Assembly: GCF_001570945.1 (NCBI RefSeq)
Contig: NZ_BCSQ01000012.1
Span: 1-61,540 of the forward strand
Source of the DNA: Janibacter anophelis NBRC 107843
Lineage (GTDB): Bacteria > Actinomycetota > Actinomycetes > Actinomycetales > Dermatophilaceae
DNA length: 61,540 nucleotides
Reading direction: 5' to 3'
Shown here one piece after another: positions 1-61,540 of the stretch. Within the stretch, counting starts at the first letter, position 1. Each line of letters starts with the position of its first letter. The translations under genes were made by a program, and so were the position numbers. The notes under the pieces were generated by a model, which was not told the origin of the DNA, made no database searches, and saw only the letters and a list, made by a program, of their open reading frames with translations.

Positions 1-99
1 GAGACAACTCGTTGGTCGAGGTGCGAGGGCGTCCGCGCCCGAGCCTCGAGACAACTCGTTGGTCGAGGTGCGAGGGCGTCCGCGCCCGAGCCTCGAGAC
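1..99. repeat. Tandem 47-bp intergenic repeat
   Basis: Two complete copies of a 47-bp unit lie head to tail (1-47 and 48-94), followed by the first five bases of a third. The copies are identical. The unit carries GGTCGAGGTGCGAGGGCG and GAGCCTCGAGAC and can fold on an inner GGGCG/CGCCC stem. It resembles the GGTCGAGG...CTCGAGACC type of dispersed intergenic repeat seen in many Micrococcales; that likeness is from memory. The window starts inside it, so the array may be longer. I see no gene in 1-294. Confidence 0.85.
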
Positions 100-191
100 C
101 CTGGTGGCGTTGATGTCACCCGGTGTCGTTGGCGCCATGTGGTCCCCCGGAGAGGGGCAACCAGGCGACACCAACGACGACGGGGTCACCC

Positions 192-240
192 GGTCTCGAG
201 GCTCAGGCCAAGGGGCCTTCGCACCTCGACCCACGAGACC
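192..240 (-). repeat. Inverted diverged copy of the 47-bp repeat
   Basis: Read on the minus strand this stretch repeats the same skeleton as the units at 1-94: GTCGAGGTGCGA, a short variable centre, then GAGCCTCGAGACC. With the upstream units it could form a long-range stem. A still weaker copy may lie at about 247-280 (AGGCTCGTCCCTCGCACCTC). The space between (100-191) shows no gene or strong structure. Confidence 0.7.
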
Positions 241-294
241 CCGGCTTCCAGGCTCGTCCCTCGCACCTCAGCCAGCATGGGTCCCCGGACATGC

Positions 295-328
295 CGAGAG
301 GCCCGGACCAACCGGTCCGGGCCTCTCG
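295..328 (-). terminator. Terminator hairpin after tRNA-fMet
   Basis: A perfect 15-bp stem (295-309 with 314-328) closes a four-base loop. It begins 5 nt past the 3' end of the tRNA gene in the direction of its transcription. There is no T tract, which is usual for high-GC actinobacteria. Confidence 0.8.
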
Positions 329-333
329 ACATC

Positions 334-410
334 TGGTAGCGGGGGCAGGATTTGAACCTGCGACCTCCGGGTTATGAGCCCGGCGAGCTACCGAACTGCT
401 CCACCCCGCG
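334..410 (-). tRNA. Initiator tRNA-fMet (anticodon CAU)
   Basis: The minus strand reads CGCGGGGTGGAGCAG at the 5' end and closes with the CCCCGCT acceptor strand plus encoded ACCA, 77 nt in all. The anticodon loop is CTCATAA. The anticodon stem has three stacked G-C pairs (CCGGG/CCCGG) and position 1 is mispaired with position 72 (C-U). Both are initiator hallmarks, so this is formyl-methionine tRNA rather than elongator Met or Ile2. The T loop is TTCAAAT. A strong terminator hairpin follows. No second tRNA lies nearby. Confidence 0.95.
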
Positions 411-454
411 TCGTTGCGTTCTTAACTCTACGTGAACGAACGGGGCAGACCAAA

Positions 455-3427
455 TCAGTTCTCCTCCAGGTCAGCCGAGCCCCCTCCGGGCTGGGCAGCT
501 GCAGCGGCCTCGATCTGCTTCTTCAGCTCCTTCTGCGCCTTGTCGTAGGCGGCGAAGTCGCCCTCCTTGAGCGCGTCCTGGCCGTCCTTGTACGCCTTCT
601 GCATGGCGGAGATGGCCGCGCGCAGCTTCTTCTCGTCGGCCGTGAGGTTCTTGGGCTCGGTGGGTTCCTTGGGCTCGGTCGGCTCCTTCGGCTCCGGCTC
701 ACCCGTCGGTCGACCCTCGGCGTCGACACCCGCGTCACCGCCGAAGAGCTCGTCGAGCGCGGTCTCGAGGTCCTGCGCCCACGCCACCTTGCCGCCGAAG
801 GTCACGACGACGATCCGCAGCTGCGGATAGCTCGTGCCGGAGGCCGACGAGAGATAGATCGGCTCGACGTGCAGGAAGCCCTCCCCGACCGGCAGCGCCA
901 GCTGGTTGCCGAAGGAGACCTGCGAGCCACCACGGTTGGCGTTGTTGAGGTAGTCGGTGAGCGTCTGCCCACCATCGCCCGAGGTCGCGTTGGACGAGAC
1001 GATGTCGTTCTGCACCTGCCCGACGCCGGGCACCGTCGTGTTGCGCGGCACGGACAACAATCGAAGCTGCCCGTAGCCGGACGCCGGTTTGCCCTCGACC
1101 GACCCCGCATCCGCGTCCACGGCCAGGTACCCCGCCATGACGTTGCGGCTACCCCGCGGGATGTACGTCGACGTGAGCGACCACGACGGACTCTTCTGGT
1201 CGGGCATCGCCAACGAGAGGAAGTACGGCGGCTGCGCGACCCCCGAGTCACCCCGCGACGGGTCGTCCGGCACGCGCCACCGGTCCTGGCCGGCACGGAA
1301 GTCGCTCGCGGACGTCACGTGGTAGTCGGCGAGGACCGCGCGCTGCATCCGGAAGAGGTCCTCCGGGTAGCGCAGGTGCGACATGAGATCGCCGCTGATC
1401 TCCCCCTTCTCCTTGAGCAGACCGGGGAAGGCCTTGTCCCAGGAGGCGACGATCGGGTCGCTCTGGTCCCACAGGTAGAGGTTGACCGTGCCGTCGAAGG
1501 CGTCGACGGTCGCCTTGACCGAGTTGCGCATGTAGTTGATCCGGTCACCGACGAGCGAGCTGGCCTGCTGCGTCTGCACCGACGAGACCTGCCCCGACTG
1601 CACGCCCGACATGGAGAAGGCGGTGCTGTACGGGTAGTTCTGCGACGTCGTGTAGCCGTCGACGACCCACTGGATGCGCCCGTCGACGATCGTCGGGTAG
1701 ACGTCGTCGTCGAGCGTCAGCCACGGCGCGACCCGCTTGACCCGCTCCTTGGGCGTGCGGTGCTCGAGCAGTCGCGAGTCCGACCCGACCGCGTCCGAGA
1801 GCAGGAACTTGATGTCGCGGTGCGTCAGCGCGTACGCAGCCTGCCGTGCACGCGAACCGATGGCCACGCCCCCTTCGCCCTGGTACGTGTAGCGCGACTC
1901 CTCGCCACCGGTCGGCTGGTCGATCTCGCGGGGGGTGTCGGTGTCGCCCTGCCCGACGATCGAGAAGTGCTGCATCTCCTCGCCGAAGTAGATCCGCGGC
2001 TCGTACTCGCCGATCTCGCTCGACGGCGAGATCCACTGCGGGTTGCCGGCGCGGGCCTGCGTGCCGCGGGCCATGACCAGGCCGTAGCCGTGCGTGTAGA
2101 CGGTGTGGTCGTTGACCCAGTCGCGGCGGTCGCTCGGCACCTTGTCGAGGTCGAGTTCACGGGCGCCCACGACGACGTCGGTCGTCTCGCCGTCGATCTC
2201 GTAGCGGTCGACGTCGAGGTCGTCCTGGAAGGTGTAGTACGGCTGCTGCGCCTGCAGCTCCTGGTAGGTCGGGCTGACGACCGACGGGTCGAGCAGCCGG
2301 ATACCGGGGATCGACGCGGCGTCCTCGCGCAGCTGTCCCGACGAGACGTCGGAGACGGCGTCGTAGGAGGCCGTGTCGACGCCCGTGACGCCGTGCGCGG
2401 CGCGGGTCGCGTCGATGTTGCGCTGGAGGTAGGGCTCCTCGAGCGAGTTGCGCGAGGGCGAGACCTTGTACGTCTCGACGAGCGCCGGGTAGATCGAGCC
2501 GACGACGACCGAGAGCACGATGAGCGTGCCGACCGCGATCGTCGGCAGGCGCCACGAGCGGCTGCGCACGGACGCGAGGAAGAGTCCGGCGCACATGGCG
2601 GCGGCGACGGCGAGGATGTACTTCGTCGGGATGACGGCGTGCACGCCGGTGTACCCGACGCCGGTCAGCACCTCGTTCTCCTCCGTCGTGAGGGCGTGCG
2701 CGCTCAACACGTAGCTCCACGCTCGCAGCAGCGCGAGGAAGGCGGCGATCACGGCGAGGTGGAGGAAGGCGGTGCGTGTCGAGCGCCCGCGCCCCGGCGG
2801 CACGATCCCGCCGTAGACGTAGTGGGCGAAGAGCGCGGCGAGCAGCGCCGCGAGCGCCGCGACGGTGAGGAACCCGACGACGAAGTTCCACCACGGCAGC
2901 GCGAAGAGGTAGTAAGAGATGTCCCGCCCGAACTGCTCGTCGGTCATCCCCGTCGACGTGGAGTTGCGCCACAGCAGCCAGGTCTGCCACTGGCCGGCGG
3001 CGGCGAGACCGCCGAGGATGCCCAGGACCGAAGGGAGGGCGATGGCCGTGGTCCTGCGGAAGGGTTCGATCGCCCGCCGGTACTGGGCGAGCGCCTGCTC
3101 CCCCGGCGTCATCGGCACCGTCATCGGGCGCGAGCGGTGGGCCAGCCACAGGCTCAGACCGATGGGAAGGGCGGTGAGCACCCCGCCGACGACGAAGAGA
3201 CCGACCTGCGTGCGCAGCCGCGACCACCACATGTCGGAGTAGCCGAGGGCGCCGAACCACAGCGACTCGGTCCACAGGCTCGCGGCGATGCTCACGAGGA
3301 GCAGCAGGACCGCGACGGCCGCCACGATCTTCGCCAGGCGGCTCGAGGGCACGCGTCGGGAAGGGGGACCCGGGTCCCGGGGCGGCGGGGCGCCCCCTTC
3401 GTCATCCGGCCAACTCGCGCTGCTCAT
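455..3427 (-). CDS. UPF0182 family large membrane protein
   Basis: The 990-residue product matches the UPF0182 (COG1615) family, whose role is unknown. About seven hydrophobic segments fill the first 310 residues, starting with one at about 33-52. A long extracytoplasmic domain follows, containing the conserved stretch YKVSPSRNSLEEPYLQRN. The C-terminal tail after about residue 915 is a low-complexity run of EPKEPTEPK repeats, then a charged helix. The start is ATG at 3427, with TACGGT 9 nt upstream as a possible -10 element. It faces the PPA1309-type gene across a 54-bp gap. The same family lies next to the PDZ-Lon protease gene in mycobacteria, so the neighbourhood is conserved. Confidence 0.93.
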   Translation of the reverse strand: MSSASWPDDEGGAPPPRDPGPPSRRVPSSRLAKIVAAVAVLLLLVSIAASLWTESLWFGALGYSDMWWSRLRTQVGLFVVGGVLTALPIGLSLWLAHRSRPMTVPMTPGEQALAQYRRAIEPFRRTTAIALPSVLGILGGLAAAGQWQTWLLWRNSTSTGMTDEQFGRDISYYLFALPWWNFVVGFLTVAALAALLAALFAHYVYGGIVPPGRGRSTRTAFLHLAVIAAFLALLRAWSYVLSAHALTTEENEVLTGVGYTGVHAVIPTKYILAVAAAMCAGLFLASVRSRSWRLPTIAVGTLIVLSVVVGSIYPALVETYKVSPSRNSLEEPYLQRNIDATRAAHGVTGVDTASYDAVSDVSSGQLREDAASIPGIRLLDPSVVSPTYQELQAQQPYYTFQDDLDVDRYEIDGETTDVVVGARELDLDKVPSDRRDWVNDHTVYTHGYGLVMARGTQARAGNPQWISPSSEIGEYEPRIYFGEEMQHFSIVGQGDTDTPREIDQPTGGEESRYTYQGEGGVAIGSRARQAAYALTHRDIKFLLSDAVGSDSRLLEHRTPKERVKRVAPWLTLDDDVYPTIVDGRIQWVVDGYTTSQNYPYSTAFSMSGVQSGQVSSVQTQQASSLVGDRINYMRNSVKATVDAFDGTVNLYLWDQSDPIVASWDKAFPGLLKEKGEISGDLMSHLRYPEDLFRMQRAVLADYHVTSASDFRAGQDRWRVPDDPSRGDSGVAQPPYFLSLAMPDQKSPSWSLTSTYIPRGSRNVMAGYLAVDADAGSVEGKPASGYGQLRLLSVPRNTTVPGVGQVQNDIVSSNATSGDGGQTLTDYLNNANRGGSQVSFGNQLALPVGEGFLHVEPIYLSSASGTSYPQLRIVVVTFGGKVAWAQDLETALDELFGGDAGVDAEGRPTGEPEPKEPTEPKEPTEPKNLTADEKKLRAAISAMQKAYKDGQDALKEGDFAAYDKAQKELKKQIEAAAAAQPGGGSADLEEN

Positions 3428-3481
3428 GGTGGGGTCACCGTACCCAGCCGACCTGAGGTGGCGTAAGGCAGCATGGTCTCC

Positions 3482-4027
3482 GTGCCCGACTCGTCATCCA
3501 GCAACCCCACCACCGAGCCCCTCGCCGTCGCCGCCCTCGAGACCGAGCGCCACGTCGCCTCGGCCGGGTGGGACCAGAACCCACGCGTCTTCGCGCTCGT
3601 CGACACCGCCGCCCTCGCCGCGGCCGAGCCGCAGCTGGCGGCGTCGCTCACCGGGGACGCCGACCGTGCCCCCGGCGCGCTGACCGCCATCGAGCAGGAG
3701 GACCTGCCGCGCACCTCCGACCTGGAGTCGCTGCTGGGGCGGATGGCCTGGCCCGAGACGGTCGACGGGGCCGCGATCGCCGTCGAGCGCATCGTCATCC
3801 CGCCGGGCGCCGAGCGTGACCTGCCGCAGGAGCACGACGACGCCCTGACTGCGTTGTCCCAGCACCCGCAGCGCGAGGACGTGCGTCTGCTCGTCGCCGT
3901 CCACCGCGACGGCCGCGCGATCTGCCTGCTGCGCCAGCGCGCCAACGACCGCGACGACCGCGTCGCGACGGGTGAGGACATCGCCCCCGGTCTCGTGCAC
4001 GCGCTGCGGGCGACGCTGGAGGGCTAA
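3482..4027 (+). CDS. PPA1309 family protein, function unknown
   Basis: This small acidic protein resembles the actinobacterial PPA1309 family. Features are an N-terminal helix (LAVAALETERHVASAGWDQN), a central LESLLGRMAWPETVDG stretch, and a C-terminal DVRLLVAVHRDGRAICLLR strand pair. No catalytic motif is evident. I chose GTG 3482 (181 aa) because CAGCAT ends 7 nt upstream, the spacing seen for other putative leaderless genes here. ATG 3473 is in frame and adds three residues. Its TAA (4025-4027) overlaps the TAG of the convergent PDZ protease gene (4024-4026). Confidence 0.8.
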   Translation: MPDSSSSNPTTEPLAVAALETERHVASAGWDQNPRVFALVDTAALAAAEPQLAASLTGDADRAPGALTAIEQEDLPRTSDLESLLGRMAWPETVDGAAIAVERIVIPPGAERDLPQEHDDALTALSQHPQREDVRLLVAVHRDGRAICLLRQRANDRDDRVATGEDIAPGLVHALRATLEG

Positions 4028-5121
4028 CCCGCGTTCGCGACCACGTCCTCGCACGTCGCGAAGTCCGCGGTCTCCCCCTTCGCGATGTCCTCCACGGTGT
4101 CGCTGGCCTCGGTGAAGTCGCCGACGGGCACCACGGTCAGGCCGTCGGGGACGTGCCCGACGACGTCACCGCAGTTGCTCTCGGGGGCGAGGAACCAGTC
4201 GGCGCCGGTCTCCTGGGCGCCGACCATCTTCTGCGCGATGCCGCCGATCGGGCCGACGACGCCGGAGTCGTCGATCGTGCCGGTGCCGGCGATCCGCTCG
4301 CCGCCGGTCATGGCGCCCGGGGTGAGCCGGTCGCGCACGGCGAGGGCGAACATCATGCCCGCGCTCGGGCCGCCGACGTTGCCGGCGTCGATGCGCACCT
4401 CGAAGGGGTAGTCGAACGTCGACTCGATGCCGATGCCGATGCCCGCGCGGCCGCCGCCGAGGTCGGTCGTCTCGACGGTGACCTTGCGCTCCTTGCCGTC
4501 GCGGCGGATGACGAGGTCGACGTCGTCGCCGGGCTTGCGGTCGGAGATGCCGTCCACGACGTCGGCAACGCGGTTGGTCCGCTTGCCGTCGACGGAGACG
4601 ATCTCGTCCTCGAGCTCGAGCTGGTCGGCGGCCGGGTACCCCTTGCCGATCGAGGCGACGATGTTGTCCTGCGGCACCTCCACGCCGGTGCTGCGCATGC
4701 CGACGGCGATCGAGTTCTTCTGCGAGCCCTGCATCTGGGCCTCGTTGAGCTGCTCGATCTCGTCCTCGGAGACGCCCTCGGGGAAGAGCTGCTCCTCCGG
4801 CACCACCCGGGAGTCCCCGTCGAGGTGGCCCATGACGTACTCCCAGCCGGTGATGTGCCGCTCGGGCCCACCGAGCACGCGCACGGTCGTGAAGTAGAGG
4901 GCGCCCTCGGTCGGGTAGCTCTTGGCGCCCTTGACCGTCACCAGCTCGGAGCCGTCACTCAGGGTGCCGAGGGTGTCCGTCGCGGGGCCGGGGCGCTCGA
5001 TCGCGTACGGGACCTTGATCAGCATGCCCGCGAGCGTGACGATGAGGACGAGGAAGGACACCACGAGGACCCACCGGGCGATGCGCTCACTGCGCGGGAC
5101 GGTGTGGACCGGGTCGGTCAC
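4024..5121 (-). CDS. PDZ domain S16 (Lon-type) membrane protease, YlbL-like
   Basis: The product (365 aa) has one N-terminal membrane segment (ARWVLVVSFLVLIVTLAGML). A PDZ-like region follows (AADQLELEDEIVSVDGKRTN), then a Lon-type proteolytic domain with the Ser motif GGPSAGMMFALA and the Lys-bearing GPIGGIAQKMVGA. Ser and Lys form the S16 catalytic dyad, so activity is likely. The domain should face outward and degrade membrane or exported substrates. GTG 5121 is chosen because GGAGG lies 5 nt upstream; an ATG at 5232 would add an unrelated basic stretch and overlap the divergent gene. Orthologues adjoin UPF0182 and DUF2342 genes in mycobacteria. Confidence 0.9.
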   Translation of the reverse strand: MTDPVHTVPRSERIARWVLVVSFLVLIVTLAGMLIKVPYAIERPGPATDTLGTLSDGSELVTVKGAKSYPTEGALYFTTVRVLGGPERHITGWEYVMGHLDGDSRVVPEEQLFPEGVSEDEIEQLNEAQMQGSQKNSIAVGMRSTGVEVPQDNIVASIGKGYPAADQLELEDEIVSVDGKRTNRVADVVDGISDRKPGDDVDLVIRRDGKERKVTVETTDLGGGRAGIGIGIESTFDYPFEVRIDAGNVGGPSAGMMFALAVRDRLTPGAMTGGERIAGTGTIDDSGVVGPIGGIAQKMVGAQETGADWFLAPESNCGDVVGHVPDGLTVVPVGDFTEASDTVEDIAKGETADFATCEDVVANAG

Positions 5122-5216
5122 GGGGCCTCCTGCACCCCGGGTGGGAACCATCCGGGGCCTAGCGTGGTTGGGTTGAAGGACAGCACATCCTCTCAGGAAG
5201 AGACGGGACGGCCGAC

Positions 5217-6659
5217 GTGAGCAACGACCCAAGCACCCCCTCCGGTTCCCCCGGGGACGACGGGCTGCCCCCCGAGATCATGAAGATCTTCCGCGACCTC
5301 AACGGCGGGCGTGACCTGCCGCCGCAGCTCGTCGAGCAGCTCAAGGCCATGGGCATGGCCCATGCCGACCCGGCCCAGGTGGCCGCCATGACCTCCCAGA
5401 TCCAGTCGATGTTCGCCCCCGGCGCACAGCGGAAGGGGGTGGACGTCACCGCCGCGGTCACGGCCGCCCAGGAGCAGGCCGAGTCCGAGGACCACGAGAT
5501 GGGCGAGCGGGAGCGCGGCCTCGCCGAGCAGGCCGTGCGGGTCGCGTCGATGTGGCTCGACCAGGTGACCGACCTCGAGGCCCCGGCGCTCACCGGCGCG
5601 GCCCTCTCCCGCTCGGAGTGGATCGAGGCGACGATGCCGGTGTGGGCCTCGCTCGTCGACCCCGTCGCCGACGGGCTCTCTGCGGCGATCCGCGACTCGA
5701 TGACCTCGCGGCTCGACGACGCCGACGCCCCCGACCTGCAGGCGATGGGCCTGCCGGCCGGCATGGACCTGTCGATGCTCACCCAGCAGCTCGCTCCCTT
5801 CGTCGACACGATGTCGTCGCAGCTCATGACCGCCCAGACCGCGGAGGCCGTCGGGACGCTCTCCTCCGACACGCTCACGGCGACCGAGGTCGGCGTGCCG
5901 CTGCTCACGACGCAGGTGGGGCTGCTGCCGGGCAATGTCGCCGGCTTCGCCGAGGGGCTCGACGTCTCGCTCGACGAGGTGTGGCTGCACCTGGCGGCGC
6001 GCGAGGCGGCGCGGATGCGGCTCTTCACCGCCGTGCCGTGGATCGGGCCGCAGATCCTCGCCGCCGTGCAGGCCTACGCGCGGGGCATCGCGATCGACAC
6101 CGACGCCATCGACGCGGCCGTGCGCGAGATCGACCCGTCCGACACTGCGGCGCTGCAGGAGGCGCTGACCGGTGGCTTCCTCAACCCGAGTCCCACTGCG
6201 GCACAACGGCATGCGCTCGGCCAGCTCGAGACCTGGCTGGCCCTCGTCGAGGGCTGGGTCGACCACGTCGCCGCTTCCGCGACCCGCGACCACCTGCCGC
6301 ACACCGCGGCGATGACCGAGACGATCCGGCGCCGCCGGGCGACCGGTGGACCGGCGGAGAAGACCTTCGCCGCGCTCGTCGGCCTCGAGCTGCGACCGCG
6401 TCGGCTGCGTGACGCCGCCAACCTCTTCGCGGCGCTCGAGGAGCGCGTCGGGGCCTCCGGCCGCGACGGCGTGTGGGCGCACCCCGACGTCGCGCCGACC
6501 GCGGCCGACCTCGACGACGTGCTGGGCTTCGTCGAGCGCACCGCCGCGGGTGGCACCGACGAGAGCGCCGACCTCGACGCCGCGCTGGAGTCGATCCTGC
6601 GCGAGGCGGACGAAGGGGGCTCCGCCGACTCCGGTCGTGACCCGTCCGGTGACTCGTGA
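5217..6659 (+). CDS. DUF2342 zinc-dependent metalloprotease-like protein
   Basis: This 480-residue protein fits the DUF2342 family, annotated as zincin-like hydrolases and sometimes linked loosely to coenzyme F420. The N-terminus has GLPPEIMKIFRDLNGG. The putative metal region is LVEGWVDHVAA (about residues 344-354), followed by the conserved ETIRRRRATGGPAEKTFAALVGLELRPRR segment and an FVER C-terminal motif. The metal site is less canonical than EGHxxH forms, so activity is uncertain. The GTG start follows a weak GGAAGAG. The stop overlaps the Nudix start by GTGA, so the two are translationally coupled. It opens the + strand run that ends with the ABC1 kinase. Confidence 0.85.
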   Translation: MSNDPSTPSGSPGDDGLPPEIMKIFRDLNGGRDLPPQLVEQLKAMGMAHADPAQVAAMTSQIQSMFAPGAQRKGVDVTAAVTAAQEQAESEDHEMGERERGLAEQAVRVASMWLDQVTDLEAPALTGAALSRSEWIEATMPVWASLVDPVADGLSAAIRDSMTSRLDDADAPDLQAMGLPAGMDLSMLTQQLAPFVDTMSSQLMTAQTAEAVGTLSSDTLTATEVGVPLLTTQVGLLPGNVAGFAEGLDVSLDEVWLHLAAREAARMRLFTAVPWIGPQILAAVQAYARGIAIDTDAIDAAVREIDPSDTAALQEALTGGFLNPSPTAAQRHALGQLETWLALVEGWVDHVAASATRDHLPHTAAMTETIRRRRATGGPAEKTFAALVGLELRPRRLRDAANLFAALEERVGASGRDGVWAHPDVAPTAADLDDVLGFVERTAAGGTDESADLDAALESILREADEGGSADSGRDPSGDS

Positions 6660-7231
6660 GCACCCACGCCCATCTCGACGCCGACATCCGTGAGCTGCTG
6701 ACCGCCTGGTCGGCACCGTCGCCGGCCCAGGAGCGCCTGCGGCAGGAGTACCTGGCGCACGTCGACACGCACGAGCAGGCGAGCGCCAAGGCGGGGCCGC
6801 CCGCGCACTTCACCGCCTCGTGCCTCGTCGTCGACGAGGCGGGCGAGCGGGTGCTGCTCACCCTGCACCGCAAGGTCGGACGGTGGTTGCAGTTCGGCGG
6901 ACACATCGAGGCGAGCGATGCGGGGGTGGCGGGCGCCGCCCTTCGCGAAGCCGTCGAGGAGTCCGGTCTGCCTGCGGACGCGCTCACGCTGCGCCCCGCC
7001 CTGGCCCAGCTCGACCGGCACTCACTGGGCTCGGGCTTCTCGCGGTGCACCGAGCACCTGGACCTGCGCTGGGTCGCCGTCGCAGCCGCCGGCAGCGCAC
7101 CGGTCGTCTCCGCGGAGTCGCTCGACGTGGCCTGGTGGCCGGTCGACGACCTGCCGCCCGACACCGAGGACTCGATCCGCGAGCTCGTCGCCCTGGCCAT
7201 CGCATCGGCCGGGTCACCCACACAATCTTGA
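6656..7231 (+). CDS. Nudix hydrolase
   Basis: A 191-residue protein with a Nudix fold. The box starts GGHIEASDAG at about residue 81 and ends REAVEESGL at 97-105. The usual first Glu of the box is Asp here and the spacer is one residue longer, a form common in actinobacterial members. The RE...EE core for Mg2+ and diphosphate cleavage is intact. The substrate cannot be read from sequence. The GTG start overlaps the DUF2342 stop (GTGA). A repeat-rich 140-bp gap follows. Confidence 0.9.
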   Translation: MSTHAHLDADIRELLTAWSAPSPAQERLRQEYLAHVDTHEQASAKAGPPAHFTASCLVVDEAGERVLLTLHRKVGRWLQFGGHIEASDAGVAGAALREAVEESGLPADALTLRPALAQLDRHSLGSGFSRCTEHLDLRWVAVAAAGSAPVVSAESLDVAWWPVDDLPPDTEDSIRELVALAIASAGSPTQS

Positions 7232-7302
7232 CGTCAAGGATGTGCATTTCCCCGGGCGGATGCGCGCCCGAACGCGCATTCGCCCGGGGAGATGCGCGGT
7301 CG
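7226..7302. repeat. REP-like palindromic intergenic element (GCATTTCCCC family)
   Basis: The element overlaps the Nudix stop. It has the TTGACGTCAA palindrome (7229-7238) followed by two imperfect palindromes, GCATTTCCCCGGGCGGATGC and GCGCATTCGCCCGGGGAGAT. Relatives lie at about 9614-9637, 24191-24306 and 52451-52610. Here it separates two co-directional genes, so it may end Nudix transcription. Positions 7303-7371 show nothing further. Confidence 0.75.
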
Positions 7303-7371
7303 GGGTCGCCTGTGGATGACGGGCGGAGCGGTCCTGCCGTCTGCGCCAGAGTGGGTGGTCACTGATCCCGA

Positions 7372-8301
7372 GTGACCGAGCGAGCACCGATGCACCCACC
7401 GACCCATCCACCGCGCGAGGCGCGGCTGCGCCCCCTTCGTCGTCAGGACGGGAGCGTCCAGCTGGGTGTCGGGCCGCGCTCGGTCCGGCTCATCGGGCTC
7501 ACCGACGCCGAGGTGCGCTGGCTGGCCGCCCTCGACCCGCGGCGCGCGCTGACCGAGGCGCTCACGACCGCCGCACTTGAAGGCATCGAGCCCGCCCGGG
7601 CCACCGATGTCCTCGACCGGCTCATCGCCGGCGGCCTGCTCTCCCCCGTCGACCGCGACCGGCTCCCGTCCGTGGCGGTGGTGGGCGCGGGGGCGCTCCC
7701 GTCGCTCCTCGTCGACGTCCTGCGGCAGGGCGAGCAGGTGGGCGTCACCCGGGTGCGAGCCGGGGGCGAAGGGGGTCCCGCCGACCTGGCGGTCGTCGTC
7801 AGCCACGCCCCGGCCGACGCCGCGTCGGTGCACCCGTGGCTCACAAGCGGCGTCCCGGTGCTGCCGTTGTGGTGCCAGCCCGAGCACGCGAGCATCGGCC
7901 CCGTCATCGCGCCCGCCGGTCGCCCCTGCCTGCACTGCCTCGACCTGACCCGCGTCTCGGCCGACCCCGACTGGCCGCACCTGCGCGCCCAGCTGACCCG
8001 GCCACGCGTCACCGGCCCGGAGCCGGCCGACGGGCTGCCCGCGGTGCGGCTGCTCGCAGCCGGCCTGACCACCGCGCTCGTGCTCGACCACGTGACAGGG
8101 CGGGTGGCGGCGCCGGAGTGGTCCTTCGAGGTCGCCACGCCCGGGCCCACCCTCGAGCGGCACCGGTGGCCGGCCCACCCCGGCTGCCCCGAGTGCGGCG
8201 AACCGGGGCGCGCCGTCCGCCGGCCCCGGCCGGGCACCACGACACCCGGCGACAGGGGGTCCAGCGACCGATCAGGCTGGGACGACACAATGGCCGGGTG
8301 A
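7372..8301 (+). CDS. Cyclodehydratase / ThiF-like (TOMM leader-binding type) protein
   Basis: The 309-residue protein has a small N-terminal winged-helix-like region (LTDAEVRWLAALDPRRALTE) and a Rossmann-like E1 core (VAVVGAGALPSLLVDVLRQG). Two Cys pairs, CLHCLDL (about 183-189) and CPECG (about 272-276), probably bind zinc. It resembles the bacteriocin-cyclodehydratase-domain or TOMM leader-binding family. No YcaO partner or precursor peptide is nearby. Homologues recur beside ABC1 kinases in actinobacteria, pointing to a housekeeping role. The nucleotide-binding GxGxxG is incomplete (GAGALPS), so adenylation activity is doubtful. The GTG start has no clear ribosome site. Confidence 0.75.
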   Translation: MTERAPMHPPTHPPREARLRPLRRQDGSVQLGVGPRSVRLIGLTDAEVRWLAALDPRRALTEALTTAALEGIEPARATDVLDRLIAGGLLSPVDRDRLPSVAVVGAGALPSLLVDVLRQGEQVGVTRVRAGGEGGPADLAVVVSHAPADAASVHPWLTSGVPVLPLWCQPEHASIGPVIAPAGRPCLHCLDLTRVSADPDWPHLRAQLTRPRVTGPEPADGLPAVRLLAAGLTTALVLDHVTGRVAAPEWSFEVATPGPTLERHRWPAHPGCPECGEPGRAVRRPRPGTTTPGDRGSSDRSGWDDTMAG

Positions 8302-9611
8302 GCCAACCTCCTCGTGGAGCCGCCGGCCGTGCCGCGCGGCTCGCCTCCCTGCCGCTCGGCCACGCCGGGCGCAGCGCCCGCGGCATGGGCCGCCGCCTCA
8401 CCGGCACCCCGGCTTCGGTCGTCAACGAGGAGATCCAGCGGCGCACCGCGGAGCAGCTCTTCACCGTGCTCGGCTCGCTCAAGGGTGGCGCGATGAAGGT
8501 CGGCCAAGCGCTCTCGGTCCTCGAGGCCGCGATGCCCGAGGACCTCGTCGAGCCCTACCGCGAGATGCTCGTGCGGTTGCAGGACGCCGCGCCGCCCATG
8601 CCCACGACCGAGGTCCACGAGGTGCTCGCCCGCGACCTCGGGTCGCGCTGGCGCGAGCAGCTGACGATCGAGGACGCACCGGTCGCCGCTGCGTCGATCG
8701 GCCAGGTCCACCGGGGCGTCACCTCCGACGGCCGCGTCGTCGCGGTCAAGGTGCAGTACCCCGGCGCCGACAAGGCGCTTCGATCGGACCTGCAGCAGAT
8801 CGCGCGGCTCGCCCGAGTCGCGACGACGTGGATGCCGGCCGTCGACATCAAGCCGGTGACCGAGGAACTCCTCGCCGCGGCCGACGAAGAGCTCGACTAC
8901 GGACTCGAGGCGGCCAACCAGCGCGCCTTCGCCGAGGCCTTCCGCGGCGACCCCGACGTCGCCGTGCCCGACGTGGTCCTGCAGACGCGGCACGTGCTCG
9001 TCGGCGAGTGGCTCGAGGGGGCTTCGCTCAGCCAGGTGATCCGCCAGGCCGACCAGGACGTGCGCGACCGGGTGGGGCAGCTGTACCTCGAGTTCCTCCT
9101 CGAGGGCCCGCGACGGGTCGGGCTGCTCCACGCCGACCCGCACCCGGGCAACTTCCGCCTCACGCCCGACGGGCGGCTCGGGGTCCTCGACTTCGGGGCC
9201 GTCGCGCGCGTGCCGCACGGCATCCCGCCGGTCGTCGGCACCCTCGTGCGGCACGCGCTGGCCGGCGACGCGCAGGCGGTGCTCGCCGGGCTGCGCGCGG
9301 AGGGCTTCGTCCTGCCGGGCATCGAGGTCGACGCCGACGAGGTGCTCACCTACCTGCTGCCCTTCGTCGAACCCCTGCGTGAGCCCGAGCACGCCTTCAC
9401 CCGTGAGTGGCTGCGCGGCGCCGCGCGCGGGGTGACCGACCTGCGGGCGCCGGAGTTCGCCACCGGGCTGCGGATCAACATGCCGCGCGAGTACGCGATG
9501 ATCCACCGCGTCTTCGTCGGCGCGACCGGCGTGCTCAGCCAGCTCGGCGCCACAATCCCGGCCCGGGGGTCGATGGAGCGGTTGCTGCCGGGCTTCGCTG
9601 AGCCGGAGTAG
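8298..9611 (+). CDS. ABC1 kinase family protein (AarF/UbiB-like)
   Basis: A 437-residue atypical kinase of the ABC1/UbiB family. Visible are the family-specific KGGAMKVGQALS (about 58-69), the AAASIGQVHRG A-rich loop, VVAVKVQYPG with the catalytic Lys, HADPHPGNF (about 278-286) and LDFGAV (about 297-302). All catalytic residues are present. Bacterial members support quinone or lipid metabolism, but the substrate is unclear. GTG 8298 overlaps the upstream stop (GTGA). CACAAT at 8286-8291 ends 6 nt before it, so an own leaderless transcript is also possible. The start excludes a long in-frame extension that lacks the family pattern. Confidence 0.92.
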   Translation: MSQPPRGAAGRAARLASLPLGHAGRSARGMGRRLTGTPASVVNEEIQRRTAEQLFTVLGSLKGGAMKVGQALSVLEAAMPEDLVEPYREMLVRLQDAAPPMPTTEVHEVLARDLGSRWREQLTIEDAPVAAASIGQVHRGVTSDGRVVAVKVQYPGADKALRSDLQQIARLARVATTWMPAVDIKPVTEELLAAADEELDYGLEAANQRAFAEAFRGDPDVAVPDVVLQTRHVLVGEWLEGASLSQVIRQADQDVRDRVGQLYLEFLLEGPRRVGLLHADPHPGNFRLTPDGRLGVLDFGAVARVPHGIPPVVGTLVRHALAGDAQAVLAGLRAEGFVLPGIEVDADEVLTYLLPFVEPLREPEHAFTREWLRGAARGVTDLRAPEFATGLRINMPREYAMIHRVFVGATGVLSQLGATIPARGSMERLLPGFAEPE

Positions 9612-9613
9612 AG

Positions 9614-9637
9614 CGCGCATCTGCCCGGGCACATGCG
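9614..9637. repeat. Short palindrome between convergent genes
   Basis: GCGCATCTGCCCGGGCACAT followed by GCGC is an imperfect palindrome of the same family as the elements near 7.2, 24.2 and 52.5 kb. It sits between the convergent ABC1 kinase and HhH-GPD genes and probably works as a bidirectional terminator. Confidence 0.6.
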
Positions 9638-9661
9638 CGTTTCCGCTCCGACGAAGAGGGG

Positions 9662-10246
9662 TCAGCTCCCCTTCGTCTTGGCGGCCTTGGCCTGGGCCTT
9701 TGCGGCCTTCTTGTAGTCCCGGACCTCCTGCAGCGAGGTCTCGTCGGTGACGTCGGCGACCGACCGGCGTGACCCGTCCTCGGCGTAGGGGCCGATCGCC
9801 TCGCGCCAGCCGTCGGGCTGCACGCCGAGCTGCTTGCCGAGGAGCGCGGCGAAGATGCGCGCCTTCTGGTCGCCGAAGCCGGGCAGTGCCTTGAGTCGGG
9901 TGACGATCTCCTTGGCCGAGGCGTCGGTCCAGATGCGGGTGACGTCGCCGTCGTACTCGTCGCGCACCACGGTCGCCACGGCCTGGATGCGTCCGGCCAT
10001 CGAGCGGCCGTAGCGGTGGACGGCCGGCGGGGTCGCACACAGGTCGGCGAAGGCCTCGGGGTCGGCGTCGGCGATCTGGGCCGGGTCGAGGGTGCCGAAG
10101 CGCTCCTTGACCTTGGCCGGCCCGGCGAAGGCGCGCTCCATCGGGAACTGCTGGTCCAGGAGCATCCCGAGCAGCAGGGCGAAGGGGTCGGTCGAGAGCA
10201 GCTCGTCGGCGGTCTCGTCCTGGGCGATGCGAAGGGAGGTGGCCAT
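9662..10246 (-). CDS. HhH-GPD type base-excision repair protein
   Basis: A 194-residue protein with a helix-hairpin-helix GPD core: LLLGMLLDQQFPMERAF near the N-terminus and LKALPGFGDQKARIFAALLG as the hairpin (about 118-137). It matches the actinobacterial HhH-GPD family of about 200 residues. The tail is Lys/Ala-rich (KKAAKAQAKAAKTKG), probably for DNA contact. The residue after the hairpin that would be the catalytic Asp or Lys is not obvious, so the chemistry is unresolved. ATG 10246 is preceded by GAGGCTTGAGCGC, a weak site. Upstream in-frame codons fall in a repeat and were not used. Confidence 0.87.
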   Translation of the reverse strand: MATSLRIAQDETADELLSTDPFALLLGMLLDQQFPMERAFAGPAKVKERFGTLDPAQIADADPEAFADLCATPPAVHRYGRSMAGRIQAVATVVRDEYDGDVTRIWTDASAKEIVTRLKALPGFGDQKARIFAALLGKQLGVQPDGWREAIGPYAEDGSRRSVADVTDETSLQEVRDYKKAAKAQAKAAKTKGS

Positions 10247-10280
10247 GCGCTCAAGCCTCCCACGCCGGGTGCCCGGCAGC

Positions 10281-10361
10281 GTGTCGTACTGCAGTTCGCT
10301 GCACGACCGACGAGGATCAGCGGCTCCGTGGCGGCTCACACCGCGAACTGCAGTACGACAC
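10281..10361. repeat. 81-bp intergenic inverted repeat
   Basis: Perfect 19-bp arms (GTGTCGTACTGCAGTTCGC at 10281-10299 and its complement at 10343-10361) bracket a 43-nt centre. The arms contain the palindromes CTGCAG and GTAC. The layout, 19-bp arms round about 45 nt, is the same as the element at 28521-28604, though the arm sequences differ. Confidence 0.85.
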
Positions 10362-10403
10362 ACCTCTGGCCCCGCGCCCCTGACACCACTCCCCCTGACA
10401 CGA

Positions 10404-10441
10404 CAACAGGCCCCACCCGGGGCATCGGGTGGGGCCTGTTG
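10404..10441. terminator. Strong terminator hairpin after the whiB7 unit
   Basis: A perfect 16-bp stem (10404-10419 and 10426-10441) with a 6-nt loop. It lies 46 bp past the small gene that follows whiB7 and would end that minus-strand transcript. Confidence 0.85.
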
Positions 10442-10487
10442 GTCAGGCCATCGGGTCGGGCGTCATGCCGCGACCCTCGAATGCAGC

Positions 10488-10622
10488 TCATCGGAAGCTC
10501 AGGTGAGCGGGTCGGGGGTCGTGGCGCCGTGCCTGCACCAGGCGCTCGTCCGCGTCGGGGACGTAGGCCAGGGGCCGGTCGACGGGACGCCGTCGCAGCT
10601 TGAAGTACTTCATCTCGGTCAT
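10488..10622 (-). CDS. Small protein (44 aa) downstream of whiB7, unknown
   Basis: A short reading frame begins 17 nt after the whiB7 stop on the same strand and ends before the terminator at 10404-10441. It encodes a basic 44-residue peptide starting MTEMKYFKLRRRPVDRPLAY and ending PRPAHLSFR, with no membrane segment. A GAGAGGAG site lies at the first ATG (10622) and is better spaced for the second ATG (10613), which would give 41 residues. I do not recognise a family. Position, ribosome site and codon pattern support a real gene co-transcribed with whiB7. Confidence 0.5.
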   Translation of the reverse strand: MTEMKYFKLRRRPVDRPLAYVPDADERLVQARRHDPRPAHLSFR

Positions 10623-10639
10623 CTCCTCTCGCGGGTCGC

Positions 10640-10909
10640 TCAGGCGGGGATGGGGTGCTTGCGGGGCCGGCCGCGGGGCCGCTTGCGCGGGATGACGCGT
10701 CCGGCGTCGAAGAGCTCGCCGCCCCAGACGCCCCAGGGCTCGCGGCGCTCGAGGGCTCCCTCGAGGCACATCTGCTGGAAGGGGCAGTGCTGGCAGAGGG
10801 CCTTGGCGTACTCGACGCCCGCGGGCGTCTCGGCGAACCAGATCTCGGGCTCCTCCGCCTGGCAGGGCGTCAGTCGCTGTATGGGTGGGTGGCTGGTCAA
10901 GGTCGTCAC
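10640..10909 (-). CDS. whiB7: WhiB7 iron-sulfur transcription regulator
   Basis: An 89-residue WhiB-like protein. Cys16, Cys39, Cys42 and Cys48 form the C...CxxCxxxxxC set that binds a 4Fe-4S cluster. GVWGGE (60-65) is the turn that contacts the housekeeping sigma factor. The C-terminus carries an AT-hook, KRPRGRPRK (76-84), which marks the WhiB7/WblC subgroup. In mycobacteria and streptomycetes WhiB7 activates intrinsic resistance genes when translation is inhibited. The gene lies just downstream of uvrD2, as in M. tuberculosis. A small upstream reading frame, a hairpin and an AT-rich promoter precede it (separate entries). Confidence 0.95.
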   Translation of the reverse strand: MTTLTSHPPIQRLTPCQAEEPEIWFAETPAGVEYAKALCQHCPFQQMCLEGALERREPWGVWGGELFDAGRVIPRKRPRGRPRKHPIPA

Positions 10910-10967
10910 TCGGGATCTCCTGTGGCGTGTGATGCGGGTGCTGGTGAGCGGTGCTGGGACACGACGA

Positions 10968-11002
10968 AGGCCGCGGTTCCCTGGTGTGGGATGCCGCGGC
11001 CT
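10968..11002 (-). promoter_or_regulatory. Putative transcription attenuator hairpin in whiB7 leader
   Basis: AGGCCGCGG (10968-10976) pairs with CCGCGGCCT (10994-11002), a 9-bp stem round a 17-nt loop. It lies between the stop of the leader reading frame (11027) and the whiB7 start (10909). The sequence just after it on the transcript is TTCGTCGTGTC, slightly T-rich. Attenuation of whiB7/wblC through an upstream reading frame is established in other actinobacteria; assigning this hairpin to that role is inference. Confidence 0.6.
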
Positions 11003-11026
11003 GATGTGGGAGGACCGGAGGGTCGT

Positions 11027-11197
11027 CTACGAGACGACGGGTCCATCAGGGCGCGGATCCACGACGAAGAGGGCCTTCGGGCCGGCGACACGGATGCGGT
11101 CGCGGGTGAAGACGCCGGTGGCGCCGCCGATCAGATCGGCGGACGGCACGAGGGCAGCCCAAGACGCCGGGATGATGTTCATCGTGGTGTTGTCCAT
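11027..11197 (-). CDS. Putative whiB7 leader peptide (uORF, 56 aa)
   Basis: This frame starts at ATG 11197 with a strong GAGGAGGG site (11206-11213) 8 nt upstream. It encodes MDNTTMNIIPASWAALVPSA and continues to 56 residues ending DPRPDGPVVS. It fills the leader between the predicted whiB7 promoter and the attenuator hairpin, and stops 117 nt before whiB7. Upstream frames of whiB7 in other genera sense slowed translation; the length and sequence differ between genera. It shows no domain or membrane segment. It could instead be a free-standing small protein. Confidence 0.6.
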   Translation of the reverse strand: MDNTTMNIIPASWAALVPSADLIGGATGVFTRDRIRVAGPKALFVVDPRPDGPVVS

Positions 11198-11264
11198 GGG
11201 TCCTGCCCTCCTCTCGTCGACGCGCTCTCGGTTCACACGCAGGTGTTCCGACTGACAGGAGACA

Positions 11265-11309
11265 AACCTAGAGCACACATCCGGCACGCGCCACCGAATT
11301 AATTTCCGG
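11265..11309 (-). promoter_or_regulatory. Predicted whiB7 promoter with AT-rich WhiB7 element
   Basis: On the minus strand AAATTAATT (11297-11305) stands out from GC-rich flanks and sits just upstream of a poor -35 region. The -10 element is TAGGTT (11265-11270). WhiB7 promoters are known to carry an AT-rich block next to the -35 box, bound by the AT-hook, so autoregulation is likely. The start site would be near 11258, giving a leader of about 350 nt. The promoter lies directly after the uvrD2 stop. Confidence 0.6.
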
Positions 11310-11321
11310 AAGGTCTCCGGA

Positions 11322-13469
11322 TCACTCCTCGCCCTCGCCGACGGCCGTCGCGGCGACCTCGTCGGGGTCGGCGCCACCGACGACGGCGAGCACCTGGTCG
11401 GCGTACTGGGAAAGCTTGCGCGGACCCACGCCGCTGATCGCGGACAGCTCGCGCTGCTGGGTCGGCTCGGCCTCGGCGATCGCCTCGAGGGTGGCGTCGG
11501 TGAAGACGACGAAGGCGGGCACGGACGCCGCCCGCGACACCGCCAGGCGCCAGGCGCGCAAGCGCTCGAAGGTCGCCTCGTCGTAGGTGGGTGGGCACTC
11601 GGGGCAGCGCCCGGAGGCCCGCTCGGTCGCGGTGTTGAGCTCGGTGCCGCACACCTTGCACACCTTGGGCCGTGAGGGCTTGAGCTTGCTGCCGCGCGGC
11701 GCGGAGGTCCGCTTGGGCGTGGAGCGCGCGCCCTCGCCGAGGATGCTCGCGGCCTGGTCGAGGAACCGGCTGACCCTTCGCGTCGGCCGCGCACCGGGCG
11801 TGCGCGCCCGGGCCCACGACAGGTGCAGCACCTCGCGGGCACGGGTGACGCCCACGTACATGAGGCGCCGCTCCTCCTCGATCTCCTCGACGCCCTCGGC
11901 CATCATGATCGGCAGCAGCCCGTCGGAGCAGCCGACGAGGAAGACGACGTCCCACTCCAGGCCCTTGGCCGCGTGGAGCGAGGCGAGGGTGACGCCCTCG
12001 ACATCGGGGGCGTGCTGGGCGGCGATCCGCTCGTCGAGGTCGCGCACGAGCTCGGGCAGCCGCGCCTCGGGGCTGGCCGCCGTCAGTCGCGCCGAGAGGT
12101 CGACGAGCGCCTTGAGCGACTCCCACCGCGAGCGCACCGCCCCGGTGCTCGCGGGCGGGTCCTCGTGCCAGCCGATGCCTCCGAGCACGTCGGCGACGAG
12201 CGCGGGCAGCGGCTTGCTGCCGTCGTCGCTGCGCGCGGCGCCACGCAGCAGCAGCACGGCCTCACGCACCTCCTTGCGCGAGAAGAACCGCTCCCCTCCC
12301 TTGACGAGATAGGGCACCTCGGCGTCGGCGAGCGCGGACTCGAGGGCCTCGGACTGCCCGTTGGTGCGGAAGAGCACCGCGATCTCGCTGAGCGGGCGCC
12401 CTTGCGCCGCAAGGCCTTTGACCTTGTCGGCGACCCACGCGGCTTCCGCCGGGTCGTCGTCGAGCGCGGTGAGCGAAGGGGGGTTCCCCCCTTCGCGCTG
12501 CGGCACCAGCTCGACGGCGCCTCCGCGACGCTGCCCGTTGGTGTCGGTGAGCATGCGGTTGGCGAGCGCGAGGACCGGGGGCGTGGAGCGGTAGTTGCGC
12601 ACGAGCCGCACCGTCTGTGCGCCGGGGTGGTGCCGGGTGAAACCGAGCAGGTGCTCGGGGGTCGCGCCGGTGAAGGAGTAGATCGTCTGGGCCGGGTCGC
12701 CGACGACGCAGATGTCGCCGCGGCCGCCGAGCCACAGGTCGAGCAGGCGCTGCTGCAACGCGTTGACGTCCTGGTACTCGTCGACGACGAAGTGCCGGTA
12801 CTGGTCGCGCACGGTGCGCGCGATGTCCTCGCGCTCCTCGAGGATGCCGACGGTGAGGAGCAGGACGTCCTCGAAGTCGATGACCCCGCGCTCCCCCTTG
12901 ACGTCCTCGTAGGTCGAGATGAGCCGGGCCATCGCGGTGTGGTCCATGCCGGGCGGCTCGCGGCGGGCGCGCCGGGCGGCGGCCGCGTAGGTCTCGGGGG
13001 TGAGCAGCGAGACCTTGGACCACTCGATCTCGGAGGCGACGTCCCGCAGCTCGGAGCGGTCGAGCCGCATGCCCATGCGGGAGGCGGCCTCGGCGACGAC
13101 GGGGATCTTGTGCGGCATGACCTCGGGCGCCGCGCCGCCGATCGCCGACGGCCAGAAGTAGTGCAGCTGCCGCAGCGCCGCGGCGTGGAAGGTCCGCGCC
13201 TGCACGCCGACGACCCCGAGGTCACGCAGCCGGGTGCGCATCTCGCCGGCGGCCCGCGCGGTGAAGGTCACAGCCAGCACCCGCTGCGGCTGGTAGGCGC
13301 CGGAGCGCACGCCGTAGGCAATGCGGTGGGTGATCGCGCGGGTCTTGCCCGTCCCCGCACCGGCGAGCACGACCATCGGCCCGCTGGGGTTGGCGGCGAC
13401 CTCGCGCTGCTCGGGGTCGAGCGCGGCGAGGATCTCGTCCGCGGACTGCGGGCCGGGCTGGGTGCTCAC
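11322..13469 (-). CDS. uvrD2: ATP-dependent DNA helicase UvrD2
   Basis: A 715-residue superfamily 1A helicase. Walker A is GAGTGKT (37-43), the DExx motif is VVDEYQDV (about 235), and motif IV-VI signatures VRLVRNYRS, ASLHAAKGLEWD and RRLMYVGVTRA are intact. After the motor there is a tetracysteine module (CKVCGTEL...CPECP, about 583-605) and a C-terminal HRDC domain (about 620-695), the layout of mycobacterial UvrD2. It unwinds 3'-tailed duplexes in repair and is essential in M. tuberculosis. The start is GTG 13469. An internal palindrome made of two CGAAGGGGG copies (about 12474-12496) falls in its coding sequence. Confidence 0.93.
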   Translation of the reverse strand: MSTQPGPQSADEILAALDPEQREVAANPSGPMVVLAGAGTGKTRAITHRIAYGVRSGAYQPQRVLAVTFTARAAGEMRTRLRDLGVVGVQARTFHAAALRQLHYFWPSAIGGAAPEVMPHKIPVVAEAASRMGMRLDRSELRDVASEIEWSKVSLLTPETYAAAARRARREPPGMDHTAMARLISTYEDVKGERGVIDFEDVLLLTVGILEEREDIARTVRDQYRHFVVDEYQDVNALQQRLLDLWLGGRGDICVVGDPAQTIYSFTGATPEHLLGFTRHHPGAQTVRLVRNYRSTPPVLALANRMLTDTNGQRRGGAVELVPQREGGNPPSLTALDDDPAEAAWVADKVKGLAAQGRPLSEIAVLFRTNGQSEALESALADAEVPYLVKGGERFFSRKEVREAVLLLRGAARSDDGSKPLPALVADVLGGIGWHEDPPASTGAVRSRWESLKALVDLSARLTAASPEARLPELVRDLDERIAAQHAPDVEGVTLASLHAAKGLEWDVVFLVGCSDGLLPIMMAEGVEEIEEERRLMYVGVTRAREVLHLSWARARTPGARPTRRVSRFLDQAASILGEGARSTPKRTSAPRGSKLKPSRPKVCKVCGTELNTATERASGRCPECPPTYDEATFERLRAWRLAVSRAASVPAFVVFTDATLEAIAEAEPTQQRELSAISGVGPRKLSQYADQVLAVVGGADPDEVAATAVGEGEE

Positions 13470-13506
13470 CCCGGCACTCTCTCAAATGCCCCCGACACCA
13501 CGCCCC

Positions 13507-14427
13507 TCACACCTGGTCGAGCCGCTCCCCGAGCCACCCCTCGATGAGCCGCGCCGAGATCGACAGCCGCCCCGCGGCCCGCAGGTACCCCTCGCGCAGC
13601 TCCGCGCGGAACTCCTCGCGCGTGAACCACCGCGCCTCGGCGATCTCGTCGGGCTGGCAGACCAGGTCGGTCGTCGTGGCGCGGGCGGTGCAGCCGAGCA
13701 TGAGCGACGCGGGGAAGGGCCACGGCTGGTCGGCGACGAAGCGCACGTCGGTGATCGCCACCCCGACCTCCTCGCCGACCTCGCGGATGACGGCGCCGGC
13801 GATCGTCTCCCCCGGCTCGACGAAGCCGGCGAGCACGGAGAACCGCCCCTCCGGCCACCCGATGTTGCGGGCGAGGAGCAGACGGTCCTGCGCGTCGGTG
13901 ACGGCCATGATGACGGCGGGGTCGGTGCGCGGATAGTGCTCGGACCCGTCGTGCGGGCAGCGCCGCACCCACCCCGACTGCACGACCTCGGTCGGCTCCC
14001 CGCACCGAGGGCAGCGTGGGTGGCGGGCATGCCAGTTCGCGAGTCCGAGCGCGGTCGCAAAGAGTGCGGCCTGCGCCTCCGGGAGTTCGGTGGCGACCTC
14101 GCGGAGCCCGGCGAAGGGGGCGGCGTCCAGCTTTTCCTCCCGGGAGGCTCCCCCCTTCGGCGGCAGCGGACGGCATGCGGCGACGTGCGCGACCCCGTCG
14201 AGCAGACCGAGGTAGAGCAGGAGGGCGTCGGCGTCCTCGGGGACCGGCGGCCGCAGGTCGAGTGACCGGTCGGGACGAAGGGGGCTGCGGTCGCCGTGCA
14301 GCTCGATGACGCGCGTCGCGGGGTCGGCCAGGAGCGTCTCGAGGCGGCCGGGGTCGGTGCGGGCGGGTCCGTCGCGGTCGATGACGGAGGCCGTCATGGG
14401 CAGGTCGTGCATCGGGTCATTGGCCAC
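13507..14427 (-). CDS. nudC: NAD+ diphosphatase / NADH pyrophosphatase NudC
   Basis: A 306-residue Nudix enzyme. Cys139, Cys142 and Cys157 with His164 form the zinc ribbon. The Nudix box runs from G201 (GFVEPGETIAG) to GEEVGV at about 218-223. DQPWPFPAS (233-241) is the NudC-specific SQPWPFPxS motif, so the assignment is firm. It cleaves NAD(H) and can decap NAD-capped RNA. GTG 14427 is preferred because TAGGGT (14435-14440) ends 7 nt upstream with no ribosome site, a leaderless pattern. ATGs 15 and 30 nt inside the frame are alternatives. It is 37 bp from uvrD2 and divergent from the phosphotransferase-like gene. Confidence 0.93.
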   Translation of the reverse strand: MANDPMHDLPMTASVIDRDGPARTDPGRLETLLADPATRVIELHGDRSPLRPDRSLDLRPPVPEDADALLLYLGLLDGVAHVAACRPLPPKGGASREEKLDAAPFAGLREVATELPEAQAALFATALGLANWHARHPRCPRCGEPTEVVQSGWVRRCPHDGSEHYPRTDPAVIMAVTDAQDRLLLARNIGWPEGRFSVLAGFVEPGETIAGAVIREVGEEVGVAITDVRFVADQPWPFPASLMLGCTARATTTDLVCQPDEIAEARWFTREEFRAELREGYLRAAGRLSISARLIEGWLGERLDQV

Positions 14428-14513
14428 GACCCCCACCCTAGGACCGGGGGCAGATCGCCCGCCGAGGGGCGTTGCTCCCGGGCTGCGCCCCCTTCTCCTC
14501 GTACGGTGGGCTC

Positions 14514-16124
14514 GTGACCTCCCGTGGACCGCTGTCTCTCGCCGCCCTGGCCAGCGCCGCCGTACCCGGCCTCGACCCGAGCTCGGTCGAGGGGGTCGTG
14601 GGCACCGAGCCGGCCCGTTCGTACGACGTCGCCTTCGTCCAGGACCACGACCACCGGCGCTGGGTGATCCGCTGCCCGCGCACGCCCGCGGCCTCGGCGC
14701 GACTCGAGCAGTCGGCCGCCCTGCTGGCCCTGCTCGCCCGGCGCCTGACGATGCCCGTCCCGGCGGTCAAGGGCTGGGTGGCGTTGCCCGAAGGGGGCCG
14801 CGCCGCCGTCCACCAGTACCTCACCGGCCGCATGGTCGACCTGTCGTCGATCGCGCCCGGTTCGAAGCTCGCGGCCGGCCTGGGGCGGGCCCTGGCGCAG
14901 CTGCACAACCTCGACCGCCGCATCTACGAGGAGGCGGGGGTGCCGGTGTACGAGGCCGAGGCCTACCGCACCCGGCGCCTGGCCGAACTCGACCGCGCGG
15001 CCGCCACCGGGCGGGTCCCGACGGGGCTGCTCACCCGTTGGGAGCACGATCTCGAGGACGTGGCGCTGTGGCGGTTCACGACCACGCCGACCCACGGGGC
15101 GGTCAGTTCCTCGACGGTGCTCGCCACCCCGGACGACGGGGAGGAGCCTGACATCAAGGCCTTCCTCGGGTGGGAGTCGGCGCAGGTCGCCGACCCCGCC
15201 GACGACCTCGCGGTGCTCGTCGCGGAGCTCGACCCGGAGAGCCTGGACACGGTGATGGAGGCGTACGCCCACGCTCGGGTGGACCGCCCGGACCGGCACC
15301 TGCAGCAGCGCGCCCGGCTCGTGCACCAGATGTCGCTCGTGCGCCGGATGATGTCCGCGGTCGCCGCCGGTGATGACGACGGTGCCGAAGAGCTGGCCCG
15401 CGACCTGCGCCGGCTCGACGACCGACTCTCCCGCGAGGACGACGCCAAGCCCGCGGCCGCTCGGACGGTCACGCCCGCTGCGGCGTGGACCAACACGTCG
15501 TCCGGCACGCCCGACGACACGACGTCGGGCGACACGACGCCGGGCGACACGACCTCGGGCGACACGTCGGGCCAGGCCGACGGGGCCCGAGAGGGGAAGC
15601 CGGCGGCCGGGACCACCGAGGCGACCTCGGCCGAGGCCACTGCGACCGGGACCAGCGATGCGGCCTCGGGAGGCCAGACCACCGAGGCACCGACCGGCGA
15701 GTCTGCCGCAGCTCCCGACGCCGACGAGCCCGGTGCCGCCTGGCGTTCGGACGACACTCCGGTGGAGACCGGCGGTCAGACCACGCAGCCGGTGCCGACC
15801 CGGTCGGCTGCCCGACCGACGACCGACACCCCGGACGCCGCGGCCGACTCGCAGGACCCGGCCGTCGAGGACCCGGCCGTCGAGGTCGGTGACCCCGGCG
15901 AGCCCACCCCTGCCTCGGCTGGATCCGAGCCGGCCTCGGAGAGCGCAGGGTCCGCCGACACGGTGACCCCGGTGAGCGATTCACCCCGCGAGTCACGGCC
16001 CGAGTCCCCCAGCCGCCCCCGCACGGTGGTGCGCAGGCCCGCAGGCGACCACGAGACGGCCGAGATCACGCCCCTCGTCGGGGACGACGGGGACGACGTC
16101 GTGCCCCCTTCGCCCCGCCGCTGA
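14514..16124 (+). CDS. Degenerate aminoglycoside-phosphotransferase-like protein with long disordered tail
   Basis: The first 300 or so residues have an APH/choline-kinase-like fold (VIRCPRTPAASARLEQSAAL, ALAQLHNLDRR). The catalytic loop reads THGAVSSSTVL where active enzymes have HGDLxxxN, so the catalytic Asp and Asn are both missing. The metal-binding Asp after it is also unclear (FLGWESAQVADPADDLA). It is likely a pseudokinase. The remaining 230 residues are Thr/Glu/Pro/Ala-rich and disordered, with DTTSGDTTPGDTTSGDTSG tandem repeats (15-bp DNA units near 15515-15570). GTG 14514 follows TACGGT (14502-14507) by exactly 6 nt. Homologues sit between nudC and adnB in relatives. Confidence 0.8.
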   Translation: MTSRGPLSLAALASAAVPGLDPSSVEGVVGTEPARSYDVAFVQDHDHRRWVIRCPRTPAASARLEQSAALLALLARRLTMPVPAVKGWVALPEGGRAAVHQYLTGRMVDLSSIAPGSKLAAGLGRALAQLHNLDRRIYEEAGVPVYEAEAYRTRRLAELDRAAATGRVPTGLLTRWEHDLEDVALWRFTTTPTHGAVSSSTVLATPDDGEEPDIKAFLGWESAQVADPADDLAVLVAELDPESLDTVMEAYAHARVDRPDRHLQQRARLVHQMSLVRRMMSAVAAGDDDGAEELARDLRRLDDRLSREDDAKPAAARTVTPAAAWTNTSSGTPDDTTSGDTTPGDTTSGDTSGQADGAREGKPAAGTTEATSAEATATGTSDAASGGQTTEAPTGESAAAPDADEPGAAWRSDDTPVETGGQTTQPVPTRSAARPTTDTPDAAADSQDPAVEDPAVEVGDPGEPTPASAGSEPASESAGSADTVTPVSDSPRESRPESPSRPRTVVRRPAGDHETAEITPLVGDDGDDVVPPSPRR

Positions 16125-16138
16125 CCCACAGGCGTACA

Positions 16139-16203
16139 CACAGGGGACTCATGGTGCACGGCATGGCGTCATCCGCCACGAGATGCACCAGGAGTCCCTG
16201 TGG
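16139..16203. terminator. Hairpin between convergent genes
   Basis: CACAGGGGACTCATGGTGCA (16139-16158) pairs with few mismatches with TGCACCAGGAGTCCCTGTGG (16184-16203), and an inner GGCAT...GCC stem is possible. It lies between the convergent pseudokinase and adnB genes and is suited to end both transcripts. Confidence 0.65.
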
Positions 16204-16214
16204 CTACGGGACGC

Positions 16215-19200
16215 TCAGCCGGCCACGACCTCACCCAGCAGCGCGACGACCTCGGCCTCGCCGATCAGCTCCGGCCGCACGGTCTCGCCGGTGGCGGCGT
16301 GGAAGAACGCGCCCCGGACCAGCCCGGGGTCGATCCCGCGCCAGCGGGCGTACGCGATCCGATAGGCCGACAGCTGCACCGCGCGCACCCGGGCCTCGTC
16401 GCCGCGGGGCGGGCGCCCGGTCTTCCAGTCCACGACCGTGACACCGCCGTCGTCGTCGGCGAAGACCGCATCGACCCGACCACGCACAGCGTGCCCGCCG
16501 AGGACGATCTCGAGCGAGAGCTCCACCTCGAGCGGCACCCGGTCGGCCCACTCACTGGCGAGGAAGTACTGCTGCATCACCGACAGGTCGGCGTCACCGA
16601 GTGACTCGTCGGCGCTGCCCGGCAGGTCGAAGACATCGACCAGACCGGCCCGCGCATAGTGCTCCTCCACCCACGCGTGGAAGGCGGTCCCCCGCCGCCC
16701 CGCCACCTGGGGCGGCTGCGGCATCGGGCGTCGCAGATCCAGGGCGAAGGCCGCCGGATCGCGGGCGAGCTGCACCAGCTCCGACGTCGACAGGTGCGCC
16801 GGCAGCTCGACGCTCACGTCGGCACCGCGGGCGCTGCGGCGCCGGTCCCGCTCCGCGAGCAGGATCCGCAGCTGGTCGTCGAGCGGGTCGGCCCCCAGGT
16901 CGTCGAGCACCACGGGCGACTCGCCACCGGCCGCCATGGTCGCCGCCGCCCGTTCGAGCGCCGGGCGCTCCTCGGGCTGCTCGCCACCGGGCCACATGAC
17001 CAGGCGCGCGACCTCCAGCGCGGGGTTGCGCGCCGTCTTGTCCTCGGGCATGTCCGCCCACTCGACGATCTCGACGACCCCCGTCGCCATCGCCTCGTCG
17101 AGGAATCGTGACGGCAGCCGCGGGCTCTGCCCGGTCGCACCCCACACCCACGAGCCGAGCAGTAGTTGGCTACGCGCCCGGGTGCACGCGACATAGGCCA
17201 GGCGCCGCTCCTCGAGCAGCCCGTGCTCCCCGCCCGCGGCGCGGAATCGCTTGAGCTCCTCCTGCAGGGCCTTGGTCTCCCCGAGCGACAGGTCGAGCTC
17301 CGGCAGTCCCGCGTGGTCGCCACGCAGCGGGTACGGCACGCCGTCGAGCCCGGAGATCCACCCGGACTCGTTGACCTGACCGAGGGTCCAGCCCCCGTCC
17401 TGCGACCACGACGAGCGCGACGCGTGCGCGGGGAAGACACCCTCGCTCAGGCCCGGGACCGCGACGACGTCCCACTCCAGGCCCTTGGCCGCGTGGCAGG
17501 TGAGGATCTGCACGGCGTCGCGCACCGGCTCGACGACCGGCGCCTCGAGCCCGCGCTCCTGCTCGACGGCGGCCTCGATCCAGTCGATGAATCCGCCGAG
17601 CGTCGGCCGGTCGGCGCTCGCCGCGAACTGCGCCGCGACGTCGGCGAAGGCGTCGAGGTGCGCCCGCGCCGCGGCCGGCGACCACCCGGGACGCGAGAGC
17701 ACCTCGATGTCGACACCCAGCTCTCGCTCGGCCTCGCCGACGAGGTCGGGCAGCGGCATGCCGGCGCCTCGCCGGAGCCGCGCGACCATGCCCGAGATCT
17801 GGTGCAGCCGCTGCAGCGCGGCGTCGGAGATCGACTGGCCGGACTCCCCGGTCCATCCGGGCTCGGGCAGCTGGTCGAGCGCGTCGACGATCGTCACCGC
17901 GTCGTCGGCACCGGGTGGCACGCCGCCGTCGGCCACCTCGGCCACCGCCTGTCGACCGAGGTGCCGCGCCCACGCCCCGAGGCCGTCGAGGTCCGCTGGT
18001 CCGAGCAGCCCGGGCGCCCCGGTGAGCAGTCGCATGAGCCGGTCGCCGCGCGCCGGGTCCTGCACGATCGTCAGCAGCGAGATGACGTCCGCGACCTCCG
18101 GGGTGAGCAGCAGTCCCCCGAGCCCGACGACCTCGTGGGGGATGTTGCGCGCGGCGAGCGCCTCGGCGACGAGGGTGAACTGGCTGCGCTTGCGGCACAG
18201 CACCGCCGCGCTGCGGCGAGGAGTCCCGTCGGCTTCGGCTCCGCGCCGCACCCGGATCCACTCGGCGACCTGCGCGGCCTCCTCGTGGGCGGTCAGGGCC
18301 CGCAGGGCCTGCACCTGTCCGCGCTGCGCACCGGGGCGAGGACGAAGGGAGGTGACCGCCACCCCGCTCACGGCCCCCAGCGGCGCGGCCACCGCGTTGG
18401 CCACCTCGAGGATCGTCTCGTCGTTGCGCCAGCTCGTCGACAGGTGCACCGTCGGGGCCGGCTGCCCCGACGTCCCGAAGTCGTCGGCGAAGGACTTGAG
18501 CGTCGTCGCGCTCGCACCACGCCAGGCATAGATCGACTGGTGCGGGTCGCCGACCGCGGTGACCGCCGCCGGCGCCTGCCCTTCGGGTGCGAAGAGCTGT
18601 CGCATGAGCACCAGCTGCGCCTCGGAGGTGTCCTGGAACTCGTCGAGCATGACCACGCGGAACCGCTCCCGCTCGGCCCGTCCGATCTCGGGGAACCGGG
18701 TGGCGAGCGCGGCCGCGAGCGCCATCTGGTCGGCGAAGTCCATGACCGAGCGCTCCCGCTTGACCTCGCGGTAGCGCTCGACGATCGGCAGGATGAGCCG
18801 CTGCTCGGCCATGGGCGTCATGACCTTGCCGCGGAAGTCCTTGGTGAAGTCCTTGCCCGCAGCAGCGATCCCCTCGAGGTGCGCGAGGGTGCGCCGGGAG
18901 AACTCCTCGATGTCCGCCGGCGTGCACAGGTGCTCGGCCAGCTCACCGGCGAGGGAGACGATCGCGTTGGTCACCGTCGACTCGACCTTGTCGATGTCCT
19001 CCATCGGCCCGTCCCACGCGAGGACGACCTCGTGGGCGAGCTGCCACGTGGCCGCCTCGGAGAGCAGGCGCGAGTCCTTTTCGTACCCCAGCCGCAGCGC
19101 GCCCTCGCGCACGAGCCGCCCGGCGTAGGAGTGGTACGTCGAGACGGTCGGTGCGCCGCCGAGGCCGTCGGCGTCCTCCCCTTCGGACGGTGACCACACA

Positions 19201-19496
19201 CCGGCCTGCTCCAGCGTCGCGAGCCGCCGGACGACCCGCTCGGCGAGCTCACCGGCGGCCTTGCGGGTGAAGGTCAACCCGAGGACCTGCTCAGGAGTGA
19301 CCAGGTCGTTGGCGACGAGCCAGACGACCCTCGCGGTCATCGTCTCGGTCTTGCCCGAGCCGGCGCCGGCGACGACGAGCAGCGGCTCGAGGGGGGCCTC
19401 GATGATCTCGCGCTGCTCGTCGGTCGGCGGGTGCTCCTGCCCGAGTGCGCGGGCGAGGTCGACGGCGGAGATCCTGGGCGGCCAGGTGGTGCTCAT
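16215..19496 (-). CDS. adnB: AdnB, UvrD-like helicase-nuclease subunit
   Basis: A 1093-residue protein with an SF1A helicase N-terminus and a RecB-type nuclease C-terminus. Walker A is AGAGSGKT (43-50), Walker B is VVMLDEFQDTSEAQ, and ILTCHAAKGLEWD and RRLAYVACTRA are the later motor motifs. The nuclease shows GRVDAVFADDDGGV and VVDWKTGR (about 1020) with the Asp/Lys catalytic set. AdnAB is the mycobacterial end-resecting motor-nuclease; AdnB drives translocation. ATG 19496 overlaps the adnA stop by ATGA, so the subunits are coupled. Length (1101 aa in M. tuberculosis) agrees. An in-frame extension upstream lies inside adnA and was rejected. Confidence 0.95.
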   Translation of the reverse strand: MSTTWPPRISAVDLARALGQEHPPTDEQREIIEAPLEPLLVVAGAGSGKTETMTARVVWLVANDLVTPEQVLGLTFTRKAAGELAERVVRRLATLEQAGVWSPSEGEDADGLGGAPTVSTYHSYAGRLVREGALRLGYEKDSRLLSEAATWQLAHEVVLAWDGPMEDIDKVESTVTNAIVSLAGELAEHLCTPADIEEFSRRTLAHLEGIAAAGKDFTKDFRGKVMTPMAEQRLILPIVERYREVKRERSVMDFADQMALAAALATRFPEIGRAERERFRVVMLDEFQDTSEAQLVLMRQLFAPEGQAPAAVTAVGDPHQSIYAWRGASATTLKSFADDFGTSGQPAPTVHLSTSWRNDETILEVANAVAAPLGAVSGVAVTSLRPRPGAQRGQVQALRALTAHEEAAQVAEWIRVRRGAEADGTPRRSAAVLCRKRSQFTLVAEALAARNIPHEVVGLGGLLLTPEVADVISLLTIVQDPARGDRLMRLLTGAPGLLGPADLDGLGAWARHLGRQAVAEVADGGVPPGADDAVTIVDALDQLPEPGWTGESGQSISDAALQRLHQISGMVARLRRGAGMPLPDLVGEAERELGVDIEVLSRPGWSPAAARAHLDAFADVAAQFAASADRPTLGGFIDWIEAAVEQERGLEAPVVEPVRDAVQILTCHAAKGLEWDVVAVPGLSEGVFPAHASRSSWSQDGGWTLGQVNESGWISGLDGVPYPLRGDHAGLPELDLSLGETKALQEELKRFRAAGGEHGLLEERRLAYVACTRARSQLLLGSWVWGATGQSPRLPSRFLDEAMATGVVEIVEWADMPEDKTARNPALEVARLVMWPGGEQPEERPALERAAATMAAGGESPVVLDDLGADPLDDQLRILLAERDRRRSARGADVSVELPAHLSTSELVQLARDPAAFALDLRRPMPQPPQVAGRRGTAFHAWVEEHYARAGLVDVFDLPGSADESLGDADLSVMQQYFLASEWADRVPLEVELSLEIVLGGHAVRGRVDAVFADDDGGVTVVDWKTGRPPRGDEARVRAVQLSAYRIAYARWRGIDPGLVRGAFFHAATGETVRPELIGEAEVVALLGEVVAG

Positions 19497-22400
19497 CGCA
19501 GCCGGCCTCCTTCCTCGTGGGCGGGGCAGGAGGAGCGGACCGGGCAGATGCGGCACCGGTTGTCCTCGGGCTGGGCGGCGAAGGTGGCCGCGGCCATCCC
19601 GTCGGCCGTGCGGACGATGAGGTCGTGGAAGCGGCGCGGGTCCTCGGCGTCGGTGATCGACGCCTGGCTCTGGACGGCGTTGCGCTGGTTGCGGGCCCGC
19701 CCGAGGTGGGCGAGCGCCGCCCCGGCGACCTCGGTGCCGTGTCCGGCGAAGCCCCCTTCGGCGATCGCGACCTGGTAGGAGCCGAGCTGCGGGTGTTCCT
19801 CGAGCTCCTTGGCGCTCGGGGCACTCGACCCGGTCTTGTAGTCGACGACGCGCAGGCGGCCATCGCCGTCGACCTCGAGCCGGTCGACGTTGCCGCGCAG
19901 CACCGCCCGGCCGATCTCGACGCGGAAGCTCTCCTCGGTCGCCACCGGCCGCCACCCCTCCGCGGTGGCCCGCGCGTGGTACTCCGCGAGCCAGTGCGCC
20001 ATGGTGCCGGCGCGCTCACGCTTCTGGTCGGTCACCCAGCCGGGGGCCATGCCGAGCTCGGGCCAGCGCCGCTCCAGCTCGGCCTGGAAGGCCTCCTCCC
20101 CCGCGTCGCCCAGCTCGTGCGCGATCTCGTGGATGAGCGTGCCGACCTCCATCGACGTGCTGCTCGGCCCGTCGCCGCCGGAGGACTGGAGCAGCCAGCG
20201 CAGGCCGCACTCGGTGAACTGAGCGACCTTGGACGGACTCACCGGCACCGGGGCGTCCGCGGCGCGGACCGGACGCAGGTCCGTCAGGTCGCGCAGGGCC
20301 CACCAGGACGAAGGGGAGGCCCCCGCCACCCCTGCGGAGGCGAGGTGGGCCAGCCGCGCCGCGGCGCGGGCGACGGCGGCGGGATCCTTGGCGGCCAGCT
20401 GCTGCCGCAGCTGCGCGACGAGCCCGGTGAGGTCCAGGGGCGCCGGCACGTCGCTGGGCTCGCGGCGCAGCACGTCGGCGGGCAGCGGGTCGACGATGTC
20501 GAGGTACGGCGACGGCTGCTCGTCCTCCGCGGCGACCGCGGTGACGACGACGCGGTGCGTCGCACGGGTCAGCGCGACGTGGAACATCCGCGTCTCGTCG
20601 TGCCGCACGGCGGCGGCCGCACCCGCGCCGCTGCGGTCACGACCGGTGACGACGTCGACGAGTCGCTCCGAGCCGAGGAGCGAGCCGCGCAACCGCAGGT
20701 CGGGCCACACGCCCTCCTGCACGCCGGCGACGACGACGGTGTGCCACTCGTCGCCCGCGGCGCTCTGCGGGGTGACGAGGGCGACCGCGTCGGGGTCGGG
20801 GCTGCGGGCGGCGAGCGAGTCGGCGGCTACGGCCTGGCCCGCGACCGCCTCGAGGAAGGCGTCGGGGCCTGATGCCGGCAACGCGTCCTGGTGCGCCGCA
20901 GCCGCGTCGAAGAGCGCCACGACGGCGTCGAGAGCACGGTCGGCGCGGGCGCCCGCCCCGCCCCCGGCCAGGGCCGTCGCCCGCCAGGTCTCGGCGACCC
21001 CGGCGGCCTGCCACAGCTCCCACAGGACCGACTCGGCGGAGACCCCGGGCGCCCAGCCCGGTCCGCTCTCGGCGGGGTGTGCGGCGGCCAGGCCAGCGGC
21101 GATGACGACCGCCAGGCGGTGCAGGGGCTGGACGTCGTCGCCGAGGTGGGCGAGGCGATCGGGGTCGAGGACGAGCTCGCCGAGCAGCTCGTCGCTCGTG
21201 CGCGTCCCATCGGCGGCGAGCTCCTCGCGGCGCAGGGCGCGGCGCAGGCGGCGGACCGCGACGGTGTCGGCGGCGACGAGGGGGCTGCTCAGCAGGTCGA
21301 CGACGTCGGTCGCGGGCAGCGCCTCCAGACGGCCGCGGGCGAGGTCGACGACGAGCTGGAGCAGGTGGAGCAGCGGACGGGCGGCCGGCTCGTCCCGCAC
21401 GGGCACGCGGTGGGCATCGCCGAGCACCGGCACCCCGCGTGCGGCGAGGACCCGGCGCAGGGTGGCCTGCCGAGCAGCACCGCGGACGATGACCGCCAGC
21501 TCCCGCCACGGGACGCCGTCGAGCAGGTGCGCGGCACGCAGCTCGTGCGCGACGAAGGCCGCCTCCTGGGCGCTCGAGTGCAGCACGTGGGCCTCGAGCA
21601 CACCGCCCGGACCGGCCGGACTCGCCGCCCGCTGCCGGCCCCCGCCGAGAGCAGCGATCCGGGGGGTGACCCGGGAGACGGCCGCGTGGACGCGCTCGGG
21701 CAGCCGGTGCCCGTGCCCGAGCACGGACGTCGTCGCCGTCCGCCCCGGCCACTCGCCCACGAGGTGGTGCGGGTCGGCCCCGCGGAACCCCTGGACCGTC
21801 GCGTCCGGGTCGCCGACGAGGACGAGGTCGACGCCCTCGCCGGTGAGCACCCGCAGCAGCCGGGCCGCGGGCGCGGTGAGCTCCTGCGCGTCGTCGACGA
21901 CGACCACACGCAGCCCCGAGCGCACCCGCTCGCGGGCCTCGGGGTCGTCCTCGAGCAGCTCGGCGGCCGCCGTGAGCACCCACGCCGGGTCGAAGGCGCC
22001 GGGACGAGACAGCGCGGTCACCTCGTCGTACTCACGGGCGACCTGCGCCGCCGCGACCCACTCGGGACGCTCGTGCTCGTGCCCGAGGGCGGTCAGCTGC
22101 TCCGGGGTGACGCCGTGCTCGATGGCGCGCATGAGCAGGTCACGCAGCTCCTCGCGGAAGCCGCGGGTCGTGAGGGCCTCGGTCAGGTCGTCGGGCCAGC
22201 GCGGTCCGGTGCCGGACTCCTCGTGCCCCTCGAGCAGCTGCCCGAGCACGAGGTCCTGCTCGGCTCCGGACAGCAGCCGCGGCGCGGGCTGACCCATGAG
22301 GGCTGCGTGCTGGCGCAGCACCGCGAAACCCAGGGACTGCATCGTGCGGGCCATCGGCTCGGTCGCCGCGCCGGTCAGGCCGGCGGTCACCGCGTCGCGG

Positions 22401-22651
22401 GCCTGTGCCGCAGCCAGCCGTGTGGCGGAGACGAGCAGGACCTCGCCGGGGGCGCACTCCCCCTTCGTCACGCGGTCGAGGACGCAGGCGACGGCCACGG
22501 TGGTCTTGCCGGTGCCGGGGGCACCGAGGACCCGCACGAGGTCGCCGCGCGCGGCGACGGCCGCAGCCTGGTCCTCGTCGAGGTCCACGACGGCCGCGGG
22601 CCCACTCGTCGAGGGGGCCCGCAGGTGCACGGTCGGCTGCTGGTCGTTCAC
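19493..22651 (-). CDS. adnA: AdnA, helicase-nuclease subunit
   Basis: The 1052-residue partner of AdnB. Walker A is GAPGTGKT (43-50), but Walker B reads VVVVDDAQEL, with Asp replacing the usual catalytic Glu (DE). The C-terminal nuclease has RVVDYKTGSS (about 937). One Cys in TECGLRWLLQ and three in CRICPVRSSC near the end would hold the Fe-S cluster known from AddB/AdnA-type nucleases. GTG 22651 is used because the frame then starts with the family-like NDQQPTVHLRAP; ATG 22714 would add a poor extension. Divergent from the TetR gene across 170 bp. Confidence 0.93.
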   Translation of the reverse strand: MNDQQPTVHLRAPSTSGPAAVVDLDEDQAAAVAARGDLVRVLGAPGTGKTTVAVACVLDRVTKGECAPGEVLLVSATRLAAAQARDAVTAGLTGAATEPMARTMQSLGFAVLRQHAALMGQPAPRLLSGAEQDLVLGQLLEGHEESGTGPRWPDDLTEALTTRGFREELRDLLMRAIEHGVTPEQLTALGHEHERPEWVAAAQVAREYDEVTALSRPGAFDPAWVLTAAAELLEDDPEARERVRSGLRVVVVDDAQELTAPAARLLRVLTGEGVDLVLVGDPDATVQGFRGADPHHLVGEWPGRTATTSVLGHGHRLPERVHAAVSRVTPRIAALGGGRQRAASPAGPGGVLEAHVLHSSAQEAAFVAHELRAAHLLDGVPWRELAVIVRGAARQATLRRVLAARGVPVLGDAHRVPVRDEPAARPLLHLLQLVVDLARGRLEALPATDVVDLLSSPLVAADTVAVRRLRRALRREELAADGTRTSDELLGELVLDPDRLAHLGDDVQPLHRLAVVIAAGLAAAHPAESGPGWAPGVSAESVLWELWQAAGVAETWRATALAGGGAGARADRALDAVVALFDAAAAHQDALPASGPDAFLEAVAGQAVAADSLAARSPDPDAVALVTPQSAAGDEWHTVVVAGVQEGVWPDLRLRGSLLGSERLVDVVTGRDRSGAGAAAAVRHDETRMFHVALTRATHRVVVTAVAAEDEQPSPYLDIVDPLPADVLRREPSDVPAPLDLTGLVAQLRQQLAAKDPAAVARAAARLAHLASAGVAGASPSSWWALRDLTDLRPVRAADAPVPVSPSKVAQFTECGLRWLLQSSGGDGPSSTSMEVGTLIHEIAHELGDAGEEAFQAELERRWPELGMAPGWVTDQKRERAGTMAHWLAEYHARATAEGWRPVATEESFRVEIGRAVLRGNVDRLEVDGDGRLRVVDYKTGSSAPSAKELEEHPQLGSYQVAIAEGGFAGHGTEVAGAALAHLGRARNQRNAVQSQASITDAEDPRRFHDLIVRTADGMAAATFAAQPEDNRCRICPVRSSCPAHEEGGRLR

Positions 22652-22770
22652 GGGCCCATCCCACCACCCGTGGCCGACAACGCGACGCGACCGCCCCCCT
22701 TCGTCGCTCCGCACGACAACGAGCCGTCCCGCTGCGCGGCACCGGCCATGCCCCTGTCACTACCCACAGG

Positions 22771-22802
22771 TAGGATCGTGTGATCCACCGCACGGTGGAT
22801 CA
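22771..22802 (+). promoter_or_regulatory. Promoter and perfect 22-bp operator before the TetR gene
   Basis: TAGGAT (22771-22776) is a good -10 hexamer. Five bases on, TGATCCACCG (22781-22790) and CGGTGGATCA (22793-22802) form a perfect 10-2-10 palindrome that would cover the transcription start. Such placement suits self-repression by the TetR protein encoded 20 nt downstream. Regulation of divergent adnA is possible but not shown. Confidence 0.75.
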
Positions 22803-22821
22803 GTGACACCTCGGAGGACCC

Positions 22822-23484
22822 ATGAGCTCCACCACGCCCGGCACCCGCGTCCAGCGGATGCCCCGCGCCCAGCGCCGCGCCCAGCTGCTCCAGGCAGCCC
22901 TGACGGTCTTCGTCTCGAAGGGGTACCACGCGGCCGCCATGGAGGACATCGCCGACGAGGCCGGGGTCTCCAAGCCGGTGCTCTACCAGCACTTCCCCGG
23001 CAAGCTCGACCTCTACCTCGCGCTCCTGGACAACCAGTGCGACCACCTCGAGACGCTCGTCCTCGAGGCGCTCAACTCCAGCGACGACCACGAGGAGCGC
23101 GTCTACGCGACCGTGCGCGCCTTCTTCAACTTCGTCGCGGACGAGGGCGGCTCCTTCCGCCTGATCTACGAGTCCGACCTGACCAACGACCCGCAGGTGC
23201 GCCACCGGCTCGACGCCCTCGAGGCGCAGCTCGGAGAGGCCATCGCCCAGCGGATCGTCCAGGACACCCCGCTGCCCAAGGAGCTCGCCGAGATGCTGGG
23301 CCTGGCGATGTCCGGCGCCGCCCAGGTCATGGCCCGCACGTGGCTGGCGCACGGCGCGCACTTCCCCAAGGAGGTCGCCGCCCAGGCGGCCGGGCACCTG
23401 GCGTGGCGCGGCATCGGGTCCTTCCCCATCAACCGGATGGGCACCGCGACCGACCCCGCCACGGGCACCGACAGCGCCGAGTGA
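22822..23484 (+). CDS. TetR/AcrR family transcription regulator
   Basis: A 220-residue TetR protein. The DNA-binding helix-turn-helix covers about 20-66 (RRAQLLQAALTVF, MEDIADEAGVSKPVLYQHF). The rest is an all-helical ligand domain with no recognisable effector site. ATG 22822 has a GGAGG site 7 nt upstream (CTCGGAGGACCC). It is next to the DUF3107 gene and corresponds in position to the TetR gene near adnAB in M. tuberculosis. A 22-bp palindrome in its promoter suggests autoregulation. Confidence 0.93.
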   Translation: MSSTTPGTRVQRMPRAQRRAQLLQAALTVFVSKGYHAAAMEDIADEAGVSKPVLYQHFPGKLDLYLALLDNQCDHLETLVLEALNSSDDHEERVYATVRAFFNFVADEGGSFRLIYESDLTNDPQVRHRLDALEAQLGEAIAQRIVQDTPLPKELAEMLGLAMSGAAQVMARTWLAHGAHFPKEVAAQAAGHLAWRGIGSFPINRMGTATDPATGTDSAE

Positions 23485-23527
23485 CACGATGAGCGCGAGT
23501 CCCCGCACCGACACCGAAGGAGTGACC

Positions 23528-23746
23528 GTGGAGGTCAAGATCGGCATCCAGAACGTCGCCCGCGAGATCGTCATCGAGGCGACCGGTTCCGAGGCCGACA
23601 TCGAGGCCGCGGTCCAGTCCGCCCTCGACGGCGGCGCGCTCGTCCTCACCGACGACAAGGGCCGTCGCGTCATGGTGCCCGCCGGCGCCCTCGGCTACGT
23701 CGAGGTCGGCGAGCCGAGCCGCGGACGGGTGGGCTTCGGCGCCTGA
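23528..23746 (+). CDS. DUF3107 small protein
   Basis: A 72-residue protein starting MEVKIGIQNVAREIVIEATG and including ALVLTDDKGRRVMVPAGALGYVEVG, the pattern of DUF3107 (TB9.4-like). Function unknown. GTG 23528 has AAGGAG five bases upstream; an earlier GTG at 23522 and an ATG at 23489 are in frame but poorly placed. It follows the TetR gene by 43 bp, as in mycobacteria. Confidence 0.88.
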   Translation: MEVKIGIQNVAREIVIEATGSEADIEAAVQSALDGGALVLTDDKGRRVMVPAGALGYVEVGEPSRGRVGFGA

Positions 23747-23908
23747 GCCCGGGCGGTGGTTGTCACCGGGTGACTGCCGCTGCGCTCAAATCGTCACTCC
23801 CTGATAGTCGCATCACGCGCCCCAGACATCTATGTTGGTCACGGAAGCCCACACGGGCACCTGAGCGCGTCCGCTCACCCCTGTCGGACGCAGAAGGAAG
23901 TGATTGCT

Positions 23909-24178
23909 GTGCTGTGGACCATCATCGTCACCGTCATCTTCGGTGCCATCATCGGTGCCCTCGCTCGCCTGGTCCTGCCGGGCAAGCAGAGCATCTCGAC
24001 GCTCGTCACCGTGATCCTCGGCATCCTCGGTGCGCTCATCGGCTCGTGGGCCTACACCGCGCTGTCGGGCAACGAGAACACGTCGGGCATCGACTGGATC
24101 GCCCTCATCCTCGGCGTCATCGCCGCCGCGGTCCTCATCGTCATCTACGGCATGGTGGTCGGCCGCAAGCAGGTCTGA
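23909..24178 (+). CDS. GlsB/YeaQ/YmgE-type small membrane protein
   Basis: An 89-residue membrane protein with three hydrophobic spans, roughly 2-20, 33-52 and 61-82. GAIIGALARLVLPGKQ in the first loop is the family pattern (often called transglycosylase-associated or stress-response protein). GTG 23909 gives AAGGAA a 10-nt spacer; GTG 23900 is in frame but lies on the ribosome site. The 160 bp before it contain TATGTT (about 23832), a possible -10 box, and the palindrome GTCACCGGGTGAC at about 23763. Confidence 0.85.
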   Translation: MLWTIIVTVIFGAIIGALARLVLPGKQSISTLVTVILGILGALIGSWAYTALSGNENTSGIDWIALILGVIAAAVLIVIYGMVVGRKQV

Positions 24179-24190
24179 CCCACCACCACC

Positions 24191-24306
24191 GAGACCGCGC
24201 ATTTCCCCGGGGAAATGCGCGGTCTCCGGCGTTCACGGGACTCTGCATTGCCCTACGGCAATGCAGAGTCTCGACGTCAAGAGGGTGCATTTCCCCGGGG
24301 AAATGC
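24191..24306. repeat. Triple palindrome element between convergent genes
   Basis: Three palindromes lie in a row: a perfect 36-bp one (24191-24226, core GCATTTCCCCGGGGAAATGC), one with 14-bp arms (24239-24270, GACTCTGCATTGCC), and a second 20-bp core copy (24287-24306). TCGACGTCAA joins the last two. It is the best-formed member of a family also near 7.2, 9.6 and 52.5 kb. Here it separates convergent genes and probably ends transcription both ways. Confidence 0.9.
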
Positions 24307-24320
24307 GCGTCCCTGGGCGG

Positions 24321-25022
24321 TCAGGCCGACAGACCCAGTCGCCCCATCCGCAGCTGGTGGCGGTCGGTGAGCCGCTGCATCAGCTGACCGACCTCCTCGA
24401 GGGTGGCGCCGGGACGGTCGTGGCTCAGGCCGAGGACGAGGTCGCTCAGGGCCTCGCGCTGGGCCGCGACGACCTGTCCCTGGGTGAGGGCTTCGCCCAT
24501 GAGGCGCCGGCCCCACAGCGCGAGCGGTCCGCCGCGGCGCGGGTCCTGACGGATGCCCTCGCGCACCGCCGAGACGATCGTGTCGACATCGCGGTGGTTG
24601 CCGCTCGCCCGCTGGATGACCTCCCGGGACTCCGCGTCGACGTACTTCGAGATCTCGAGGAAGAAGTCGTTGGCGATCCCGTCGCCGATGTACGCCTTGA
24701 CCAGGCCCTCGAGCAGATCCCGCGGTCGGGTGCGCGCGTGGAAGGCCTCGAAGGCGTCCTCGAAGGGGGCCATCGCCGCCACCGGGTCCCCGCCGAGCGC
24801 GGTGATGTGGTCGCTGAGGTCCTCGTGGTTGTGGAACTCCTTGGCCGCCATCCCGGCGAGCGCCCGCTTCAGCCGCAGGTCGCGGGCCATCTCGGAGTCG
24901 GCGGCCATTCGGGTGAACCCGGAGATCGCGCCATAGGCGATCGCGCCGAGCAGGTCGATCGTCCCCTCCCTCTCGCGCGCGCCGAGACCGTCGGAGGACG
25001 AAGGGGGTGCCTGCTCGCTCAT
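24321..25022 (-). CDS. Ferritin-like fold protein
   Basis: A 233-residue all-helical protein of the actinobacterial ferritin-like (MiaE-like) family. Likely metal ligands come from AKEFHNHEDL (Glu/His pair) and the later DFFLEISKYVDAESREVIQ helix. A di-iron hydroxylase role on tRNA is suggested by the family name but not shown. ATG 25022 follows no clear ribosome site. It is divergent from the DEAD-box helicase gene, as in M. tuberculosis (Rv3210c/Rv3211). Confidence 0.82.
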   Translation of the reverse strand: MSEQAPPSSSDGLGAREREGTIDLLGAIAYGAISGFTRMAADSEMARDLRLKRALAGMAAKEFHNHEDLSDHITALGGDPVAAMAPFEDAFEAFHARTRPRDLLEGLVKAYIGDGIANDFFLEISKYVDAESREVIQRASGNHRDVDTIVSAVREGIRQDPRRGGPLALWGRRLMGEALTQGQVVAAQREALSDLVLGLSHDRPGATLEEVGQLMQRLTDRHQLRMGRLGLSA

Positions 25023-25238
25023 GCGTCGCAGCCTAGTGGGCGGCGGGCCACGTTTCGGCCCCTCGACGGGGTGACGGGTAGCATGCAGGGGACCAGCGGT
25101 GCCCGGTCGGCATCCACTCCTTGACCGGACGAGACGTCCGGCGCGTCCGCCCCCTTCGTGCGGAGCGCACTCGAAGACCTCCGATCGGCCCGTGCCATCC
25201 ACGGCGCAGCGCGCCGTCACACGCTGATCGAGAGCCAG

Positions 25239-26777
25239 ATGACCGACATCACCACGCCCGAGGACGTCCAGGCGACGCCCGACATCGAGGGCACCGCCCC
25301 GGAGGCCGCGGAGCAGACCTTCGCCGACTTCGACGTCAACCCGCAGATCGTCGCCGCGCTGGCCGACGCCGGGATCGTCCACCCCTTCCCCATCCAGGCG
25401 ATGACGCTGCCGGTCGCCCTGGGGGGCCACGACATCATCGGCCAGGCCAAGACCGGTACCGGCAAGACGCTCGGCTTCGGCATCCCGATGCTCAACCGGA
25501 TCGACCTCGAGTCCGACGACCCGCGCCCGCAGGCCCTGGCCGTCGCCCCGACCCGTGAGCTCGCCAGCCAGGTCGCGGCCGACCTCGAGCGCGCCGGCAA
25601 GCGCCTGGGCATCAAGGTGCTCACCGTCTACGGCGGTCGCGCGTACGAGCCGCAGATCGAGGCGCTGAAGAAGGGCGTCCACGTCGTCGTCGGCACCCCG
25701 GGCCGCCTCATCGACCTGGCCCAGCAGAAGCACCTTGACCTGTCCGCGACCCGCACCGTCGTCCTCGACGAGGCCGACGAGATGCTCGACCTGGGCTTCC
25801 TGCCCGACGTCGAGAAGATCATGGCGATGACCTCGCCGGCGCGGCACACGATGCTCTTCTCCGCGACGATGCCCGGCGCGATCGTCGCCCTGGCCCGTCG
25901 CTACATGACGCAGCCGACGCACATCCGCGCGATGAGCGAGGACGGCGAGGGCGACAGCCACACGGTCAAGGCGATCGAGCAGTTCGTCTACCGCGCGCAC
26001 GCGATGGACAAGGTCGAGATGCTCGCCCGCATCCTGCAGGCCAAGGACCGCGGCCTGACGATCATCTTCTCCCGCACCAAGCGCACCGCGGCCAAGGTCG
26101 CCGACGAGCTCGTCGACCGCGGCTTCGCGGCCGCCTCGATCCACGGCGACCTCGGCCAAGGGGCGCGCGAGCAGGCGCTGCGCGCCTTCCGCAACGGCAA
26201 GGTCGACGTGCTCGTCGCGACCGACGTCGCGGCCCGCGGCATCGACGTCACCAATGTCACCCACGTCGTCAACTACCAGTGCCCCGACGACGAGAAGACC
26301 TATGTCCACCGCATCGGCCGCACCGGCCGCGCGGGCAACACCGGTGTCGCGATCACCTTCGTCGACTGGGACGACGAGACCAAGTGGGCGGTCATCAACC
26401 GCCAGCTCGACCTCGGCATCCCCGAGGCCGTGGAGACCTACTCCTCGAGCCCGCACCTCTTCACCGACCTCGACATCCCCGAGGGCACCAAGGGCCGCCT
26501 CCCCCGCGCCCAGCGCACCCGTGAGGGCTTGGACGCGGAGGAGATCGAGGACCTCGGCGAGACCGGCAAGTCCGGCGGCCGTCGCCCCGGTGGCTCCGGT
26601 GGTCGTGGCGGCTCCGGCAGCCGGGGTGGCTCCGGCGGTCGTGGTGGCCGCGGCGGCGACCGTGACGGTGGCCGGGCCCAGTCCGGTGAGGCGAAGGGGG
26701 ACGGTCAGGACCGTCCGCGCCGTCGCCGCAACCGCCGCCGCACCCGCGGCGGCCAAGGCGCCGGCTCCGACGCGTAA
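25239..26777 (+). CDS. DEAD-box ATP-dependent RNA helicase (RhlE-like)
   Basis: A 512-residue RNA helicase. In order: Q motif HPFPIQAMTLP, AKTGTGKT (70-77), PTREL, TPGRLIDL, DEADEMLD (about 177), SATMPG, ARGID, and HRIGRTGRAG (about 356). The tail from about 440 is RGG/GGS-rich, a typical RNA-binding extension. ATG 25239 is the likeliest start; GTG 25158 is in frame but adds atypical sequence. TAGCATGC at about 25079 may be the -10, giving a leader of about 150 nt with a CCGGACG/CGTCCGG hairpin, as for cold-responsive helicases. The rest of 25023-25238 shows no gene. Confidence 0.93.
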   Translation: MTDITTPEDVQATPDIEGTAPEAAEQTFADFDVNPQIVAALADAGIVHPFPIQAMTLPVALGGHDIIGQAKTGTGKTLGFGIPMLNRIDLESDDPRPQALAVAPTRELASQVAADLERAGKRLGIKVLTVYGGRAYEPQIEALKKGVHVVVGTPGRLIDLAQQKHLDLSATRTVVLDEADEMLDLGFLPDVEKIMAMTSPARHTMLFSATMPGAIVALARRYMTQPTHIRAMSEDGEGDSHTVKAIEQFVYRAHAMDKVEMLARILQAKDRGLTIIFSRTKRTAAKVADELVDRGFAAASIHGDLGQGAREQALRAFRNGKVDVLVATDVAARGIDVTNVTHVVNYQCPDDEKTYVHRIGRTGRAGNTGVAITFVDWDDETKWAVINRQLDLGIPEAVETYSSSPHLFTDLDIPEGTKGRLPRAQRTREGLDAEEIEDLGETGKSGGRRPGGSGGRGGSGSRGGSGGRGGRGGDRDGGRAQSGEAKGDGQDRPRRRRNRRRTRGGQGAGSDA

Positions 26778-26821
26778 GCGTGGGGGCTGCTCCCTTCGTC
26801 CGGGCGAACTAGGCTGCCCGG

Positions 26822-28504
26822 GTGCGTGACCCCAAGCCCATCGCCCGCCGCATCGCCCGTGGCGCGGCCCGCCGTGCCTGGTCGACGATGCAGCAGGTGC
26901 GGCCCCGCCCCACGGCGTCCGACGGCTCCAGCGCGGCGGACGCGACCTCGCGTCTCGCCGCGCTGACCCACACCCGCGACCACGAGGGCGCCGTCGCGCT
27001 CATCCGCGCCGAGCTCGACGCGCTCGGTGGTGACTCGGGGTGGCTCGACCAGGCCCGCCGCAGCGCCTCCCAGGCCGGCGAGCCCTCGCTCCAGGCGGAG
27101 CTGACCCGGGCGGAGCTGGCGGTGACGCCGCGCTTCGCCGGGCCCGCCCGCACGCGACTGGCCGCGGCCCTCACCCAGGTCGAGGGGCGGCTGCGCGAGA
27201 CCGACCCGCAGTGGTCACCGACGCTCGACCCGGACGCGGTGAGCGCCGCCCGCACCGTCCAGGAGCGCGAAGGGGGTCACTCCCGCCTGCGCGTCGCCCA
27301 CCTGCTCAAGGTGGCGCTGCCGGAGCGGCAGTCCGGCTACTCCGTGCGCACCCGCTACAACCTCGCCGGCCAGGTCGAGGCCGGCATCGAGCCGGTCGCC
27401 ATCACGGCGCTCGACTTCCCCGGTGGCGACGACGTCGCCGAGGAGGTCGAAGTGCACGGCATCCGCCACCGGCGGCTGCTGCGCGAGCGCATCCCCGGCG
27501 ACGAGACCGTCGACGCCCACCTCGACGCCTATGCCCGCGCCCTGCTGCCGGTCCTCGCGCAGGAGGCTCCCGACCTGCTGCACGTGCACTCCGGCGCGCG
27601 CGGCTACGAGTCCGCGCTCGTCGGGCGCGCCGTCGCCGACGCCCTCGACATCCCGTGGGTGTACGAGGTGCGTGGGTTCTTCGAGGCGATCTGGAGCAAG
27701 GACCTCGACCGGGCCGAGGCCGCCGAGACCTACCACCGCCGCCGTGACACCGACACGCGCTGCATGCTGGCCGCCGACGCCGTCGTCACCCTCAGCGAGT
27801 CGATGCGCGCCGACATCGTCGGTCGCGGCGTCCCGGCCGAGCGGGTCCACGTCGTGCCCAACGGCGTCGACTCCACCGCCTTCGCCCCGCGGCCGCGTCG
27901 CGAGGACCTGATCGAGCAGTACGGCCTGGCCGGCAGGTTCGTCTTCGGCTACGTGTCCAACCTCGACCACTACCGCGAGGGGCAGGAGCTGCTCGTCGAC
28001 GCCGCCGTCGCGCTGCGCGAGCGCGGCGTCGATGCCGTCGCGCTCATCGTCGGCGACGGTGGCCGCCGCGCGGAGATCGAGGCGCACGCCGAGGAGGTCG
28101 GCGCCGGTGACGCGGTCGTCTTCACCGGGCGGGTCCCCCACGACGAGGTCCTCGACCACTACGCGCTCGTCGACGTCTTCGTCGTGCCGCGCGTCGACGA
28201 GCGCGCCGCGCGGCTGGTCACGCCGCTCAAGCCCTTCGAGGCGATGGCCGCCGGTCTGCCGGTGCTCGTCTCGGACCTGCCGGCGCTGACCGAGATCACC
28301 GGTGACGGCGCGAGGGGCGAGTCCTTCACCGCGGGTGACGCCGGTGCGCTCACCGACGCCCTCGAGGCGCTCGCCGGTGACCCCGACCGGCGCGCGCAGC
28401 TGGCCGCCGCCGGCCGCGCCTGGGTCGAGACCGAGCGCTCCTGGGAGGCCAACGGGCAGCGCTACCGCGACATCTACGAGCAGGTGCTCGGCGAGCAGCC
28501 CTGA
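26822..28504 (+). CDS. Glycosyltransferase family 4
   Basis: A 560-residue protein: an N-terminal helical region (about 1-150) then a GT-B glycosyltransferase. The second half has VVPNGVDSTAF, FGYVSNLDHYREGQELLVDA and the donor-binding PFEAMAAGLPVLVSDLPALTE, the GT4 family pattern. It probably transfers a sugar from a nucleotide donor to a surface glycan; the acceptor is unknown. GTG 26822 comes exactly 6 nt after TAGGCT (26810-26815) with no ribosome site, so the mRNA is probably leaderless. Two GT2 genes lie opposite it across a repeat element. Confidence 0.88.
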   Translation: MRDPKPIARRIARGAARRAWSTMQQVRPRPTASDGSSAADATSRLAALTHTRDHEGAVALIRAELDALGGDSGWLDQARRSASQAGEPSLQAELTRAELAVTPRFAGPARTRLAAALTQVEGRLRETDPQWSPTLDPDAVSAARTVQEREGGHSRLRVAHLLKVALPERQSGYSVRTRYNLAGQVEAGIEPVAITALDFPGGDDVAEEVEVHGIRHRRLLRERIPGDETVDAHLDAYARALLPVLAQEAPDLLHVHSGARGYESALVGRAVADALDIPWVYEVRGFFEAIWSKDLDRAEAAETYHRRRDTDTRCMLAADAVVTLSESMRADIVGRGVPAERVHVVPNGVDSTAFAPRPRREDLIEQYGLAGRFVFGYVSNLDHYREGQELLVDAAVALRERGVDAVALIVGDGGRRAEIEAHAEEVGAGDAVVFTGRVPHDEVLDHYALVDVFVVPRVDERAARLVTPLKPFEAMAAGLPVLVSDLPALTEITGDGARGESFTAGDAGALTDALEALAGDPDRRAQLAAAGRAWVETERSWEANGQRYRDIYEQVLGEQP

Positions 28505-28670
28505 CGCCCCCCCCTGACCACGAACTGTGGCTGGCCACATCTACGAGGGTCGGCCACAGCACGTCGTGTGGCTGACCATCCGAAGTGTGGCCAGCCACAG
28601 TTCGTGGCGGGGGTATGGCGGGGGCGGGGGCATGGCGAGGTGCTGGGTGCTCGGCGAGCAGCCCTGACGC
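28483..28670. repeat. Nested palindrome bracketed by 25-bp direct repeats
   Basis: A perfect 19-bp inverted repeat (CGAACTGTGGCTGGCCACA at 28521-28539, complement at 28586-28604) encloses a second stem (28548-28558 with 28567-28577). The whole is flanked by identical 25-bp direct repeats at 28483-28507 and 28646-28670. The first copy contains the last codons and stop of the GT4 gene. A related element starts at 61483. Confidence 0.88.
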
Positions 28671-30383
28671 TCAGACGTCGACGTGCTCGCGCGGGTCGCC
28701 GTAGAAGACGACCCGGCTCGACTTGTTCATGAACGACGCGTCCTCGAGGGTCCACGTGTGCGCGTGCCGGTCGGTGCCGCGGATGCTCACGTAGTTGAAG
28801 CGGTCCGACGAGTACGTGCGCACGCCCTCGGCCTTGGCCCGGTTGAGCAGGTCGGTGTCGACCGCGCGCGGCAGGTCGGAGAAGCGCAGCCCGCGCGCCA
28901 CCTCGCCCCGCATGAGGATCGAGCCGCCCTGCACGAGCCGCTCGAAGCGGTGCTCGCTCTTGGGGAACCGCAGGATCACCGCCCCGGTGCTGCGCAGCCA
29001 GGTGTAGTGCGCCCACTTGCCGACGATGCCCGCGCCCGAGACGTCGACCGCGTCGACGAGGTCGCGCAGGTACTCGCGCCCGTAGAAGTTGTCGTCGTCG
29101 ATCTTGGCCACGTGCGCGCCGTCGCTGGCGTCGATGCCGAGGTTGAGGCAGGCGCCCAGGGTGAGCGAGGCGTCGGCGGCGATGACCTCGAGCCGCTCGA
29201 TCCCCCGGTCGCGGAAGCGCGCCGTCACCTCGGCGACGTCGACGTCGAGCCCGTGGAGCACGAGGACGACCTGCAGCTCACCGCTCGCGAGCAGCGACTG
29301 CCGCGCCATGTTGTCGGCGACGGTGTCGAGCTCGTGGGCCCGGTTGGTCGAGATCACCGCGCTGACGCTCCGGTCGAAGGGGGCACCGCCCACCTCCCGC
29401 AGCGGCCGGGGTCGCCCCACGAGCGCCTCGAGGGCCGCGGCGCGGTGGGCGAAGGTGTGCCCGTCGCGCACCGCCCGCGTGGAGCGCAGGCCGGCGCGCT
29501 CGACGAGCTCGTCCTGCCACAGGTGGGCGATCGCCTGCTGGCGCAGCTGGGTGTCGTCCTCGACCCGGCAGATCTGCGCCGCAAGGGATCCGGGCAGCCG
29601 CTCGATGACGTCGGGGGTGCCGAGCAGGGCGCTGCCGGCGGCTGCCGACTCCAGCGCCAGCCACGGCGTGACCGGGCGGTCGGCGACGTGCGCCACCGCG
29701 CGGTATCGGCCGAGCACGGGCCGGTCGCCGGGGATCTCGGAGGCGGCGTCGTCGCCACCCAGGACGTCGAGCCGCTCGGGCTGCACGGGGTCCAGCCGCG
29801 CCCGGTCGAAGCCGCCGTCACCGACGAGGGCGAGCACCTGCTCGCGCCGCGGTGTGGCGCCGACGACGACCGGCGAGTGGACGAGGTGGTCGGCGGCGGG
29901 CTCGAGCAGGCTGACCTCGCGACCGAGCGCGATCGCCCACTCGGGGATGCTCCCTTCGTCGTCGACGAGGACGTGCACGGGCGCGGTGGCGCCGTCGACG
30001 AGGCGCGCGACCGCGTCACCTGCGACCCGGCGGCTGCCGGTGATCCACACGATGACGGGGGCGGTGGCGGCGAGCACTGCCGCCCGCTGCTCGGCGAAGG
30101 GCGCCTCGATGCTCACGCTGGAACGCGCGTCGACCTCGACGAGCACGACGTCGGGCGCCGCGTCGGTCAGCTGCCACTGGTGGGACAGCCCGGAGCGCAC
30201 CCGCTCGGAGGCGAGCACCTGCGCGCGCAACCGGTCCGCGCCCGCGGGCCGCGGCGTCGCCTCCGCCACCGGAGCCATCGTCCGCTCCCGCCGCCGGCTC
30301 GCCTCGAGCCGGGCCCGCGGGCCGGCGGTCGCGTCCTTGACCGCACCCCGCAGCGCCTTGGCCGGGCCGCGCAGCCCGCTCAT
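28671..30383 (-). CDS. Glycosyltransferase family 2-like protein
   Basis: A 570-residue protein. The N-terminal 330 residues resemble a glycosyl-transfer-associated Rossmann domain with no clear catalytic motif. The C-terminal GT-A domain starts VSAVISTNRAHELDTVADNM (about 339) and has the DxD-type metal site AKIDDDNFYG (about 428). The later WAHYTWLRSTGAV and GGSILMRGEVAR fit GT2 enzymes. ATG 30383 overlaps the upstream GT2 stop (ATGA). It is the last gene of a parA-GT2-GT2 operon, probably for cell-surface polysaccharide. Confidence 0.82.
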   Translation of the reverse strand: MSGLRGPAKALRGAVKDATAGPRARLEASRRRERTMAPVAEATPRPAGADRLRAQVLASERVRSGLSHQWQLTDAAPDVVLVEVDARSSVSIEAPFAEQRAAVLAATAPVIVWITGSRRVAGDAVARLVDGATAPVHVLVDDEGSIPEWAIALGREVSLLEPAADHLVHSPVVVGATPRREQVLALVGDGGFDRARLDPVQPERLDVLGGDDAASEIPGDRPVLGRYRAVAHVADRPVTPWLALESAAAGSALLGTPDVIERLPGSLAAQICRVEDDTQLRQQAIAHLWQDELVERAGLRSTRAVRDGHTFAHRAAALEALVGRPRPLREVGGAPFDRSVSAVISTNRAHELDTVADNMARQSLLASGELQVVLVLHGLDVDVAEVTARFRDRGIERLEVIAADASLTLGACLNLGIDASDGAHVAKIDDDNFYGREYLRDLVDAVDVSGAGIVGKWAHYTWLRSTGAVILRFPKSEHRFERLVQGGSILMRGEVARGLRFSDLPRAVDTDLLNRAKAEGVRTYSSDRFNYVSIRGTDRHAHTWTLEDASFMNKSSRVVFYGDPREHVDV

Positions 30384-32506
30384 CGCAGCCCCTCCGCGGC
30401 CAGGTGCACGTGCCGGCGGGCCTCGTCCTCGGGCAGCCACAGGGCCGAGCCCTCGGGCACGCCCCACGTGGCCAGCTCGGCCTCGACGGCCGCGCGGGTC
30501 CACGCCGGGTCGACCCGGTGCGTCGTGCTCGTCGTCGGCTCGGTGACGACGACGTGGCCGGGCGACAGGTCGGGCGCGGGGCGTCCGACCGACAGCGACT
30601 CGGGCCGGCGGATCCACGTCAGTGCCGCCTCGACCCGCTCCTCAGGGTGGACCTGCACGACGTCGTCGGCCCGGTCGAGCAGGTGCCGCACTGCCGGCAG
30701 CAGCGGCTTGCGGTAGAGGCGCAGGCGCGCCGGATTTTCGCGGTGGAGCAGGGCGATGCGCACGTCGAGGTCGAGCAGGTCCTCCAGCTCGCCGTAGAGC
30801 TGCGTGGGGTCGACCATCGTGTCGGCGGCGTCGTCGACGACGAGCACGTCGAAGGGGGCGTGCGGCCGCGTCGAGACCCACACGTGCGGCGCGGCGAAGG
30901 GTCGGCCCTCCGCACGATCGCGGTCCGGGTCGGACTCACCGTCGCGCGTGGCCCAGTCGAGCACGAGGTCGGGCGGGGGCCCGTCGGGGAACTCGGCGCC
31001 GGGCTGGCCCGGGAGTCCTCCCTTCGCCCGCACGTCGTCGAGGTGGCGGTGCCACGCCTTGTACGCGGAGCGGTAGGCCAAGCGCGGCCCGATGCCCCAC
31101 CCGACGCCGAAGTCGCTGCGGGACAACGACCCCGAGCGCAGGCGGGTCAGCTGCAGCGGGGGCTCGACGAGCGCGACCGCGCGCCCGGTCACGGCCGGGA
31201 TGCGGGAGTCGTACTCGGTGTCGGCGCTCTTGCGCACGTCGTCGAAGGTGCCGACCCGCTCGATCGTCGAGCGCGGCATGACCAGGCCGGAGGCGTTGAG
31301 CCGCACCGACGGATAGCCGAGCCAGACCAGGCGCAGGTCGTCGTCGGGGCGGATCGTCAGGCCGTGCGTCGCGGGGAGGTCGGGGTCGGCGAGCAGCGCG
31401 GTGACCTGCCGCTCGAGACGCTCGGGGTGCGACCAGTCGTCGGCGTCGAGGAAGGCGAGGTACTCCCCCTTCGCCTCCCGGATGCCGAGGTTGCGCGCAC
31501 GATAGGCGCCGCCGTTGCGCTCGCGCGTGATGACGCGCGCCTGCGGGTGCAGGCCGGCGATGCGGGCGATCTCGTCGGTGTGCTCGGGGCCGGAGGCGTC
31601 GTCGACGACGACGACGTCGAGGTGCGGCCAGGTCTGGTCGAGCAGCGCGCGGATGGCGGTGGCGAGCCACGGTCCGGGGCGGTAGGCGGTGACGACGACG
31701 CTGATCGTCGGCAGGTCGGCCTCGGTGACCTCGCGCCCGATCGCGGCCGAGACCCGTTGCGCCACACCGGCCCTGCGCTCGGCGAGCTCGGCCGGGTCGG
31801 GGCCGACCCGGTCGTACGCGGGCGCGCCGCCGGGGAAGGCCGCGGCCGTCTCCTCGCCGATGACCTGCGCGAGCTCGGCCTGGGTGAGCAGCCGCGGGAC
31901 GAGGACACCGGCCTCTCGCCAGCGCCGGGTGAGCTGGCGCCACCAGGTGGCTTCGTCGCCGGTGAGGCTCGGGTGGGCGAGGTCGGTCTCGAGGTCGGCG
32001 CGCTCGTCGGGCGAGAGCTGGGTGAGCCGCGGCAGGTGCCTGCGCAGCACGTCGGCGCCCTCGCCGTGGGCGGCCTGACGCAGGAGCAGGGTGTGGGCGT
32101 GCAGCAGCGCCTGGCGGGTGGTGATGGTGGCTCCGTCGCCCCCTTCGACGAGCTCGCGCATGATCGCCGAGCCCTGGCGGATCAGGTCGTCGTCACCGCT
32201 GGTGAGGAGCAGCTCGGCGTACCCGGCGCGCCAGCTGACGGCGCCGGTGCGCTCGGCGAGCGCACGGACGGCCTCGCGCAGCAGGGGCGAGCGGGTGCGC
32301 AGCGCGGTGGCGACGACGTCGTCGACGCCGACCTGCTCGGCACCGCGGGCGTAGCCGGCCAGCAGCGGGTCGAGGCCGGCGAGCGGGGTGGGCCGCAGCC
32401 GGGCGCGAAGGGGGTCGACCACCCGTCGGCGGGCGGCGGGGTCACCGGTGAGGACGGCGCGGATCCCGCCGGCGGCGAGACTGCGGGCGCGTTGCAGTGT
32501 GGGCAC
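30380..32506 (-). CDS. Glycosyltransferase family 2 with N-terminal helical domain
   Basis: A 708-residue protein. About 265 residues of helical repeat-like sequence precede a GT-A domain beginning ISVVVTAYRPGPW (about 268). The metal motif is FLDADDWSH (about 353), and NGGAYRARNLGIREAKGEYL is the donor-binding stretch typical of GT2. The C-terminal 250 residues include FDVLVVDDAADTMVD and have unknown function. GTG 32506 is 7 nt past the parA stop, so they are co-transcribed. ATGs further upstream fall in parA and were not used. Confidence 0.85.
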   Translation of the reverse strand: MPTLQRARSLAAGGIRAVLTGDPAARRRVVDPLRARLRPTPLAGLDPLLAGYARGAEQVGVDDVVATALRTRSPLLREAVRALAERTGAVSWRAGYAELLLTSGDDDLIRQGSAIMRELVEGGDGATITTRQALLHAHTLLLRQAAHGEGADVLRRHLPRLTQLSPDERADLETDLAHPSLTGDEATWWRQLTRRWREAGVLVPRLLTQAELAQVIGEETAAAFPGGAPAYDRVGPDPAELAERRAGVAQRVSAAIGREVTEADLPTISVVVTAYRPGPWLATAIRALLDQTWPHLDVVVVDDASGPEHTDEIARIAGLHPQARVITRERNGGAYRARNLGIREAKGEYLAFLDADDWSHPERLERQVTALLADPDLPATHGLTIRPDDDLRLVWLGYPSVRLNASGLVMPRSTIERVGTFDDVRKSADTEYDSRIPAVTGRAVALVEPPLQLTRLRSGSLSRSDFGVGWGIGPRLAYRSAYKAWHRHLDDVRAKGGLPGQPGAEFPDGPPPDLVLDWATRDGESDPDRDRAEGRPFAAPHVWVSTRPHAPFDVLVVDDAADTMVDPTQLYGELEDLLDLDVRIALLHRENPARLRLYRKPLLPAVRHLLDRADDVVQVHPEERVEAALTWIRRPESLSVGRPAPDLSPGHVVVTEPTTSTTHRVDPAWTRAAVEAELATWGVPEGSALWLPEDEARRHVHLAAEGLR

Positions 32507-32513
32507 GGGCGGC

Positions 32514-33287
32514 TCAGATCGCGGCGAGGATCGCTTCGGTGACCTCGCGGTAGGCGGCCGCGCCCTTGCTCGAGCGGGCGGTGTCGAGGATGGAGCGACC
32601 GGCCGCGGGCGCCTCGGCGAAGCGCACCGTGCGCGGGATCGGGGGCGAGAGGACGGGCAGCTTGTAGCGGGTGCCGAGGTCGTCGAGGACCTCGCGGGCG
32701 TGGTTGGACCGGCCGTCGTACATCGTCGGGAGGATGCCGATGGTCTTGAGCTTCTTGTTGAGCAGCTTCTTGACGTCCTTGACCGTGTCGAGCAGCTGTC
32801 CGACACCGCGGTGGCTGAGCATCTCGGCCTGCATCGGGATGATCAGGCCGGTTGCGGCGGTCAGGGCCGAGAGGGTGAGCACCCCCAGGCTCGGGCTGCA
32901 GTCGAGGAGGATGACGTCGTAGTCCTCGCGGACCTCCTCGAGCACCGACTGGAGGACGAACTCGCGCCCCGGTCGCGTCAGCAGCTGGGCCTCGGAGCCC
33001 GCGAGCTCGATCGTCGAGGGCAGCAGGTGCACGCCGTCACCGGCGTCGAGGATCGCGTCGGCGATCTCGGCCTGCCCGAGGACGACCTCGTTGACCGACA
33101 GCTCGACGGCGTCGGGGTCGATGCCGAGGCTGAAGGTCAGGCTCGCCTGCGGGTCGAGGTCGACGAGCAGGACCCGCCGCCCGAGCTCGGCCATCGCGGC
33201 ACCGATGGATGCGACCGACGTCGTCTTGGCGACGCCGCCCTTCTGGTTGGCGACAGCGATGATGGCTGCCCTCTTCGCCCGTGCCAC
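32514..33287 (-). CDS. ParA/Soj family ATPase
   Basis: A 257-residue MinD/ParA ATPase. The deviant Walker A is KGGVAKTT (16-23), followed by VLLVDLDPQASLTFSLG (Walker A') and YDVILLDCSPSLGVLTL (Walker B). No ParB or parS-like site is seen nearby, so this is probably an orphan ParA for positioning a cargo, not the chromosomal segregation ParA. GTG 33287 has AAAGG 8 nt upstream; ATG 33323 (269 aa) is the alternative. It leads the two-GT2 operon. An equivalent gene (Rv3213c) lies at this place in M. tuberculosis. Confidence 0.88.
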   Translation of the reverse strand: MARAKRAAIIAVANQKGGVAKTTSVASIGAAMAELGRRVLLVDLDPQASLTFSLGIDPDAVELSVNEVVLGQAEIADAILDAGDGVHLLPSTIELAGSEAQLLTRPGREFVLQSVLEEVREDYDVILLDCSPSLGVLTLSALTAATGLIIPMQAEMLSHRGVGQLLDTVKDVKKLLNKKLKTIGILPTMYDGRSNHAREVLDDLGTRYKLPVLSPPIPRTVRFAEAPAAGRSILDTARSSKGAAAYREVTEAILAAI

Positions 33288-33406
33288 GTGTGACGCCTTT
33301 CGGTCGGAGTCGATGCCGGGCACATCCTCTCACCCTCCCCGGCGCGAAGGGGGTGCACCGCCCGTGTCGCGGACGGCCGGGTCTGGTGCCCGGGGCGGAT
33401 GCCGGC

Positions 33407-34720
33407 TCAGACCGAGCGCACGCTGCCGATCCGCCCCTCGCGGAAGGCGTCGACGAAGAGGGCGTGGTCCGCGCGCACCCGCTGCGCGTAGTCGATGCCG
33501 AAGTCCACGATCTCCTGGACGAACTCCTCCTGCCGGTCGCGCAGCACCTGCGCGATCGCCTCCTCCGTCTGGAAGTCGACGATCGTGTGGTCGCTGTCGG
33601 CGTCGGAGACGCAGTGGATCTTCGCCGTCGCCTGCCCGAGGGCGGCCACGACCTCCTCGATCTCGGCTGGCTCGTGCAGGTCGCCCCAGGACAGGTCGAC
33701 CTCGTAGGGCGAGACCTCATCGACGACGAAACCGACGTCGTCGATGGTCGTGAACCCGAGCAAGGGGTCGGCGTGGACCTGCAGGGCGCGCTGGCTGACG
33801 ACGGTGCGCTCGCCCTCGTGACGGAAGGCCTGCTCGATCCGGGGCGCCTCGACGACATTCGCGAGAGCCGGCCGAGTGGCCTGCTTCATCGACAGCACGA
33901 TGTCGTTCTCGTGCGCCTCGTTGAAGCCCTCGATGAGGATGCTGTAGGCAGGGAACCCGGCACTGCCGATCCCGAAGCCGCTGCGCCCGACGACGTCCTT
34001 GACCGCGTAGAAGGTCTCCCGGTCCACCCGCTTGGCAGGTGGGATGGTCTCCAGGTAGTCGCGGAAGGCCGCGAGCACCACCTCGCGCTCCGCCTCGTCG
34101 AGGCGACGCACCCCCTTCCCCTCCATGAACCGACGTCCGTCCCGGCCAGTGGTCGTCATCGAGTCGAGCATCGCCGCCCGGCTGCTGCTGCGGGCCCGCT
34201 GCAGGGTCGCGTGCAGCGCTCCGGACGTGTTGCCCAGCCGCAGGGCGAAGTCGGCGTCGCCGGTCCCCTCGACGAAACGGTGGACGCGCTCGATGTACTC
34301 GTCCAGGTACACGGCCGCCAGGTCGCGGACGGTCTGCTCGGGCAGTGCCTTCTGCCACGCCAGGACAGCGAAGCCGGCCACGAAGCGGCGCAGGTCCCAG
34401 GCGAACGGCCCGACGTAGGCCTCGTCGAAGTCGTTGACGTCGAAGACCAGCTCACCGTGCGAGTTGACGTAGGTCCCGAAGTTCTCCGGGTGGAGGTCGC
34501 CGTGGATCCACACCCGGCCCGTGCGCTCGTCGGCCCACGGCCGCTCCGCCGCGGCGAGGTCACGGTGGAAGAGGCACGCCGTCCCCCGGAAGAAGGCGAA
34601 GGGGTTGCCGGCCATCTTGCGGAACTTCACCCGGAAGGCGACCGGGTCGGCCGCCATCAGGTCGGCGAAGGCGGACTCGAGGGTGTCGATGACGTACTGC
34701 TGGCGCCGGTCGTCACTCAT
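33407..34720 (-). CDS. DUF2252 family protein
   Basis: A 437-residue protein of the DUF2252 family, with a kinase-like outline. VWIHGDLHPENFGTY (about 70-84) and FDVNDFDEAYVGPFAWDLRR (about 93-112) echo the HGDxxxxN and DxD residues of phosphotransferases, so a small-molecule kinase role is possible but untested. ATG 34720 lies exactly 6 nt after TAGGGT on the minus strand (34727-34732), a leaderless start. The gene stands alone between parA and the PHP gene. Confidence 0.88.
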   Translation of the reverse strand: MSDDRRQQYVIDTLESAFADLMAADPVAFRVKFRKMAGNPFAFFRGTACLFHRDLAAAERPWADERTGRVWIHGDLHPENFGTYVNSHGELVFDVNDFDEAYVGPFAWDLRRFVAGFAVLAWQKALPEQTVRDLAAVYLDEYIERVHRFVEGTGDADFALRLGNTSGALHATLQRARSSSRAAMLDSMTTTGRDGRRFMEGKGVRRLDEAEREVVLAAFRDYLETIPPAKRVDRETFYAVKDVVGRSGFGIGSAGFPAYSILIEGFNEAHENDIVLSMKQATRPALANVVEAPRIEQAFRHEGERTVVSQRALQVHADPLLGFTTIDDVGFVVDEVSPYEVDLSWGDLHEPAEIEEVVAALGQATAKIHCVSDADSDHTIVDFQTEEAIAQVLRDRQEEFVQEIVDFGIDYAQRVRADHALFVDAFREGRIGSVRSV

Positions 34721-34764
34721 CTGCGCACCCTAGGCTCGCCACCTGTACGTCGACTGACCCGCGC

Positions 34765-35610
34765 TCAGCCCAGCACCGGCGTGACGCCCGAGGCGGCGGC
34801 CACGATGCGCTCGAGCGACTCGGGCGTCGTCGTGTTCTCCCCCAGGCGGTTGTCCTTGCCGTCGCCGTGGAAGTCGCTGCTGCCCGTGACGACGAGGTCG
34901 TGGCGGGCGGCGAGCTGCCGGGCGAAGGCGCGCCCGTCGTCGTCGTGGTCGCGGTGCTCGGCCTCGATGCCGACCAGGCCGGCCTCGACGAGCGCGGCGA
35001 CGTCGTCGGCCCCCAGCGCGCGCTGGCGCTTGGTGGCGAAGGGGTGCGCCACGACCGGCACACCCCCGGCAGCGCGCACGAGCGCGACCGCCTCGGCGGT
35101 GTCGACCGCGTAGTGCGGCTCGTAGTAAGCGGAGCCGTTGTGCAGCCACCGGTTGAAGACCTCGTTGCGGTCGGTGGCGATGCCCGCGGCGACGAGGGCG
35201 TCGGCCAGGTGCGGACGCCCGAGGGCTGCCCCCTCCTGCACCTGCGCCAGCACGCCCTCCCACGTCACGGCGAAGCCGTCGTCCTGCATGTGCTCGACGA
35301 TCCGCTGCAGGCGCGGCACCCGGTCCTCACGCATCCGCCGCATCTCCTCGGCCAGCGGCGTGTCGGCCGGGTCGAAGAGGTAGGCGAGCAGGTGGACCGA
35401 GCGCCCCCGGTGCCGGGTCGACAGCTCGGCCCCGCGCACGAGGGCGACCCCGTGGCGCTGCGCGGCCTCGGCGGCCTCGTCCCAGCCCGCGGTGGTGTCG
35501 TGGTCGGTGATCGCCAGCGTCGTCAGGCCCGCCTGCGCCGCCTGGGCGAGCAGGTCGGCCGGCGCGTCGGTCCCGTCGCTGCGGGTGCTGTGGGTGTGCA
35601 GGTCGATCAC
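34765..35610 (-). CDS. PHP-domain phosphoesterase
   Basis: A 281-residue PHP domain protein like YciV/RNase AM, which removes 3' phosphates from 3',5'-bisphosphonucleosides or degrades short RNA. Metal ligands are in IDLHTHSTRSDGT (3-15), LAITDHDTT (31-39), GAELST, PVVAHPFA and TGSSDFHGD, the full PHP set. GTG 35610 starts 6 nt after TAGGCT (35617-35622), a leaderless layout. It is divergent from pepP. Confidence 0.9.
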   Translation of the reverse strand: MIDLHTHSTRSDGTDAPADLLAQAAQAGLTTLAITDHDTTAGWDEAAEAAQRHGVALVRGAELSTRHRGRSVHLLAYLFDPADTPLAEEMRRMREDRVPRLQRIVEHMQDDGFAVTWEGVLAQVQEGAALGRPHLADALVAAGIATDRNEVFNRWLHNGSAYYEPHYAVDTAEAVALVRAAGGVPVVAHPFATKRQRALGADDVAALVEAGLVGIEAEHRDHDDDGRAFARQLAARHDLVVTGSSDFHGDGKDNRLGENTTTPESLERIVAAASGVTPVLG

Positions 35611-35678
35611 GCAGTCAGCCTATGCCCCGTCCCACAACCATCCGTGGATCGTCATCCACGAGGTGAGACGATGGCCCG

Positions 35679-37181
35679 ATGAGCGAGGAGCAGCAGCAGG
35701 CAGAGAACCGCAAGCGGCCGACGACGGACGAGTTCCGGGCCTTCGTGGCGCAGGACTGGGCGCCGCGCAGCGACGAGCGGCCGGCGCTCACCGAGGCCGC
35801 GCGACGCGCGGCCGCCCGTCGTGAGGCCGTCTCGGCCACCCACCGGGGCGAGCGCCTCGTCATCCCCGCGGGTGGTCTCAAGGTGCGCAGCAACGACACC
35901 GACTACGTCTTCCGGCCGCACTCCGCCTTCGTCCATCTCACCGGCCTGGGCGCCGACCGAGAGCCCGACGCGGTCCTCGTCATGGAGCCCCTCGGCGGGC
36001 CCGACGACCACGCCGGCCACGAGGCGGTCCTCTACTTCCGCCCGCTCGCTCCGCGCGACTCCGAGGAGTTCTTCGGCGACACCCGCTACGGGGAGTTCTG
36101 GGTCGGTGCGCGCCCGTCGATCGAGGACGTCGAGTCGGAGCTGGGCCTGACCGGCCGGCACGTCGACCAGCTCGAGGACGCGGTGGGCAAGGACGCCGGG
36201 CAGGTCACCGTGCGTCTGGTCCGCGACGCCGACCGGGAGCTGACGGCCCAGCTGGACACCGTGCGCACCCAGGGCGGCGCCGACCAGGAGTCGCTCGCCG
36301 AGGCCGACGCCGAGCTGGTCCACGACCTGTCGCACCTGCGGATGGTCAAGGACGAGTGGGAGATCGAGCAGATGCAGGCCGCGGTCGACGCGACCCGCAC
36401 CGGGTTCGAGGCCGTCATCCGCGAGCTGCCGACCCTGCCGGAGCGCGGGCGCGGCGAGCGCTGGGTCGAGGGCACCTTCGGTCTCGTCGCGCGGCACGAG
36501 GGCAACGGCGTCGGCTACGACTCGATCTGCGCCGCCGGCGACCACGCCAACACGTTGCACTGGATCAAGAACACCGGCGACGTCCACGAGGGTGACCTCA
36601 TCCTCCTCGACGCCGGCGTCGAGCTGGACTCGCTCTTCACCGCCGACATCACCCGCACGCTGCCGGTGAGTGGCACCTTCACCGACACCCAGCGCGAGAT
36701 CCACGAGGCCGTCGTCGCCGCGCAGGCCGCGGGCATCGCCGCGGTGAAGCCGGGCGCGAAGTTCTCCGACATCCACGCCGCCTCGATCCGGGTCATCGCC
36801 GAGCACCTGCACGCGTGGGGCCTGCTGCCCGAGGGCGTCTCGGTCGAGGACACCCTCGACACCGAGCACGGGCAGTACCACCGTCGCTGGATGGTCCACG
36901 GCACCAGCCACCACCTCGGTCTCGACGTCCACGACTGCGCCCTGGCCACCCGCGAGGAGTACATGGACGCCGAGCTGCAGCCGGGCATGGTCCTGACCGT
37001 CGAGCCGGGCCTGTACTTCAAGGCCGACGACCTCAAGGTCCCCGAGCGCTTCCGCGGCATCGGTGTGCGCCTCGAGGACGACGTCGTCGTCACCGAGGAC
37101 GGCTGCCGCAACCTCTCGGGCGACTGGCCGCACTCCGCCGACGAGATCGAGGCCTGGATCGCGGACGTCCAGGCCCGCTGA
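35679..37181 (+). CDS. pepP: Xaa-Pro aminopeptidase (PepP, M24B)
   Basis: A 500-residue metallopeptidase. The N-terminal AMP_N domain includes YVFRPHSAFVHLTGLG. The pita-bread catalytic domain holds ILLDAGVELDSLFTADITRT (two Asp ligands), GTSHHLGLDVHD (His), LTVEPGLYF (Glu) and GIGVRLEDDVVV (Glu), the five dimetal ligands. It removes N-terminal residues before proline. ATG 35679 comes 6 nt after GACGAT (35667-35672); no ribosome site is seen. A hairpin made of two CGAAGGGGG copies follows the stop. Confidence 0.94.
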   Translation: MSEEQQQAENRKRPTTDEFRAFVAQDWAPRSDERPALTEAARRAAARREAVSATHRGERLVIPAGGLKVRSNDTDYVFRPHSAFVHLTGLGADREPDAVLVMEPLGGPDDHAGHEAVLYFRPLAPRDSEEFFGDTRYGEFWVGARPSIEDVESELGLTGRHVDQLEDAVGKDAGQVTVRLVRDADRELTAQLDTVRTQGGADQESLAEADAELVHDLSHLRMVKDEWEIEQMQAAVDATRTGFEAVIRELPTLPERGRGERWVEGTFGLVARHEGNGVGYDSICAAGDHANTLHWIKNTGDVHEGDLILLDAGVELDSLFTADITRTLPVSGTFTDTQREIHEAVVAAQAAGIAAVKPGAKFSDIHAASIRVIAEHLHAWGLLPEGVSVEDTLDTEHGQYHRRWMVHGTSHHLGLDVHDCALATREEYMDAELQPGMVLTVEPGLYFKADDLKVPERFRGIGVRLEDDVVVTEDGCRNLSGDWPHSADEIEAWIADVQAR

Positions 37182-37189
37182 GGCTCAGG

Positions 37190-37210
37190 CGAAGGGGGGC
37201 GCCCCCTTCG
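37190..37210 (+). terminator. Hairpin of paired CGAAGGGGG motifs after pepP
   Basis: CGAAGGGGG (37190-37198) and CCCCCTTCG (37202-37210) form a perfect 9-bp stem round a 3-nt loop, 8 nt past the pepP stop. It is followed by a TCCATAC run. It matches hairpins at 43051, 44428 and 51002. Confidence 0.75.
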
Positions 37211-37213
37211 TCC

Positions 37214-37345
37214 ATACACGGGCCGGGAACCGGGCCGGCACCTCCATCGCGGGCCGGGAACCCTGGGCCGGGCCGGGACATCCATTGCGGACCGGCTCAC
37301 AACCCGGCCCAGCATGGCCAACCCGGCCCGACCAGGGTTTCCCGG
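37214..37345 (+). repeat. GGCCGGGA repeat block A
   Basis: About 130 bp packed with GGGCCGGGA units, then ACCGGCTCACAACCCGGCCC and CCCGGTCA at its end. It adjoins the 3' end of the AbiEi/DUF559 gene. The same order of units is found in block B (38318-38475), on the other side of the gene, and block C (51034-51176). Confidence 0.85.
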
Positions 37346-38254
37346 TCACGCGGCCTGACGCAGTGCCCGCTGGATGATGGCGTGGACCCGCTCGGCGTCG
37401 TCCAGGTCGCTCCAGACGAGCCGCACGACGACGTACCCGGCGGCGCGCAGTCGGTCCTCACGCGCTTTTTCCGCCTGGAGCGCCCGCCGACCGTCCGCCC
37501 CGCCGTACTTGACCATCCCGTCGAACTCGACGACCACGCGCTCTCCCACGAGGAAGTCGACCCGCCCAACGAATCCCTGCGCGTCGTGGATGTCGACCTG
37601 ACTGCGCACGTGCAGGCCCAGGTCGACGAGCATCACCCGGGTACGTGTCTCCCCCACCGACTCGCACACGGGGTCCGCGAGGTCGAGCAGTCGATTCAGC
37701 CGAGCTCGCGCTCGGGGCACCAGGCCGAGCGCCTCACCGGCGGTGAGGACCGAGTCCTTCGTCACGGCCTGCTCGTGCAGGGCCCGGTCGAGGCAGACCA
37801 GGGCCGGGATCGACGACCCCAGCGACATCTGGGCGATGGCGACGGCGACAGGCACAGCCGGCTGGCCACCCACGGGCGCGGACTCGACGCCCTCGGGCCA
37901 CGGGTGCAGGCGCACACCACCACGGGTCCGCAGTCGCGGGGTGTCGGCCACGAGGTCGACGAGGGTGTCGGTCCCATACAACGGCAGGCCGTGCAGTGCC
38001 GCCGCGCTGGCATGCGAGGCCGCGGCGCCGGGACGGTCGAGGAGCATCGCCCGAGCCCGAAGGACGGCCTGCGTCTCTGGAGTCGCACCGTGCCACTGCA
38101 CCCCGCCCACGTACAGACCGCGCCGGAGGCGCACCAGCTCACCCGCCCGCACGAGCCTGGCCACCTCGACCTCGTCGACGTCCGCCGCGCACAACTGCCT
38201 CGTCGTGCAGACGTGGTCGTGGGCGGTCAGCACCGCATGCAGTCGCGAGTCCAT
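37346..38254 (-). CDS. AbiEi-like N-terminal / DUF559 endonuclease-like protein
   Basis: A 302-residue two-part protein. Residues 1-80 form a winged-helix AbiEi-type antitoxin domain (CTTRQLCAADVDEVEVARLV, RRGLYVGG). The C-terminal third is a DUF559 domain like very-short-patch-repair endonucleases: VDFLVGERVVVEFDG carries the PD-(D/E)xK acidic residues and EKAREDRLRAAGYVVVRL the distal helix and strand. No AbiEii toxin gene adjoins, so it is not a normal toxin-antitoxin pair. ATG 38254 follows CAGACT by 6 nt (38261-38266). GGCCGGGA blocks flank it on both sides. Part of its 3' end reappears at 51171-51270. Confidence 0.8.
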   Translation of the reverse strand: MDSRLHAVLTAHDHVCTTRQLCAADVDEVEVARLVRAGELVRLRRGLYVGGVQWHGATPETQAVLRARAMLLDRPGAAASHASAAALHGLPLYGTDTLVDLVADTPRLRTRGGVRLHPWPEGVESAPVGGQPAVPVAVAIAQMSLGSSIPALVCLDRALHEQAVTKDSVLTAGEALGLVPRARARLNRLLDLADPVCESVGETRTRVMLVDLGLHVRSQVDIHDAQGFVGRVDFLVGERVVVEFDGMVKYGGADGRRALQAEKAREDRLRAAGYVVVRLVWSDLDDAERVHAIIQRALRQAA

Positions 38255-38317
38255 CACCGCAGTCTGGCCGTTCGGCCCTCGAAGGGTCCGGCGTCATCCA
38301 CAGGCCCCCACCGCGCC

Positions 38318-38475
38318 GGGCACCGGTCGGGCCGGGATCTCCCGGATGGGCCGGGAAACCTCGACCCGGCCGGCTCACGAGCCGGCCAACTCTGCGCTTC
38401 CCGGCCACGCCAGGAGATCCCGGCCCTGCCGAGGGATCCCGGTCCAACCGGTGTGGCCGGGTCAACAGCCGGACC
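38318..38475 (+). repeat. GGCCGGGA repeat block B
   Basis: A 158-bp block with GGGCCGGGA units, the shared GCCGGCTCACGAGCCGGCC core and CCCGG repeats. It lies between the divergent DUF559 gene and the MaoC gene. It is more diverged than blocks A and C. Confidence 0.75.
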
Positions 38476-38492
38476 GGCCTCCCGCGCTGCAG

Positions 38493-38529
38493 GCGAAGGG
38501 GGAAGATGGCGGGAGTCTGCCCCCTTCGC
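38493..38529 (+). repeat. Inverted CGAAGGGGG pair before the MaoC gene
   Basis: GCGAAGGGGG (38493-38502) and CCCCCTTCGC (38520-38529) bracket 17 nt, forming a 10-bp stem 20 nt before the MaoC start. It may be part of the mRNA leader or promoter. Confidence 0.65.
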
Positions 38530-38549
38530 CCCACCGAAAGGTCTCGCGC

Positions 38550-39605
38550 ATGTCCACCAAGACCGTCCCCGGCAACTACTTCGAGGACTTCTCGATCGGC
38601 CAGGAGATCCGGCACGCGACGCCGCGCACGGTGACCGACGGCGACATCGCGCTCTACACCGGCCTGTACGGCTCGCGGTTCGCGGCGACGAGCGCGTCGA
38701 CCTTCGCCGAGTCGATGGGCTTCGAGCGGATGCCGGTCGACAGCCTGCTCGCCTTCCACCTCGTCTTCGGCAAGTCCGTCCCGGACATCTCGCTCAACGC
38801 GGTGGCCAACCTCGGGTACGCGGGTGGGCGATTCGGGGCGCCGCTGCACGTCGGTGACACCGTGACGACGACCTCGACCATCATCGGGCTCAAGGAGAAC
38901 TCCAACGGGAAGACGGGCGTCGTCTACGTCAACTCCGTGGGGGTCAACCAGCGCGGCGAGATGGTCGTCGACTACGTCCGCTGGGTCATGGTGCACAAGA
39001 AGGACCCGGCTTCCCCCGCGCCCGAGACGGTCATCCCCGACCTGCCGGGCGCCGTCGCCGCCGACGACCTGCTCGTCCCCTTCGACCTCACCGGGCGCGA
39101 CTACGACCTCGAGCTGGCGGGCTCTCCCTTCGTCTGGGACGACTACGAGGTCGGTGAGCGGATCGACCACATCGACGGCATGACCATCGAGGAGTCGGAC
39201 CACATGCTCGCCACGCGGCTGTACCAGAACACCGCGAAGGTCCACTTCAACCAGCACGCGCAGGGCCAGGCCAAGATCGGCCGCCGGCTCATCTACGGCG
39301 GCCACATCATCAGCCTCGCGCGGGGATTGTCCTTCAACGGCCTGGCCAACGGGCAGGTGATCGCCGCGATCAACGCCGGGGCGCACGCCAACCCGACCTT
39401 CGCCGGCGACACGATCTATGCCTGGTCCGAGGTGCTCGAGCGGATCGAGCTGCCCGGCCGCACCGACGTCGGCGCCCTGCGCCTGCGCACCGTGGCGACC
39501 AAGGACACCCCGTGCGCGGACTTCCCGTACAAGGGCGAGGACGGCACGTACCTGCCCGAGGTCGTGCTCGACCTCGACTACACGGTCCTCATGCCGCGCC
39601 GCTGA
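38550..39605 (+). CDS. MaoC family hydratase, mesaconyl-CoA hydratase-like
   Basis: A 351-residue protein with two hot-dog domains. The first carries YEDFSIGQE-like FEDFSIGQEIRHATPRTV and GSRFAATSASTFAESMG; the second carries WDDYEVGERIDHIDGMTIEE and GGHIISLARGLSFN. The double hot-dog length and sequence match beta-methylmalyl/mesaconyl-CoA hydratases of the ethylmalonyl-CoA pathway, more than short-chain R-hydratases. CitE-like lyases needed for the next step are encoded at 46.5-48.5 kb. ATG 38550 is preceded by AAAGG 8 nt upstream. Confidence 0.82.
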   Translation: MSTKTVPGNYFEDFSIGQEIRHATPRTVTDGDIALYTGLYGSRFAATSASTFAESMGFERMPVDSLLAFHLVFGKSVPDISLNAVANLGYAGGRFGAPLHVGDTVTTTSTIIGLKENSNGKTGVVYVNSVGVNQRGEMVVDYVRWVMVHKKDPASPAPETVIPDLPGAVAADDLLVPFDLTGRDYDLELAGSPFVWDDYEVGERIDHIDGMTIEESDHMLATRLYQNTAKVHFNQHAQGQAKIGRRLIYGGHIISLARGLSFNGLANGQVIAAINAGAHANPTFAGDTIYAWSEVLERIELPGRTDVGALRLRTVATKDTPCADFPYKGEDGTYLPEVVLDLDYTVLMPRR

Positions 39606-39621
39606 TCCCCCGACGAGTGGC

Positions 39622-40224
39622 TCAGCCGCTCACACCCTCCCAGCGCCCGGACTCCCACGTCTCGAGCAGGTCATTGCCGATCGGCGCGAAGTCACCAGCG
39701 CCATTGGTCGTCAGCGCCGTGGCATACGCGCACGTCGGGTCCGCGTCGGCGCGCACGACCTGCACGGCGTCGTTGGGCATCGCCATGACGAGGACGAAGG
39801 GAGTGGGGTCCGGCGCGATGGCGCACCCCATGACGTCGCCGCTGGCCGGGATGGACCGCAGGTCGTCGACGATCGCGTCGCGGTCGGCGGACGGCAGCTC
39901 CTGCTCGGAGCCCCAGCGGAATCCGGTGCCCTGCTGCTCGTACCGGCACAGCACCACCTGACCGGGTGGCGTCGCCCCCACGAGGTGGGAGTCGGCTCCC
40001 GTGCCCGACCCGGACCCCGGCAGACCGCTCTGCGGGAGGGTCGCCGGGCACCGCGCGCCCAGCCCGAGCCGGCCCGGTGAGGCTCCGGAGGTCGACGGGG
40101 CATCAGGTGTCGTCGAGGTGGCGGGCTGGTCGAAGACATCCTCCGACACCCCGTCGCCGCACCTGCCGAGGACCAGCGCCGACATGACCAGGGCGACTGC
40201 GCGTACTGCTGCTCGCTGCGTCAT
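39622..40224 (-). CDS. Secreted protein, unknown function
   Basis: A 200-residue protein with an N-terminal signal sequence (VRAVALVMSALVLGRCGDG). LGRC is near a lipobox but has Arg at -1, so lipoprotein status is doubtful. A Ser/Thr/Pro-rich linker leads to a domain with three more Cys (GARCPATLP, VVLCRYEQQ, MGCAIAPDP) and a fourth in DPTCAYATA, probably two disulfides outside the cell. I do not recognise a family. The start ATG has GGAACC upstream only weakly. The 36 bp before it contain a GGGGAAC/GTTCCCC hairpin. Confidence 0.7.
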   Translation of the reverse strand: MTQRAAVRAVALVMSALVLGRCGDGVSEDVFDQPATSTTPDAPSTSGASPGRLGLGARCPATLPQSGLPGSGSGTGADSHLVGATPPGQVVLCRYEQQGTGFRWGSEQELPSADRDAIVDDLRSIPASGDVMGCAIAPDPTPFVLVMAMPNDAVQVVRADADPTCAYATALTTNGAGDFAPIGNDLLETWESGRWEGVSG

Positions 40225-40260
40225 GGAGGTCGGACGCAGCGAAGGGGAACATCGGTTCCC

Positions 40261-41001
40261 CTATCGCTGGAAGACCTCGAGGAGCAGCGCGTGCTCGACC
40301 GCGGGGTCCCCCACGGCTTGGGCACTGCCACCGAGGATGGTGCCGAGCAGCTCAGCGGGCTTCGGGAAGTCGTCGGGCAGCGCATCGTTGTACAGCCGGT
40401 GCTCCTCGAGCGACTCGACGGCGTCGTCGAGGTGGCCGGTGACGTCGACGAAGTGCGTCGGGTTCGGACCGGCGGCGACCGCGACGGCCTGCACCTTCCA
40501 CGGCTCCAACCCGTCGGCGACGAGCTCGGGGAAGATCCACCGGTTGCCGGCGTCGGCCGTCGCGTCGAGCGTCGCCAGGCCGACGGCCCGGTGGTCGGCC
40601 TGGTTGAGGTTGCCGGCGCTGAAGGTCTCGGCGTGCGTCAGCGTCACGACGAGGTCGGGCTGGTGCCGGCGGATCGCGGCGGCGATGTCGCGGCGCAGCG
40701 CCACGCCGTACTCGACGACCCCGTCGGAGTGGTCGCCGAACTCGACGGTGTCGACGCCGACGACCGACGCGCTCGCACGCTCCTCGTCGGCGCGGGCGGG
40801 GGCGGCGTCGACCGGGTCCATCGTGTCTACGCCGGCCTCACCGCGCGTGAGCAGGAAGTAGCTCACGCGCTTGCCGGCAGTCGTCCACCTCGCCACGGCT
40901 GCGGCGATGCCGTACTCGATGTCGTCGGGGTGCGCGACGACGCACAGCACGGAGTCGAAGGTGGTCTCGTCGAGGGCGGCCAGGGCGGGCTGCGGGCTCA
41001 T
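40261..41001 (-). CDS. PIG-L family deacetylase
   Basis: A 246-residue LmbE/PIG-L zinc deacetylase. CVVAHPDDIEYG (20-31) is the zinc motif; LTHAETFSAGNLNQADHRAVG has the later His ligands, with NQADH in place of the usual HxDH. Relatives act on GlcNAc-type substrates such as mycothiol or glycolipid precursors; the substrate here is unknown. TAGCGT (41009-41014) lies 7 nt before ATG 41001, suggesting a leaderless message. Confidence 0.87.
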   Translation of the reverse strand: MSPQPALAALDETTFDSVLCVVAHPDDIEYGIAAAVARWTTAGKRVSYFLLTRGEAGVDTMDPVDAAPARADEERASASVVGVDTVEFGDHSDGVVEYGVALRRDIAAAIRRHQPDLVVTLTHAETFSAGNLNQADHRAVGLATLDATADAGNRWIFPELVADGLEPWKVQAVAVAAGPNPTHFVDVTGHLDDAVESLEEHRLYNDALPDDFPKPAELLGTILGGSAQAVGDPAVEHALLLEVFQR

Positions 41002-41060
41002 GGTGACGACGCTAGTGACCGGTGGACTCGCCGGACAAGCGCCACGCGGCGAAGGGGGTC

Positions 41061-41633
41061 TCAGCCCGCCGTGGGACCGCGCCGCTCGTAGTCGGCCCGG
41101 GCCTGCTCCTGGGCCCGGCGCACCTTTTCCTGGGCGGCGCGCATCGGGTCGAGCTCGGCGAGCAGCTCGCGGGCGGCGTGCACGTGCTTGTGCTCGGTGA
41201 GCACCTCGTAGCGGGAGGCGACGACCTGGCTGACCGAGGTGAAGTCACGCTGTCCGCCGGTCGAGCGGTACCCGAGCCACGCCCACACCGCACCGAAGGC
41301 GGCACCGATGAGCACGGTCGAGAGCAGCCGCGGGACCAGGCCCTCTCCCCCTTCGAACATCGCGAAGACCAACCCGACGAAGACACCGATCCAGACACCC
41401 GACAGCAGACCGCCGAGGACGACCTTGCCGCTCGTCAGACGCCCCTGCACCCGCTCGATCTGCTTGAGGTCGGTGCCGACGATCATGACGTCCTGCACCG
41501 GGAAGTCCTTGTCGGCGAGGAAGTCGACGGCCCGCTGCGCCTCGGCGTACGTGTCGTAGGTGTCCAACGACATCGGGTACTCCAGCCGCAGGTGGTGCTG
41601 CATCGGCGCGGTCATGTGGGGCTGGCTGCTCAT
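41061..41633 (-). CDS. General stress protein 17M-like membrane protein
   Basis: A 190-residue protein. The N-terminal domain YDTYAEAQRAVDFLADKDFPVQDVMIVGTDL is of the general-stress (YflT-like) type. Two membrane spans follow (GGLLSGVWIGVFVGLVFAMF and LLSTVLIGAAFGAVWAWLG), then a charged helical C-terminus. ATG 41633 is 6 nt from GACAAT (41640-41645). The gene is divergent from the serine hydrolase gene. Confidence 0.8.
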   Translation of the reverse strand: MSSQPHMTAPMQHHLRLEYPMSLDTYDTYAEAQRAVDFLADKDFPVQDVMIVGTDLKQIERVQGRLTSGKVVLGGLLSGVWIGVFVGLVFAMFEGGEGLVPRLLSTVLIGAAFGAVWAWLGYRSTGGQRDFTSVSQVVASRYEVLTEHKHVHAARELLAELDPMRAAQEKVRRAQEQARADYERRGPTAG

Positions 41634-41713
41634 GCCGCCATTGTCCCACCCCGGCCCGTGGTGGCCGAAAACGCCCACGACGACGACGAAGGGGATCTGG
41701 CAGGGTGACGAGC

Positions 41714-43075
41714 ATGACCGCTCCCGCGCTGCTCCCCCTGACCGTCCGACGGCTCGACCGGATCACCGCGACCCTGCAGTCCACCGGTCGGATCCCGTCC
41801 CTCGTCACCGGGGTCGTGCGCGATGGCGCGCTCGTGCACTCGTGCGCGCGCGGCACCTTCGCCCAGGGTGTCGACCCGCTGCAGCAGCAGTACCGGATCG
41901 GCTCGATCACCAAGACCTTCGTCGCCGTGGCCGTCGTGCGCCTGCGCGACGCGGGGCGCCTGCGCCTGACGGACCCGATCGGCGACCACGTGTCGGGGAC
42001 CCCCTTCGCCGACCGGACCATCGCCGAGCTGCTGACGCACACCGCAGGCATCGCCGCCGAGCCCGCCGGACCGTGGTGGGAGCGCTCTCCCGGCACCGAC
42101 CGCGAGGGCCTGCGTGCGGCGATGGCCGACGCGGTCCGGGAGCGCCAAGGGCGGTACGTGCACTACTCCAACCTCGGCTTCGCCGTCCTCGGGGAGCTCG
42201 TCGAGCGCCTCACCGGCCGCGCGTGGCACGAGGTCGTCGCCGACGAGGTCCTCGCCCCGCTCGGGATGGCGCGGACGAGCGCGGCGCCGGTCGCCCCCTT
42301 CGCCACGGGCTACGCCGTCCACCCGTACGCCGACGTCCTCCTGCCCGAGGCGGTGCAGGGCACCGGCGCGATGGGGCCGGCCGGGCAGCTGTGGTCGACG
42401 ATCCCGGACCTGGCGCGGTGGGCCGCCTTCGTCGCCGGCGACACCGGCGACGTCCTCTCGACCGACTCGCTCGAGGAGATGTGCGAGCCGGTCGCCGTCA
42501 TGGACGGGGACGGGTCACGCAGTCGTGGGCTGGGCTTCGAGGTCGTCCGCGAGCGCGGTCGGGTCCTCGTCGGGCACGGCGGCTCGATGCCCGGGTTCCA
42601 GGCCGGTGTCCGGGTGGAGCGGGCGACGTCGACGGGCGTCGTGCTCACCCTCAACGCCACGACCGCCACGGACGCACCCGGGGTCGAGGACCCCTTCGAC
42701 GTCCTCGACGACTGCGAGCCGCGCCTGCCGGAGGTCTGGGCCGCACGGGAGTCCGTGCCGAGCGGCCTGCTCGACCTGACCGGGGCGTGGTTCTGGGGTA
42801 CGTCCGAAGGAGTCCTCCACCTCCTGCCGAACGGCTGGCTGCGGCTCGACACGGTCTCGGGGATGATGCCGCCCAGCCGATTCCGCCCGACGGGCGAGGA
42901 CACGTGGGTGGGTCTGGAGCGCTACTTCCGCGGCGAGACGCTGCGGGTGCACCGGGACCCGAAGGGGGTCCCCCGCCACCTCGACATCGGCACCTTCGTC
43001 CTCACCCGGCGCCCGTACGAACCCGGGAACGTCATCCCCGGTGGGATGGGCGAAGGGGGCTGGCCCACCACGTAG
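41714..43075 (+). CDS. Serine hydrolase, beta-lactamase / class C PBP family
   Basis: A 453-residue serine hydrolase. SITK (about 64-67) holds the active Ser and Lys, YSN (about 153) the Tyr, and GHGG (about 296) the KTG-like strand. A C-terminal beta domain after about 360 resembles lipocalin-like extensions of EstB/Pab87 enzymes. No signal peptide is evident, so it is cytoplasmic. ATG 41714 follows CAGGGT (41701-41706) by 7 nt; GTG 41705 is in frame. It ends inside the terminator hairpin at 43051-43095. Confidence 0.88.
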   Translation: MTAPALLPLTVRRLDRITATLQSTGRIPSLVTGVVRDGALVHSCARGTFAQGVDPLQQQYRIGSITKTFVAVAVVRLRDAGRLRLTDPIGDHVSGTPFADRTIAELLTHTAGIAAEPAGPWWERSPGTDREGLRAAMADAVRERQGRYVHYSNLGFAVLGELVERLTGRAWHEVVADEVLAPLGMARTSAAPVAPFATGYAVHPYADVLLPEAVQGTGAMGPAGQLWSTIPDLARWAAFVAGDTGDVLSTDSLEEMCEPVAVMDGDGSRSRGLGFEVVRERGRVLVGHGGSMPGFQAGVRVERATSTGVVLTLNATTATDAPGVEDPFDVLDDCEPRLPEVWAARESVPSGLLDLTGAWFWGTSEGVLHLLPNGWLRLDTVSGMMPPSRFRPTGEDTWVGLERYFRGETLRVHRDPKGVPRHLDIGTFVLTRRPYEPGNVIPGGMGEGGWPTT

Positions 43076-43095
43076 GTGCGGGCCAACCCCCTTCG
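43051..43095. terminator. Bidirectional hairpin built from inverted CGAAGGGGG copies
   Basis: CGAAGGGGGCTGGCCC (43051-43066) pairs with GGGCCAACCCCCTTCG (43080-43095), one mismatch, 13-nt loop. It overlaps the stop of the serine hydrolase gene and lies 13 bp past the acyl-CoA dehydrogenase stop on the other strand. Confidence 0.8.
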
Positions 43096-43107
43096 TCGGG
43101 CGCGGAC

Positions 43108-44310
43108 TCAGCCCTTGACCGGGTAGTCCTTGAGGATGCTCTTGCCGATGATCATCTTCTGGATCTCGGCGGTGCCCTCACCGATGAGCAGCATCGGGGC
43201 CTCGCGGTAGATCCGCTCGATCTCGTACTCCTTGGAGTACCCGAAACCGCCGTGGATGCGGAAGGACTGGTTCACCACGTCCGCGCAGTACTCGGCGGCC
43301 ATGTACTTGGCGATACCGGCCTCGAGGTCATTGCGCTCGCCCTTGTCCTTCAGGCGCGCGGCCTTGACCATCAACTGATGCGCGGCCTCGACCTTGCTCG
43401 CCATGTCGGCGATGCGGAAGAGGATCGCCTGGTGGTCGACGATCTTCTTGCCGAAGGTCTCCCGCTGCTGCGCGTACGCGACACCGAGCTCGAAGGCGCG
43501 CATCGCCAGGCCGCAGGCGCGGGCGGCGACGTTGACGCGACCGACCTCGACGCCGTCCATCATCTGGTAGAAGCCCTTGCCCGGCTCGCCGCCGAGGATC
43601 TTGGCGGTCGTCGTCCTGTGGCCGTCGAGCACGAGCTCGGTCGTGTCGACGCCCTTGTAGCCCATCTTCTCGATCTTGCCCGGGACGGTGACGCCCTGGG
43701 CGGTCTCACCGAAGCCCTCGGTCTTGTCGACGAGGAAGGTCGTCATGTTCTTGTGCGGGCTGTCGTGACCCAGGTCGGTCTTGACGAGCACCGCGACGAG
43801 GTTGGCCGACGCGCCGTTGGTCAGCCACATCTTCTGGCCGTTGATCGTCCAGTCGTCGCTCTCACCGTCGCGCACGGCCTTGGTCTTGATCCCCGCGACG
43901 TCGGACCCGAGGCCCGGCTCGCTCATCGAGAAGGCGCCACGGATCTCACCGGTGGCCATCTTCGGCAGGTAGTGCTGCTTCTGCTCCTCCGTGCCGTGCT
44001 TGAGGATCATGTACGCGACGATGAAGTGGGTGTTGATGATCCCGGAGACCGGCATCCAGCCGCGGGCGATCTCCTCGACGCACAGCGCGTAGGTCAGCAG
44101 CGACTCACCGAGCCCGCCGAACTCCTCGGGGATCATCAGTCCGAAGATCCCCATCTCCTTCATCTGGTCCACGATCTTCTGCGGGTACTCGTCGGCGTGC
44201 TCGAGCTCCTGCGCGACCGGGATGATCTGCTCGTCGACGAACTCCTTGACCAGGCCCAGCAGGTCGACCTGCTCCTCGGTCAGTCCGTCGGTCGTCTGCA
44301 GTCGGGACAT
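43108..44310 (-). CDS. Acyl-CoA dehydrogenase
   Basis: A 400-residue flavoprotein. AFSMSEPGLGSDVAGIKTKA and WLTNGASANLVAVLVKT are FAD and substrate motifs, RETFGKKIVDHQAI and IHGGFGYSKEYEIERIYREA the C-terminal ones. The Glu in LIGEGTAEIQ is probably the catalytic base. The chain length is that of short or branched-chain enzymes, not the longer methylsuccinyl-CoA dehydrogenase. The acyl substrate is unknown. AGGTGGGC lies before ATG 44310. Confidence 0.93.
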   Translation of the reverse strand: MSRLQTTDGLTEEQVDLLGLVKEFVDEQIIPVAQELEHADEYPQKIVDQMKEMGIFGLMIPEEFGGLGESLLTYALCVEEIARGWMPVSGIINTHFIVAYMILKHGTEEQKQHYLPKMATGEIRGAFSMSEPGLGSDVAGIKTKAVRDGESDDWTINGQKMWLTNGASANLVAVLVKTDLGHDSPHKNMTTFLVDKTEGFGETAQGVTVPGKIEKMGYKGVDTTELVLDGHRTTTAKILGGEPGKGFYQMMDGVEVGRVNVAARACGLAMRAFELGVAYAQQRETFGKKIVDHQAILFRIADMASKVEAAHQLMVKAARLKDKGERNDLEAGIAKYMAAEYCADVVNQSFRIHGGFGYSKEYEIERIYREAPMLLIGEGTAEIQKMIIGKSILKDYPVKG

Positions 44311-44427
44311 GCGCCCACCTTCGTTGTGTCGTTGCGGGGATCCGGGTCAGTATCTCAGCGGCCCGCGGGCGGGGCCATGGTGTCCGAGGGTGTCCTCGGC
44401 CACGCCACCCGCGCTCCCACCACATGA

Positions 44428-44461
44428 CGAAGGGAGGAGAGCCGCAGCTCTCCCCCCTTCG
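44428..44461 (-). terminator. Terminator hairpin after the first L,D-transpeptidase
   Basis: CGAAGGGAGGAGAGC (44428-44442) pairs with GCTCTCCCCCCTTCG (44447-44461), one mismatch, 4-nt loop. It lies 38 bp past the stop of the transpeptidase gene and again contains the recurrent 9-mer. Confidence 0.8.
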
Positions 44462-44499
44462 AGTGCTCGGCCGCGGACGGCCTCACGCCTCAGTGCGGC

Positions 44500-45207
44500 T
44501 CAGTACACCCAGACCTTGGTCCCGATCGGCGCGAGGTTGGCGCGCCAGATGGAGTTGATCGCGTCATTGGACAGACGGGCGCACCCGTGCGACGCGGGGT
44601 ACCCGGGGATGGACGTCGAGCCGTGCAGCGCGATGCCCCCGTTGAAGTACTTCGGTCGCCACAGCTGGCCGAGCGGCGCGTAGCGCATGCCGTCGATCTG
44701 GCGGAAGATCGTGAACCGACCGGGCGGCGTGCGGTGGTTGGAGTCACCGGTGCTGGTGTTGAAGACCCACTTGGTCTGGCCGTTGACCACGAAGATCATG
44801 ATCTGTCGGCGCAGCTCGATCTCGATGAGCGTGCCGCTCGTGGACTTGGGCCACTTGCGACCCATCCGGTTGATTTTGTCGATCGTCGCGGGACCAGCGA
44901 TGCCGTCGCGCTTCATGCCGTAGACCTTCTGCACGGCCATGACGGCCTGCTCGGTCGTGTGTCCGTAGATGCCGTCGCTGCCCGAGTGCCAGTAGCCCTT
45001 GGTCGCCAGCGTCCGCTGGAGCTGCTTGACCGCGGCGCCGCGGCTGCCGCGCTTGAGCGTCGTGGCCGCCTCCGCCGCGGTGGGGACGATCAGGCCGGTC
45101 CCGACGACGGCACCGGCTGCCGCCGCGAACGAGCCGCGGACGAGGAGTCGGCGCTCCGGGGAGTCCTCGACGTCGAGGGTGGCGTGTCGTGGGTGGTACG
45201 TGCTCAT
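44500..45207 (-). CDS. L,D-transpeptidase with one peptidoglycan-binding domain
   Basis: A 235-residue exported enzyme. A twin-Arg type signal (RRLLVRGSFAAAAG, cleavage near AEA at about 46-48) precedes a peptidoglycan-binding repeat (LKRGSRGAAVKQLQRTLATK, about 51-110) and a YkuD catalytic domain. Cys209 in SHGCARL, with His in IALHGSTS, is the active site. It makes 3-3 cross-links in the wall. Residues 100-235 are almost identical to the next gene, so they are recent tandem duplicates. ATG 45207 matches the paralogue; ATG 45219 is closer to GGAGGAG and adds MRTA. Confidence 0.9.
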   Translation of the reverse strand: MSTYHPRHATLDVEDSPERRLLVRGSFAAAAGAVVGTGLIVPTAAEAATTLKRGSRGAAVKQLQRTLATKGYWHSGSDGIYGHTTEQAVMAVQKVYGMKRDGIAGPATIDKINRMGRKWPKSTSGTLIEIELRRQIMIFVVNGQTKWVFNTSTGDSNHRTPPGRFTIFRQIDGMRYAPLGQLWRPKYFNGGIALHGSTSIPGYPASHGCARLSNDAINSIWRANLAPIGTKVWVY

Positions 45208-45228
45208 CGCGGTTCTCATTTCTCCTCC

Positions 45229-45324
45229 GTGGCGAGCCCCCTGCAGCCCGCGCTTGACACCCCAGACGCACCAGCACGCTCCGTGGTTGCCGGGGTTTGC
45301 CATGGATCTTACGGGCAACCCCGC
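45229..45324 (-). promoter_or_regulatory. Structured leader, possible c-di-AMP (ydaO-type) riboswitch
   Basis: The leader upstream of the first transpeptidase shares blocks with that of the second: GGTTGCCCG, CCCGGCAACCACG, GCGTCTGG, GCGGGCT and CAGGG-GCTCGCC in order. ACCCGGGGAACC and GGGTGAA...TAGGG occur in ydaO riboswitches, which in actinobacteria precede wall-lytic enzyme genes. The fit here is partial, so this is a candidate only. Confidence 0.4.
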
Positions 45325-45357
45325 CGCCGCGGTGTCACGATTGCGGAAACGCCGGAA

Positions 45358-45380
45358 GCCGGGCCTCTCGTCGGCCCGGC
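45358..45380 (-). terminator. Terminator after the second L,D-transpeptidase
   Basis: GCCGGGCC (45358-45365) and GGCCCGGC (45373-45380) form an 8-bp stem with a 7-nt loop, 20 bp past the transpeptidase stop on the minus strand. It would separate the tandem paralogues into two transcripts. Confidence 0.7.
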
Positions 45381-45400
45381 CTCCGTGTCGTGCAGTCCCG

Positions 45401-46369
45401 TCAGTACACCCAGACGCGGCGACCGATCGGCGCCAGGCCCGCGCTCCAGATGTAGTTGATCGCCGAGTTCGACAGCCGCGTGCAGCCGTGCGACGCGGGG
45501 TACCCGGGGATGGACGTGGAGCCGTGCAGCGCGATGCCCCCGTTGAAGTACTTCGGTCGCCACAGCTTGCCGAGCGGTGCGTACCGCATCCCGTCGATCT
45601 GGCGGAAGATCGTGAACCGCCCGGGAGGCGTGCGCCACCCGGCCTTGCCGGTGCTCGTGTTGAACACCCACTGCGTCTGCCCGTTGACCACGAAGATCAT
45701 GATCTGCCGGCGCAGTTCGATCTCGATGACCGTGCCGCTCGAGCTGCGCGGCACCTTGCGTCCCATCCGACGGACGACCGACATCGTCGCCGGTCCGCAG
45801 ACGCCGTCGCGCGTGAGGCCGTAGACCTTTTGCACGGCCATGACGGCCTGCTCGGTCGTCTGGCCGTAGATCCCGTCACTGCCGGAGTGCCAGTAGCCGC
45901 GCGCGCGGAGCCGGATCTGCAGGTCCTTGACCGCGGACCCGCGATCCCCCCGCTTGAGCGTCGAGCCCGTCGGCGGCTCGGACGGCTCCTCGGGGTCGTC
46001 GCCGCCCCCGCCGCCGGAGTCGAGGTCGTCGACGACGGCCCACGTCCTCGGGCCGCAGATGCCGTCCTTGACGAGCCGGTGGTCGCCCTGGCAGTCGATG
46101 ACGGCGGCCCGGGTGCGTGACCCGAAGATGCCGTCGGCGGCGCCGGGGCGGTAGCCGCCACCGCTCAGCTTGCGTTGCAGCTCGGCCACCGCGCTGCCGC
46201 GGCTGCCGAGCCTGACGGTCGGGTGGGTCGCGGCCATGGCCGGGACGATCGCTCCCGTGCCCACCGCGGCGGTGGCTGCTGCCGCGGCGAGACCACCGCG
46301 GACCAGGAGCCGCCGTTGCGGCGATTCGGCCACATCGGCCGGCGCATGACGTGCTGGATAGGTGCTCAT
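45401..46369 (-). CDS. L,D-transpeptidase with two peptidoglycan-binding domains
   Basis: A 322-residue exported enzyme and paralogue of its neighbour. It has a twin-Arg type signal (RRLLVRGGLAAAAA), a first peptidoglycan-binding domain (VRLGSRGSAVAELQRKLSG), a Gly/Asp/Pro linker, a second one (LKRGDRGSAVKDLQIRLRAR) and a YkuD domain with Cys296 in SHGCTRL. The first domain carries its own Cys pair (DCQGD, DGICGP). ATG 46369 has AGGAGGGG about 8 nt upstream. Its leader resembles that of the neighbour. Confidence 0.9.
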   Translation of the reverse strand: MSTYPARHAPADVAESPQRRLLVRGGLAAAAATAAVGTGAIVPAMAATHPTVRLGSRGSAVAELQRKLSGGGYRPGAADGIFGSRTRAAVIDCQGDHRLVKDGICGPRTWAVVDDLDSGGGGGDDPEEPSEPPTGSTLKRGDRGSAVKDLQIRLRARGYWHSGSDGIYGQTTEQAVMAVQKVYGLTRDGVCGPATMSVVRRMGRKVPRSSSGTVIEIELRRQIMIFVVNGQTQWVFNTSTGKAGWRTPPGRFTIFRQIDGMRYAPLGKLWRPKYFNGGIALHGSTSIPGYPASHGCTRLSNSAINYIWSAGLAPIGRRVWVY

Positions 46370-46388
46370 CTTCGGTCCCCTCCTACCG

Positions 46389-46512
46389 AGGGCGAGCTCC
46401 CTGACGCCCGCCCGGTTCGGGGCGAGCGCCCTGAAGCCCGCCCTTTCACCACCAGACGCGCGACGGTGCGGCGTGGTTGCCCGGGTGACCGAAGTTCTTC
46501 CGGACAACCACG
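46389..46512 (-). promoter_or_regulatory. Structured leader of second L,D-transpeptidase, possible c-di-AMP riboswitch
   Basis: On the minus strand: GGTTGTCCGGAAGAAC, GGTCACCCGGGCAACCACG, GCGTCTGGTGGTGAAAGG, GCGGGCTTCAGGGCGCTCGCC-like, then a second GGCGTCAGGGAGCTCGCC copy before the ribosome site. CACCCGGGCAACC and GGTGAAA...CAGGG are near ydaO core sequences. The 3' block is present twice, unlike in the neighbouring leader. Confidence 0.42.
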
Positions 46513-46522
46513 CCGAAGGGGG

Positions 46523-47392
46523 TCAGGAGCGGGCCGTGATCGCCTCGTGCGTCGAAAGAACTCGCCGCGCGATGTCGACGTGGAGGTTCTCGATCATCTT
46601 CCCGTTGAAGGTGACCACGCCGGTGCCGGCGCCGTCCTCCCAGGCCTGCAGGATCCCCTTCGCCTCCTCGACCGCCGCCTCGCTCGGGGCGAAGGTCGTG
46701 TTGCACACCTCGACCTGACCGGGGTGGATGAGGGTCTTGCCGTCGAAGCCCATGTCACGGCCCTGCTCGCACTCGGCGGTGAAGCCCTCGATGTCCTTGA
46801 CCGCGTTGTACACGCCGTCCAGGACCGCGATGCCCGCCTCGCGCGCCGCGAGCAGCGCCCACGACAACGACGTGAGAAGGGGGGCGCGCCCCGGCACGTG
46901 GTCGGCCTGCAGCTCCTTGACCAGGTCGTTGGTGCCCATGACGAAGGCGACGAGCCGGTCGGACGCCCCGGCGATCTCGCGGATGTTGAAGATCGCGGCG
47001 GGGGTCTCGATCATCGCCCAGAGCTTCGTGTGCTCGGGCGCGCCGGCGGCCTCCATCGCCGCGACGAGCTGGCGCACCTCGTCGGCGGTGTTGACCTTGG
47101 GCACGACGATGCCGTGCGGGCCGGCCTGCGAAGCGGCGGCGATGTCCTCGTCGTGCCACTGGGTGCCGATGCCGTTGACGCGGATCGTCAGCTCACGGTC
47201 GCCGTACTCACCGGACTGCACTGCGGCACAAGCGGCCTCGCGGGCAGCGGGCTTGTCGTCGGGACCGACCGCGTCCTCGAGGTCGAGGATGAGGGCGTCA
47301 ACCGGCAGGGTCTTGGCCTTGTCCAGCGCGCGGGCATTGGAGCTGGGCATGTAGAGGACGGAGCGGCGGGGGGTGTAGGTGCTCTCGGTCAT
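46523..47392 (-). CDS. CitE-family lyase or malyl-CoA thioesterase-like
   Basis: A 289-residue HpcH/HpaI/CitE-type TIM barrel. ALILDLEDAVGPDDKPAARE (metal-binding), IRVNGIGTQWHDED, VVPKVNTADEV and WAMIETPAAIFNIREI are the family motifs; GKTLIHPGQVEVCN closes the barrel. The Mg2+ ligands are in place. Size and sequence suit (3S)-malyl-CoA thioesterase (Mcl2) or citramalyl-CoA lyase. It starts 3 nt past the stop of the longer CitE gene, so the two form an operon. Confidence 0.85.
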   Translation of the reverse strand: MTESTYTPRRSVLYMPSSNARALDKAKTLPVDALILDLEDAVGPDDKPAAREAACAAVQSGEYGDRELTIRVNGIGTQWHDEDIAAASQAGPHGIVVPKVNTADEVRQLVAAMEAAGAPEHTKLWAMIETPAAIFNIREIAGASDRLVAFVMGTNDLVKELQADHVPGRAPLLTSLSWALLAAREAGIAVLDGVYNAVKDIEGFTAECEQGRDMGFDGKTLIHPGQVEVCNTTFAPSEAAVEEAKGILQAWEDGAGTGVVTFNGKMIENLHVDIARRVLSTHEAITARS

Positions 47393-47395
47393 GGC

Positions 47396-48475
47396 TCAGG
47401 CCTCCGCGTAGAGCTTGGCCAGCTCCGGGTCGTTGGCGGACAGGCGCTCGGCGAGCTCGAGGATGACCATGCACTGCTTGTAGCTGGCGTCGTCCTCCAT
47501 CTTGCCGTCGATCATCACGGCACCGGCACCGTCGGGCATGGCCTCCTTGACGCGGCGGGCGTGCGCGACGTCCTCGACGGAGGGGCTGAAGACCTTCTTG
47601 GCGATGTCGATCTGCACCGGGTGCAGGCTCCACGCGCCGACGCACCCGAGGAGGAAGGCATTGCGGAACTGGTCCTCGCAGGCCACGACGTCCTTGATGT
47701 CGCCGAAGGGCCCGTAGAACGGGAAGATCCCGTGCATCGCGCAGGCGTCGACCATGCGCGAGATCGTGTAGTGCCACAGGTCCTGCTGGAAGACGGTGCG
47801 CTCACCGAAATAATCAGGAGTGCCGGCTGCGTCTTCATTCCCCTTCGTCGGGTCCTGGCGCACGAGGTACCCGGGGTGGCCGCCACCGACGCGGGTGGTC
47901 TTCATCCGGCGGTCGGCCGCGAGGTCGGCCGGGCCGAGCGAGATGCCCTGCATGCGCGGGCTGGCGCCGGCGATCGCCTCGACGTTGGCGACACCGCGGG
48001 CGGTCTCGAGGATCGCGTGGACCATGATCGGGCGCTGGACGCCCCCCTTCGCCTCGAGCTGCGCGAGGATCCGGTCGACGTAGTGGATGTCCTCCGGGCC
48101 CTGCACCTTGGGGACCATGACGACGTCGATCTTGTCGCCGACCTCGGTGACGAGGGTGGTCAGGTCGTCGAGGACCCACGGGCTGTCGAGCGCGTTGACA
48201 CGCGTCCACAGCTGGGTGTGCTCGCCGAAGTCGACCTCACGCGCGATCTTGACCAGGCCCGCGCGGGCCGCCTCCTTCTTGTCCGCGACGACGGCGTCCT
48301 CGAGGTTGCCCAGGAGCACGTCCGAGACACCGACCATCGACGGGACCTTGGCCGCCATCTTTTCGTTGCTCGGGTCGAAGAAGTGGATCATCCGGCTGGG
48401 CCGCGCCGGCACCTCGCGGACGGGTGCGGGGGCACCCACGGCGAGGGGGGCGAAGAAGTCCTTGGCACTGCGCAT
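47396..48475 (-). CDS. Malyl-CoA / beta-methylmalyl-CoA lyase-like protein
   Basis: A 359-residue CitE-superfamily lyase. [44 protein letters not shown] and [15 protein letters not shown] are the core motifs, and [19 protein letters not shown] resembles Mcl1 enzymes, which cleave beta-methylmalyl-CoA to glyoxylate and propionyl-CoA and malyl-CoA to glyoxylate and acetyl-CoA. ATG 48475 gives the family length. It is first in a two-gene operon. Confidence 0.85.
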
Positions 48476-48632
48476 GTGTGGCTCGAGTCCTCTCAGGGTG
48501 AGCGAAGGGGGGTTCCCGCGAAACCTAGCAAGCGGCCCGGTCCTCCCGTTATGACCGCACACACATGACTCCCGGTCGCTGCCCGACCTGCGCTCCGTGG
48601 ACCCCCGACCGGGCCGGCCCTAGGGTGACGCC

Positions 48633-49145
48633 ATGAGCGAGGTCAACCTCTCGGCACTGACGAGCGAGGCGCTGTCGAAGTCCGGCGTGCTCTGGCTGCG
48701 GCTGCCGGACGGCGAGCGCCTCACCTGGTTCGCCACGGGCAGCGACGAGCTCGACGGCCACTTCCTGCTCGTCTCGGGAGGGCTCGAGGCCGATCTCGGC
48801 GTGCTGCCGGAGCAGCTCGAGATCGTGCTGCGCAGCAAGGGTGACGGCGGCCGGCTGCTCACCCTGCGCGCCCGCGCGCAGTCGCTCGACCCGGGCAACC
48901 CGTGGTGGGAGCCCGCGGCCGCGGCACTGCTCGGCGAGCGGCTCAACGCTCCGAGCGACCTGCTCGACCGCTGGCGCAGCGAGTCGATAATCTGGCTCGT
49001 CTCCCCCTTCGGCGCACCGGTGCAGTCCCCCGGGCGCACCGGTCCGCAGGGCTCCGAGCGCGTCGCGGGACCGGTCACCCCCGGAGCGGCCGGCACGCCG
49101 GTGCGACGGCCGTGGCACCTCGGCGGGCGCGGCCGTCGGGGCTGA
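48633..49145 (+). CDS. Conserved hypothetical protein
   Basis: A 170-residue protein with a globular first 120 residues (WLRLPDGERLTWFATGSDEL, WWEPAAAALLGERLNAPSD) and a flexible Pro/Gly/Arg tail. I do not recognise a fold. Position next to the MgtE-CBS gene is conserved in actinobacteria, so a magnesium or mrp link is possible but unproven. ATG 48633 follows TAGGGT (48621-48626) by 6 nt: leaderless. Confidence 0.72.
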   Translation: MSEVNLSALTSEALSKSGVLWLRLPDGERLTWFATGSDELDGHFLLVSGGLEADLGVLPEQLEIVLRSKGDGGRLLTLRARAQSLDPGNPWWEPAAAALLGERLNAPSDLLDRWRSESIIWLVSPFGAPVQSPGRTGPQGSERVAGPVTPGAAGTPVRRPWHLGGRGRRG

Positions 49146-49180
49146 CTGGCAGGGGCCACTCCCATGGTTAGTCTGTGAGG

Positions 49181-50455
49181 GTGAGCGCTCCCACCCGGTT
49201 CTTCGTCGCCCGTCTGGCGAGCCTCAACGTCTTCGACCCGCTCGGCGACCAGGTGGGGCGGGTGCGCGACGTGGTCGTCACCTTTTCCCCCTCGCGGCGC
49301 CCGCGGGTCATCGGCCTCGTCGTCGAGGTCCCGGGTCGGCGGCGCGTCTTCGTCCCCATGACCCGGGTGACCTCCGTCGAGGGCGGTCAGGTCATCACGA
49401 CCGGCCTGGTCAACATGCGCCGCTTCGAGCAGCGCGCCACCGAGACCCTCGTGCTCGCCGACCTGCTCGAGCGCCCGGTCACGGTGCGCACCGACGACGG
49501 TCAGATCGAGGCGACCGTCGAGGACATCGGCGTCGAGCAGTCCGCCAACCGCAACTGGTCGGTGACCAAGGTCTTCGTCCGTGGGGGTCGCCAGTCCCGC
49601 CGTGGGCTGCTCGTGCGTCGTCGCGGCGAGACCTTCACCGTGCCCGTCGAGGACGTCACCGGCCTGTCCGCGTCCGTGAGCGCCGCCGAGCACTCCGCGG
49701 TCAAGCTCCTCGAGTCCGTCGAGGACCTCAAGGTCGCCGACCTCGCGGAGGTCGTCATCGACCTGGCGCCCGAGCGACGCGAGGCCGTCATCGCCGCCCT
49801 CGACGACGACCGGCTGGCCGACATCATCCAGGAGCTCGGTGACGACGACCAAGGCGAGATCATCGGCCTGCTCACCCAGTCACGCGCCGCCGACGTGCTC
49901 GAGGCCATGGACCCCGACGACGCCGCGGACCTGCTCGCCGCGCTGCCGCCCGACCGCGCCGAAACGCTGCTGCAGCTCATGCAGCCCGACGACGCCGAGC
50001 CGCTCCGCCGCCTGCTCAGCTACGACGAAAACACTGCCGGCGGTCTCATGACGACCGAGCCGGTCGTCCTCGCGCCCGAGGACACCGTCGCCGAGGCCCT
50101 GGCCGTCGTGCGTCGCGAGGAGATCACCGCGGCGCTGGCCGCCACTGTCTACGTCTGCCGGCCCCCGCTCGAGACACCCACGGGCAAGTACCTCGGGATG
50201 ATCCACATCCAGCGGCTGCTGCGCGAGCCCCCGCACGAGAGCATCGGGCGCTACCTCGACAAGGCGATCGACCCCCTTCGCCCCGAGGCACCGCTCGGCC
50301 AGGTGACGCGCACGCTCGCGACCTACAACCTCATCTCGGCGCCCGTCGTCGACGAGGGCGAGCGCTTGCTCGGCGTGGTGACGGTCGACGACGTCCTCGA
50401 CCACATCCTCCCCGAGGACTGGCGCGAGGAGAGGCACGAGGTGACCGATGAGTGA
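49181..50455 (+). CDS. MgtE N-domain and CBS-domain protein with PRC-barrel
   Basis: A 424-residue soluble protein. Residues 1-160 form PRC-barrel-like modules (FDPLGDQVGRVRDVVVTFSP, VTVRTDDGQIEATVEDIG). An MgtE N-terminal superhelix follows (MDPDDAADLLAALPPDRAE), then a CBS pair (GGLMTTEPVVLAPEDTVAEA, LISAPVVDEGERLLGVVTVDDVLDH). No membrane channel is encoded, so it is a regulator, not a transporter. GTG 49181 is exactly 6 nt from TAGTCT (49169-49174). Its stop overlaps the DUF1003 start. Confidence 0.87.
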   Translation: MSAPTRFFVARLASLNVFDPLGDQVGRVRDVVVTFSPSRRPRVIGLVVEVPGRRRVFVPMTRVTSVEGGQVITTGLVNMRRFEQRATETLVLADLLERPVTVRTDDGQIEATVEDIGVEQSANRNWSVTKVFVRGGRQSRRGLLVRRRGETFTVPVEDVTGLSASVSAAEHSAVKLLESVEDLKVADLAEVVIDLAPERREAVIAALDDDRLADIIQELGDDDQGEIIGLLTQSRAADVLEAMDPDDAADLLAALPPDRAETLLQLMQPDDAEPLRRLLSYDENTAGGLMTTEPVVLAPEDTVAEALAVVRREEITAALAATVYVCRPPLETPTGKYLGMIHIQRLLREPPHESIGRYLDKAIDPLRPEAPLGQVTRTLATYNLISAPVVDEGERLLGVVTVDDVLDHILPEDWREERHEVTDE

Positions 50456-50993
50456 GCGTCGCCAGAGCCGCGTCGACACCCCTCAGGAGGTGCGCCGGCA
50501 GCTGATCCGCAGGCCGTCGGGCCTGTCGACCGAGACCTTCGGTGTCGCGTCTGAGCGGTTCGCGCGCTTCATGGGCACGCCGCGCTTCCTCATCTGGATG
50601 TCGATCTTCGTCGTCCTGTGGTTGGCGTGGAACACCTTCGCGCCCGAGAGCGCGCAGTTCGACCCGCGCTCGCTCAACTACACGCTGCTGACGCTCATCC
50701 TCTCCCTGCAGGCCTCCTACGCCGCGCCGCTCATCCTGCTCGCGCAGAACCGGCAGGACGACCGCGACCGGGTCGCCCTGGAGCAGGACCGGGTGCAGGC
50801 CGAGCGAGCCCTCGCCGACACCGAGTACCTCACCCGTGAGGTGGCGGCCCTGCGGTTGGCGCTGCGGGAGACCGCGACGCGCGACTTCATCCGCAGCGAG
50901 CTGCGCGACCTGCTCGAGGAGCTCGAGCGTCGTGATCCGGCTCCGGAGCGGGGCGACGAGGACGAGACCGAGGAGCCCGGACCAGCCCGGTGA
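50448..50993 (+). CDS. DUF1003 membrane protein
   Basis: A 181-residue DUF1003 protein. Two membrane spans (FLIWMSIFVVLWLAWNTF and LTLILSLQASYAAPLILLA) are followed by NRQDDRDRVALEQDRVQ, the family motif, and a coiled-coil tail rich in Glu/Arg. ATG 50448 lies inside the MgtE-CBS stop region (8-nt overlap), so they are coupled. It may be a companion to a divalent-cation channel. Confidence 0.87.
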   Translation: MSERRQSRVDTPQEVRRQLIRRPSGLSTETFGVASERFARFMGTPRFLIWMSIFVVLWLAWNTFAPESAQFDPRSLNYTLLTLILSLQASYAAPLILLAQNRQDDRDRVALEQDRVQAERALADTEYLTREVAALRLALRETATRDFIRSELRDLLEELERRDPAPERGDEDETEEPGPAR

Positions 50994-51001
50994 CGAGGTG
51001 G

Positions 51002-51024
51002 GCGAAGGGGGCGCCCCCCTTCGC
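51002..51024 (+). terminator. Hairpin of paired GCGAAGGGGG motifs after DUF1003
   Basis: GCGAAGGGGG (51002-51011) and CCCCCTTCGC (51015-51024) form a perfect 10-bp stem with a 3-nt loop, 8 bp past the DUF1003 stop. Repeat block C starts just beyond it. Confidence 0.8.
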
Positions 51025-51033
51025 GTCGGTGCA

Positions 51034-51176
51034 CGCGGGTCCGGGACAACCGGACCGGGCCGGGATATCCGGGTCTGGCCGGGAAAACTGGGTCTGGCCG
51101 GGACATCCATCGCGGGCCGGCTCACGACCCGGCCCAGCACGTCCAAGCCGGCCCGTCCCGGACATCCCGGTCATGT
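51034..51176 (+). repeat. GGCCGGGA repeat block C
   Basis: The block repeats the units of block A (37214-37345) in the same order: GGGCCGGGA copies, GGGCCGGCTCACGACCCGGC, then CCCGGTCA. It differs from A in several bases. As in A, it runs into the 3' end of a DUF559-like reading frame. Confidence 0.85.
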
Positions 51177-51270
51177 GGCGTCCGCCGCCTGAGGGCGTTT
51201 GACCCGCCCGACGTCGTCGAGGTCTCTCCACACGAGGCGCACGACGACCGGGTTCGGCAGGCGGCGGGCG
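51171..51270 (-). pseudogene. C-terminal remnant of a DUF559 gene
   Basis: Read on the minus strand the sequence encodes PVVVRLVWRDLDDVGRVKRP and ends at a stop at 51173-51175. The full gene at 37346-38254 ends with YVVVRLVWSDLDDAERVHAI. No start or N-terminal part is present, because the mrp gene begins at 51289. So only about 30 codons survive, together with repeat block C, as the same junction that lies after the intact gene. Confidence 0.85.
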
Positions 51271-51288
51271 CCGACCTACCATGGAGCA

Positions 51289-52431
51289 ATGGCTCCACAC
51301 CCCACGATCACCGACGAGCAGCTGCGCGCCGCGCTCGAGACGGTCATCGACCCCGAGATCCGTCGCCCCATCACCGAGCTCGGGATGGTCGAGTCCGCCG
51401 CCGTCGACGCCGACGGGGTCGCCTCCGCCACGATCCTGCTGACCGTCTCCGGGTGTCCGATGAAGGACACCCTCACGGCCGACACGACCAAGGCGCTGCA
51501 GGGCATCGAGGGCGTCACCGACGTCAAGGTGACCCTGGGCGTGATGAACGACGAGCAGCGCGCCGAGCTCAAGACGCACCTGCGCGGTGGCCAGGCGGAA
51601 AAGGAGATCCCCTTCGCCAAGCCGGGCTCGCTGACGCGCGTCTACGCGATCGCTTCGGGCAAGGGCGGCGTCGGCAAGTCCTCCATCACCGCCAACCTCG
51701 CCGCGGCACTGGCCGCGGAGGGGCTCAAGGTCGGGGTCGTCGACGCCGACATCTACGGCTTCTCCATCCCCCGCATGCTCGGCGTGACGCACCCGCCGAC
51801 GCAGGTCGACGACATGATCCTGCCGCCGATCGCCTCGGACGTGAAGGTCATCTCGATCGGCATGTTCGTCCCCGGCAACCAGCCGGTCGTCTGGCGCGGG
51901 CCGATGCTGCACCGCGCGCTGCAGCAGTTCCTCGGGGACGTCTTCTGGGGCGACCTCGACGTCCTCCTGCTCGACCTGCCCCCGGGCACCGGTGACATCG
52001 CGATCTCCATCGCGCAGCTGATCCCCAACAGCGAGATCCTCGTCGTGACGACCCCGCAGCAGGCCGCCGCCGAGGTCGCCGAGCGGGCCGGCTCGATCGC
52101 GATGCAGACCCACCAGCGCCTCGTCGGCGTCATCGAGAACATGTCCTGGCTCGAGCTGCCCGACGGCTCCCGGCAGGAGCTCTTCGGCTCCGGTGGCGGG
52201 CAGTCGGTCGCCGACTCGCTCACCCGCACCGTGGGTGCCGACGTGCCGCTGCTCGGTCAGATCCCGCTCGACGTCTCGCTGCGCGAGGGCTCGGACCAGG
52301 GCGACCCGGCGGTGCTGTCCAACCCGGACGGCCCGGCAGCCGTGGCGCTGCGCGGCATCGCCCGTGGCCTGGCGACCCGCTCGCGTGGCCTCGCCGGCCG
52401 CAGCCTGGGCCTGACCCCGATGGGTCGCTGA
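51289..52431 (+). CDS. mrp: Mrp/NBP35 family iron-sulfur carrier ATPase
   Basis: A 380-residue protein. An N-terminal MIP18/DUF59 domain (VIDPEIRRPITELGMVESA) precedes a P-loop domain with GKGGVGKSS (about 124-132), GVVDADIYGFSIPR and LLDLPPGTGDIAI. The CxxC that in many Mrp proteins follows VIENMSW is missing (VIENMSWLELPDGSRQELFG), which I believe is normal in actinobacteria. It may carry Fe-S clusters by a different ligand set. ATG 51289 follows TACCAT (51277-51282) by 6 nt. Confidence 0.92.
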   Translation: MAPHPTITDEQLRAALETVIDPEIRRPITELGMVESAAVDADGVASATILLTVSGCPMKDTLTADTTKALQGIEGVTDVKVTLGVMNDEQRAELKTHLRGGQAEKEIPFAKPGSLTRVYAIASGKGGVGKSSITANLAAALAAEGLKVGVVDADIYGFSIPRMLGVTHPPTQVDDMILPPIASDVKVISIGMFVPGNQPVVWRGPMLHRALQQFLGDVFWGDLDVLLLDLPPGTGDIAISIAQLIPNSEILVVTTPQQAAAEVAERAGSIAMQTHQRLVGVIENMSWLELPDGSRQELFGSGGGQSVADSLTRTVGADVPLLGQIPLDVSLREGSDQGDPAVLSNPDGPAAVALRGIARGLATRSRGLAGRSLGLTPMGR

Positions 52432-52450
52432 CCCGGGCCTCCCCGACCGA

Positions 52451-52610
52451 ACGACGAGACCGCGCATTTCCCCGGGGGAGATGCGCGGTCTCGTCGTTCT
52501 CCAAGTCCCGGGCGTGCTCACGTCGTGACGTCGAGCGAGCGCATTTTCCCGGGGAAATGCAGAGTCTTGACGTCAAAGGACTGCATTGCCCCAGGGCAAT
52601 GCAGTCTCAG
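52451..52610. repeat. REP-like palindrome cluster between mrp and tatB
   Basis: A long palindrome (52451-52497; GAGACCGCGCATTTCCCC and its near-complement), a GCATTTTCCCGGGGAAATGC copy (about 52540), a CTTGACGTCAAAG link and GACTGCATTGCCCCAGGGCA follow one another. The order matches the element at 24191-24306. It sits between convergent genes. Confidence 0.88.
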
Positions 52611-52614
52611 GAGG

Positions 52615-53022
52615 TCAGGTGGCCTCGCGGTCCCAGGGCGTCCCGGCCAGCGCGGCCCCGGACGGGTCGGCCGCAGCGCCACTCGCGGCGACCGCGCCGG
52701 CCGCCGCCGCGGCAGCGCCGACGGCGGCAGCTCCCTTCGCCGGCTTGTCGTCGATCGAGAAGGCGTCCTCCAGGGGCTCCATGAGCGCCTGCTTGACGAT
52801 GCGCCGCGGGTCGTACTGGCGCGGGTCGTACTGGCGCCAGTCGAGGTCGTCGTACTCGGGCCCCATCTGCTCCTTGAGCTGCACCTTGGCGTCATTGGCC
52901 ATGCGGCGCAGCCGGACGATGAATCGGGCCAGCTTCGCGGCGTACTCCGGCAGCTGCTTGGGACCGAGGATGATGAAGGCGAGGACGATGAGGACGAGGA
53001 ACTCGGTCCCGTGCAGCGGCAT
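52615..53022 (-). CDS. tatB: Sec-independent translocase subunit TatB
   Basis: A 135-residue protein with an N-terminal membrane anchor (EFLVLIVLAFIILGPKQLPE, including the FxxxGPxxLPE hinge), an amphipathic helix (LARFIVRLRRMANDAKVQLK), and an Ala-rich tail with a QYDPRQYDPRR duplication. It helps recognise twin-Arg substrates, such as the two L,D-transpeptidases here if they are Tat-exported. AAGGAG in the htrA end is 9 nt before the start, and the htrA stop is 3 bp away. Same order in M. tuberculosis. Confidence 0.92.
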   Translation of the reverse strand: MPLHGTEFLVLIVLAFIILGPKQLPEYAAKLARFIVRLRRMANDAKVQLKEQMGPEYDDLDWRQYDPRQYDPRRIVKQALMEPLEDAFSIDDKPAKGAAAVGAAAAAAGAVAASGAAADPSGAALAGTPWDREAT

Positions 53023-53025
53023 CGC

Positions 53026-54396
53026 TCAGTTCTCCTTCGCCGCTTCGAGCGTCATCGTCAGCTCCTGCTCCTTGCCGTCCCTGCGGACCTTCAGGGTGAC
53101 CTTATCGCCCACGGCCTTGGCTCGGATCCGGGTGATCAGCTGGTCGAGGTCGGTGATGCGGCGACCGTCCATCTCGGTGATGAGGTCGCCCGGCTCGATG
53201 CCGGCGTTGTCCGCCGGCCCGTCGGGCACCACCGCGTCCCCGCCGGGGACGTCGGAGTCCTCCAGGACCTTGGCTCCCTCGCCGGTCCAGCGACGGTCGA
53301 GGCTCACGCCGATCATCGGGTGGACCGCCTTGCCGGTGGCGATGAGCTGGTCGACGGTGCGCACGACGACGTCCGACGGGATGGCGAAGCCCACGCCGAT
53401 CGATCCCGACGCCTGGCGCTGACCCGGCACCTGGGCGATCGCGGAGTTGACGCCGATGACGTCGCCGTCGCCGTTGAGCAGCGGCCCGCCGGAGTTGCCC
53501 GGGTTGATCGCCGCGTCGGTCTGGATCGCGGAGATGAAGGACTCGTCCCCCGCCTCGCCCGCGGAGACCGGGCGCTCCAGCGCGGAGACGATGCCGGCGG
53601 TGACCGTCGAGCCCAGCCCGAGGGGCGAGCCCACCGCGACCACCTCGTCGCCGACCACCACGTCGTCCGAGGCGCCGATCTGAAGCGGCTCGAGGTCGTC
53701 GGCCTCGACCTTGAGCACCGCGAGGTCGTAGGAGGAGTCCTGACCGACCACCTCGGCGTCGTACCGGGTGCCGTCAGGCAGCTCGATGCTCACCTCGCCG
53801 CCCTCGCCGGCACCGTCGACGACGTGGTCGTTGGTGACGATGTGCCCGCGGTCGTCGTAGACCCAACCCGAGCCCGTGCCGGACCCGCCGCCACCGCGCA
53901 CCCGCACCGTGACGACGCTCGGGACCGCGTCCGCGGCGATCGCCGCGATCGACCCGTCGGGCCGCTGGGCGGGATCGCCGTCGCGCTGCACGATGGTCGG
54001 TCCGCCCCCTTCGCCGTCGAGCAGGGCCACGCCACCGGCGCCGATGCCACCGGCGAGCAGAGCCGCGGTGAGCGTCATGACGCCCGCCCCGAGCCACCCC
54101 GGGCCACGTCGGCGCGCCGCGGGAGGAGCGAAGGGGGGAAGCTGCTGCGGGTGCCCAGCGCTGGCCACGGGTGCGGCCGGCCACATCCGGCCCGGGTCAT
54201 GTCCCCCGGCGTCGTACGACGCGGTCGGTGCGTCGTGGGCCTGCTGACCGTAGGACCCGACGCCGTACGGCTGGGTGTGCTCGGGCGACCGCTCGAAGCT
54301 CTCGTACGGAACGTACGGGCCGGGCGCCTCCGGTGCGACTGACTCGGTGGGCGCGTCCTGGGGTCGGGGCTCTTCACCCGGGTGCGGAGAGCTCAT
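53026..54396 (-). CDS. htrA: HtrA/DegP-type membrane serine protease
   Basis: A 456-residue protease. Residues 1-97 are cytoplasmic and Pro/Gly/Tyr-rich. One membrane span lies at about 101-125. The trypsin-like domain has His191 (TNDHVV), Asp224 (SYDLAVL) and Ser302 (GNSGGP), a full triad; a PDZ domain follows (about 350-450). It degrades misfolded envelope proteins. CACAAT (54404-54409) ends 7 nt before ATG 54396, so it may have its own promoter besides sigE readthrough. Only 34 bp separate it from sigE, leaving no room for an anti-sigma gene. Confidence 0.93.
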   Translation of the reverse strand: MSSPHPGEEPRPQDAPTESVAPEAPGPYVPYESFERSPEHTQPYGVGSYGQQAHDAPTASYDAGGHDPGRMWPAAPVASAGHPQQLPPFAPPAARRRGPGWLGAGVMTLTAALLAGGIGAGGVALLDGEGGGPTIVQRDGDPAQRPDGSIAAIAADAVPSVVTVRVRGGGGSGTGSGWVYDDRGHIVTNDHVVDGAGEGGEVSIELPDGTRYDAEVVGQDSSYDLAVLKVEADDLEPLQIGASDDVVVGDEVVAVGSPLGLGSTVTAGIVSALERPVSAGEAGDESFISAIQTDAAINPGNSGGPLLNGDGDVIGVNSAIAQVPGQRQASGSIGVGFAIPSDVVVRTVDQLIATGKAVHPMIGVSLDRRWTGEGAKVLEDSDVPGGDAVVPDGPADNAGIEPGDLITEMDGRRITDLDQLITRIRAKAVGDKVTLKVRRDGKEQELTMTLEAAKEN

Positions 54397-54430
54397 GACC
54401 TCGATTGTGCCTTGTCGAGCGGGTGCGCGA

Positions 54431-55054
54431 TCACAGGGTGCCGGTCACCGGACGGGCCAGCGGGAAGCCGGACCCACCGCGACGGCGGCTGTCGGTGCGC
54501 GTCGACGGCGCGGGACGACGGTGGCTGAGGCTCTCGCGCAGCAGCGCGCGGCCGCGGTGGATGCGCGAGCGGACGGTGCCGAGCTTGATCTCGAGCGCCT
54601 CGGCGACCTCTTCGTAGCTCAGGCCCTCGATGTCGCACAGGACGACGGCGGCACGGAACTGCGGCGGCAGGGCGTCCAGTGCGCGCTGGACGTCGGCGTC
54701 GAGGTGGTGCTCGAGGTAGACCTGCTCCGGGCTGGCCGTGCCGCTGTGCAGGAGCGCGGCGAACTCGTCGGTCAGCGCGTCGAAGCGCAGCCGCTGCTTG
54801 CGGCGGGCGCGATCGAGGAAGAGGTTGGTCGTGATGCGGTGCAACCAGCCCTCGAAGGTGCCGGGCGTGTAGGCGTCGAGCGAGCGGAAGACCCGCAGGA
54901 AGACGTCGTGGGTGAGGTCCTCGGCGTCGTGGACGTCGCCGGTCAGTCGGTAGGCGAGGCGGTAGACGCGCGCGCCGTGCTCCTCGACGACCTGGGCCCA
55001 CGTGGGCGGGACCCACTCGTCGGGGCTGGCGCTGCTCGCGATGTCGCTGCTCAC
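54431..55054 (-). CDS. sigE: ECF sigma factor SigE
   Basis: A 207-residue extracytoplasmic-function sigma factor. Region 2 is seen in YRLAYRLTG, DAEDLTHDVFLRVFRSLDAY and GWLHRITTNLFLDRARRK; region 4 in LPPQFRAAVVLCDIEGLSYE and EIKLGTVRSRIHRGRALLRE. It matches actinobacterial SigE, for envelope stress. GTG 55054 lies exactly 6 nt after GACGAT (55061-55066) on the minus strand. Upstream ATGs (55123, 55141) overlap the divergent gene and add unlike sequence. In mycobacteria rseA follows sigE; here htrA follows directly. Confidence 0.92.
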   Translation of the reverse strand: MSSDIASSASPDEWVPPTWAQVVEEHGARVYRLAYRLTGDVHDAEDLTHDVFLRVFRSLDAYTPGTFEGWLHRITTNLFLDRARRKQRLRFDALTDEFAALLHSGTASPEQVYLEHHLDADVQRALDALPPQFRAAVVLCDIEGLSYEEVAEALEIKLGTVRSRIHRGRALLRESLSHRRPAPSTRTDSRRRGGSGFPLARPVTGTL

Positions 55055-55121
55055 CGACCCATCGTCGACGTCGAACCTGAAGGAAGCCTGTGATGCCGGC
55101 GCCGGACTAGGGTGGACTCCC

Positions 55122-55775
55122 ATGACCGCCGCCCAGCTCAACAGCCACGCCTACGCCGAGCAGTTCGTCCCCGAGGAGGAGGCCTTCGAGTCGGCCCGAC
55201 GCACCGGGACCGAGCTCGGGGCCGTGCCGATCGGCACCGGTGGTGGCGCGGCGCTGCGTCTGCTCGCGGCCGCCGTCGGCGCCCGTCACGTCATCGAGGT
55301 CGGCACGGGGGCGGGCACGTCGGGACTGTGGCTGCTCGACGGGATGCCCGAGGACGGCGTCCTGACCTCCATCGAGCTCGAGCCCGAGCACGCGCAGCGG
55401 GCGAAGCGGTCCTTCGCCGCGGCCGGCGTCGCGGCCCAGCGCACTCGCGTCATCACCGGTCGGGCCCTGGACGTGCTACCGCGGATGAACGACGCGTCCT
55501 ACGACCTGGTCCACATCGATGCCGACAAGGAGGGCTACCCGGCGTACGTCGAGCACGCGATCCGGCTGCTGCGCCCCGGTGGCGTCCTCGCGATGGACAA
55601 CATGCTCTGGCACGACCGGGTCGCCGACCCGGCGGTCCGTGACGCCACGACCGTGCTGCTGCGCGACCTCGGCAAGCAGCTGCGCGACGACGAGCGGCTC
55701 GTCCCGAGCCTGCTGCCGGTGGGTGACGGGCTCTTCGCCGCCGTCAAGCGACACCCGGGCGGTCGCGGTCGCTGA
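55122..55775 (+). CDS. O-methyltransferase
   Basis: A 217-residue SAM-dependent class I methyltransferase of the catechol-O-methyltransferase-like family. VIEVGTGAGTSGLWLLDGMP is motif I, LTSIELEPEHAQRAKRSF motif II, DLVHIDADKEGYPAYVEHAI the metal region with Asp residues. Substrate unknown. ATG 55122 is 8 nt from TAGGGT (55108-55113). It is divergent from sigE, as Rv1220c is in M. tuberculosis. Confidence 0.9.
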   Translation: MTAAQLNSHAYAEQFVPEEEAFESARRTGTELGAVPIGTGGGAALRLLAAAVGARHVIEVGTGAGTSGLWLLDGMPEDGVLTSIELEPEHAQRAKRSFAAAGVAAQRTRVITGRALDVLPRMNDASYDLVHIDADKEGYPAYVEHAIRLLRPGGVLAMDNMLWHDRVADPAVRDATTVLLRDLGKQLRDDERLVPSLLPVGDGLFAAVKRHPGGRGR

Positions 55776-55783
55776 GCGACCCC

Positions 55784-56143
55784 TCAGGAGACTCCGGGGC
55801 CGGGGCCACGGCGGAACTGCGCCGGTCCCTCGGCGATCGCGACGACCTCGAAGGGCGTGATCTCCGTCGGCGCGGAGCCGATGATGCGGCTGCCGGCCGA
55901 GTCGGCCGCCGAGGTGGTGAACTCGTCGCAGAAGGCGTCGCGGTCCTTGGCAGCGTCGAAGACGTAGGTGCCCTCGAACCACTGCCCCTCGACCATGCGC
56001 CAGGTCTTGAAGGCCAGCCCGTCGAGGAACATGAAGTTGGCCATCGAGGTGCCGACGACGTACTCGCGCAGTTGCGCGGCGACGTCCTGCGGCGCGTCGG
56101 TCAGCGACCAGCGGACGGCGAGTCCGTATCCAGCGTTCATCAT
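55784..56143 (-). CDS. Small protein, possibly YdhR/ABM-like
   Basis: A 119-residue protein with a probable ferredoxin-like fold. GLAFKTWRMVEGQWFEGTYV and FDAAKDRDAFCDEF echo the YdhR / antibiotic-monooxygenase group, though weakly. Its start ATG 56143 overlaps the pepA stop (ATGA), with GAGGGG just upstream; the second ATG at 56140 is equally possible. So it is coupled to the aminopeptidase gene. Function unknown. Confidence 0.68.
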   Translation of the reverse strand: MMNAGYGLAVRWSLTDAPQDVAAQLREYVVGTSMANFMFLDGLAFKTWRMVEGQWFEGTYVFDAAKDRDAFCDEFTTSAADSAGSRIIGSAPTEITPFEVVAIAEGPAQFRRGPGPGVS

Positions 56144-57606
56144 GATCCCCTCGGGCCCGTGAGCCACGACAGCAGTGTCCGGGCACCGTAACCAGTGGCT
56201 CCGACGCTGAGGAGCCCCGTGTCATCATCCGAACGCCCCGGACCGGCGATGTCCAGGTGGGCCCAGCGCCGCTCGCCGACGAACTCCTGCAGGAACAGGG
56301 CCGCGGTGACGGCCCCGACCTTGCCCGGGGCGTTGTCGAGGTCGGCGACGTCGCTGCGCAGGTACTCGCGGTACTCCTCGTGCAGCGGCAGCCGCCAGTA
56401 CGGCTCCCCCACCGCGGCGCCGGCCTCGGAGAGCTCCCCGGCGAGCGCGTCGTCGGGGGTGAAGAGCGCGGCCATGCTGCGGGCGAGCGCGACGCGGGCC
56501 GCGCCGGTCAGGGTCGCGACGTCGACGAGGACGTCGGGCTCGAGGTGGTCGTCGGCGTAGGCGAGCGCATCGGCCAGGACGATGCGGCCCTCGGCGTCGG
56601 TGTTGGTCACCTCGACGGTGCGGCGCCCGCCGTACGGGGCGATGACGTCGCTCGGGCGGTACGAGGCCTCACCGAAGGTGTTCTCCGCCAAGGGCAGCAG
56701 CACCGTCAGGTGCACGGGCAGCTCCAGCGCGGCGACCGCGTCGATGACCGAGAGCACGACGGCCGAGCCGGACATGTCCGTGCGCATCGAGACCATGCCG
56801 GCGGCCGGCTTGACGTTGATGCCACCGGTGTCGAAGGTGATCCCCTTGCCCACGAGGACGACGTGCGGGGCGTCCCCCTTCGTCCCGTGGGTCAGGCGCA
56901 CGAGGCGCGGCGGACGGGTCGACCCGCCACCGACGGCGAGCAGCCCACCGAAGCCCTCCGCGACGAGCCGATCCTGCTCCCAGACCTCCATCTCGAGGCC
57001 GCGGCGCTCGGCGACCTCGCGGGCGCGCTCGACCATCCACTGCGGGTCCTTGAGGTTGGACGGGGTGTTGGCCAGGTTGCGGGCGAGCAGGCTCGCAGCC
57101 GTCACCGTCGTGACGTGGTCGAGGTCGAGCGCGGCGTCGCCGGTCACGACGACGGTCGCGCCCGCCGGTTCCAGCCCTGCGACGGGGCCCTCGGGACCAC
57201 GGCGCGCGGAGCGGTAGCCGCCGAGGACGAGGCCCTCGACGAGCGGCCGCAGGTCCGGGGCAGAGGCGGCGACGACGACCCGGGCGAGGCCGGCCCCGGC
57301 GCGCCCGACCCTCGCGCCGAGCCGGCGCAGCGCGTCGGTGTCGGCCGGCGTCGCGACGCCGACGACGCGGGCGATGGACCGGGAGCCCTCGGGCCGGGTG
57401 AGGTCGACGAGCTCGTCGCCGGTCAGCAGTGCCTCGGCGTCTGCCGGCAGCTCCACACCCATCTCCGCGAGCGGCGCCAGGTGGGCGGCGTCGACGACGA
57501 GGAGGTCGATGCCCCCTTCGCCCGTCGCGTCCGCGAGCGCGGACGAGAGGTCCGGGACGCTCGTGAGGTCGGTGGTCGGTGGGGACAGCAGGTCGATGTC
57601 TGGCAC
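56140..57606 (-). CDS. pepA: Leucyl aminopeptidase (M17)
   Basis: A 488-residue M17 peptidase. The C-terminal catalytic domain holds VLVGKGITFDTGGINVKPAA (Lys and Asp ligands), MRTDMSGSAVVLSVI and the signature NTDAEGRIVLADAL (Asp, Glu, Arg); zinc ligands are intact. The N-terminal macro-like domain is weakly conserved, as usual. It trims N-terminal Leu and other residues. GTG 57606 follows TAGGGT (57614-57619) by 7 nt. An in-frame extension to 57873 passes through the DUF3117 gene and was rejected. Confidence 0.92.
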   Translation of the reverse strand: MPDIDLLSPPTTDLTSVPDLSSALADATGEGGIDLLVVDAAHLAPLAEMGVELPADAEALLTGDELVDLTRPEGSRSIARVVGVATPADTDALRRLGARVGRAGAGLARVVVAASAPDLRPLVEGLVLGGYRSARRGPEGPVAGLEPAGATVVVTGDAALDLDHVTTVTAASLLARNLANTPSNLKDPQWMVERAREVAERRGLEMEVWEQDRLVAEGFGGLLAVGGGSTRPPRLVRLTHGTKGDAPHVVLVGKGITFDTGGINVKPAAGMVSMRTDMSGSAVVLSVIDAVAALELPVHLTVLLPLAENTFGEASYRPSDVIAPYGGRRTVEVTNTDAEGRIVLADALAYADDHLEPDVLVDVATLTGAARVALARSMAALFTPDDALAGELSEAGAAVGEPYWRLPLHEEYREYLRSDVADLDNAPGKVGAVTAALFLQEFVGERRWAHLDIAGPGRSDDDTGLLSVGATGYGARTLLSWLTGPRGS

Positions 57607-57637
57607 GGGCCCGACCCTACCGACCGCAGGCACGCGA

Positions 57638-57667
57638 GAACCCCCGGACGGTGGTGTCCGGGGGTTC
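57638..57667 (-). terminator. Terminator after the DUF3117 gene
   Basis: GAACCCCCGGAC (57638-57649) and GTCCGGGGGTTC (57656-57667) form a perfect 12-bp stem with a 6-nt loop. It lies 10 bp past the DUF3117 stop and before the leaderless pepA start, so the two genes are separate transcripts. Confidence 0.88.
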
Positions 57668-57677
57668 GTCGAGTGGG

Positions 57678-57854
57678 TTACTTCTGCAGGCCCTCGCAGT
57701 TGTCGATGGCCTCGCCGAGGGCGAGCACCTCGTCGGGCTTCATCTCGACGACGAGCCGACCGCCACCCTCGAGCGGCATGCGCAGGACGATGCCACGTCC
57801 TTCCTTGACGACCTCGAGCGGACCGTCCCCCGTGCGTGGCTTCATTGCCGCCAT
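57678..57854 (-). CDS. DUF3117 small protein
   Basis: A 58-residue protein starting MAAMKPRTGDGPLEVVKEGR and including LEGGGRLVVEMKPDE, the strongly conserved DUF3117 pattern. AAGGGA is 6 nt before ATG 57854. The function is unknown; an equivalent small gene (Rv1211) lies in the matching region of M. tuberculosis. Confidence 0.9.
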   Translation of the reverse strand: MAAMKPRTGDGPLEVVKEGRGIVLRMPLEGGGRLVVEMKPDEVLALGEAIDNCEGLQK

Positions 57855-57987
57855 GTGCGTTCCCTTCGATCAAAACCGACCGGTGTCTGACCAGTCGGCG
57901 GCGCGCTCGCGCCGACGCTGGCCTCCATTATCCACCCCCGCGCGCCCGTCGTCCTAATCGCCTCCTCCACCACGACCGGGCAGCCGA

Positions 57988-59307
57988 TCACGGCGGCGTG
58001 ACGTGCCACGGCACGTACGGCAGCAGCCCGCACGACCACGCCAGCACCCCGACCACGAGCACGCCGAGGACGACCAGCGCGCGCCGACGCCAGTGCCGCA
58101 CGACCCGGCCACCGGTGGAGGTGCGCATCGTCACCGACGCGACCAACGCCGCGAGCGGGAAGTCGAGCAGCAGGAAGCGCCACATGCTCGTGATCGGTCG
58201 CACGACCGCGAAGAGGTAGAGCGGGTACATCAGCGCCCACATGCGCACCTCGAGGGGGATCCACGCCCCGTGGCGCCCGATGACGAGCGCCAGGTAGGTC
58301 GCGACGAGCGCGACCATGACGACGACGGCGAGCAGGCCGCGCTGCTCCCACGCCCAGCTGAACCACAGCACGAAGGGCCCCTGGTCGGGGCGCTGGCCCC
58401 ACGCCGCCTGCACCCGGAAGAAGGCGTCGGGCAGGCCCGACAGGTAGCCCACCGTCACCGGCCACGCGACCCCGGAGATGCCGGTGGCCAGGCACATGAC
58501 GGCGATCCGGATGCGGTCGTGGGCGAAGGGGGCCGTGCCGCTCTCCCGCTCCTCACGCCAGCGCAGCCACAGGTGGGCGAGCACGGCCAGACCGAGCGGC
58601 GCGGCGACCCCGCGGGTGAAGCCGAGCAGGAGGGCGATCGCCGCGACGGCCAGGTAGCGGCCGCGCATGAGCATGAGCAGCGCGCCGGCGATGAGGGCCG
58701 CGGCGAGCGCCTCGGTGTACGGCAGGAGCATCACCCCCGTCGCCGGGTAGAAGCACCACAGGGCGGCAGCGACGAACGCGAGGCGCTCGCGCGCGGGCTG
58801 GCTGGCGGCGTGGCCGGGAAAGCTCAGCACCTTCCACACGAGCAGGGTCGCGACGGCGCCGAGCACGAGGTTGAGGACGACGGCCGAGGCGGTGAAGCCG
58901 AGGCCGGTGTACATGATGAGTCGGACCAGCCCGGGGAAGAGCGGGAAGAAGGCCCACGCGCTGTACGTGATCTCCCCCGACTCCGGGTCGGCGGGAAGGG
59001 GGATGGGGTAGCCGTCGGTGACGATCCGCCGGTACCACTCGGTGTCCCACAGGCGGAACATGTCGGGCAGCCCCGGCTCGAGGTGGCCGACGCCGGCGGG
59101 CGACTGGTAGTAGTGCGCCGCGACCCAGATGGCGAGGAGCGCGACGAGGCGACTGACCGCGTAGATGACCAGGAGGGCGCGCACGGGGTGCGCCAGCGCC
59201 GTCCGGGCGAGCTCGGACCGCCCCTCGGAGGTGAGCCAGCGGCGGGGGCGGGCGGCGCCCCCTTCGTCGGGGGTGGTGTCGGCGTCAGCCGAGGTCGGTG
59301 CCGTCAT
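57988..59307 (-). CDS. PIG-V-like mannosyltransferase membrane protein
   Basis: A 439-residue polytopic protein with about ten membrane spans. FRLWDTEWYRRIVTDGYP (about 85-102) is the luminal or extracytoplasmic WDxxWY motif of PIG-V/GT-C mannosyltransferases, with Asp as the likely catalytic residue. It probably uses a polyprenol-linked mannose donor for surface glycans. ATG 59307 overlaps the end of the DivIVA-like gene by 23 nt; GTG 59310 is also possible. Confidence 0.85.
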   Translation of the reverse strand: MTAPTSADADTTPDEGGAARPRRWLTSEGRSELARTALAHPVRALLVIYAVSRLVALLAIWVAAHYYQSPAGVGHLEPGLPDMFRLWDTEWYRRIVTDGYPIPLPADPESGEITYSAWAFFPLFPGLVRLIMYTGLGFTASAVVLNLVLGAVATLLVWKVLSFPGHAASQPARERLAFVAAALWCFYPATGVMLLPYTEALAAALIAGALLMLMRGRYLAVAAIALLLGFTRGVAAPLGLAVLAHLWLRWREERESGTAPFAHDRIRIAVMCLATGISGVAWPVTVGYLSGLPDAFFRVQAAWGQRPDQGPFVLWFSWAWEQRGLLAVVVMVALVATYLALVIGRHGAWIPLEVRMWALMYPLYLFAVVRPITSMWRFLLLDFPLAALVASVTMRTSTGGRVVRHWRRRALVVLGVLVVGVLAWSCGLLPYVPWHVTPP

Positions 59308-59587
59308 CACGCCGCTCGCCGGGGACGTCGCGCTCCTCCAGCTCGGCGATGCGACGCTGGAGCTGGTCGAGGACGTCGTCGACCTGGTCCATGCGGTAGC
59401 CGCGCAGCGCGGTGTCGAAGCGCACGATGTCGATGTCCTCTGCCCGCCAGTCCCGCTCGGGCAGCCCGTGGTGCGGGGCCGTCCCGACGGCCGGCGCCAT
59501 CGGGTCGGGGCTGAGCCGCCCCGTCAGCACGGCCGCGAGGACGATGACGACGAGGACGGCCACGAGGGCGAAGAGGATCCAGACCAT
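59285..59587 (-). CDS. DivIVA-domain small membrane protein
   Basis: A 100-residue protein: an N-terminal membrane span (VWILFALVAVLVVIVLAAVL), a linker, and a short DivIVA-type motif, DIVRFDTALRGYRMDQVDDVLDQ, with coiled coil. It may recruit proteins to curved membrane or septum. It starts 2 bp after the LOG gene's stop and overlaps the PIG-V gene, making a three-gene operon. Confidence 0.85.
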   Translation of the reverse strand: MVWILFALVAVLVVIVLAAVLTGRLSPDPMAPAVGTAPHHGLPERDWRAEDIDIVRFDTALRGYRMDQVDDVLDQLQRRIAELEERDVPGERRDDGTDLG

Positions 59588-59589
59588 GG

Positions 59590-60375
59590 CTACTCCGGCT
59601 GCTTCGGCGTCTCGGGGCGCACCCGCGCCGACTCGCGCTTGAGGTACTCGACGGCCTCGACGAGATCATCGGTCACGTACAGGCGGTCGATGTCGTCGGC
59701 GCTGATCATGCCGCCCTCGAGGACGGAGCCGCGCAGCCAGTCGATGAGGCCGGACCAGTAGCTGGTGCCGATGAGCACGATGGGGAAGCTCGTGACCTTG
59801 CCCGTCTGCGCCAGCGTCACGGCCTCGAAGACCTCGTCGAGCGTGCCGAATCCACCGGGCAGCACGACGAAGCCCTCGCTGTACTTGACGAACATCGTCT
59901 TGCGCGCGAAGAAGTAGCGGAAGTTGATGCCGAGGTCGCAGTAGGGGTTCAGGCCCGCCTCGAAGGGCAGCTCGATGCCCAGGCCCACGCTCGTGCCGCC
60001 GGCCTCGCGGGCGCCGCGGTTGGCGGCCTCCATCGCACCGGGGCCGCCGCCCGTGATGACGGCGTACCCGGCCTCGACGACGAGGCGCCCCAGCTCGATG
60101 CCCTGCGCGTACCCGTCGGAGTCGGGCTTGGTGCGGGCGCTGCCGAAGATGCTCACGGCCGGGCCGAGCTCGGCGAGCGCGCCGAAGCCCTCGACGAACT
60201 CCGCCTGGATGCGCAGGACGCGCCACGGGTCGGTGTGCAGCCAGTCGGCGTGCCCACGGTCGTCGAGCAGTCGCTGGTCGGTCGTCGACTTGGGCACCTG
60301 GCGGCCGCGCATGAGCACGGGTCCCTTGTGGTACCACCGGTCGCTGGCTGGCTGCTGGTTCCCCTGGTCGGTCAC
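59590..60375 (-). CDS. LOG / TIGR00730 Rossmann-fold nucleotide hydrolase
   Basis: A 261-residue lysine-decarboxylase-like LOG protein. GGGPGAMEAANRGAREAGG and VVLPGGFGTLDEVFEAVTLAQTG carry the PGGxGTxxE active motif. Such enzymes cleave ribose from 5'-monophosphate nucleosides including cytokinin precursors, which M. tuberculosis (Rv1205) makes. GTG 60375 is 7 nt from TAGGGT (60383-60388). Confidence 0.92.
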   Translation of the reverse strand: MTDQGNQQPASDRWYHKGPVLMRGRQVPKSTTDQRLLDDRGHADWLHTDPWRVLRIQAEFVEGFGALAELGPAVSIFGSARTKPDSDGYAQGIELGRLVVEAGYAVITGGGPGAMEAANRGAREAGGTSVGLGIELPFEAGLNPYCDLGINFRYFFARKTMFVKYSEGFVVLPGGFGTLDEVFEAVTLAQTGKVTSFPIVLIGTSYWSGLIDWLRGSVLEGGMISADDIDRLYVTDDLVEAVEYLKRESARVRPETPKQPE

Positions 60376-60385
60376 GGTCGCGACC

Positions 60386-61462
60386 CTACGCGAGCCAGCG
60401 CAGCACGGCCTGCTCCGCCGTGGTGATCTGCTCGACCGGGCACCGCTCCTCGTCGTGGTGGGCGAGGTTGGGGTCGCCCGGGCCGAAGTTGACCGCCGGG
60501 ATGCCCAGCGCGGAGAAGCGGGCGACGTCGGTCCAGCCCTCCTTGGGGCCGACGGGCACGTCGAGGGCGGCGACGAAGGCCTGCGCCGCGGGCAGGTCGA
60601 GCCCCGGCCGGGCCCCCTCGGCGACGTCGCGCAGGTGCAGCTCGCGACCGGGCAGGACGGACTGGACGTAGGCGAGCGCGGTCTCGGTGTCCTTGTCCGG
60701 CGAGAAGCGATAGTTGATCAGGACGCTGCAGCTGTCGGGGATGACGTTGCCGGCGATGCCACCGCTGATGCCGACGGCCTGGAGGGCCTCGTGGTAGTCG
60801 AGGCCGTCGACGGTGACGGTCTGCTCCTCGTGGGCGGCGAGCGCGGCCAGGACCTCGTGGGCGTCGTGGATGGCGTTGTGGCCGTTCCACGGGCGGGCGG
60901 AGTGCGCGGCGATGCCCTTGGTGACGACCTCGACGCGCATCGTGCCCTTGCAGCCCCCTTCGACGGTGGCGTTGGTCGGCTCGAGGAGGACCGCGAAGTC
61001 GGCGGCGAGCAGGTCCGGGTCGGACTCGGCGAGCAGCTGCAGGCCGTTGTACACCGCGTCGACCTCCTCGGCCTCGTAGAAGAGGAAGGTGACGTCCCGG
61101 CTCGGCTCCTCGATGAGCGCGGCCTTGAGCTGGACGGCGACGCCCCCCTTCATGTCGACGGTCCCCCGACCCCACAGCACGTCGACACCGCCGACCTGCT
61201 CGCGGCGGGTCGGCAGGTTGGCCGGGTCGGTCGTGAGGGGCACGGTGTCGATGTGCCCGGCGAGCACGACCCGCTCGTCGCGGTCGAGGTGGGTGCGGGC
61301 GATGATCGTGTTGCCCCGGCGCTCCACCTCCAGATGACGAAGGGGGGTCAGCGCCGCCTCGATCGCGTCCGCGATGGCGGCCTCGTCGTGGCTGACCGAC
61401 TCGATGTCGCACAGCTGCTGGGTGAGGGTGACGACGTCCGCGGTGAGGTCCAGGCCAGGCAT
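60386..61462 (-). CDS. dapE: Succinyl-diaminopimelate desuccinylase
   Basis: A 358-residue M20 peptidase-family enzyme. VVLAGHIDTVPLT (His, Asp), GRGTVDMKGG (bridging Asp), FLFYEAEEVDAVYN (Glu-Glu) and the late NLAHHDEERCPVEQI (His) are the dimetal ligands. It cleaves N-succinyl-LL-diaminopimelate in lysine and wall precursor synthesis. ATG 61462 lies 7 nt after TAGGCT (61470-61475). It is the first gene on this strand, followed by LOG. Confidence 0.92.
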   Translation of the reverse strand: MPGLDLTADVVTLTQQLCDIESVSHDEAAIADAIEAALTPLRHLEVERRGNTIIARTHLDRDERVVLAGHIDTVPLTTDPANLPTRREQVGGVDVLWGRGTVDMKGGVAVQLKAALIEEPSRDVTFLFYEAEEVDAVYNGLQLLAESDPDLLAADFAVLLEPTNATVEGGCKGTMRVEVVTKGIAAHSARPWNGHNAIHDAHEVLAALAAHEEQTVTVDGLDYHEALQAVGISGGIAGNVIPDSCSVLINYRFSPDKDTETALAYVQSVLPGRELHLRDVAEGARPGLDLPAAQAFVAALDVPVGPKEGWTDVARFSALGIPAVNFGPGDPNLAHHDEERCPVEQITTAEQAVLRWLA

Positions 61463-61482
61463 GCGCGCCAGCCTACGTCCCC

Positions 61483-61540
61483 CCACAAACTGTGGCTGGC
61501 TACACCTCCGAGGGTCAGCCACAGCACGTGGTGTGGCTGA
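61483..61540. repeat. Second copy of the nested CTGTGGCTGGC palindrome (cut by window end)
   Basis: CAAACTGTGGCTGGCTACAC then GAGGGTCAGCCACAGCACGT and GGTGTGGCTGA match the left half of the element at 28521-28604 with few changes. The right arm is beyond the window. It lies upstream of dapE. Confidence 0.8.

Follow-up and report, generated by a model that had tools for sequence, protein, structure and literature searches.

The window (the whole stretch of DNA analysed, 61,540 nt) was found to contain 54 exact copies of CGAAGGGGG, 25 on the plus strand and 29 on the minus strand, spanning 1869 to 61346, and the by-eye tally of the first-pass annotation (about 54, 25/29) agrees with this exact count. 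Placement was read against genes predicted by our own simple gene finder. By these predictions 38 copies were genic, 22 along the gene and 16 against it and in all frames, and 16 were intergenic. The single copies and the head-to-head pairs were located as follows.

1869..1877, minus: genic copy
3393..3401, minus: intergenic copy
4074..4082, minus: genic copy
6611..6619, plus: genic copy
7431..7439, minus: genic copy
7767..7775, plus: genic copy
12474..12495: head-to-head pair (12474-12482 plus, 12487-12495 minus), gap 4, within a predicted gene
14112..14159: head-to-head pair (14112-14120 plus, 14151-14159 minus), gap 30, within a predicted gene
14276..14284, plus: genic copy
14789..14797, plus: genic copy
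16104..16112, minus: genic copy
19752..19760, minus: genic copy, in one of two adjacent AddA/UvrD-like helicase genes
22459..22467, minus: genic copy, same helicase gene as 19752..19760
22695..22703, minus: intergenic copy
24761..24769, plus: genic copy
24999..25007, plus: genic copy
25150..25158, minus: intergenic copy
26692..26700, plus: genic copy
27268..27276, plus: genic copy
29375..29383, plus: genic copy
30850..30858, plus: genic copy
31465..31473, minus: genic copy
32139..32147, minus: genic copy
32406..32414, plus: genic copy
33345..33353, plus: intergenic copy
37190..37210: head-to-head pair (37190-37198 plus, 37202-37210 minus), gap 3, terminator-like, between convergent predicted genes, directly past the end of gene 35679-37181 (plus)
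38494..38528: head-to-head pair (38494-38502 plus, 38520-38528 minus), gap 17, between divergent predicted genes
41050..41058, plus: intergenic copy
41347..41355, minus: genic copy
42000..42008, minus: genic copy
42294..42302, minus: genic copy
42960..42968, plus: genic copy
43051..43095: head-to-head pair (43051-43059 plus, 43087-43095 minus), gap 27, spanning the 3′ end of predicted gene 41714-43075 (plus), convergent gene opposite
44453..44461, minus: intergenic copy
46514..46522, plus: intergenic copy
48043..48051, minus: genic copy
48503..48511, plus: intergenic copy
49003..49011, minus: genic copy
50272..50280, minus: genic copy
51003..51023: head-to-head pair (51003-51011 plus, 51015-51023 minus), gap 3, intergenic, terminator-like, directly past the end of predicted gene 50448-50993 (plus)
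54005..54013, minus: genic copy
54129..54137, plus: intergenic copy
56874..56882, minus: genic copy
57512..57520, minus: genic copy
58524..58532, plus: genic copy
59258..59266, minus: genic copy
60954..60962, minus: genic copy
61338..61346, plus: genic copy

Dinucleotide shuffles of the window were found to contain a mean of 0.87 copies (3 in the largest of 100 shuffles), and synonymous-codon shuffles, in which the protein and codon usage were kept, contained a mean of 4.4 copies (maximum 11 over 50 shuffles) against the 38 genic copies observed, so that codon and dinucleotide bias does not explain the abundance. The genic copies coded for peptides such as KGx, EGG, PFx, PLR and PPS. The occurrence in all frames and in both gene directions, together with the synonymous shuffles, bears out the earlier view that the constraint lies on DNA and not on protein. 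The whole genome (3.31 Mb), which is that of a Janibacter, contained 1,850 copies (935 plus, 915 minus), about one per 1.8 kb, whereas the reversed word, used as a control, was found 26 times (15 plus, 11 minus). A 461-kb sample contained 296 copies against 12.0 expected under an order-3 Markov model, and CGAAGGGGG had the highest z-score in that sample of all 9-mers present 8 or more times; the genome-wide count is thus far from the Markov expectation. The expectation climbs to 106 and 248 at orders 5 and 6, because such models hold most of the word, as is true of any over-represented word. The near-matches reported as frequent were indeed enriched in the window, CGAAGGGAG with 11 copies (1.2 expected at order 2) and CGAAGGGGA with 9 (0.9), and both are enriched variants of the Janibacter word, although clear enrichment was found in only a few of its 27 one-base variants. 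The flanks were found to prefer GR-CGAAGGGGG-notG.

In two samples, 220 of 296 and 509 of 724 copies were genic, and no gene-strand bias was found among them (107 vs 113 and 267 vs 242), while the density between genes was 3.5- and 4.4-fold that inside genes. Close pairs were mostly head-to-head, with 22 head-to-head, 7 tail-to-tail and 5 direct pairs in the sample of genome G000 and 72, 30 and 5, respectively, in G009. Head-to-head pairs outside genes and within 100 bp of a gene end made up 11 of the 22 pairs in G000 and 45 of the 72 in G009, compared with 7% and 6% of random positions. The spacing of copies in G000 was more regular than chance (gap CV 0.77 vs 0.95 simulated, 0 of 1,000 simulations as low), as it was in G009 (gap CV 0.885, p = 0.037). 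Exact conservation between G000 and G009 was 54.5% (84/154, each conserved pair entering once from either genome); 60 control words in the same comparison gave 38.3% (sd 7.8, maximum 53.7%). Genes with atypical codon use showed no depletion of the words, and the density was lowest in genes of most typical use. Low-GC 5-kb bins were word-poor, the lowest 5% and the upper three quarters giving 2.6 and 3.2 in G000, 1.3 and 3.1 in G009, and 0.5 and 3.5 in G110; the rank correlation with GC was significant in G110 only (p = 0.04; G009 0.09, G000 0.53).

The orientation of 724 copies was compared with origin and terminus, and the best split placed 54% on one strand (p = 0.44), which agrees with the earlier argument, drawn from the balance of orientations, against KOPS. 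The identity of CGAAGGGGG as KOPS was rejected, the strong terminus-ward polarity being absent. KOPS/AIMS resemble CGAAGGGGG in over-representation and chromosome-wide spread but are polar, and the polar word here was found to be CGGGGGAG, the best split of which put 97% and 96% of the copies on a single strand in the two sampled lineages.

The relatives were examined in a set of 186 genomes of the family. CGAAGGGGG was found in 797 to 1,939 copies in all 19 genomes of Janibacter (g1) and g64, apparently Marihabitans, and in 11 to 80 copies in the other 167 genomes; the enrichment is therefore both genome-wide and clade-wide. The cousin genera were found to contain a different word, CGGCATAC, with at least 400 copies in 106 of the 186 genomes, from 30 genera, and only 7 to 41 copies in the 19 Janibacter/g64 genomes; 61 family genomes reached 400 copies of neither word. 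Outside the family, CGGCATAC did not exceed 180 copies in 362 genomes from 19 other families. The variants CGGCATCC, CGGCATTC or CGTCATAC ranked first in 20-kb samples from four genomes. CGGCATAC was balanced between strands (101,150 forward and 100,849 reverse copies in the 106 genomes), showed no gene-strand bias inside genes (96 vs 98), and in G110 the best replication split gave one strand 54% of its copies, the p value above applying to the Janibacter word only. Its close pairs were few (10 head-to-head, 6 tail-to-tail and 2 direct in 400 kb, a weak head-to-head excess) and its density scarcely differed between genes (0.75 per kb) and inside them (0.60 per kb), so that CGGCATAC matches the behaviour of CGAAGGGGG only in part. 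The two words were found to have little in common except an R preceding CG.

The genome of the window contains ComEA and ComEC genes that appear intact. A Tad/Flp-type locus including a TadE-type minor pilin was found in G009, and a Tad-type ATPase in G000. Across the family, a ComEC match was present in 180 of 186 genomes and a Tad-type ATPase match in 184 (168 above the curated cut-off), so that both are also present in the majority of the 61 genomes in which neither word reaches 400 copies. G065, G114 and G139 were found without CGGCATAC though their sister species carry it, and they keep both matches, the ComEC match of G139, a 230-contig draft, being weaker (E = 3.9e-32). No PilT above the family cut-off was found in the 16 Janibacter genomes. 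Transformation of Micrococcus luteus, also an actinobacterium, needs ComEC and Flp-pilus genes according to passages of PMC4322843 and PMC12849477. Among the papers searched, none joined Janibacter with natural transformation and competence.

Word tags for the uptake of own-kind DNA occur in some Gram-negative bacteria (DUS and USS, in two families). Like such sequences, CGAAGGGGG and CGGCATAC are top over-represented words with hundreds to thousands of copies, are alike on both strands and show no replication orientation bias; CGAAGGGGG also forms inverted pairs in terminator-like positions past gene ends, and dialects differ among related genera, though the DUS dialects resemble one another much more closely than the two main words do. 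The DUS of Neisseriaceae, as described in parts of PMC3630211, is likewise short, non-palindromic, present about once per 1-2 kb (about 1,900 copies in 2.2-2.3 Mb in Neisseria) on both strands, in genes and between them, with inverted pairs tied to terminators and different words in related genera. The USS of Pasteurellaceae is similar in its core of 9 bp, its copies in the thousands, its two main versions within one family and its inverted pairs at terminators (sections of PMC12616744 and PMC3630211), and sections of PMC12616744 and PMC13020248 describe inverted pairs as frequent among known uptake sequences. CGAAGGGGG is unrelated to both in sequence and belongs to another phylum, its host being actinobacterial, and by comparison with the DUS it occurs with Tad/Flp genes in place of PilT. 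The in-gene orientation bias of known uptake sequences, given for USS in parts of van Passel 2008 (PMC2346458) as a reported trend and forming no part of their definition, was not found for CGAAGGGGG or CGGCATAC. The likeness to HIP1 drawn in the first-pass annotation holds for behaviour, the word being highly iterated, clade-wide and genic. It fails for form, since the cyanobacterial HIP1 is a palindrome and the reverse complement of CGAAGGGGG is CCCCCTTCG.

Chi-like or chromosome-binding roles are less likely alternatives for CGAAGGGGG. Known Chi words are G-rich, short and over-represented, as CGAAGGGGG is, and in Janibacter it might control how RecBCD (or AdnAB) acts at double-strand breaks; the presence of RecC (PF04257) in 18 of the 19 CGAAGGGGG-carrying genomes, the miss being a 79%-complete genome, suits such a signal, and so do the two adjacent helicase genes of the window (called AdnAB in the first-pass annotation). 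Chi is about 75% co-oriented with replication in E. coli, but the 724 copies showed no replication strand preference while CGGGGGAG, a separate polar word, did in the same data, and a Chi signal would not be expected to form head-to-head pairs beyond the ends of genes. RecC was also not found to track CGGCATAC, being present in 45 of 106 CGGCATAC-rich genomes against 26 of 61 with neither word, and in only 2 of 41 genomes of eight CGGCATAC genera (g8, g16, g18, word-bearing g45, g52, g68, g69 and g73). A Chi-like signal is thus considered unlikely, and the proposed role of AdnAB gained no support; the helicase genes are present, but the separate, strongly replication-polar word CGGGGGAG exists. 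The binding of a chromosome-organising or other nucleoid protein, with a specificity varying by genus, would agree with the regular spacing, both orientations, genic and intergenic copies and conservation; it predicts neither the head-to-head pairs past gene ends nor the wholesale replacement of the word among genera, and is quite unlikely.

A DNA modification or restriction site, or a mutational or gene-conversion bias producing the word, is held to be very unlikely. Nothing specific was found in its favour, methylation being a suggestion of the first-pass annotation; restriction usually depletes its own sites, and a mutational bias should raise the near neighbours evenly, yet few of the 27 one-base variants are clearly enriched. 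The reading of CGAAGGGGG as the base of the stem in a common terminator, with lone copies as remnants, agrees with the head-to-head pairs directly past gene ends and with the similar hairpins, of few copies, in unrelated genomes. The single genic copies, half of them against the gene, largely refute this, and only a minority of copies lie in pairs. Among the 80 hairpin loci listed, 55, including every non-Janibacter one, hold at most one lone copy, and all 25 with at least two copies belong to Janibacter or Marihabitans; a terminator element is extremely unlikely.

Uptake sequences, which the first-pass annotation had not considered, fit best once the relatives are examined, and are favoured because the cousin genera have a word of their own that behaves in a similar way. 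We regard it as probable, by a modest measure, that CGAAGGGGG and CGGCATAC are uptake words, each specific to its lineage, that a Tad/Flp-ComEA/ComEC machine recognises. The two would then be the same kind of thing, and CGAAGGGGG is proposed as the Janibacter/Marihabitans dialect of a DUS-like repeat set across one actinobacterial family, in which 30 other genera use CGGCATAC. During natural transformation, which Janibacter may undergo, a surface receptor, most likely a Tad/Flp minor pilin or ComEA, would bind the word in free DNA and favour the entry of own-kind DNA through ComEC. Every stretch of chromosome replaced by word-bearing DNA would then add copies in either orientation at any site that tolerates them (molecular drive), and the head-to-head pairs past gene ends may act as terminators. 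Against this reading stand the ComEC and Tad-type ATPase matches in genomes that have neither word, the partial likeness of CGGCATAC to CGAAGGGGG, the undepleted genes with atypical codon use, the missing in-gene orientation bias, and the RecC of the CGAAGGGGG carriers, which suits Chi. The chances are about even that this is a third, independently evolved self-DNA uptake code and the first in Gram-positives, with two unrelated main words and their variants in one family and a Tad/Flp pilus, not a type IVa pilus, as the reader.

Were CGAAGGGGG a recombination or chromosome site and no uptake word, the switch to another word between genera would call for an explanation no less. If the uptake reading is true, a third lineage with another phylum, envelope and pilus would mean that self-DNA codes arise repeatedly, and natural transformation would be predicted in this actinobacterial family, whose members are common in soil and wastewater. 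It would also open a comparative path to the receptor, because each switch of word could be compared with the changes that pilin or ComEA genes have undergone, and would suggest the use of word-tagged DNA for transforming members of the family in the laboratory.

The word CGAAGGGGG, a non-palindromic 9-mer, was found to occur 54 times in the window, with 25 copies on the + strand and 29 on the - strand, exactly as counted by eye in the first-pass annotation; dinucleotide shuffles gave 0.87. The whole genome (G000; 3,308,605 bases in 124 contigs, the window being the complete contig C12) contained 935 + 915 copies, and the reversed word was present at 15 + 11. In 461 kb of this genome (the window and 20 stretches), 296 copies were observed against 12.0 expected under an order-3 Markov model, and CGAAGGGGG had the top z-score among the 9-mers with at least 8 copies. 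Synonymous-codon shuffling of the predicted genes left a mean of 4.4 copies where the window has 38 genic ones (12%); the corresponding means were 29 where the 461-kb sample has 220 (13%) and 82 where 1.2 Mb of G009, the complete chromosome of another Janibacter, has 509 (16%). Codon and dinucleotide bias was rejected as the source of the enrichment because shuffles recovered only these 12-16% of the genic copies. The over-representation claimed in the first-pass annotation survived both the Markov and the shuffling comparisons.

The flanks of CGAAGGGGG were found to contain G in 75% of copies at position -2 and A or G in 75% at position -1, followed by a G in only 16% directly 3′ of the word. 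Among the 27 one-base variants in G009, CGAAGGGAG (300 vs 27) and CGAAGGGGA (175 vs 20) stood out, followed by a lesser excess of CGAAGGGGT (56 vs 29) and of the first-base changes. The 16 Janibacter genomes contained 97-886 copies of CGAAGGGAG each. One of them, G001, had the lowest CGAAGGGGG count (797) and few CGAAGGGAG (97), a possible decay of the word system.

The window was also found to contain a second dispersed repeat, a palindrome near GCGCATTTCCCCGGGGAAATGCGC, and a protein weakly similar to macrolide 2'-phosphotransferases:

7244: GCGCATTTCCCCGGGGAAATGCGC-like palindrome
24199-24295: GCGCATTTCCCCGGGGAAATGCGC-like palindrome
52464-52549: GCGCATTTCCCCGGGGAAATGCGC-like palindrome
14514-16121, + strand: putative kinase-like protein, similarity far under curated cut-offs

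The palindrome was locally tandem, about 42 bp apart, and was present in other sampled stretches (L115:426, L120:79-163, L125:3487, L130:14387, L134:15456). Pairs of TAGGGCAAT/ATTGCCCTA 42-49 bp apart formed another repeated element (L116:3081-3130, L119:2151-2193, L123:4141-4190, L134:12437-12486).

The majority of the CGAAGGGGG copies were found in genes, namely 220 of 296 in the G000 sample (107 along the gene, 113 against) and 509 of 724 in the G009 sample (267 along, 242 against). The density was 0.52 per kb in genes and 1.83 between genes in G000, with 0.47 and 2.03 in G009, and it peaked where neighbouring genes converge, at 3.75 and 2.96 per kb, respectively. After close pairs were merged, the spacing was found to be more even than random, with a gap CV of 0.77 vs 0.95 simulated in G000 (0 of 1,000 simulations that low) and of 0.885 in G009 (p = 0.037); by 5-kb bins, the evenness had p = 0.01 and 0.058, respectively. 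In G000 the close pairs (gaps <=40, enriched variants included) were head-to-head in 22 cases, tail-to-tail in 7 and direct in 5; the corresponding counts in G009 were 72, 30 and 5. Of the head-to-head pairs, 11 of 22 and 45 of 72 were intergenic and no more than 100 bp from a gene end, compared with 7% and 6% of random positions, and many pair stems in G009 extended inwards over gaps of about 22 bases. A terminator as the sole role of CGAAGGGGG was rejected since the majority of copies were single and genic. Among 80 of at least 114 loci in a scan for hairpins with CGAAGGGGG arms, from which records close to the window's genome were possibly omitted, no more than one lone copy per locus was found outside Janibacter and Marihabitans, and the named Marihabitans loci bore CGAAGGGGG. 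Such hairpins recurred, among the matches listed, across contigs of the Clostridiales MAG RUG12424 (L002, L009, L023, L034, L044, L058) and of a Chloroflexi MAG (L003, L049, L055, L074, L079); in these unrelated MAGs they are probably repeated terminator types.

In the alignment of G000 and G009 (151 kb, 83% identity), CGAAGGGGG was found to be identical in 84 of 154 occurrences taken from both sides (54.5%). Sixty control words had a mean of 38.3% (sd 7.8) and reached 53.7% at most; they were matched on G+C alone and not on codon position or intergenic share. The per-base identity was 82-93% within CGAAGGGGG and mostly 70-86% in the flanks.

Parts of G000 aligned with loci of named Janibacter, at 88% to J. 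terrae over 4.5 kb and at 90% to Janibacter sp. Soil728 over 2.0 kb. Janibacter is placed by the NCBI taxonomy in the Intrasporangiaceae, Micrococcales. In a survey of 186 genomes of the family, all 16 Janibacter genomes and the 3 genomes of a genus that is apparently Marihabitans contained 797-1,939 copies of CGAAGGGGG, whereas the other 167 contained 11-80. Other genera were sampled at 15-20 kb, and a Janibacter stretch, in which CGAAGGGGG ranked top, served as the positive control; several of these genera were led by a second word, CGGCATAC, or a near variant, and others had no top word. A sample of another genus (g51; L238, G089:C1:1-20000) contained other repeated words, GTAGCGATGA and CATAGGAGGG, each 7-9 times within its 20 kb; these may belong to a local repeat. 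The word CGGCATAC was found at 400-4,724 copies in 106 of the 186 genomes, spanning 30 genera (101,150 forward, 100,849 reverse), with a smallest excess of 2.5-fold because the reversed control was raised in some genera. It was present at 7-41 copies in the 19 Janibacter and Marihabitans genomes, and 61 genomes were below 400 for both words, although 14 of them had CGGCATAC 153-394 times. Across 19 other families of the order (362 genomes), CGGCATAC did not exceed 180, and the control in such genomes was equally high. A word survey of other families in 4-kb loci revealed none, the loci being so short that the Janibacter locus among them also lacked a visible CGAAGGGGG.

In G110, a complete genome of a cousin genus, CGGCATAC was the top word (251 vs 11.5 expected in 400 kb), with 194 genic copies, 96 along the gene and 98 against; codon shuffles gave 19 vs 191 real (10%). 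In contrast to CGAAGGGGG, it was hardly denser between genes and formed few pairs, and since the placement differs the two words are possibly two different things. Three genomes (G065, G114, G139) were without CGGCATAC whereas their sister species hold hundreds to thousands; these could be natural losses useful for finding the reader of the word.

The G009 chromosome was sampled in 60 stretches of 20 kb (L139-L198); CGAAGGGGG was found there in 349 forward and 375 reverse copies, and the best origin/terminus split placed 54% on one strand (p = 0.44 vs random strands). A separate word, CGGGGGAG, reached 97% on one strand per replichore in the identical scan (280 copies, net polarity 0.94), so polarity was detectable in these data. 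In G110 (L243-L262), the best split of CGGCATAC was likewise 54%, and CGGGGGAG reached 96% (49 copies, net polarity 0.92). Replication polarity was therefore rejected for both CGAAGGGGG and CGGCATAC; CGGGGGAG, polar in the two genera, is likely a polar word of the family, of KOPS/AIMS or Chi type. The balance of orientations had been taken in the first-pass annotation to argue against KOPS, and the lack of polarity agrees with this and also counts against Chi. A Chi-like role for CGAAGGGGG alone is opposed by polarity and by placement, but not by distribution, because RecC was found alongside CGAAGGGGG in 18 of 19 genomes. RecBCD as the general reader of the words was rejected since RecC did not track CGGCATAC, being present in 45 of the 106 CGGCATAC genomes and in 26 of the 61 with neither word.

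The genes of a possible uptake machinery were found in both Janibacter genomes. In G000, the ComEA gene (SLBB and helix-hairpin-helix domains) adjoined the ComEC gene (competence and metallo-beta-lactamase domains), both open, and a Tad-type ATPase gene was also present. In G009, a DECH helicase was encoded in a Tad/Flp-type locus together with a TadE-type minor pilin (NF041390) and a short pilin that was recognised by eye as Flp-like. Transformation of Micrococcus luteus needs ComEC and Flp-pilus genes (PMC4322843). ComEC was found in 180 of the 186 family genomes and the Tad-type ATPase in 184, with or without a word, so that both were rejected as predictors; word presence did not track competence genes, which permit an uptake reading and do not prove it. 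PilT was above the cut-off in 10 of 58 genomes, and no Janibacter was among these 10.

The uptake sequences of Neisseriaceae (DUS) and Pasteurellaceae (USS) are described, in PMC12616744, PMC3630211, PMC13020248 and PMC2346458, as conserved words that occur in thousands of copies, in both orientations and with permissive placement, that form head-to-head pairs at gene ends and that differ from one related genus to another. CGAAGGGGG was found to combine a comparable copy number with both orientations, permissive placement, gene-end pairs and conservation, and the word differs between related genera (CGAAGGGGG vs CGGCATAC). Unlike the trend reported for DUS/USS, no one-orientation bias was found in genes (107 vs 113, 267 vs 242), which is part of why DUS/USS membership is not established. 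Genes atypical by codon use were not depleted of words, and depletion judged by GC was weak. No uptake sequences in Actinomycetota, nor CGAAGGGGG or CGGCATAC as a genomic repeat, were found in the titles and abstract openings covered, prior print being possible in subscription journals and preprints outside this scope. Of the readings considered, a word that works like a DUS has the best support from the sequence data, and we propose CGAAGGGGG as a candidate uptake word of Janibacter and Marihabitans, in a family that would have its own set of such words.
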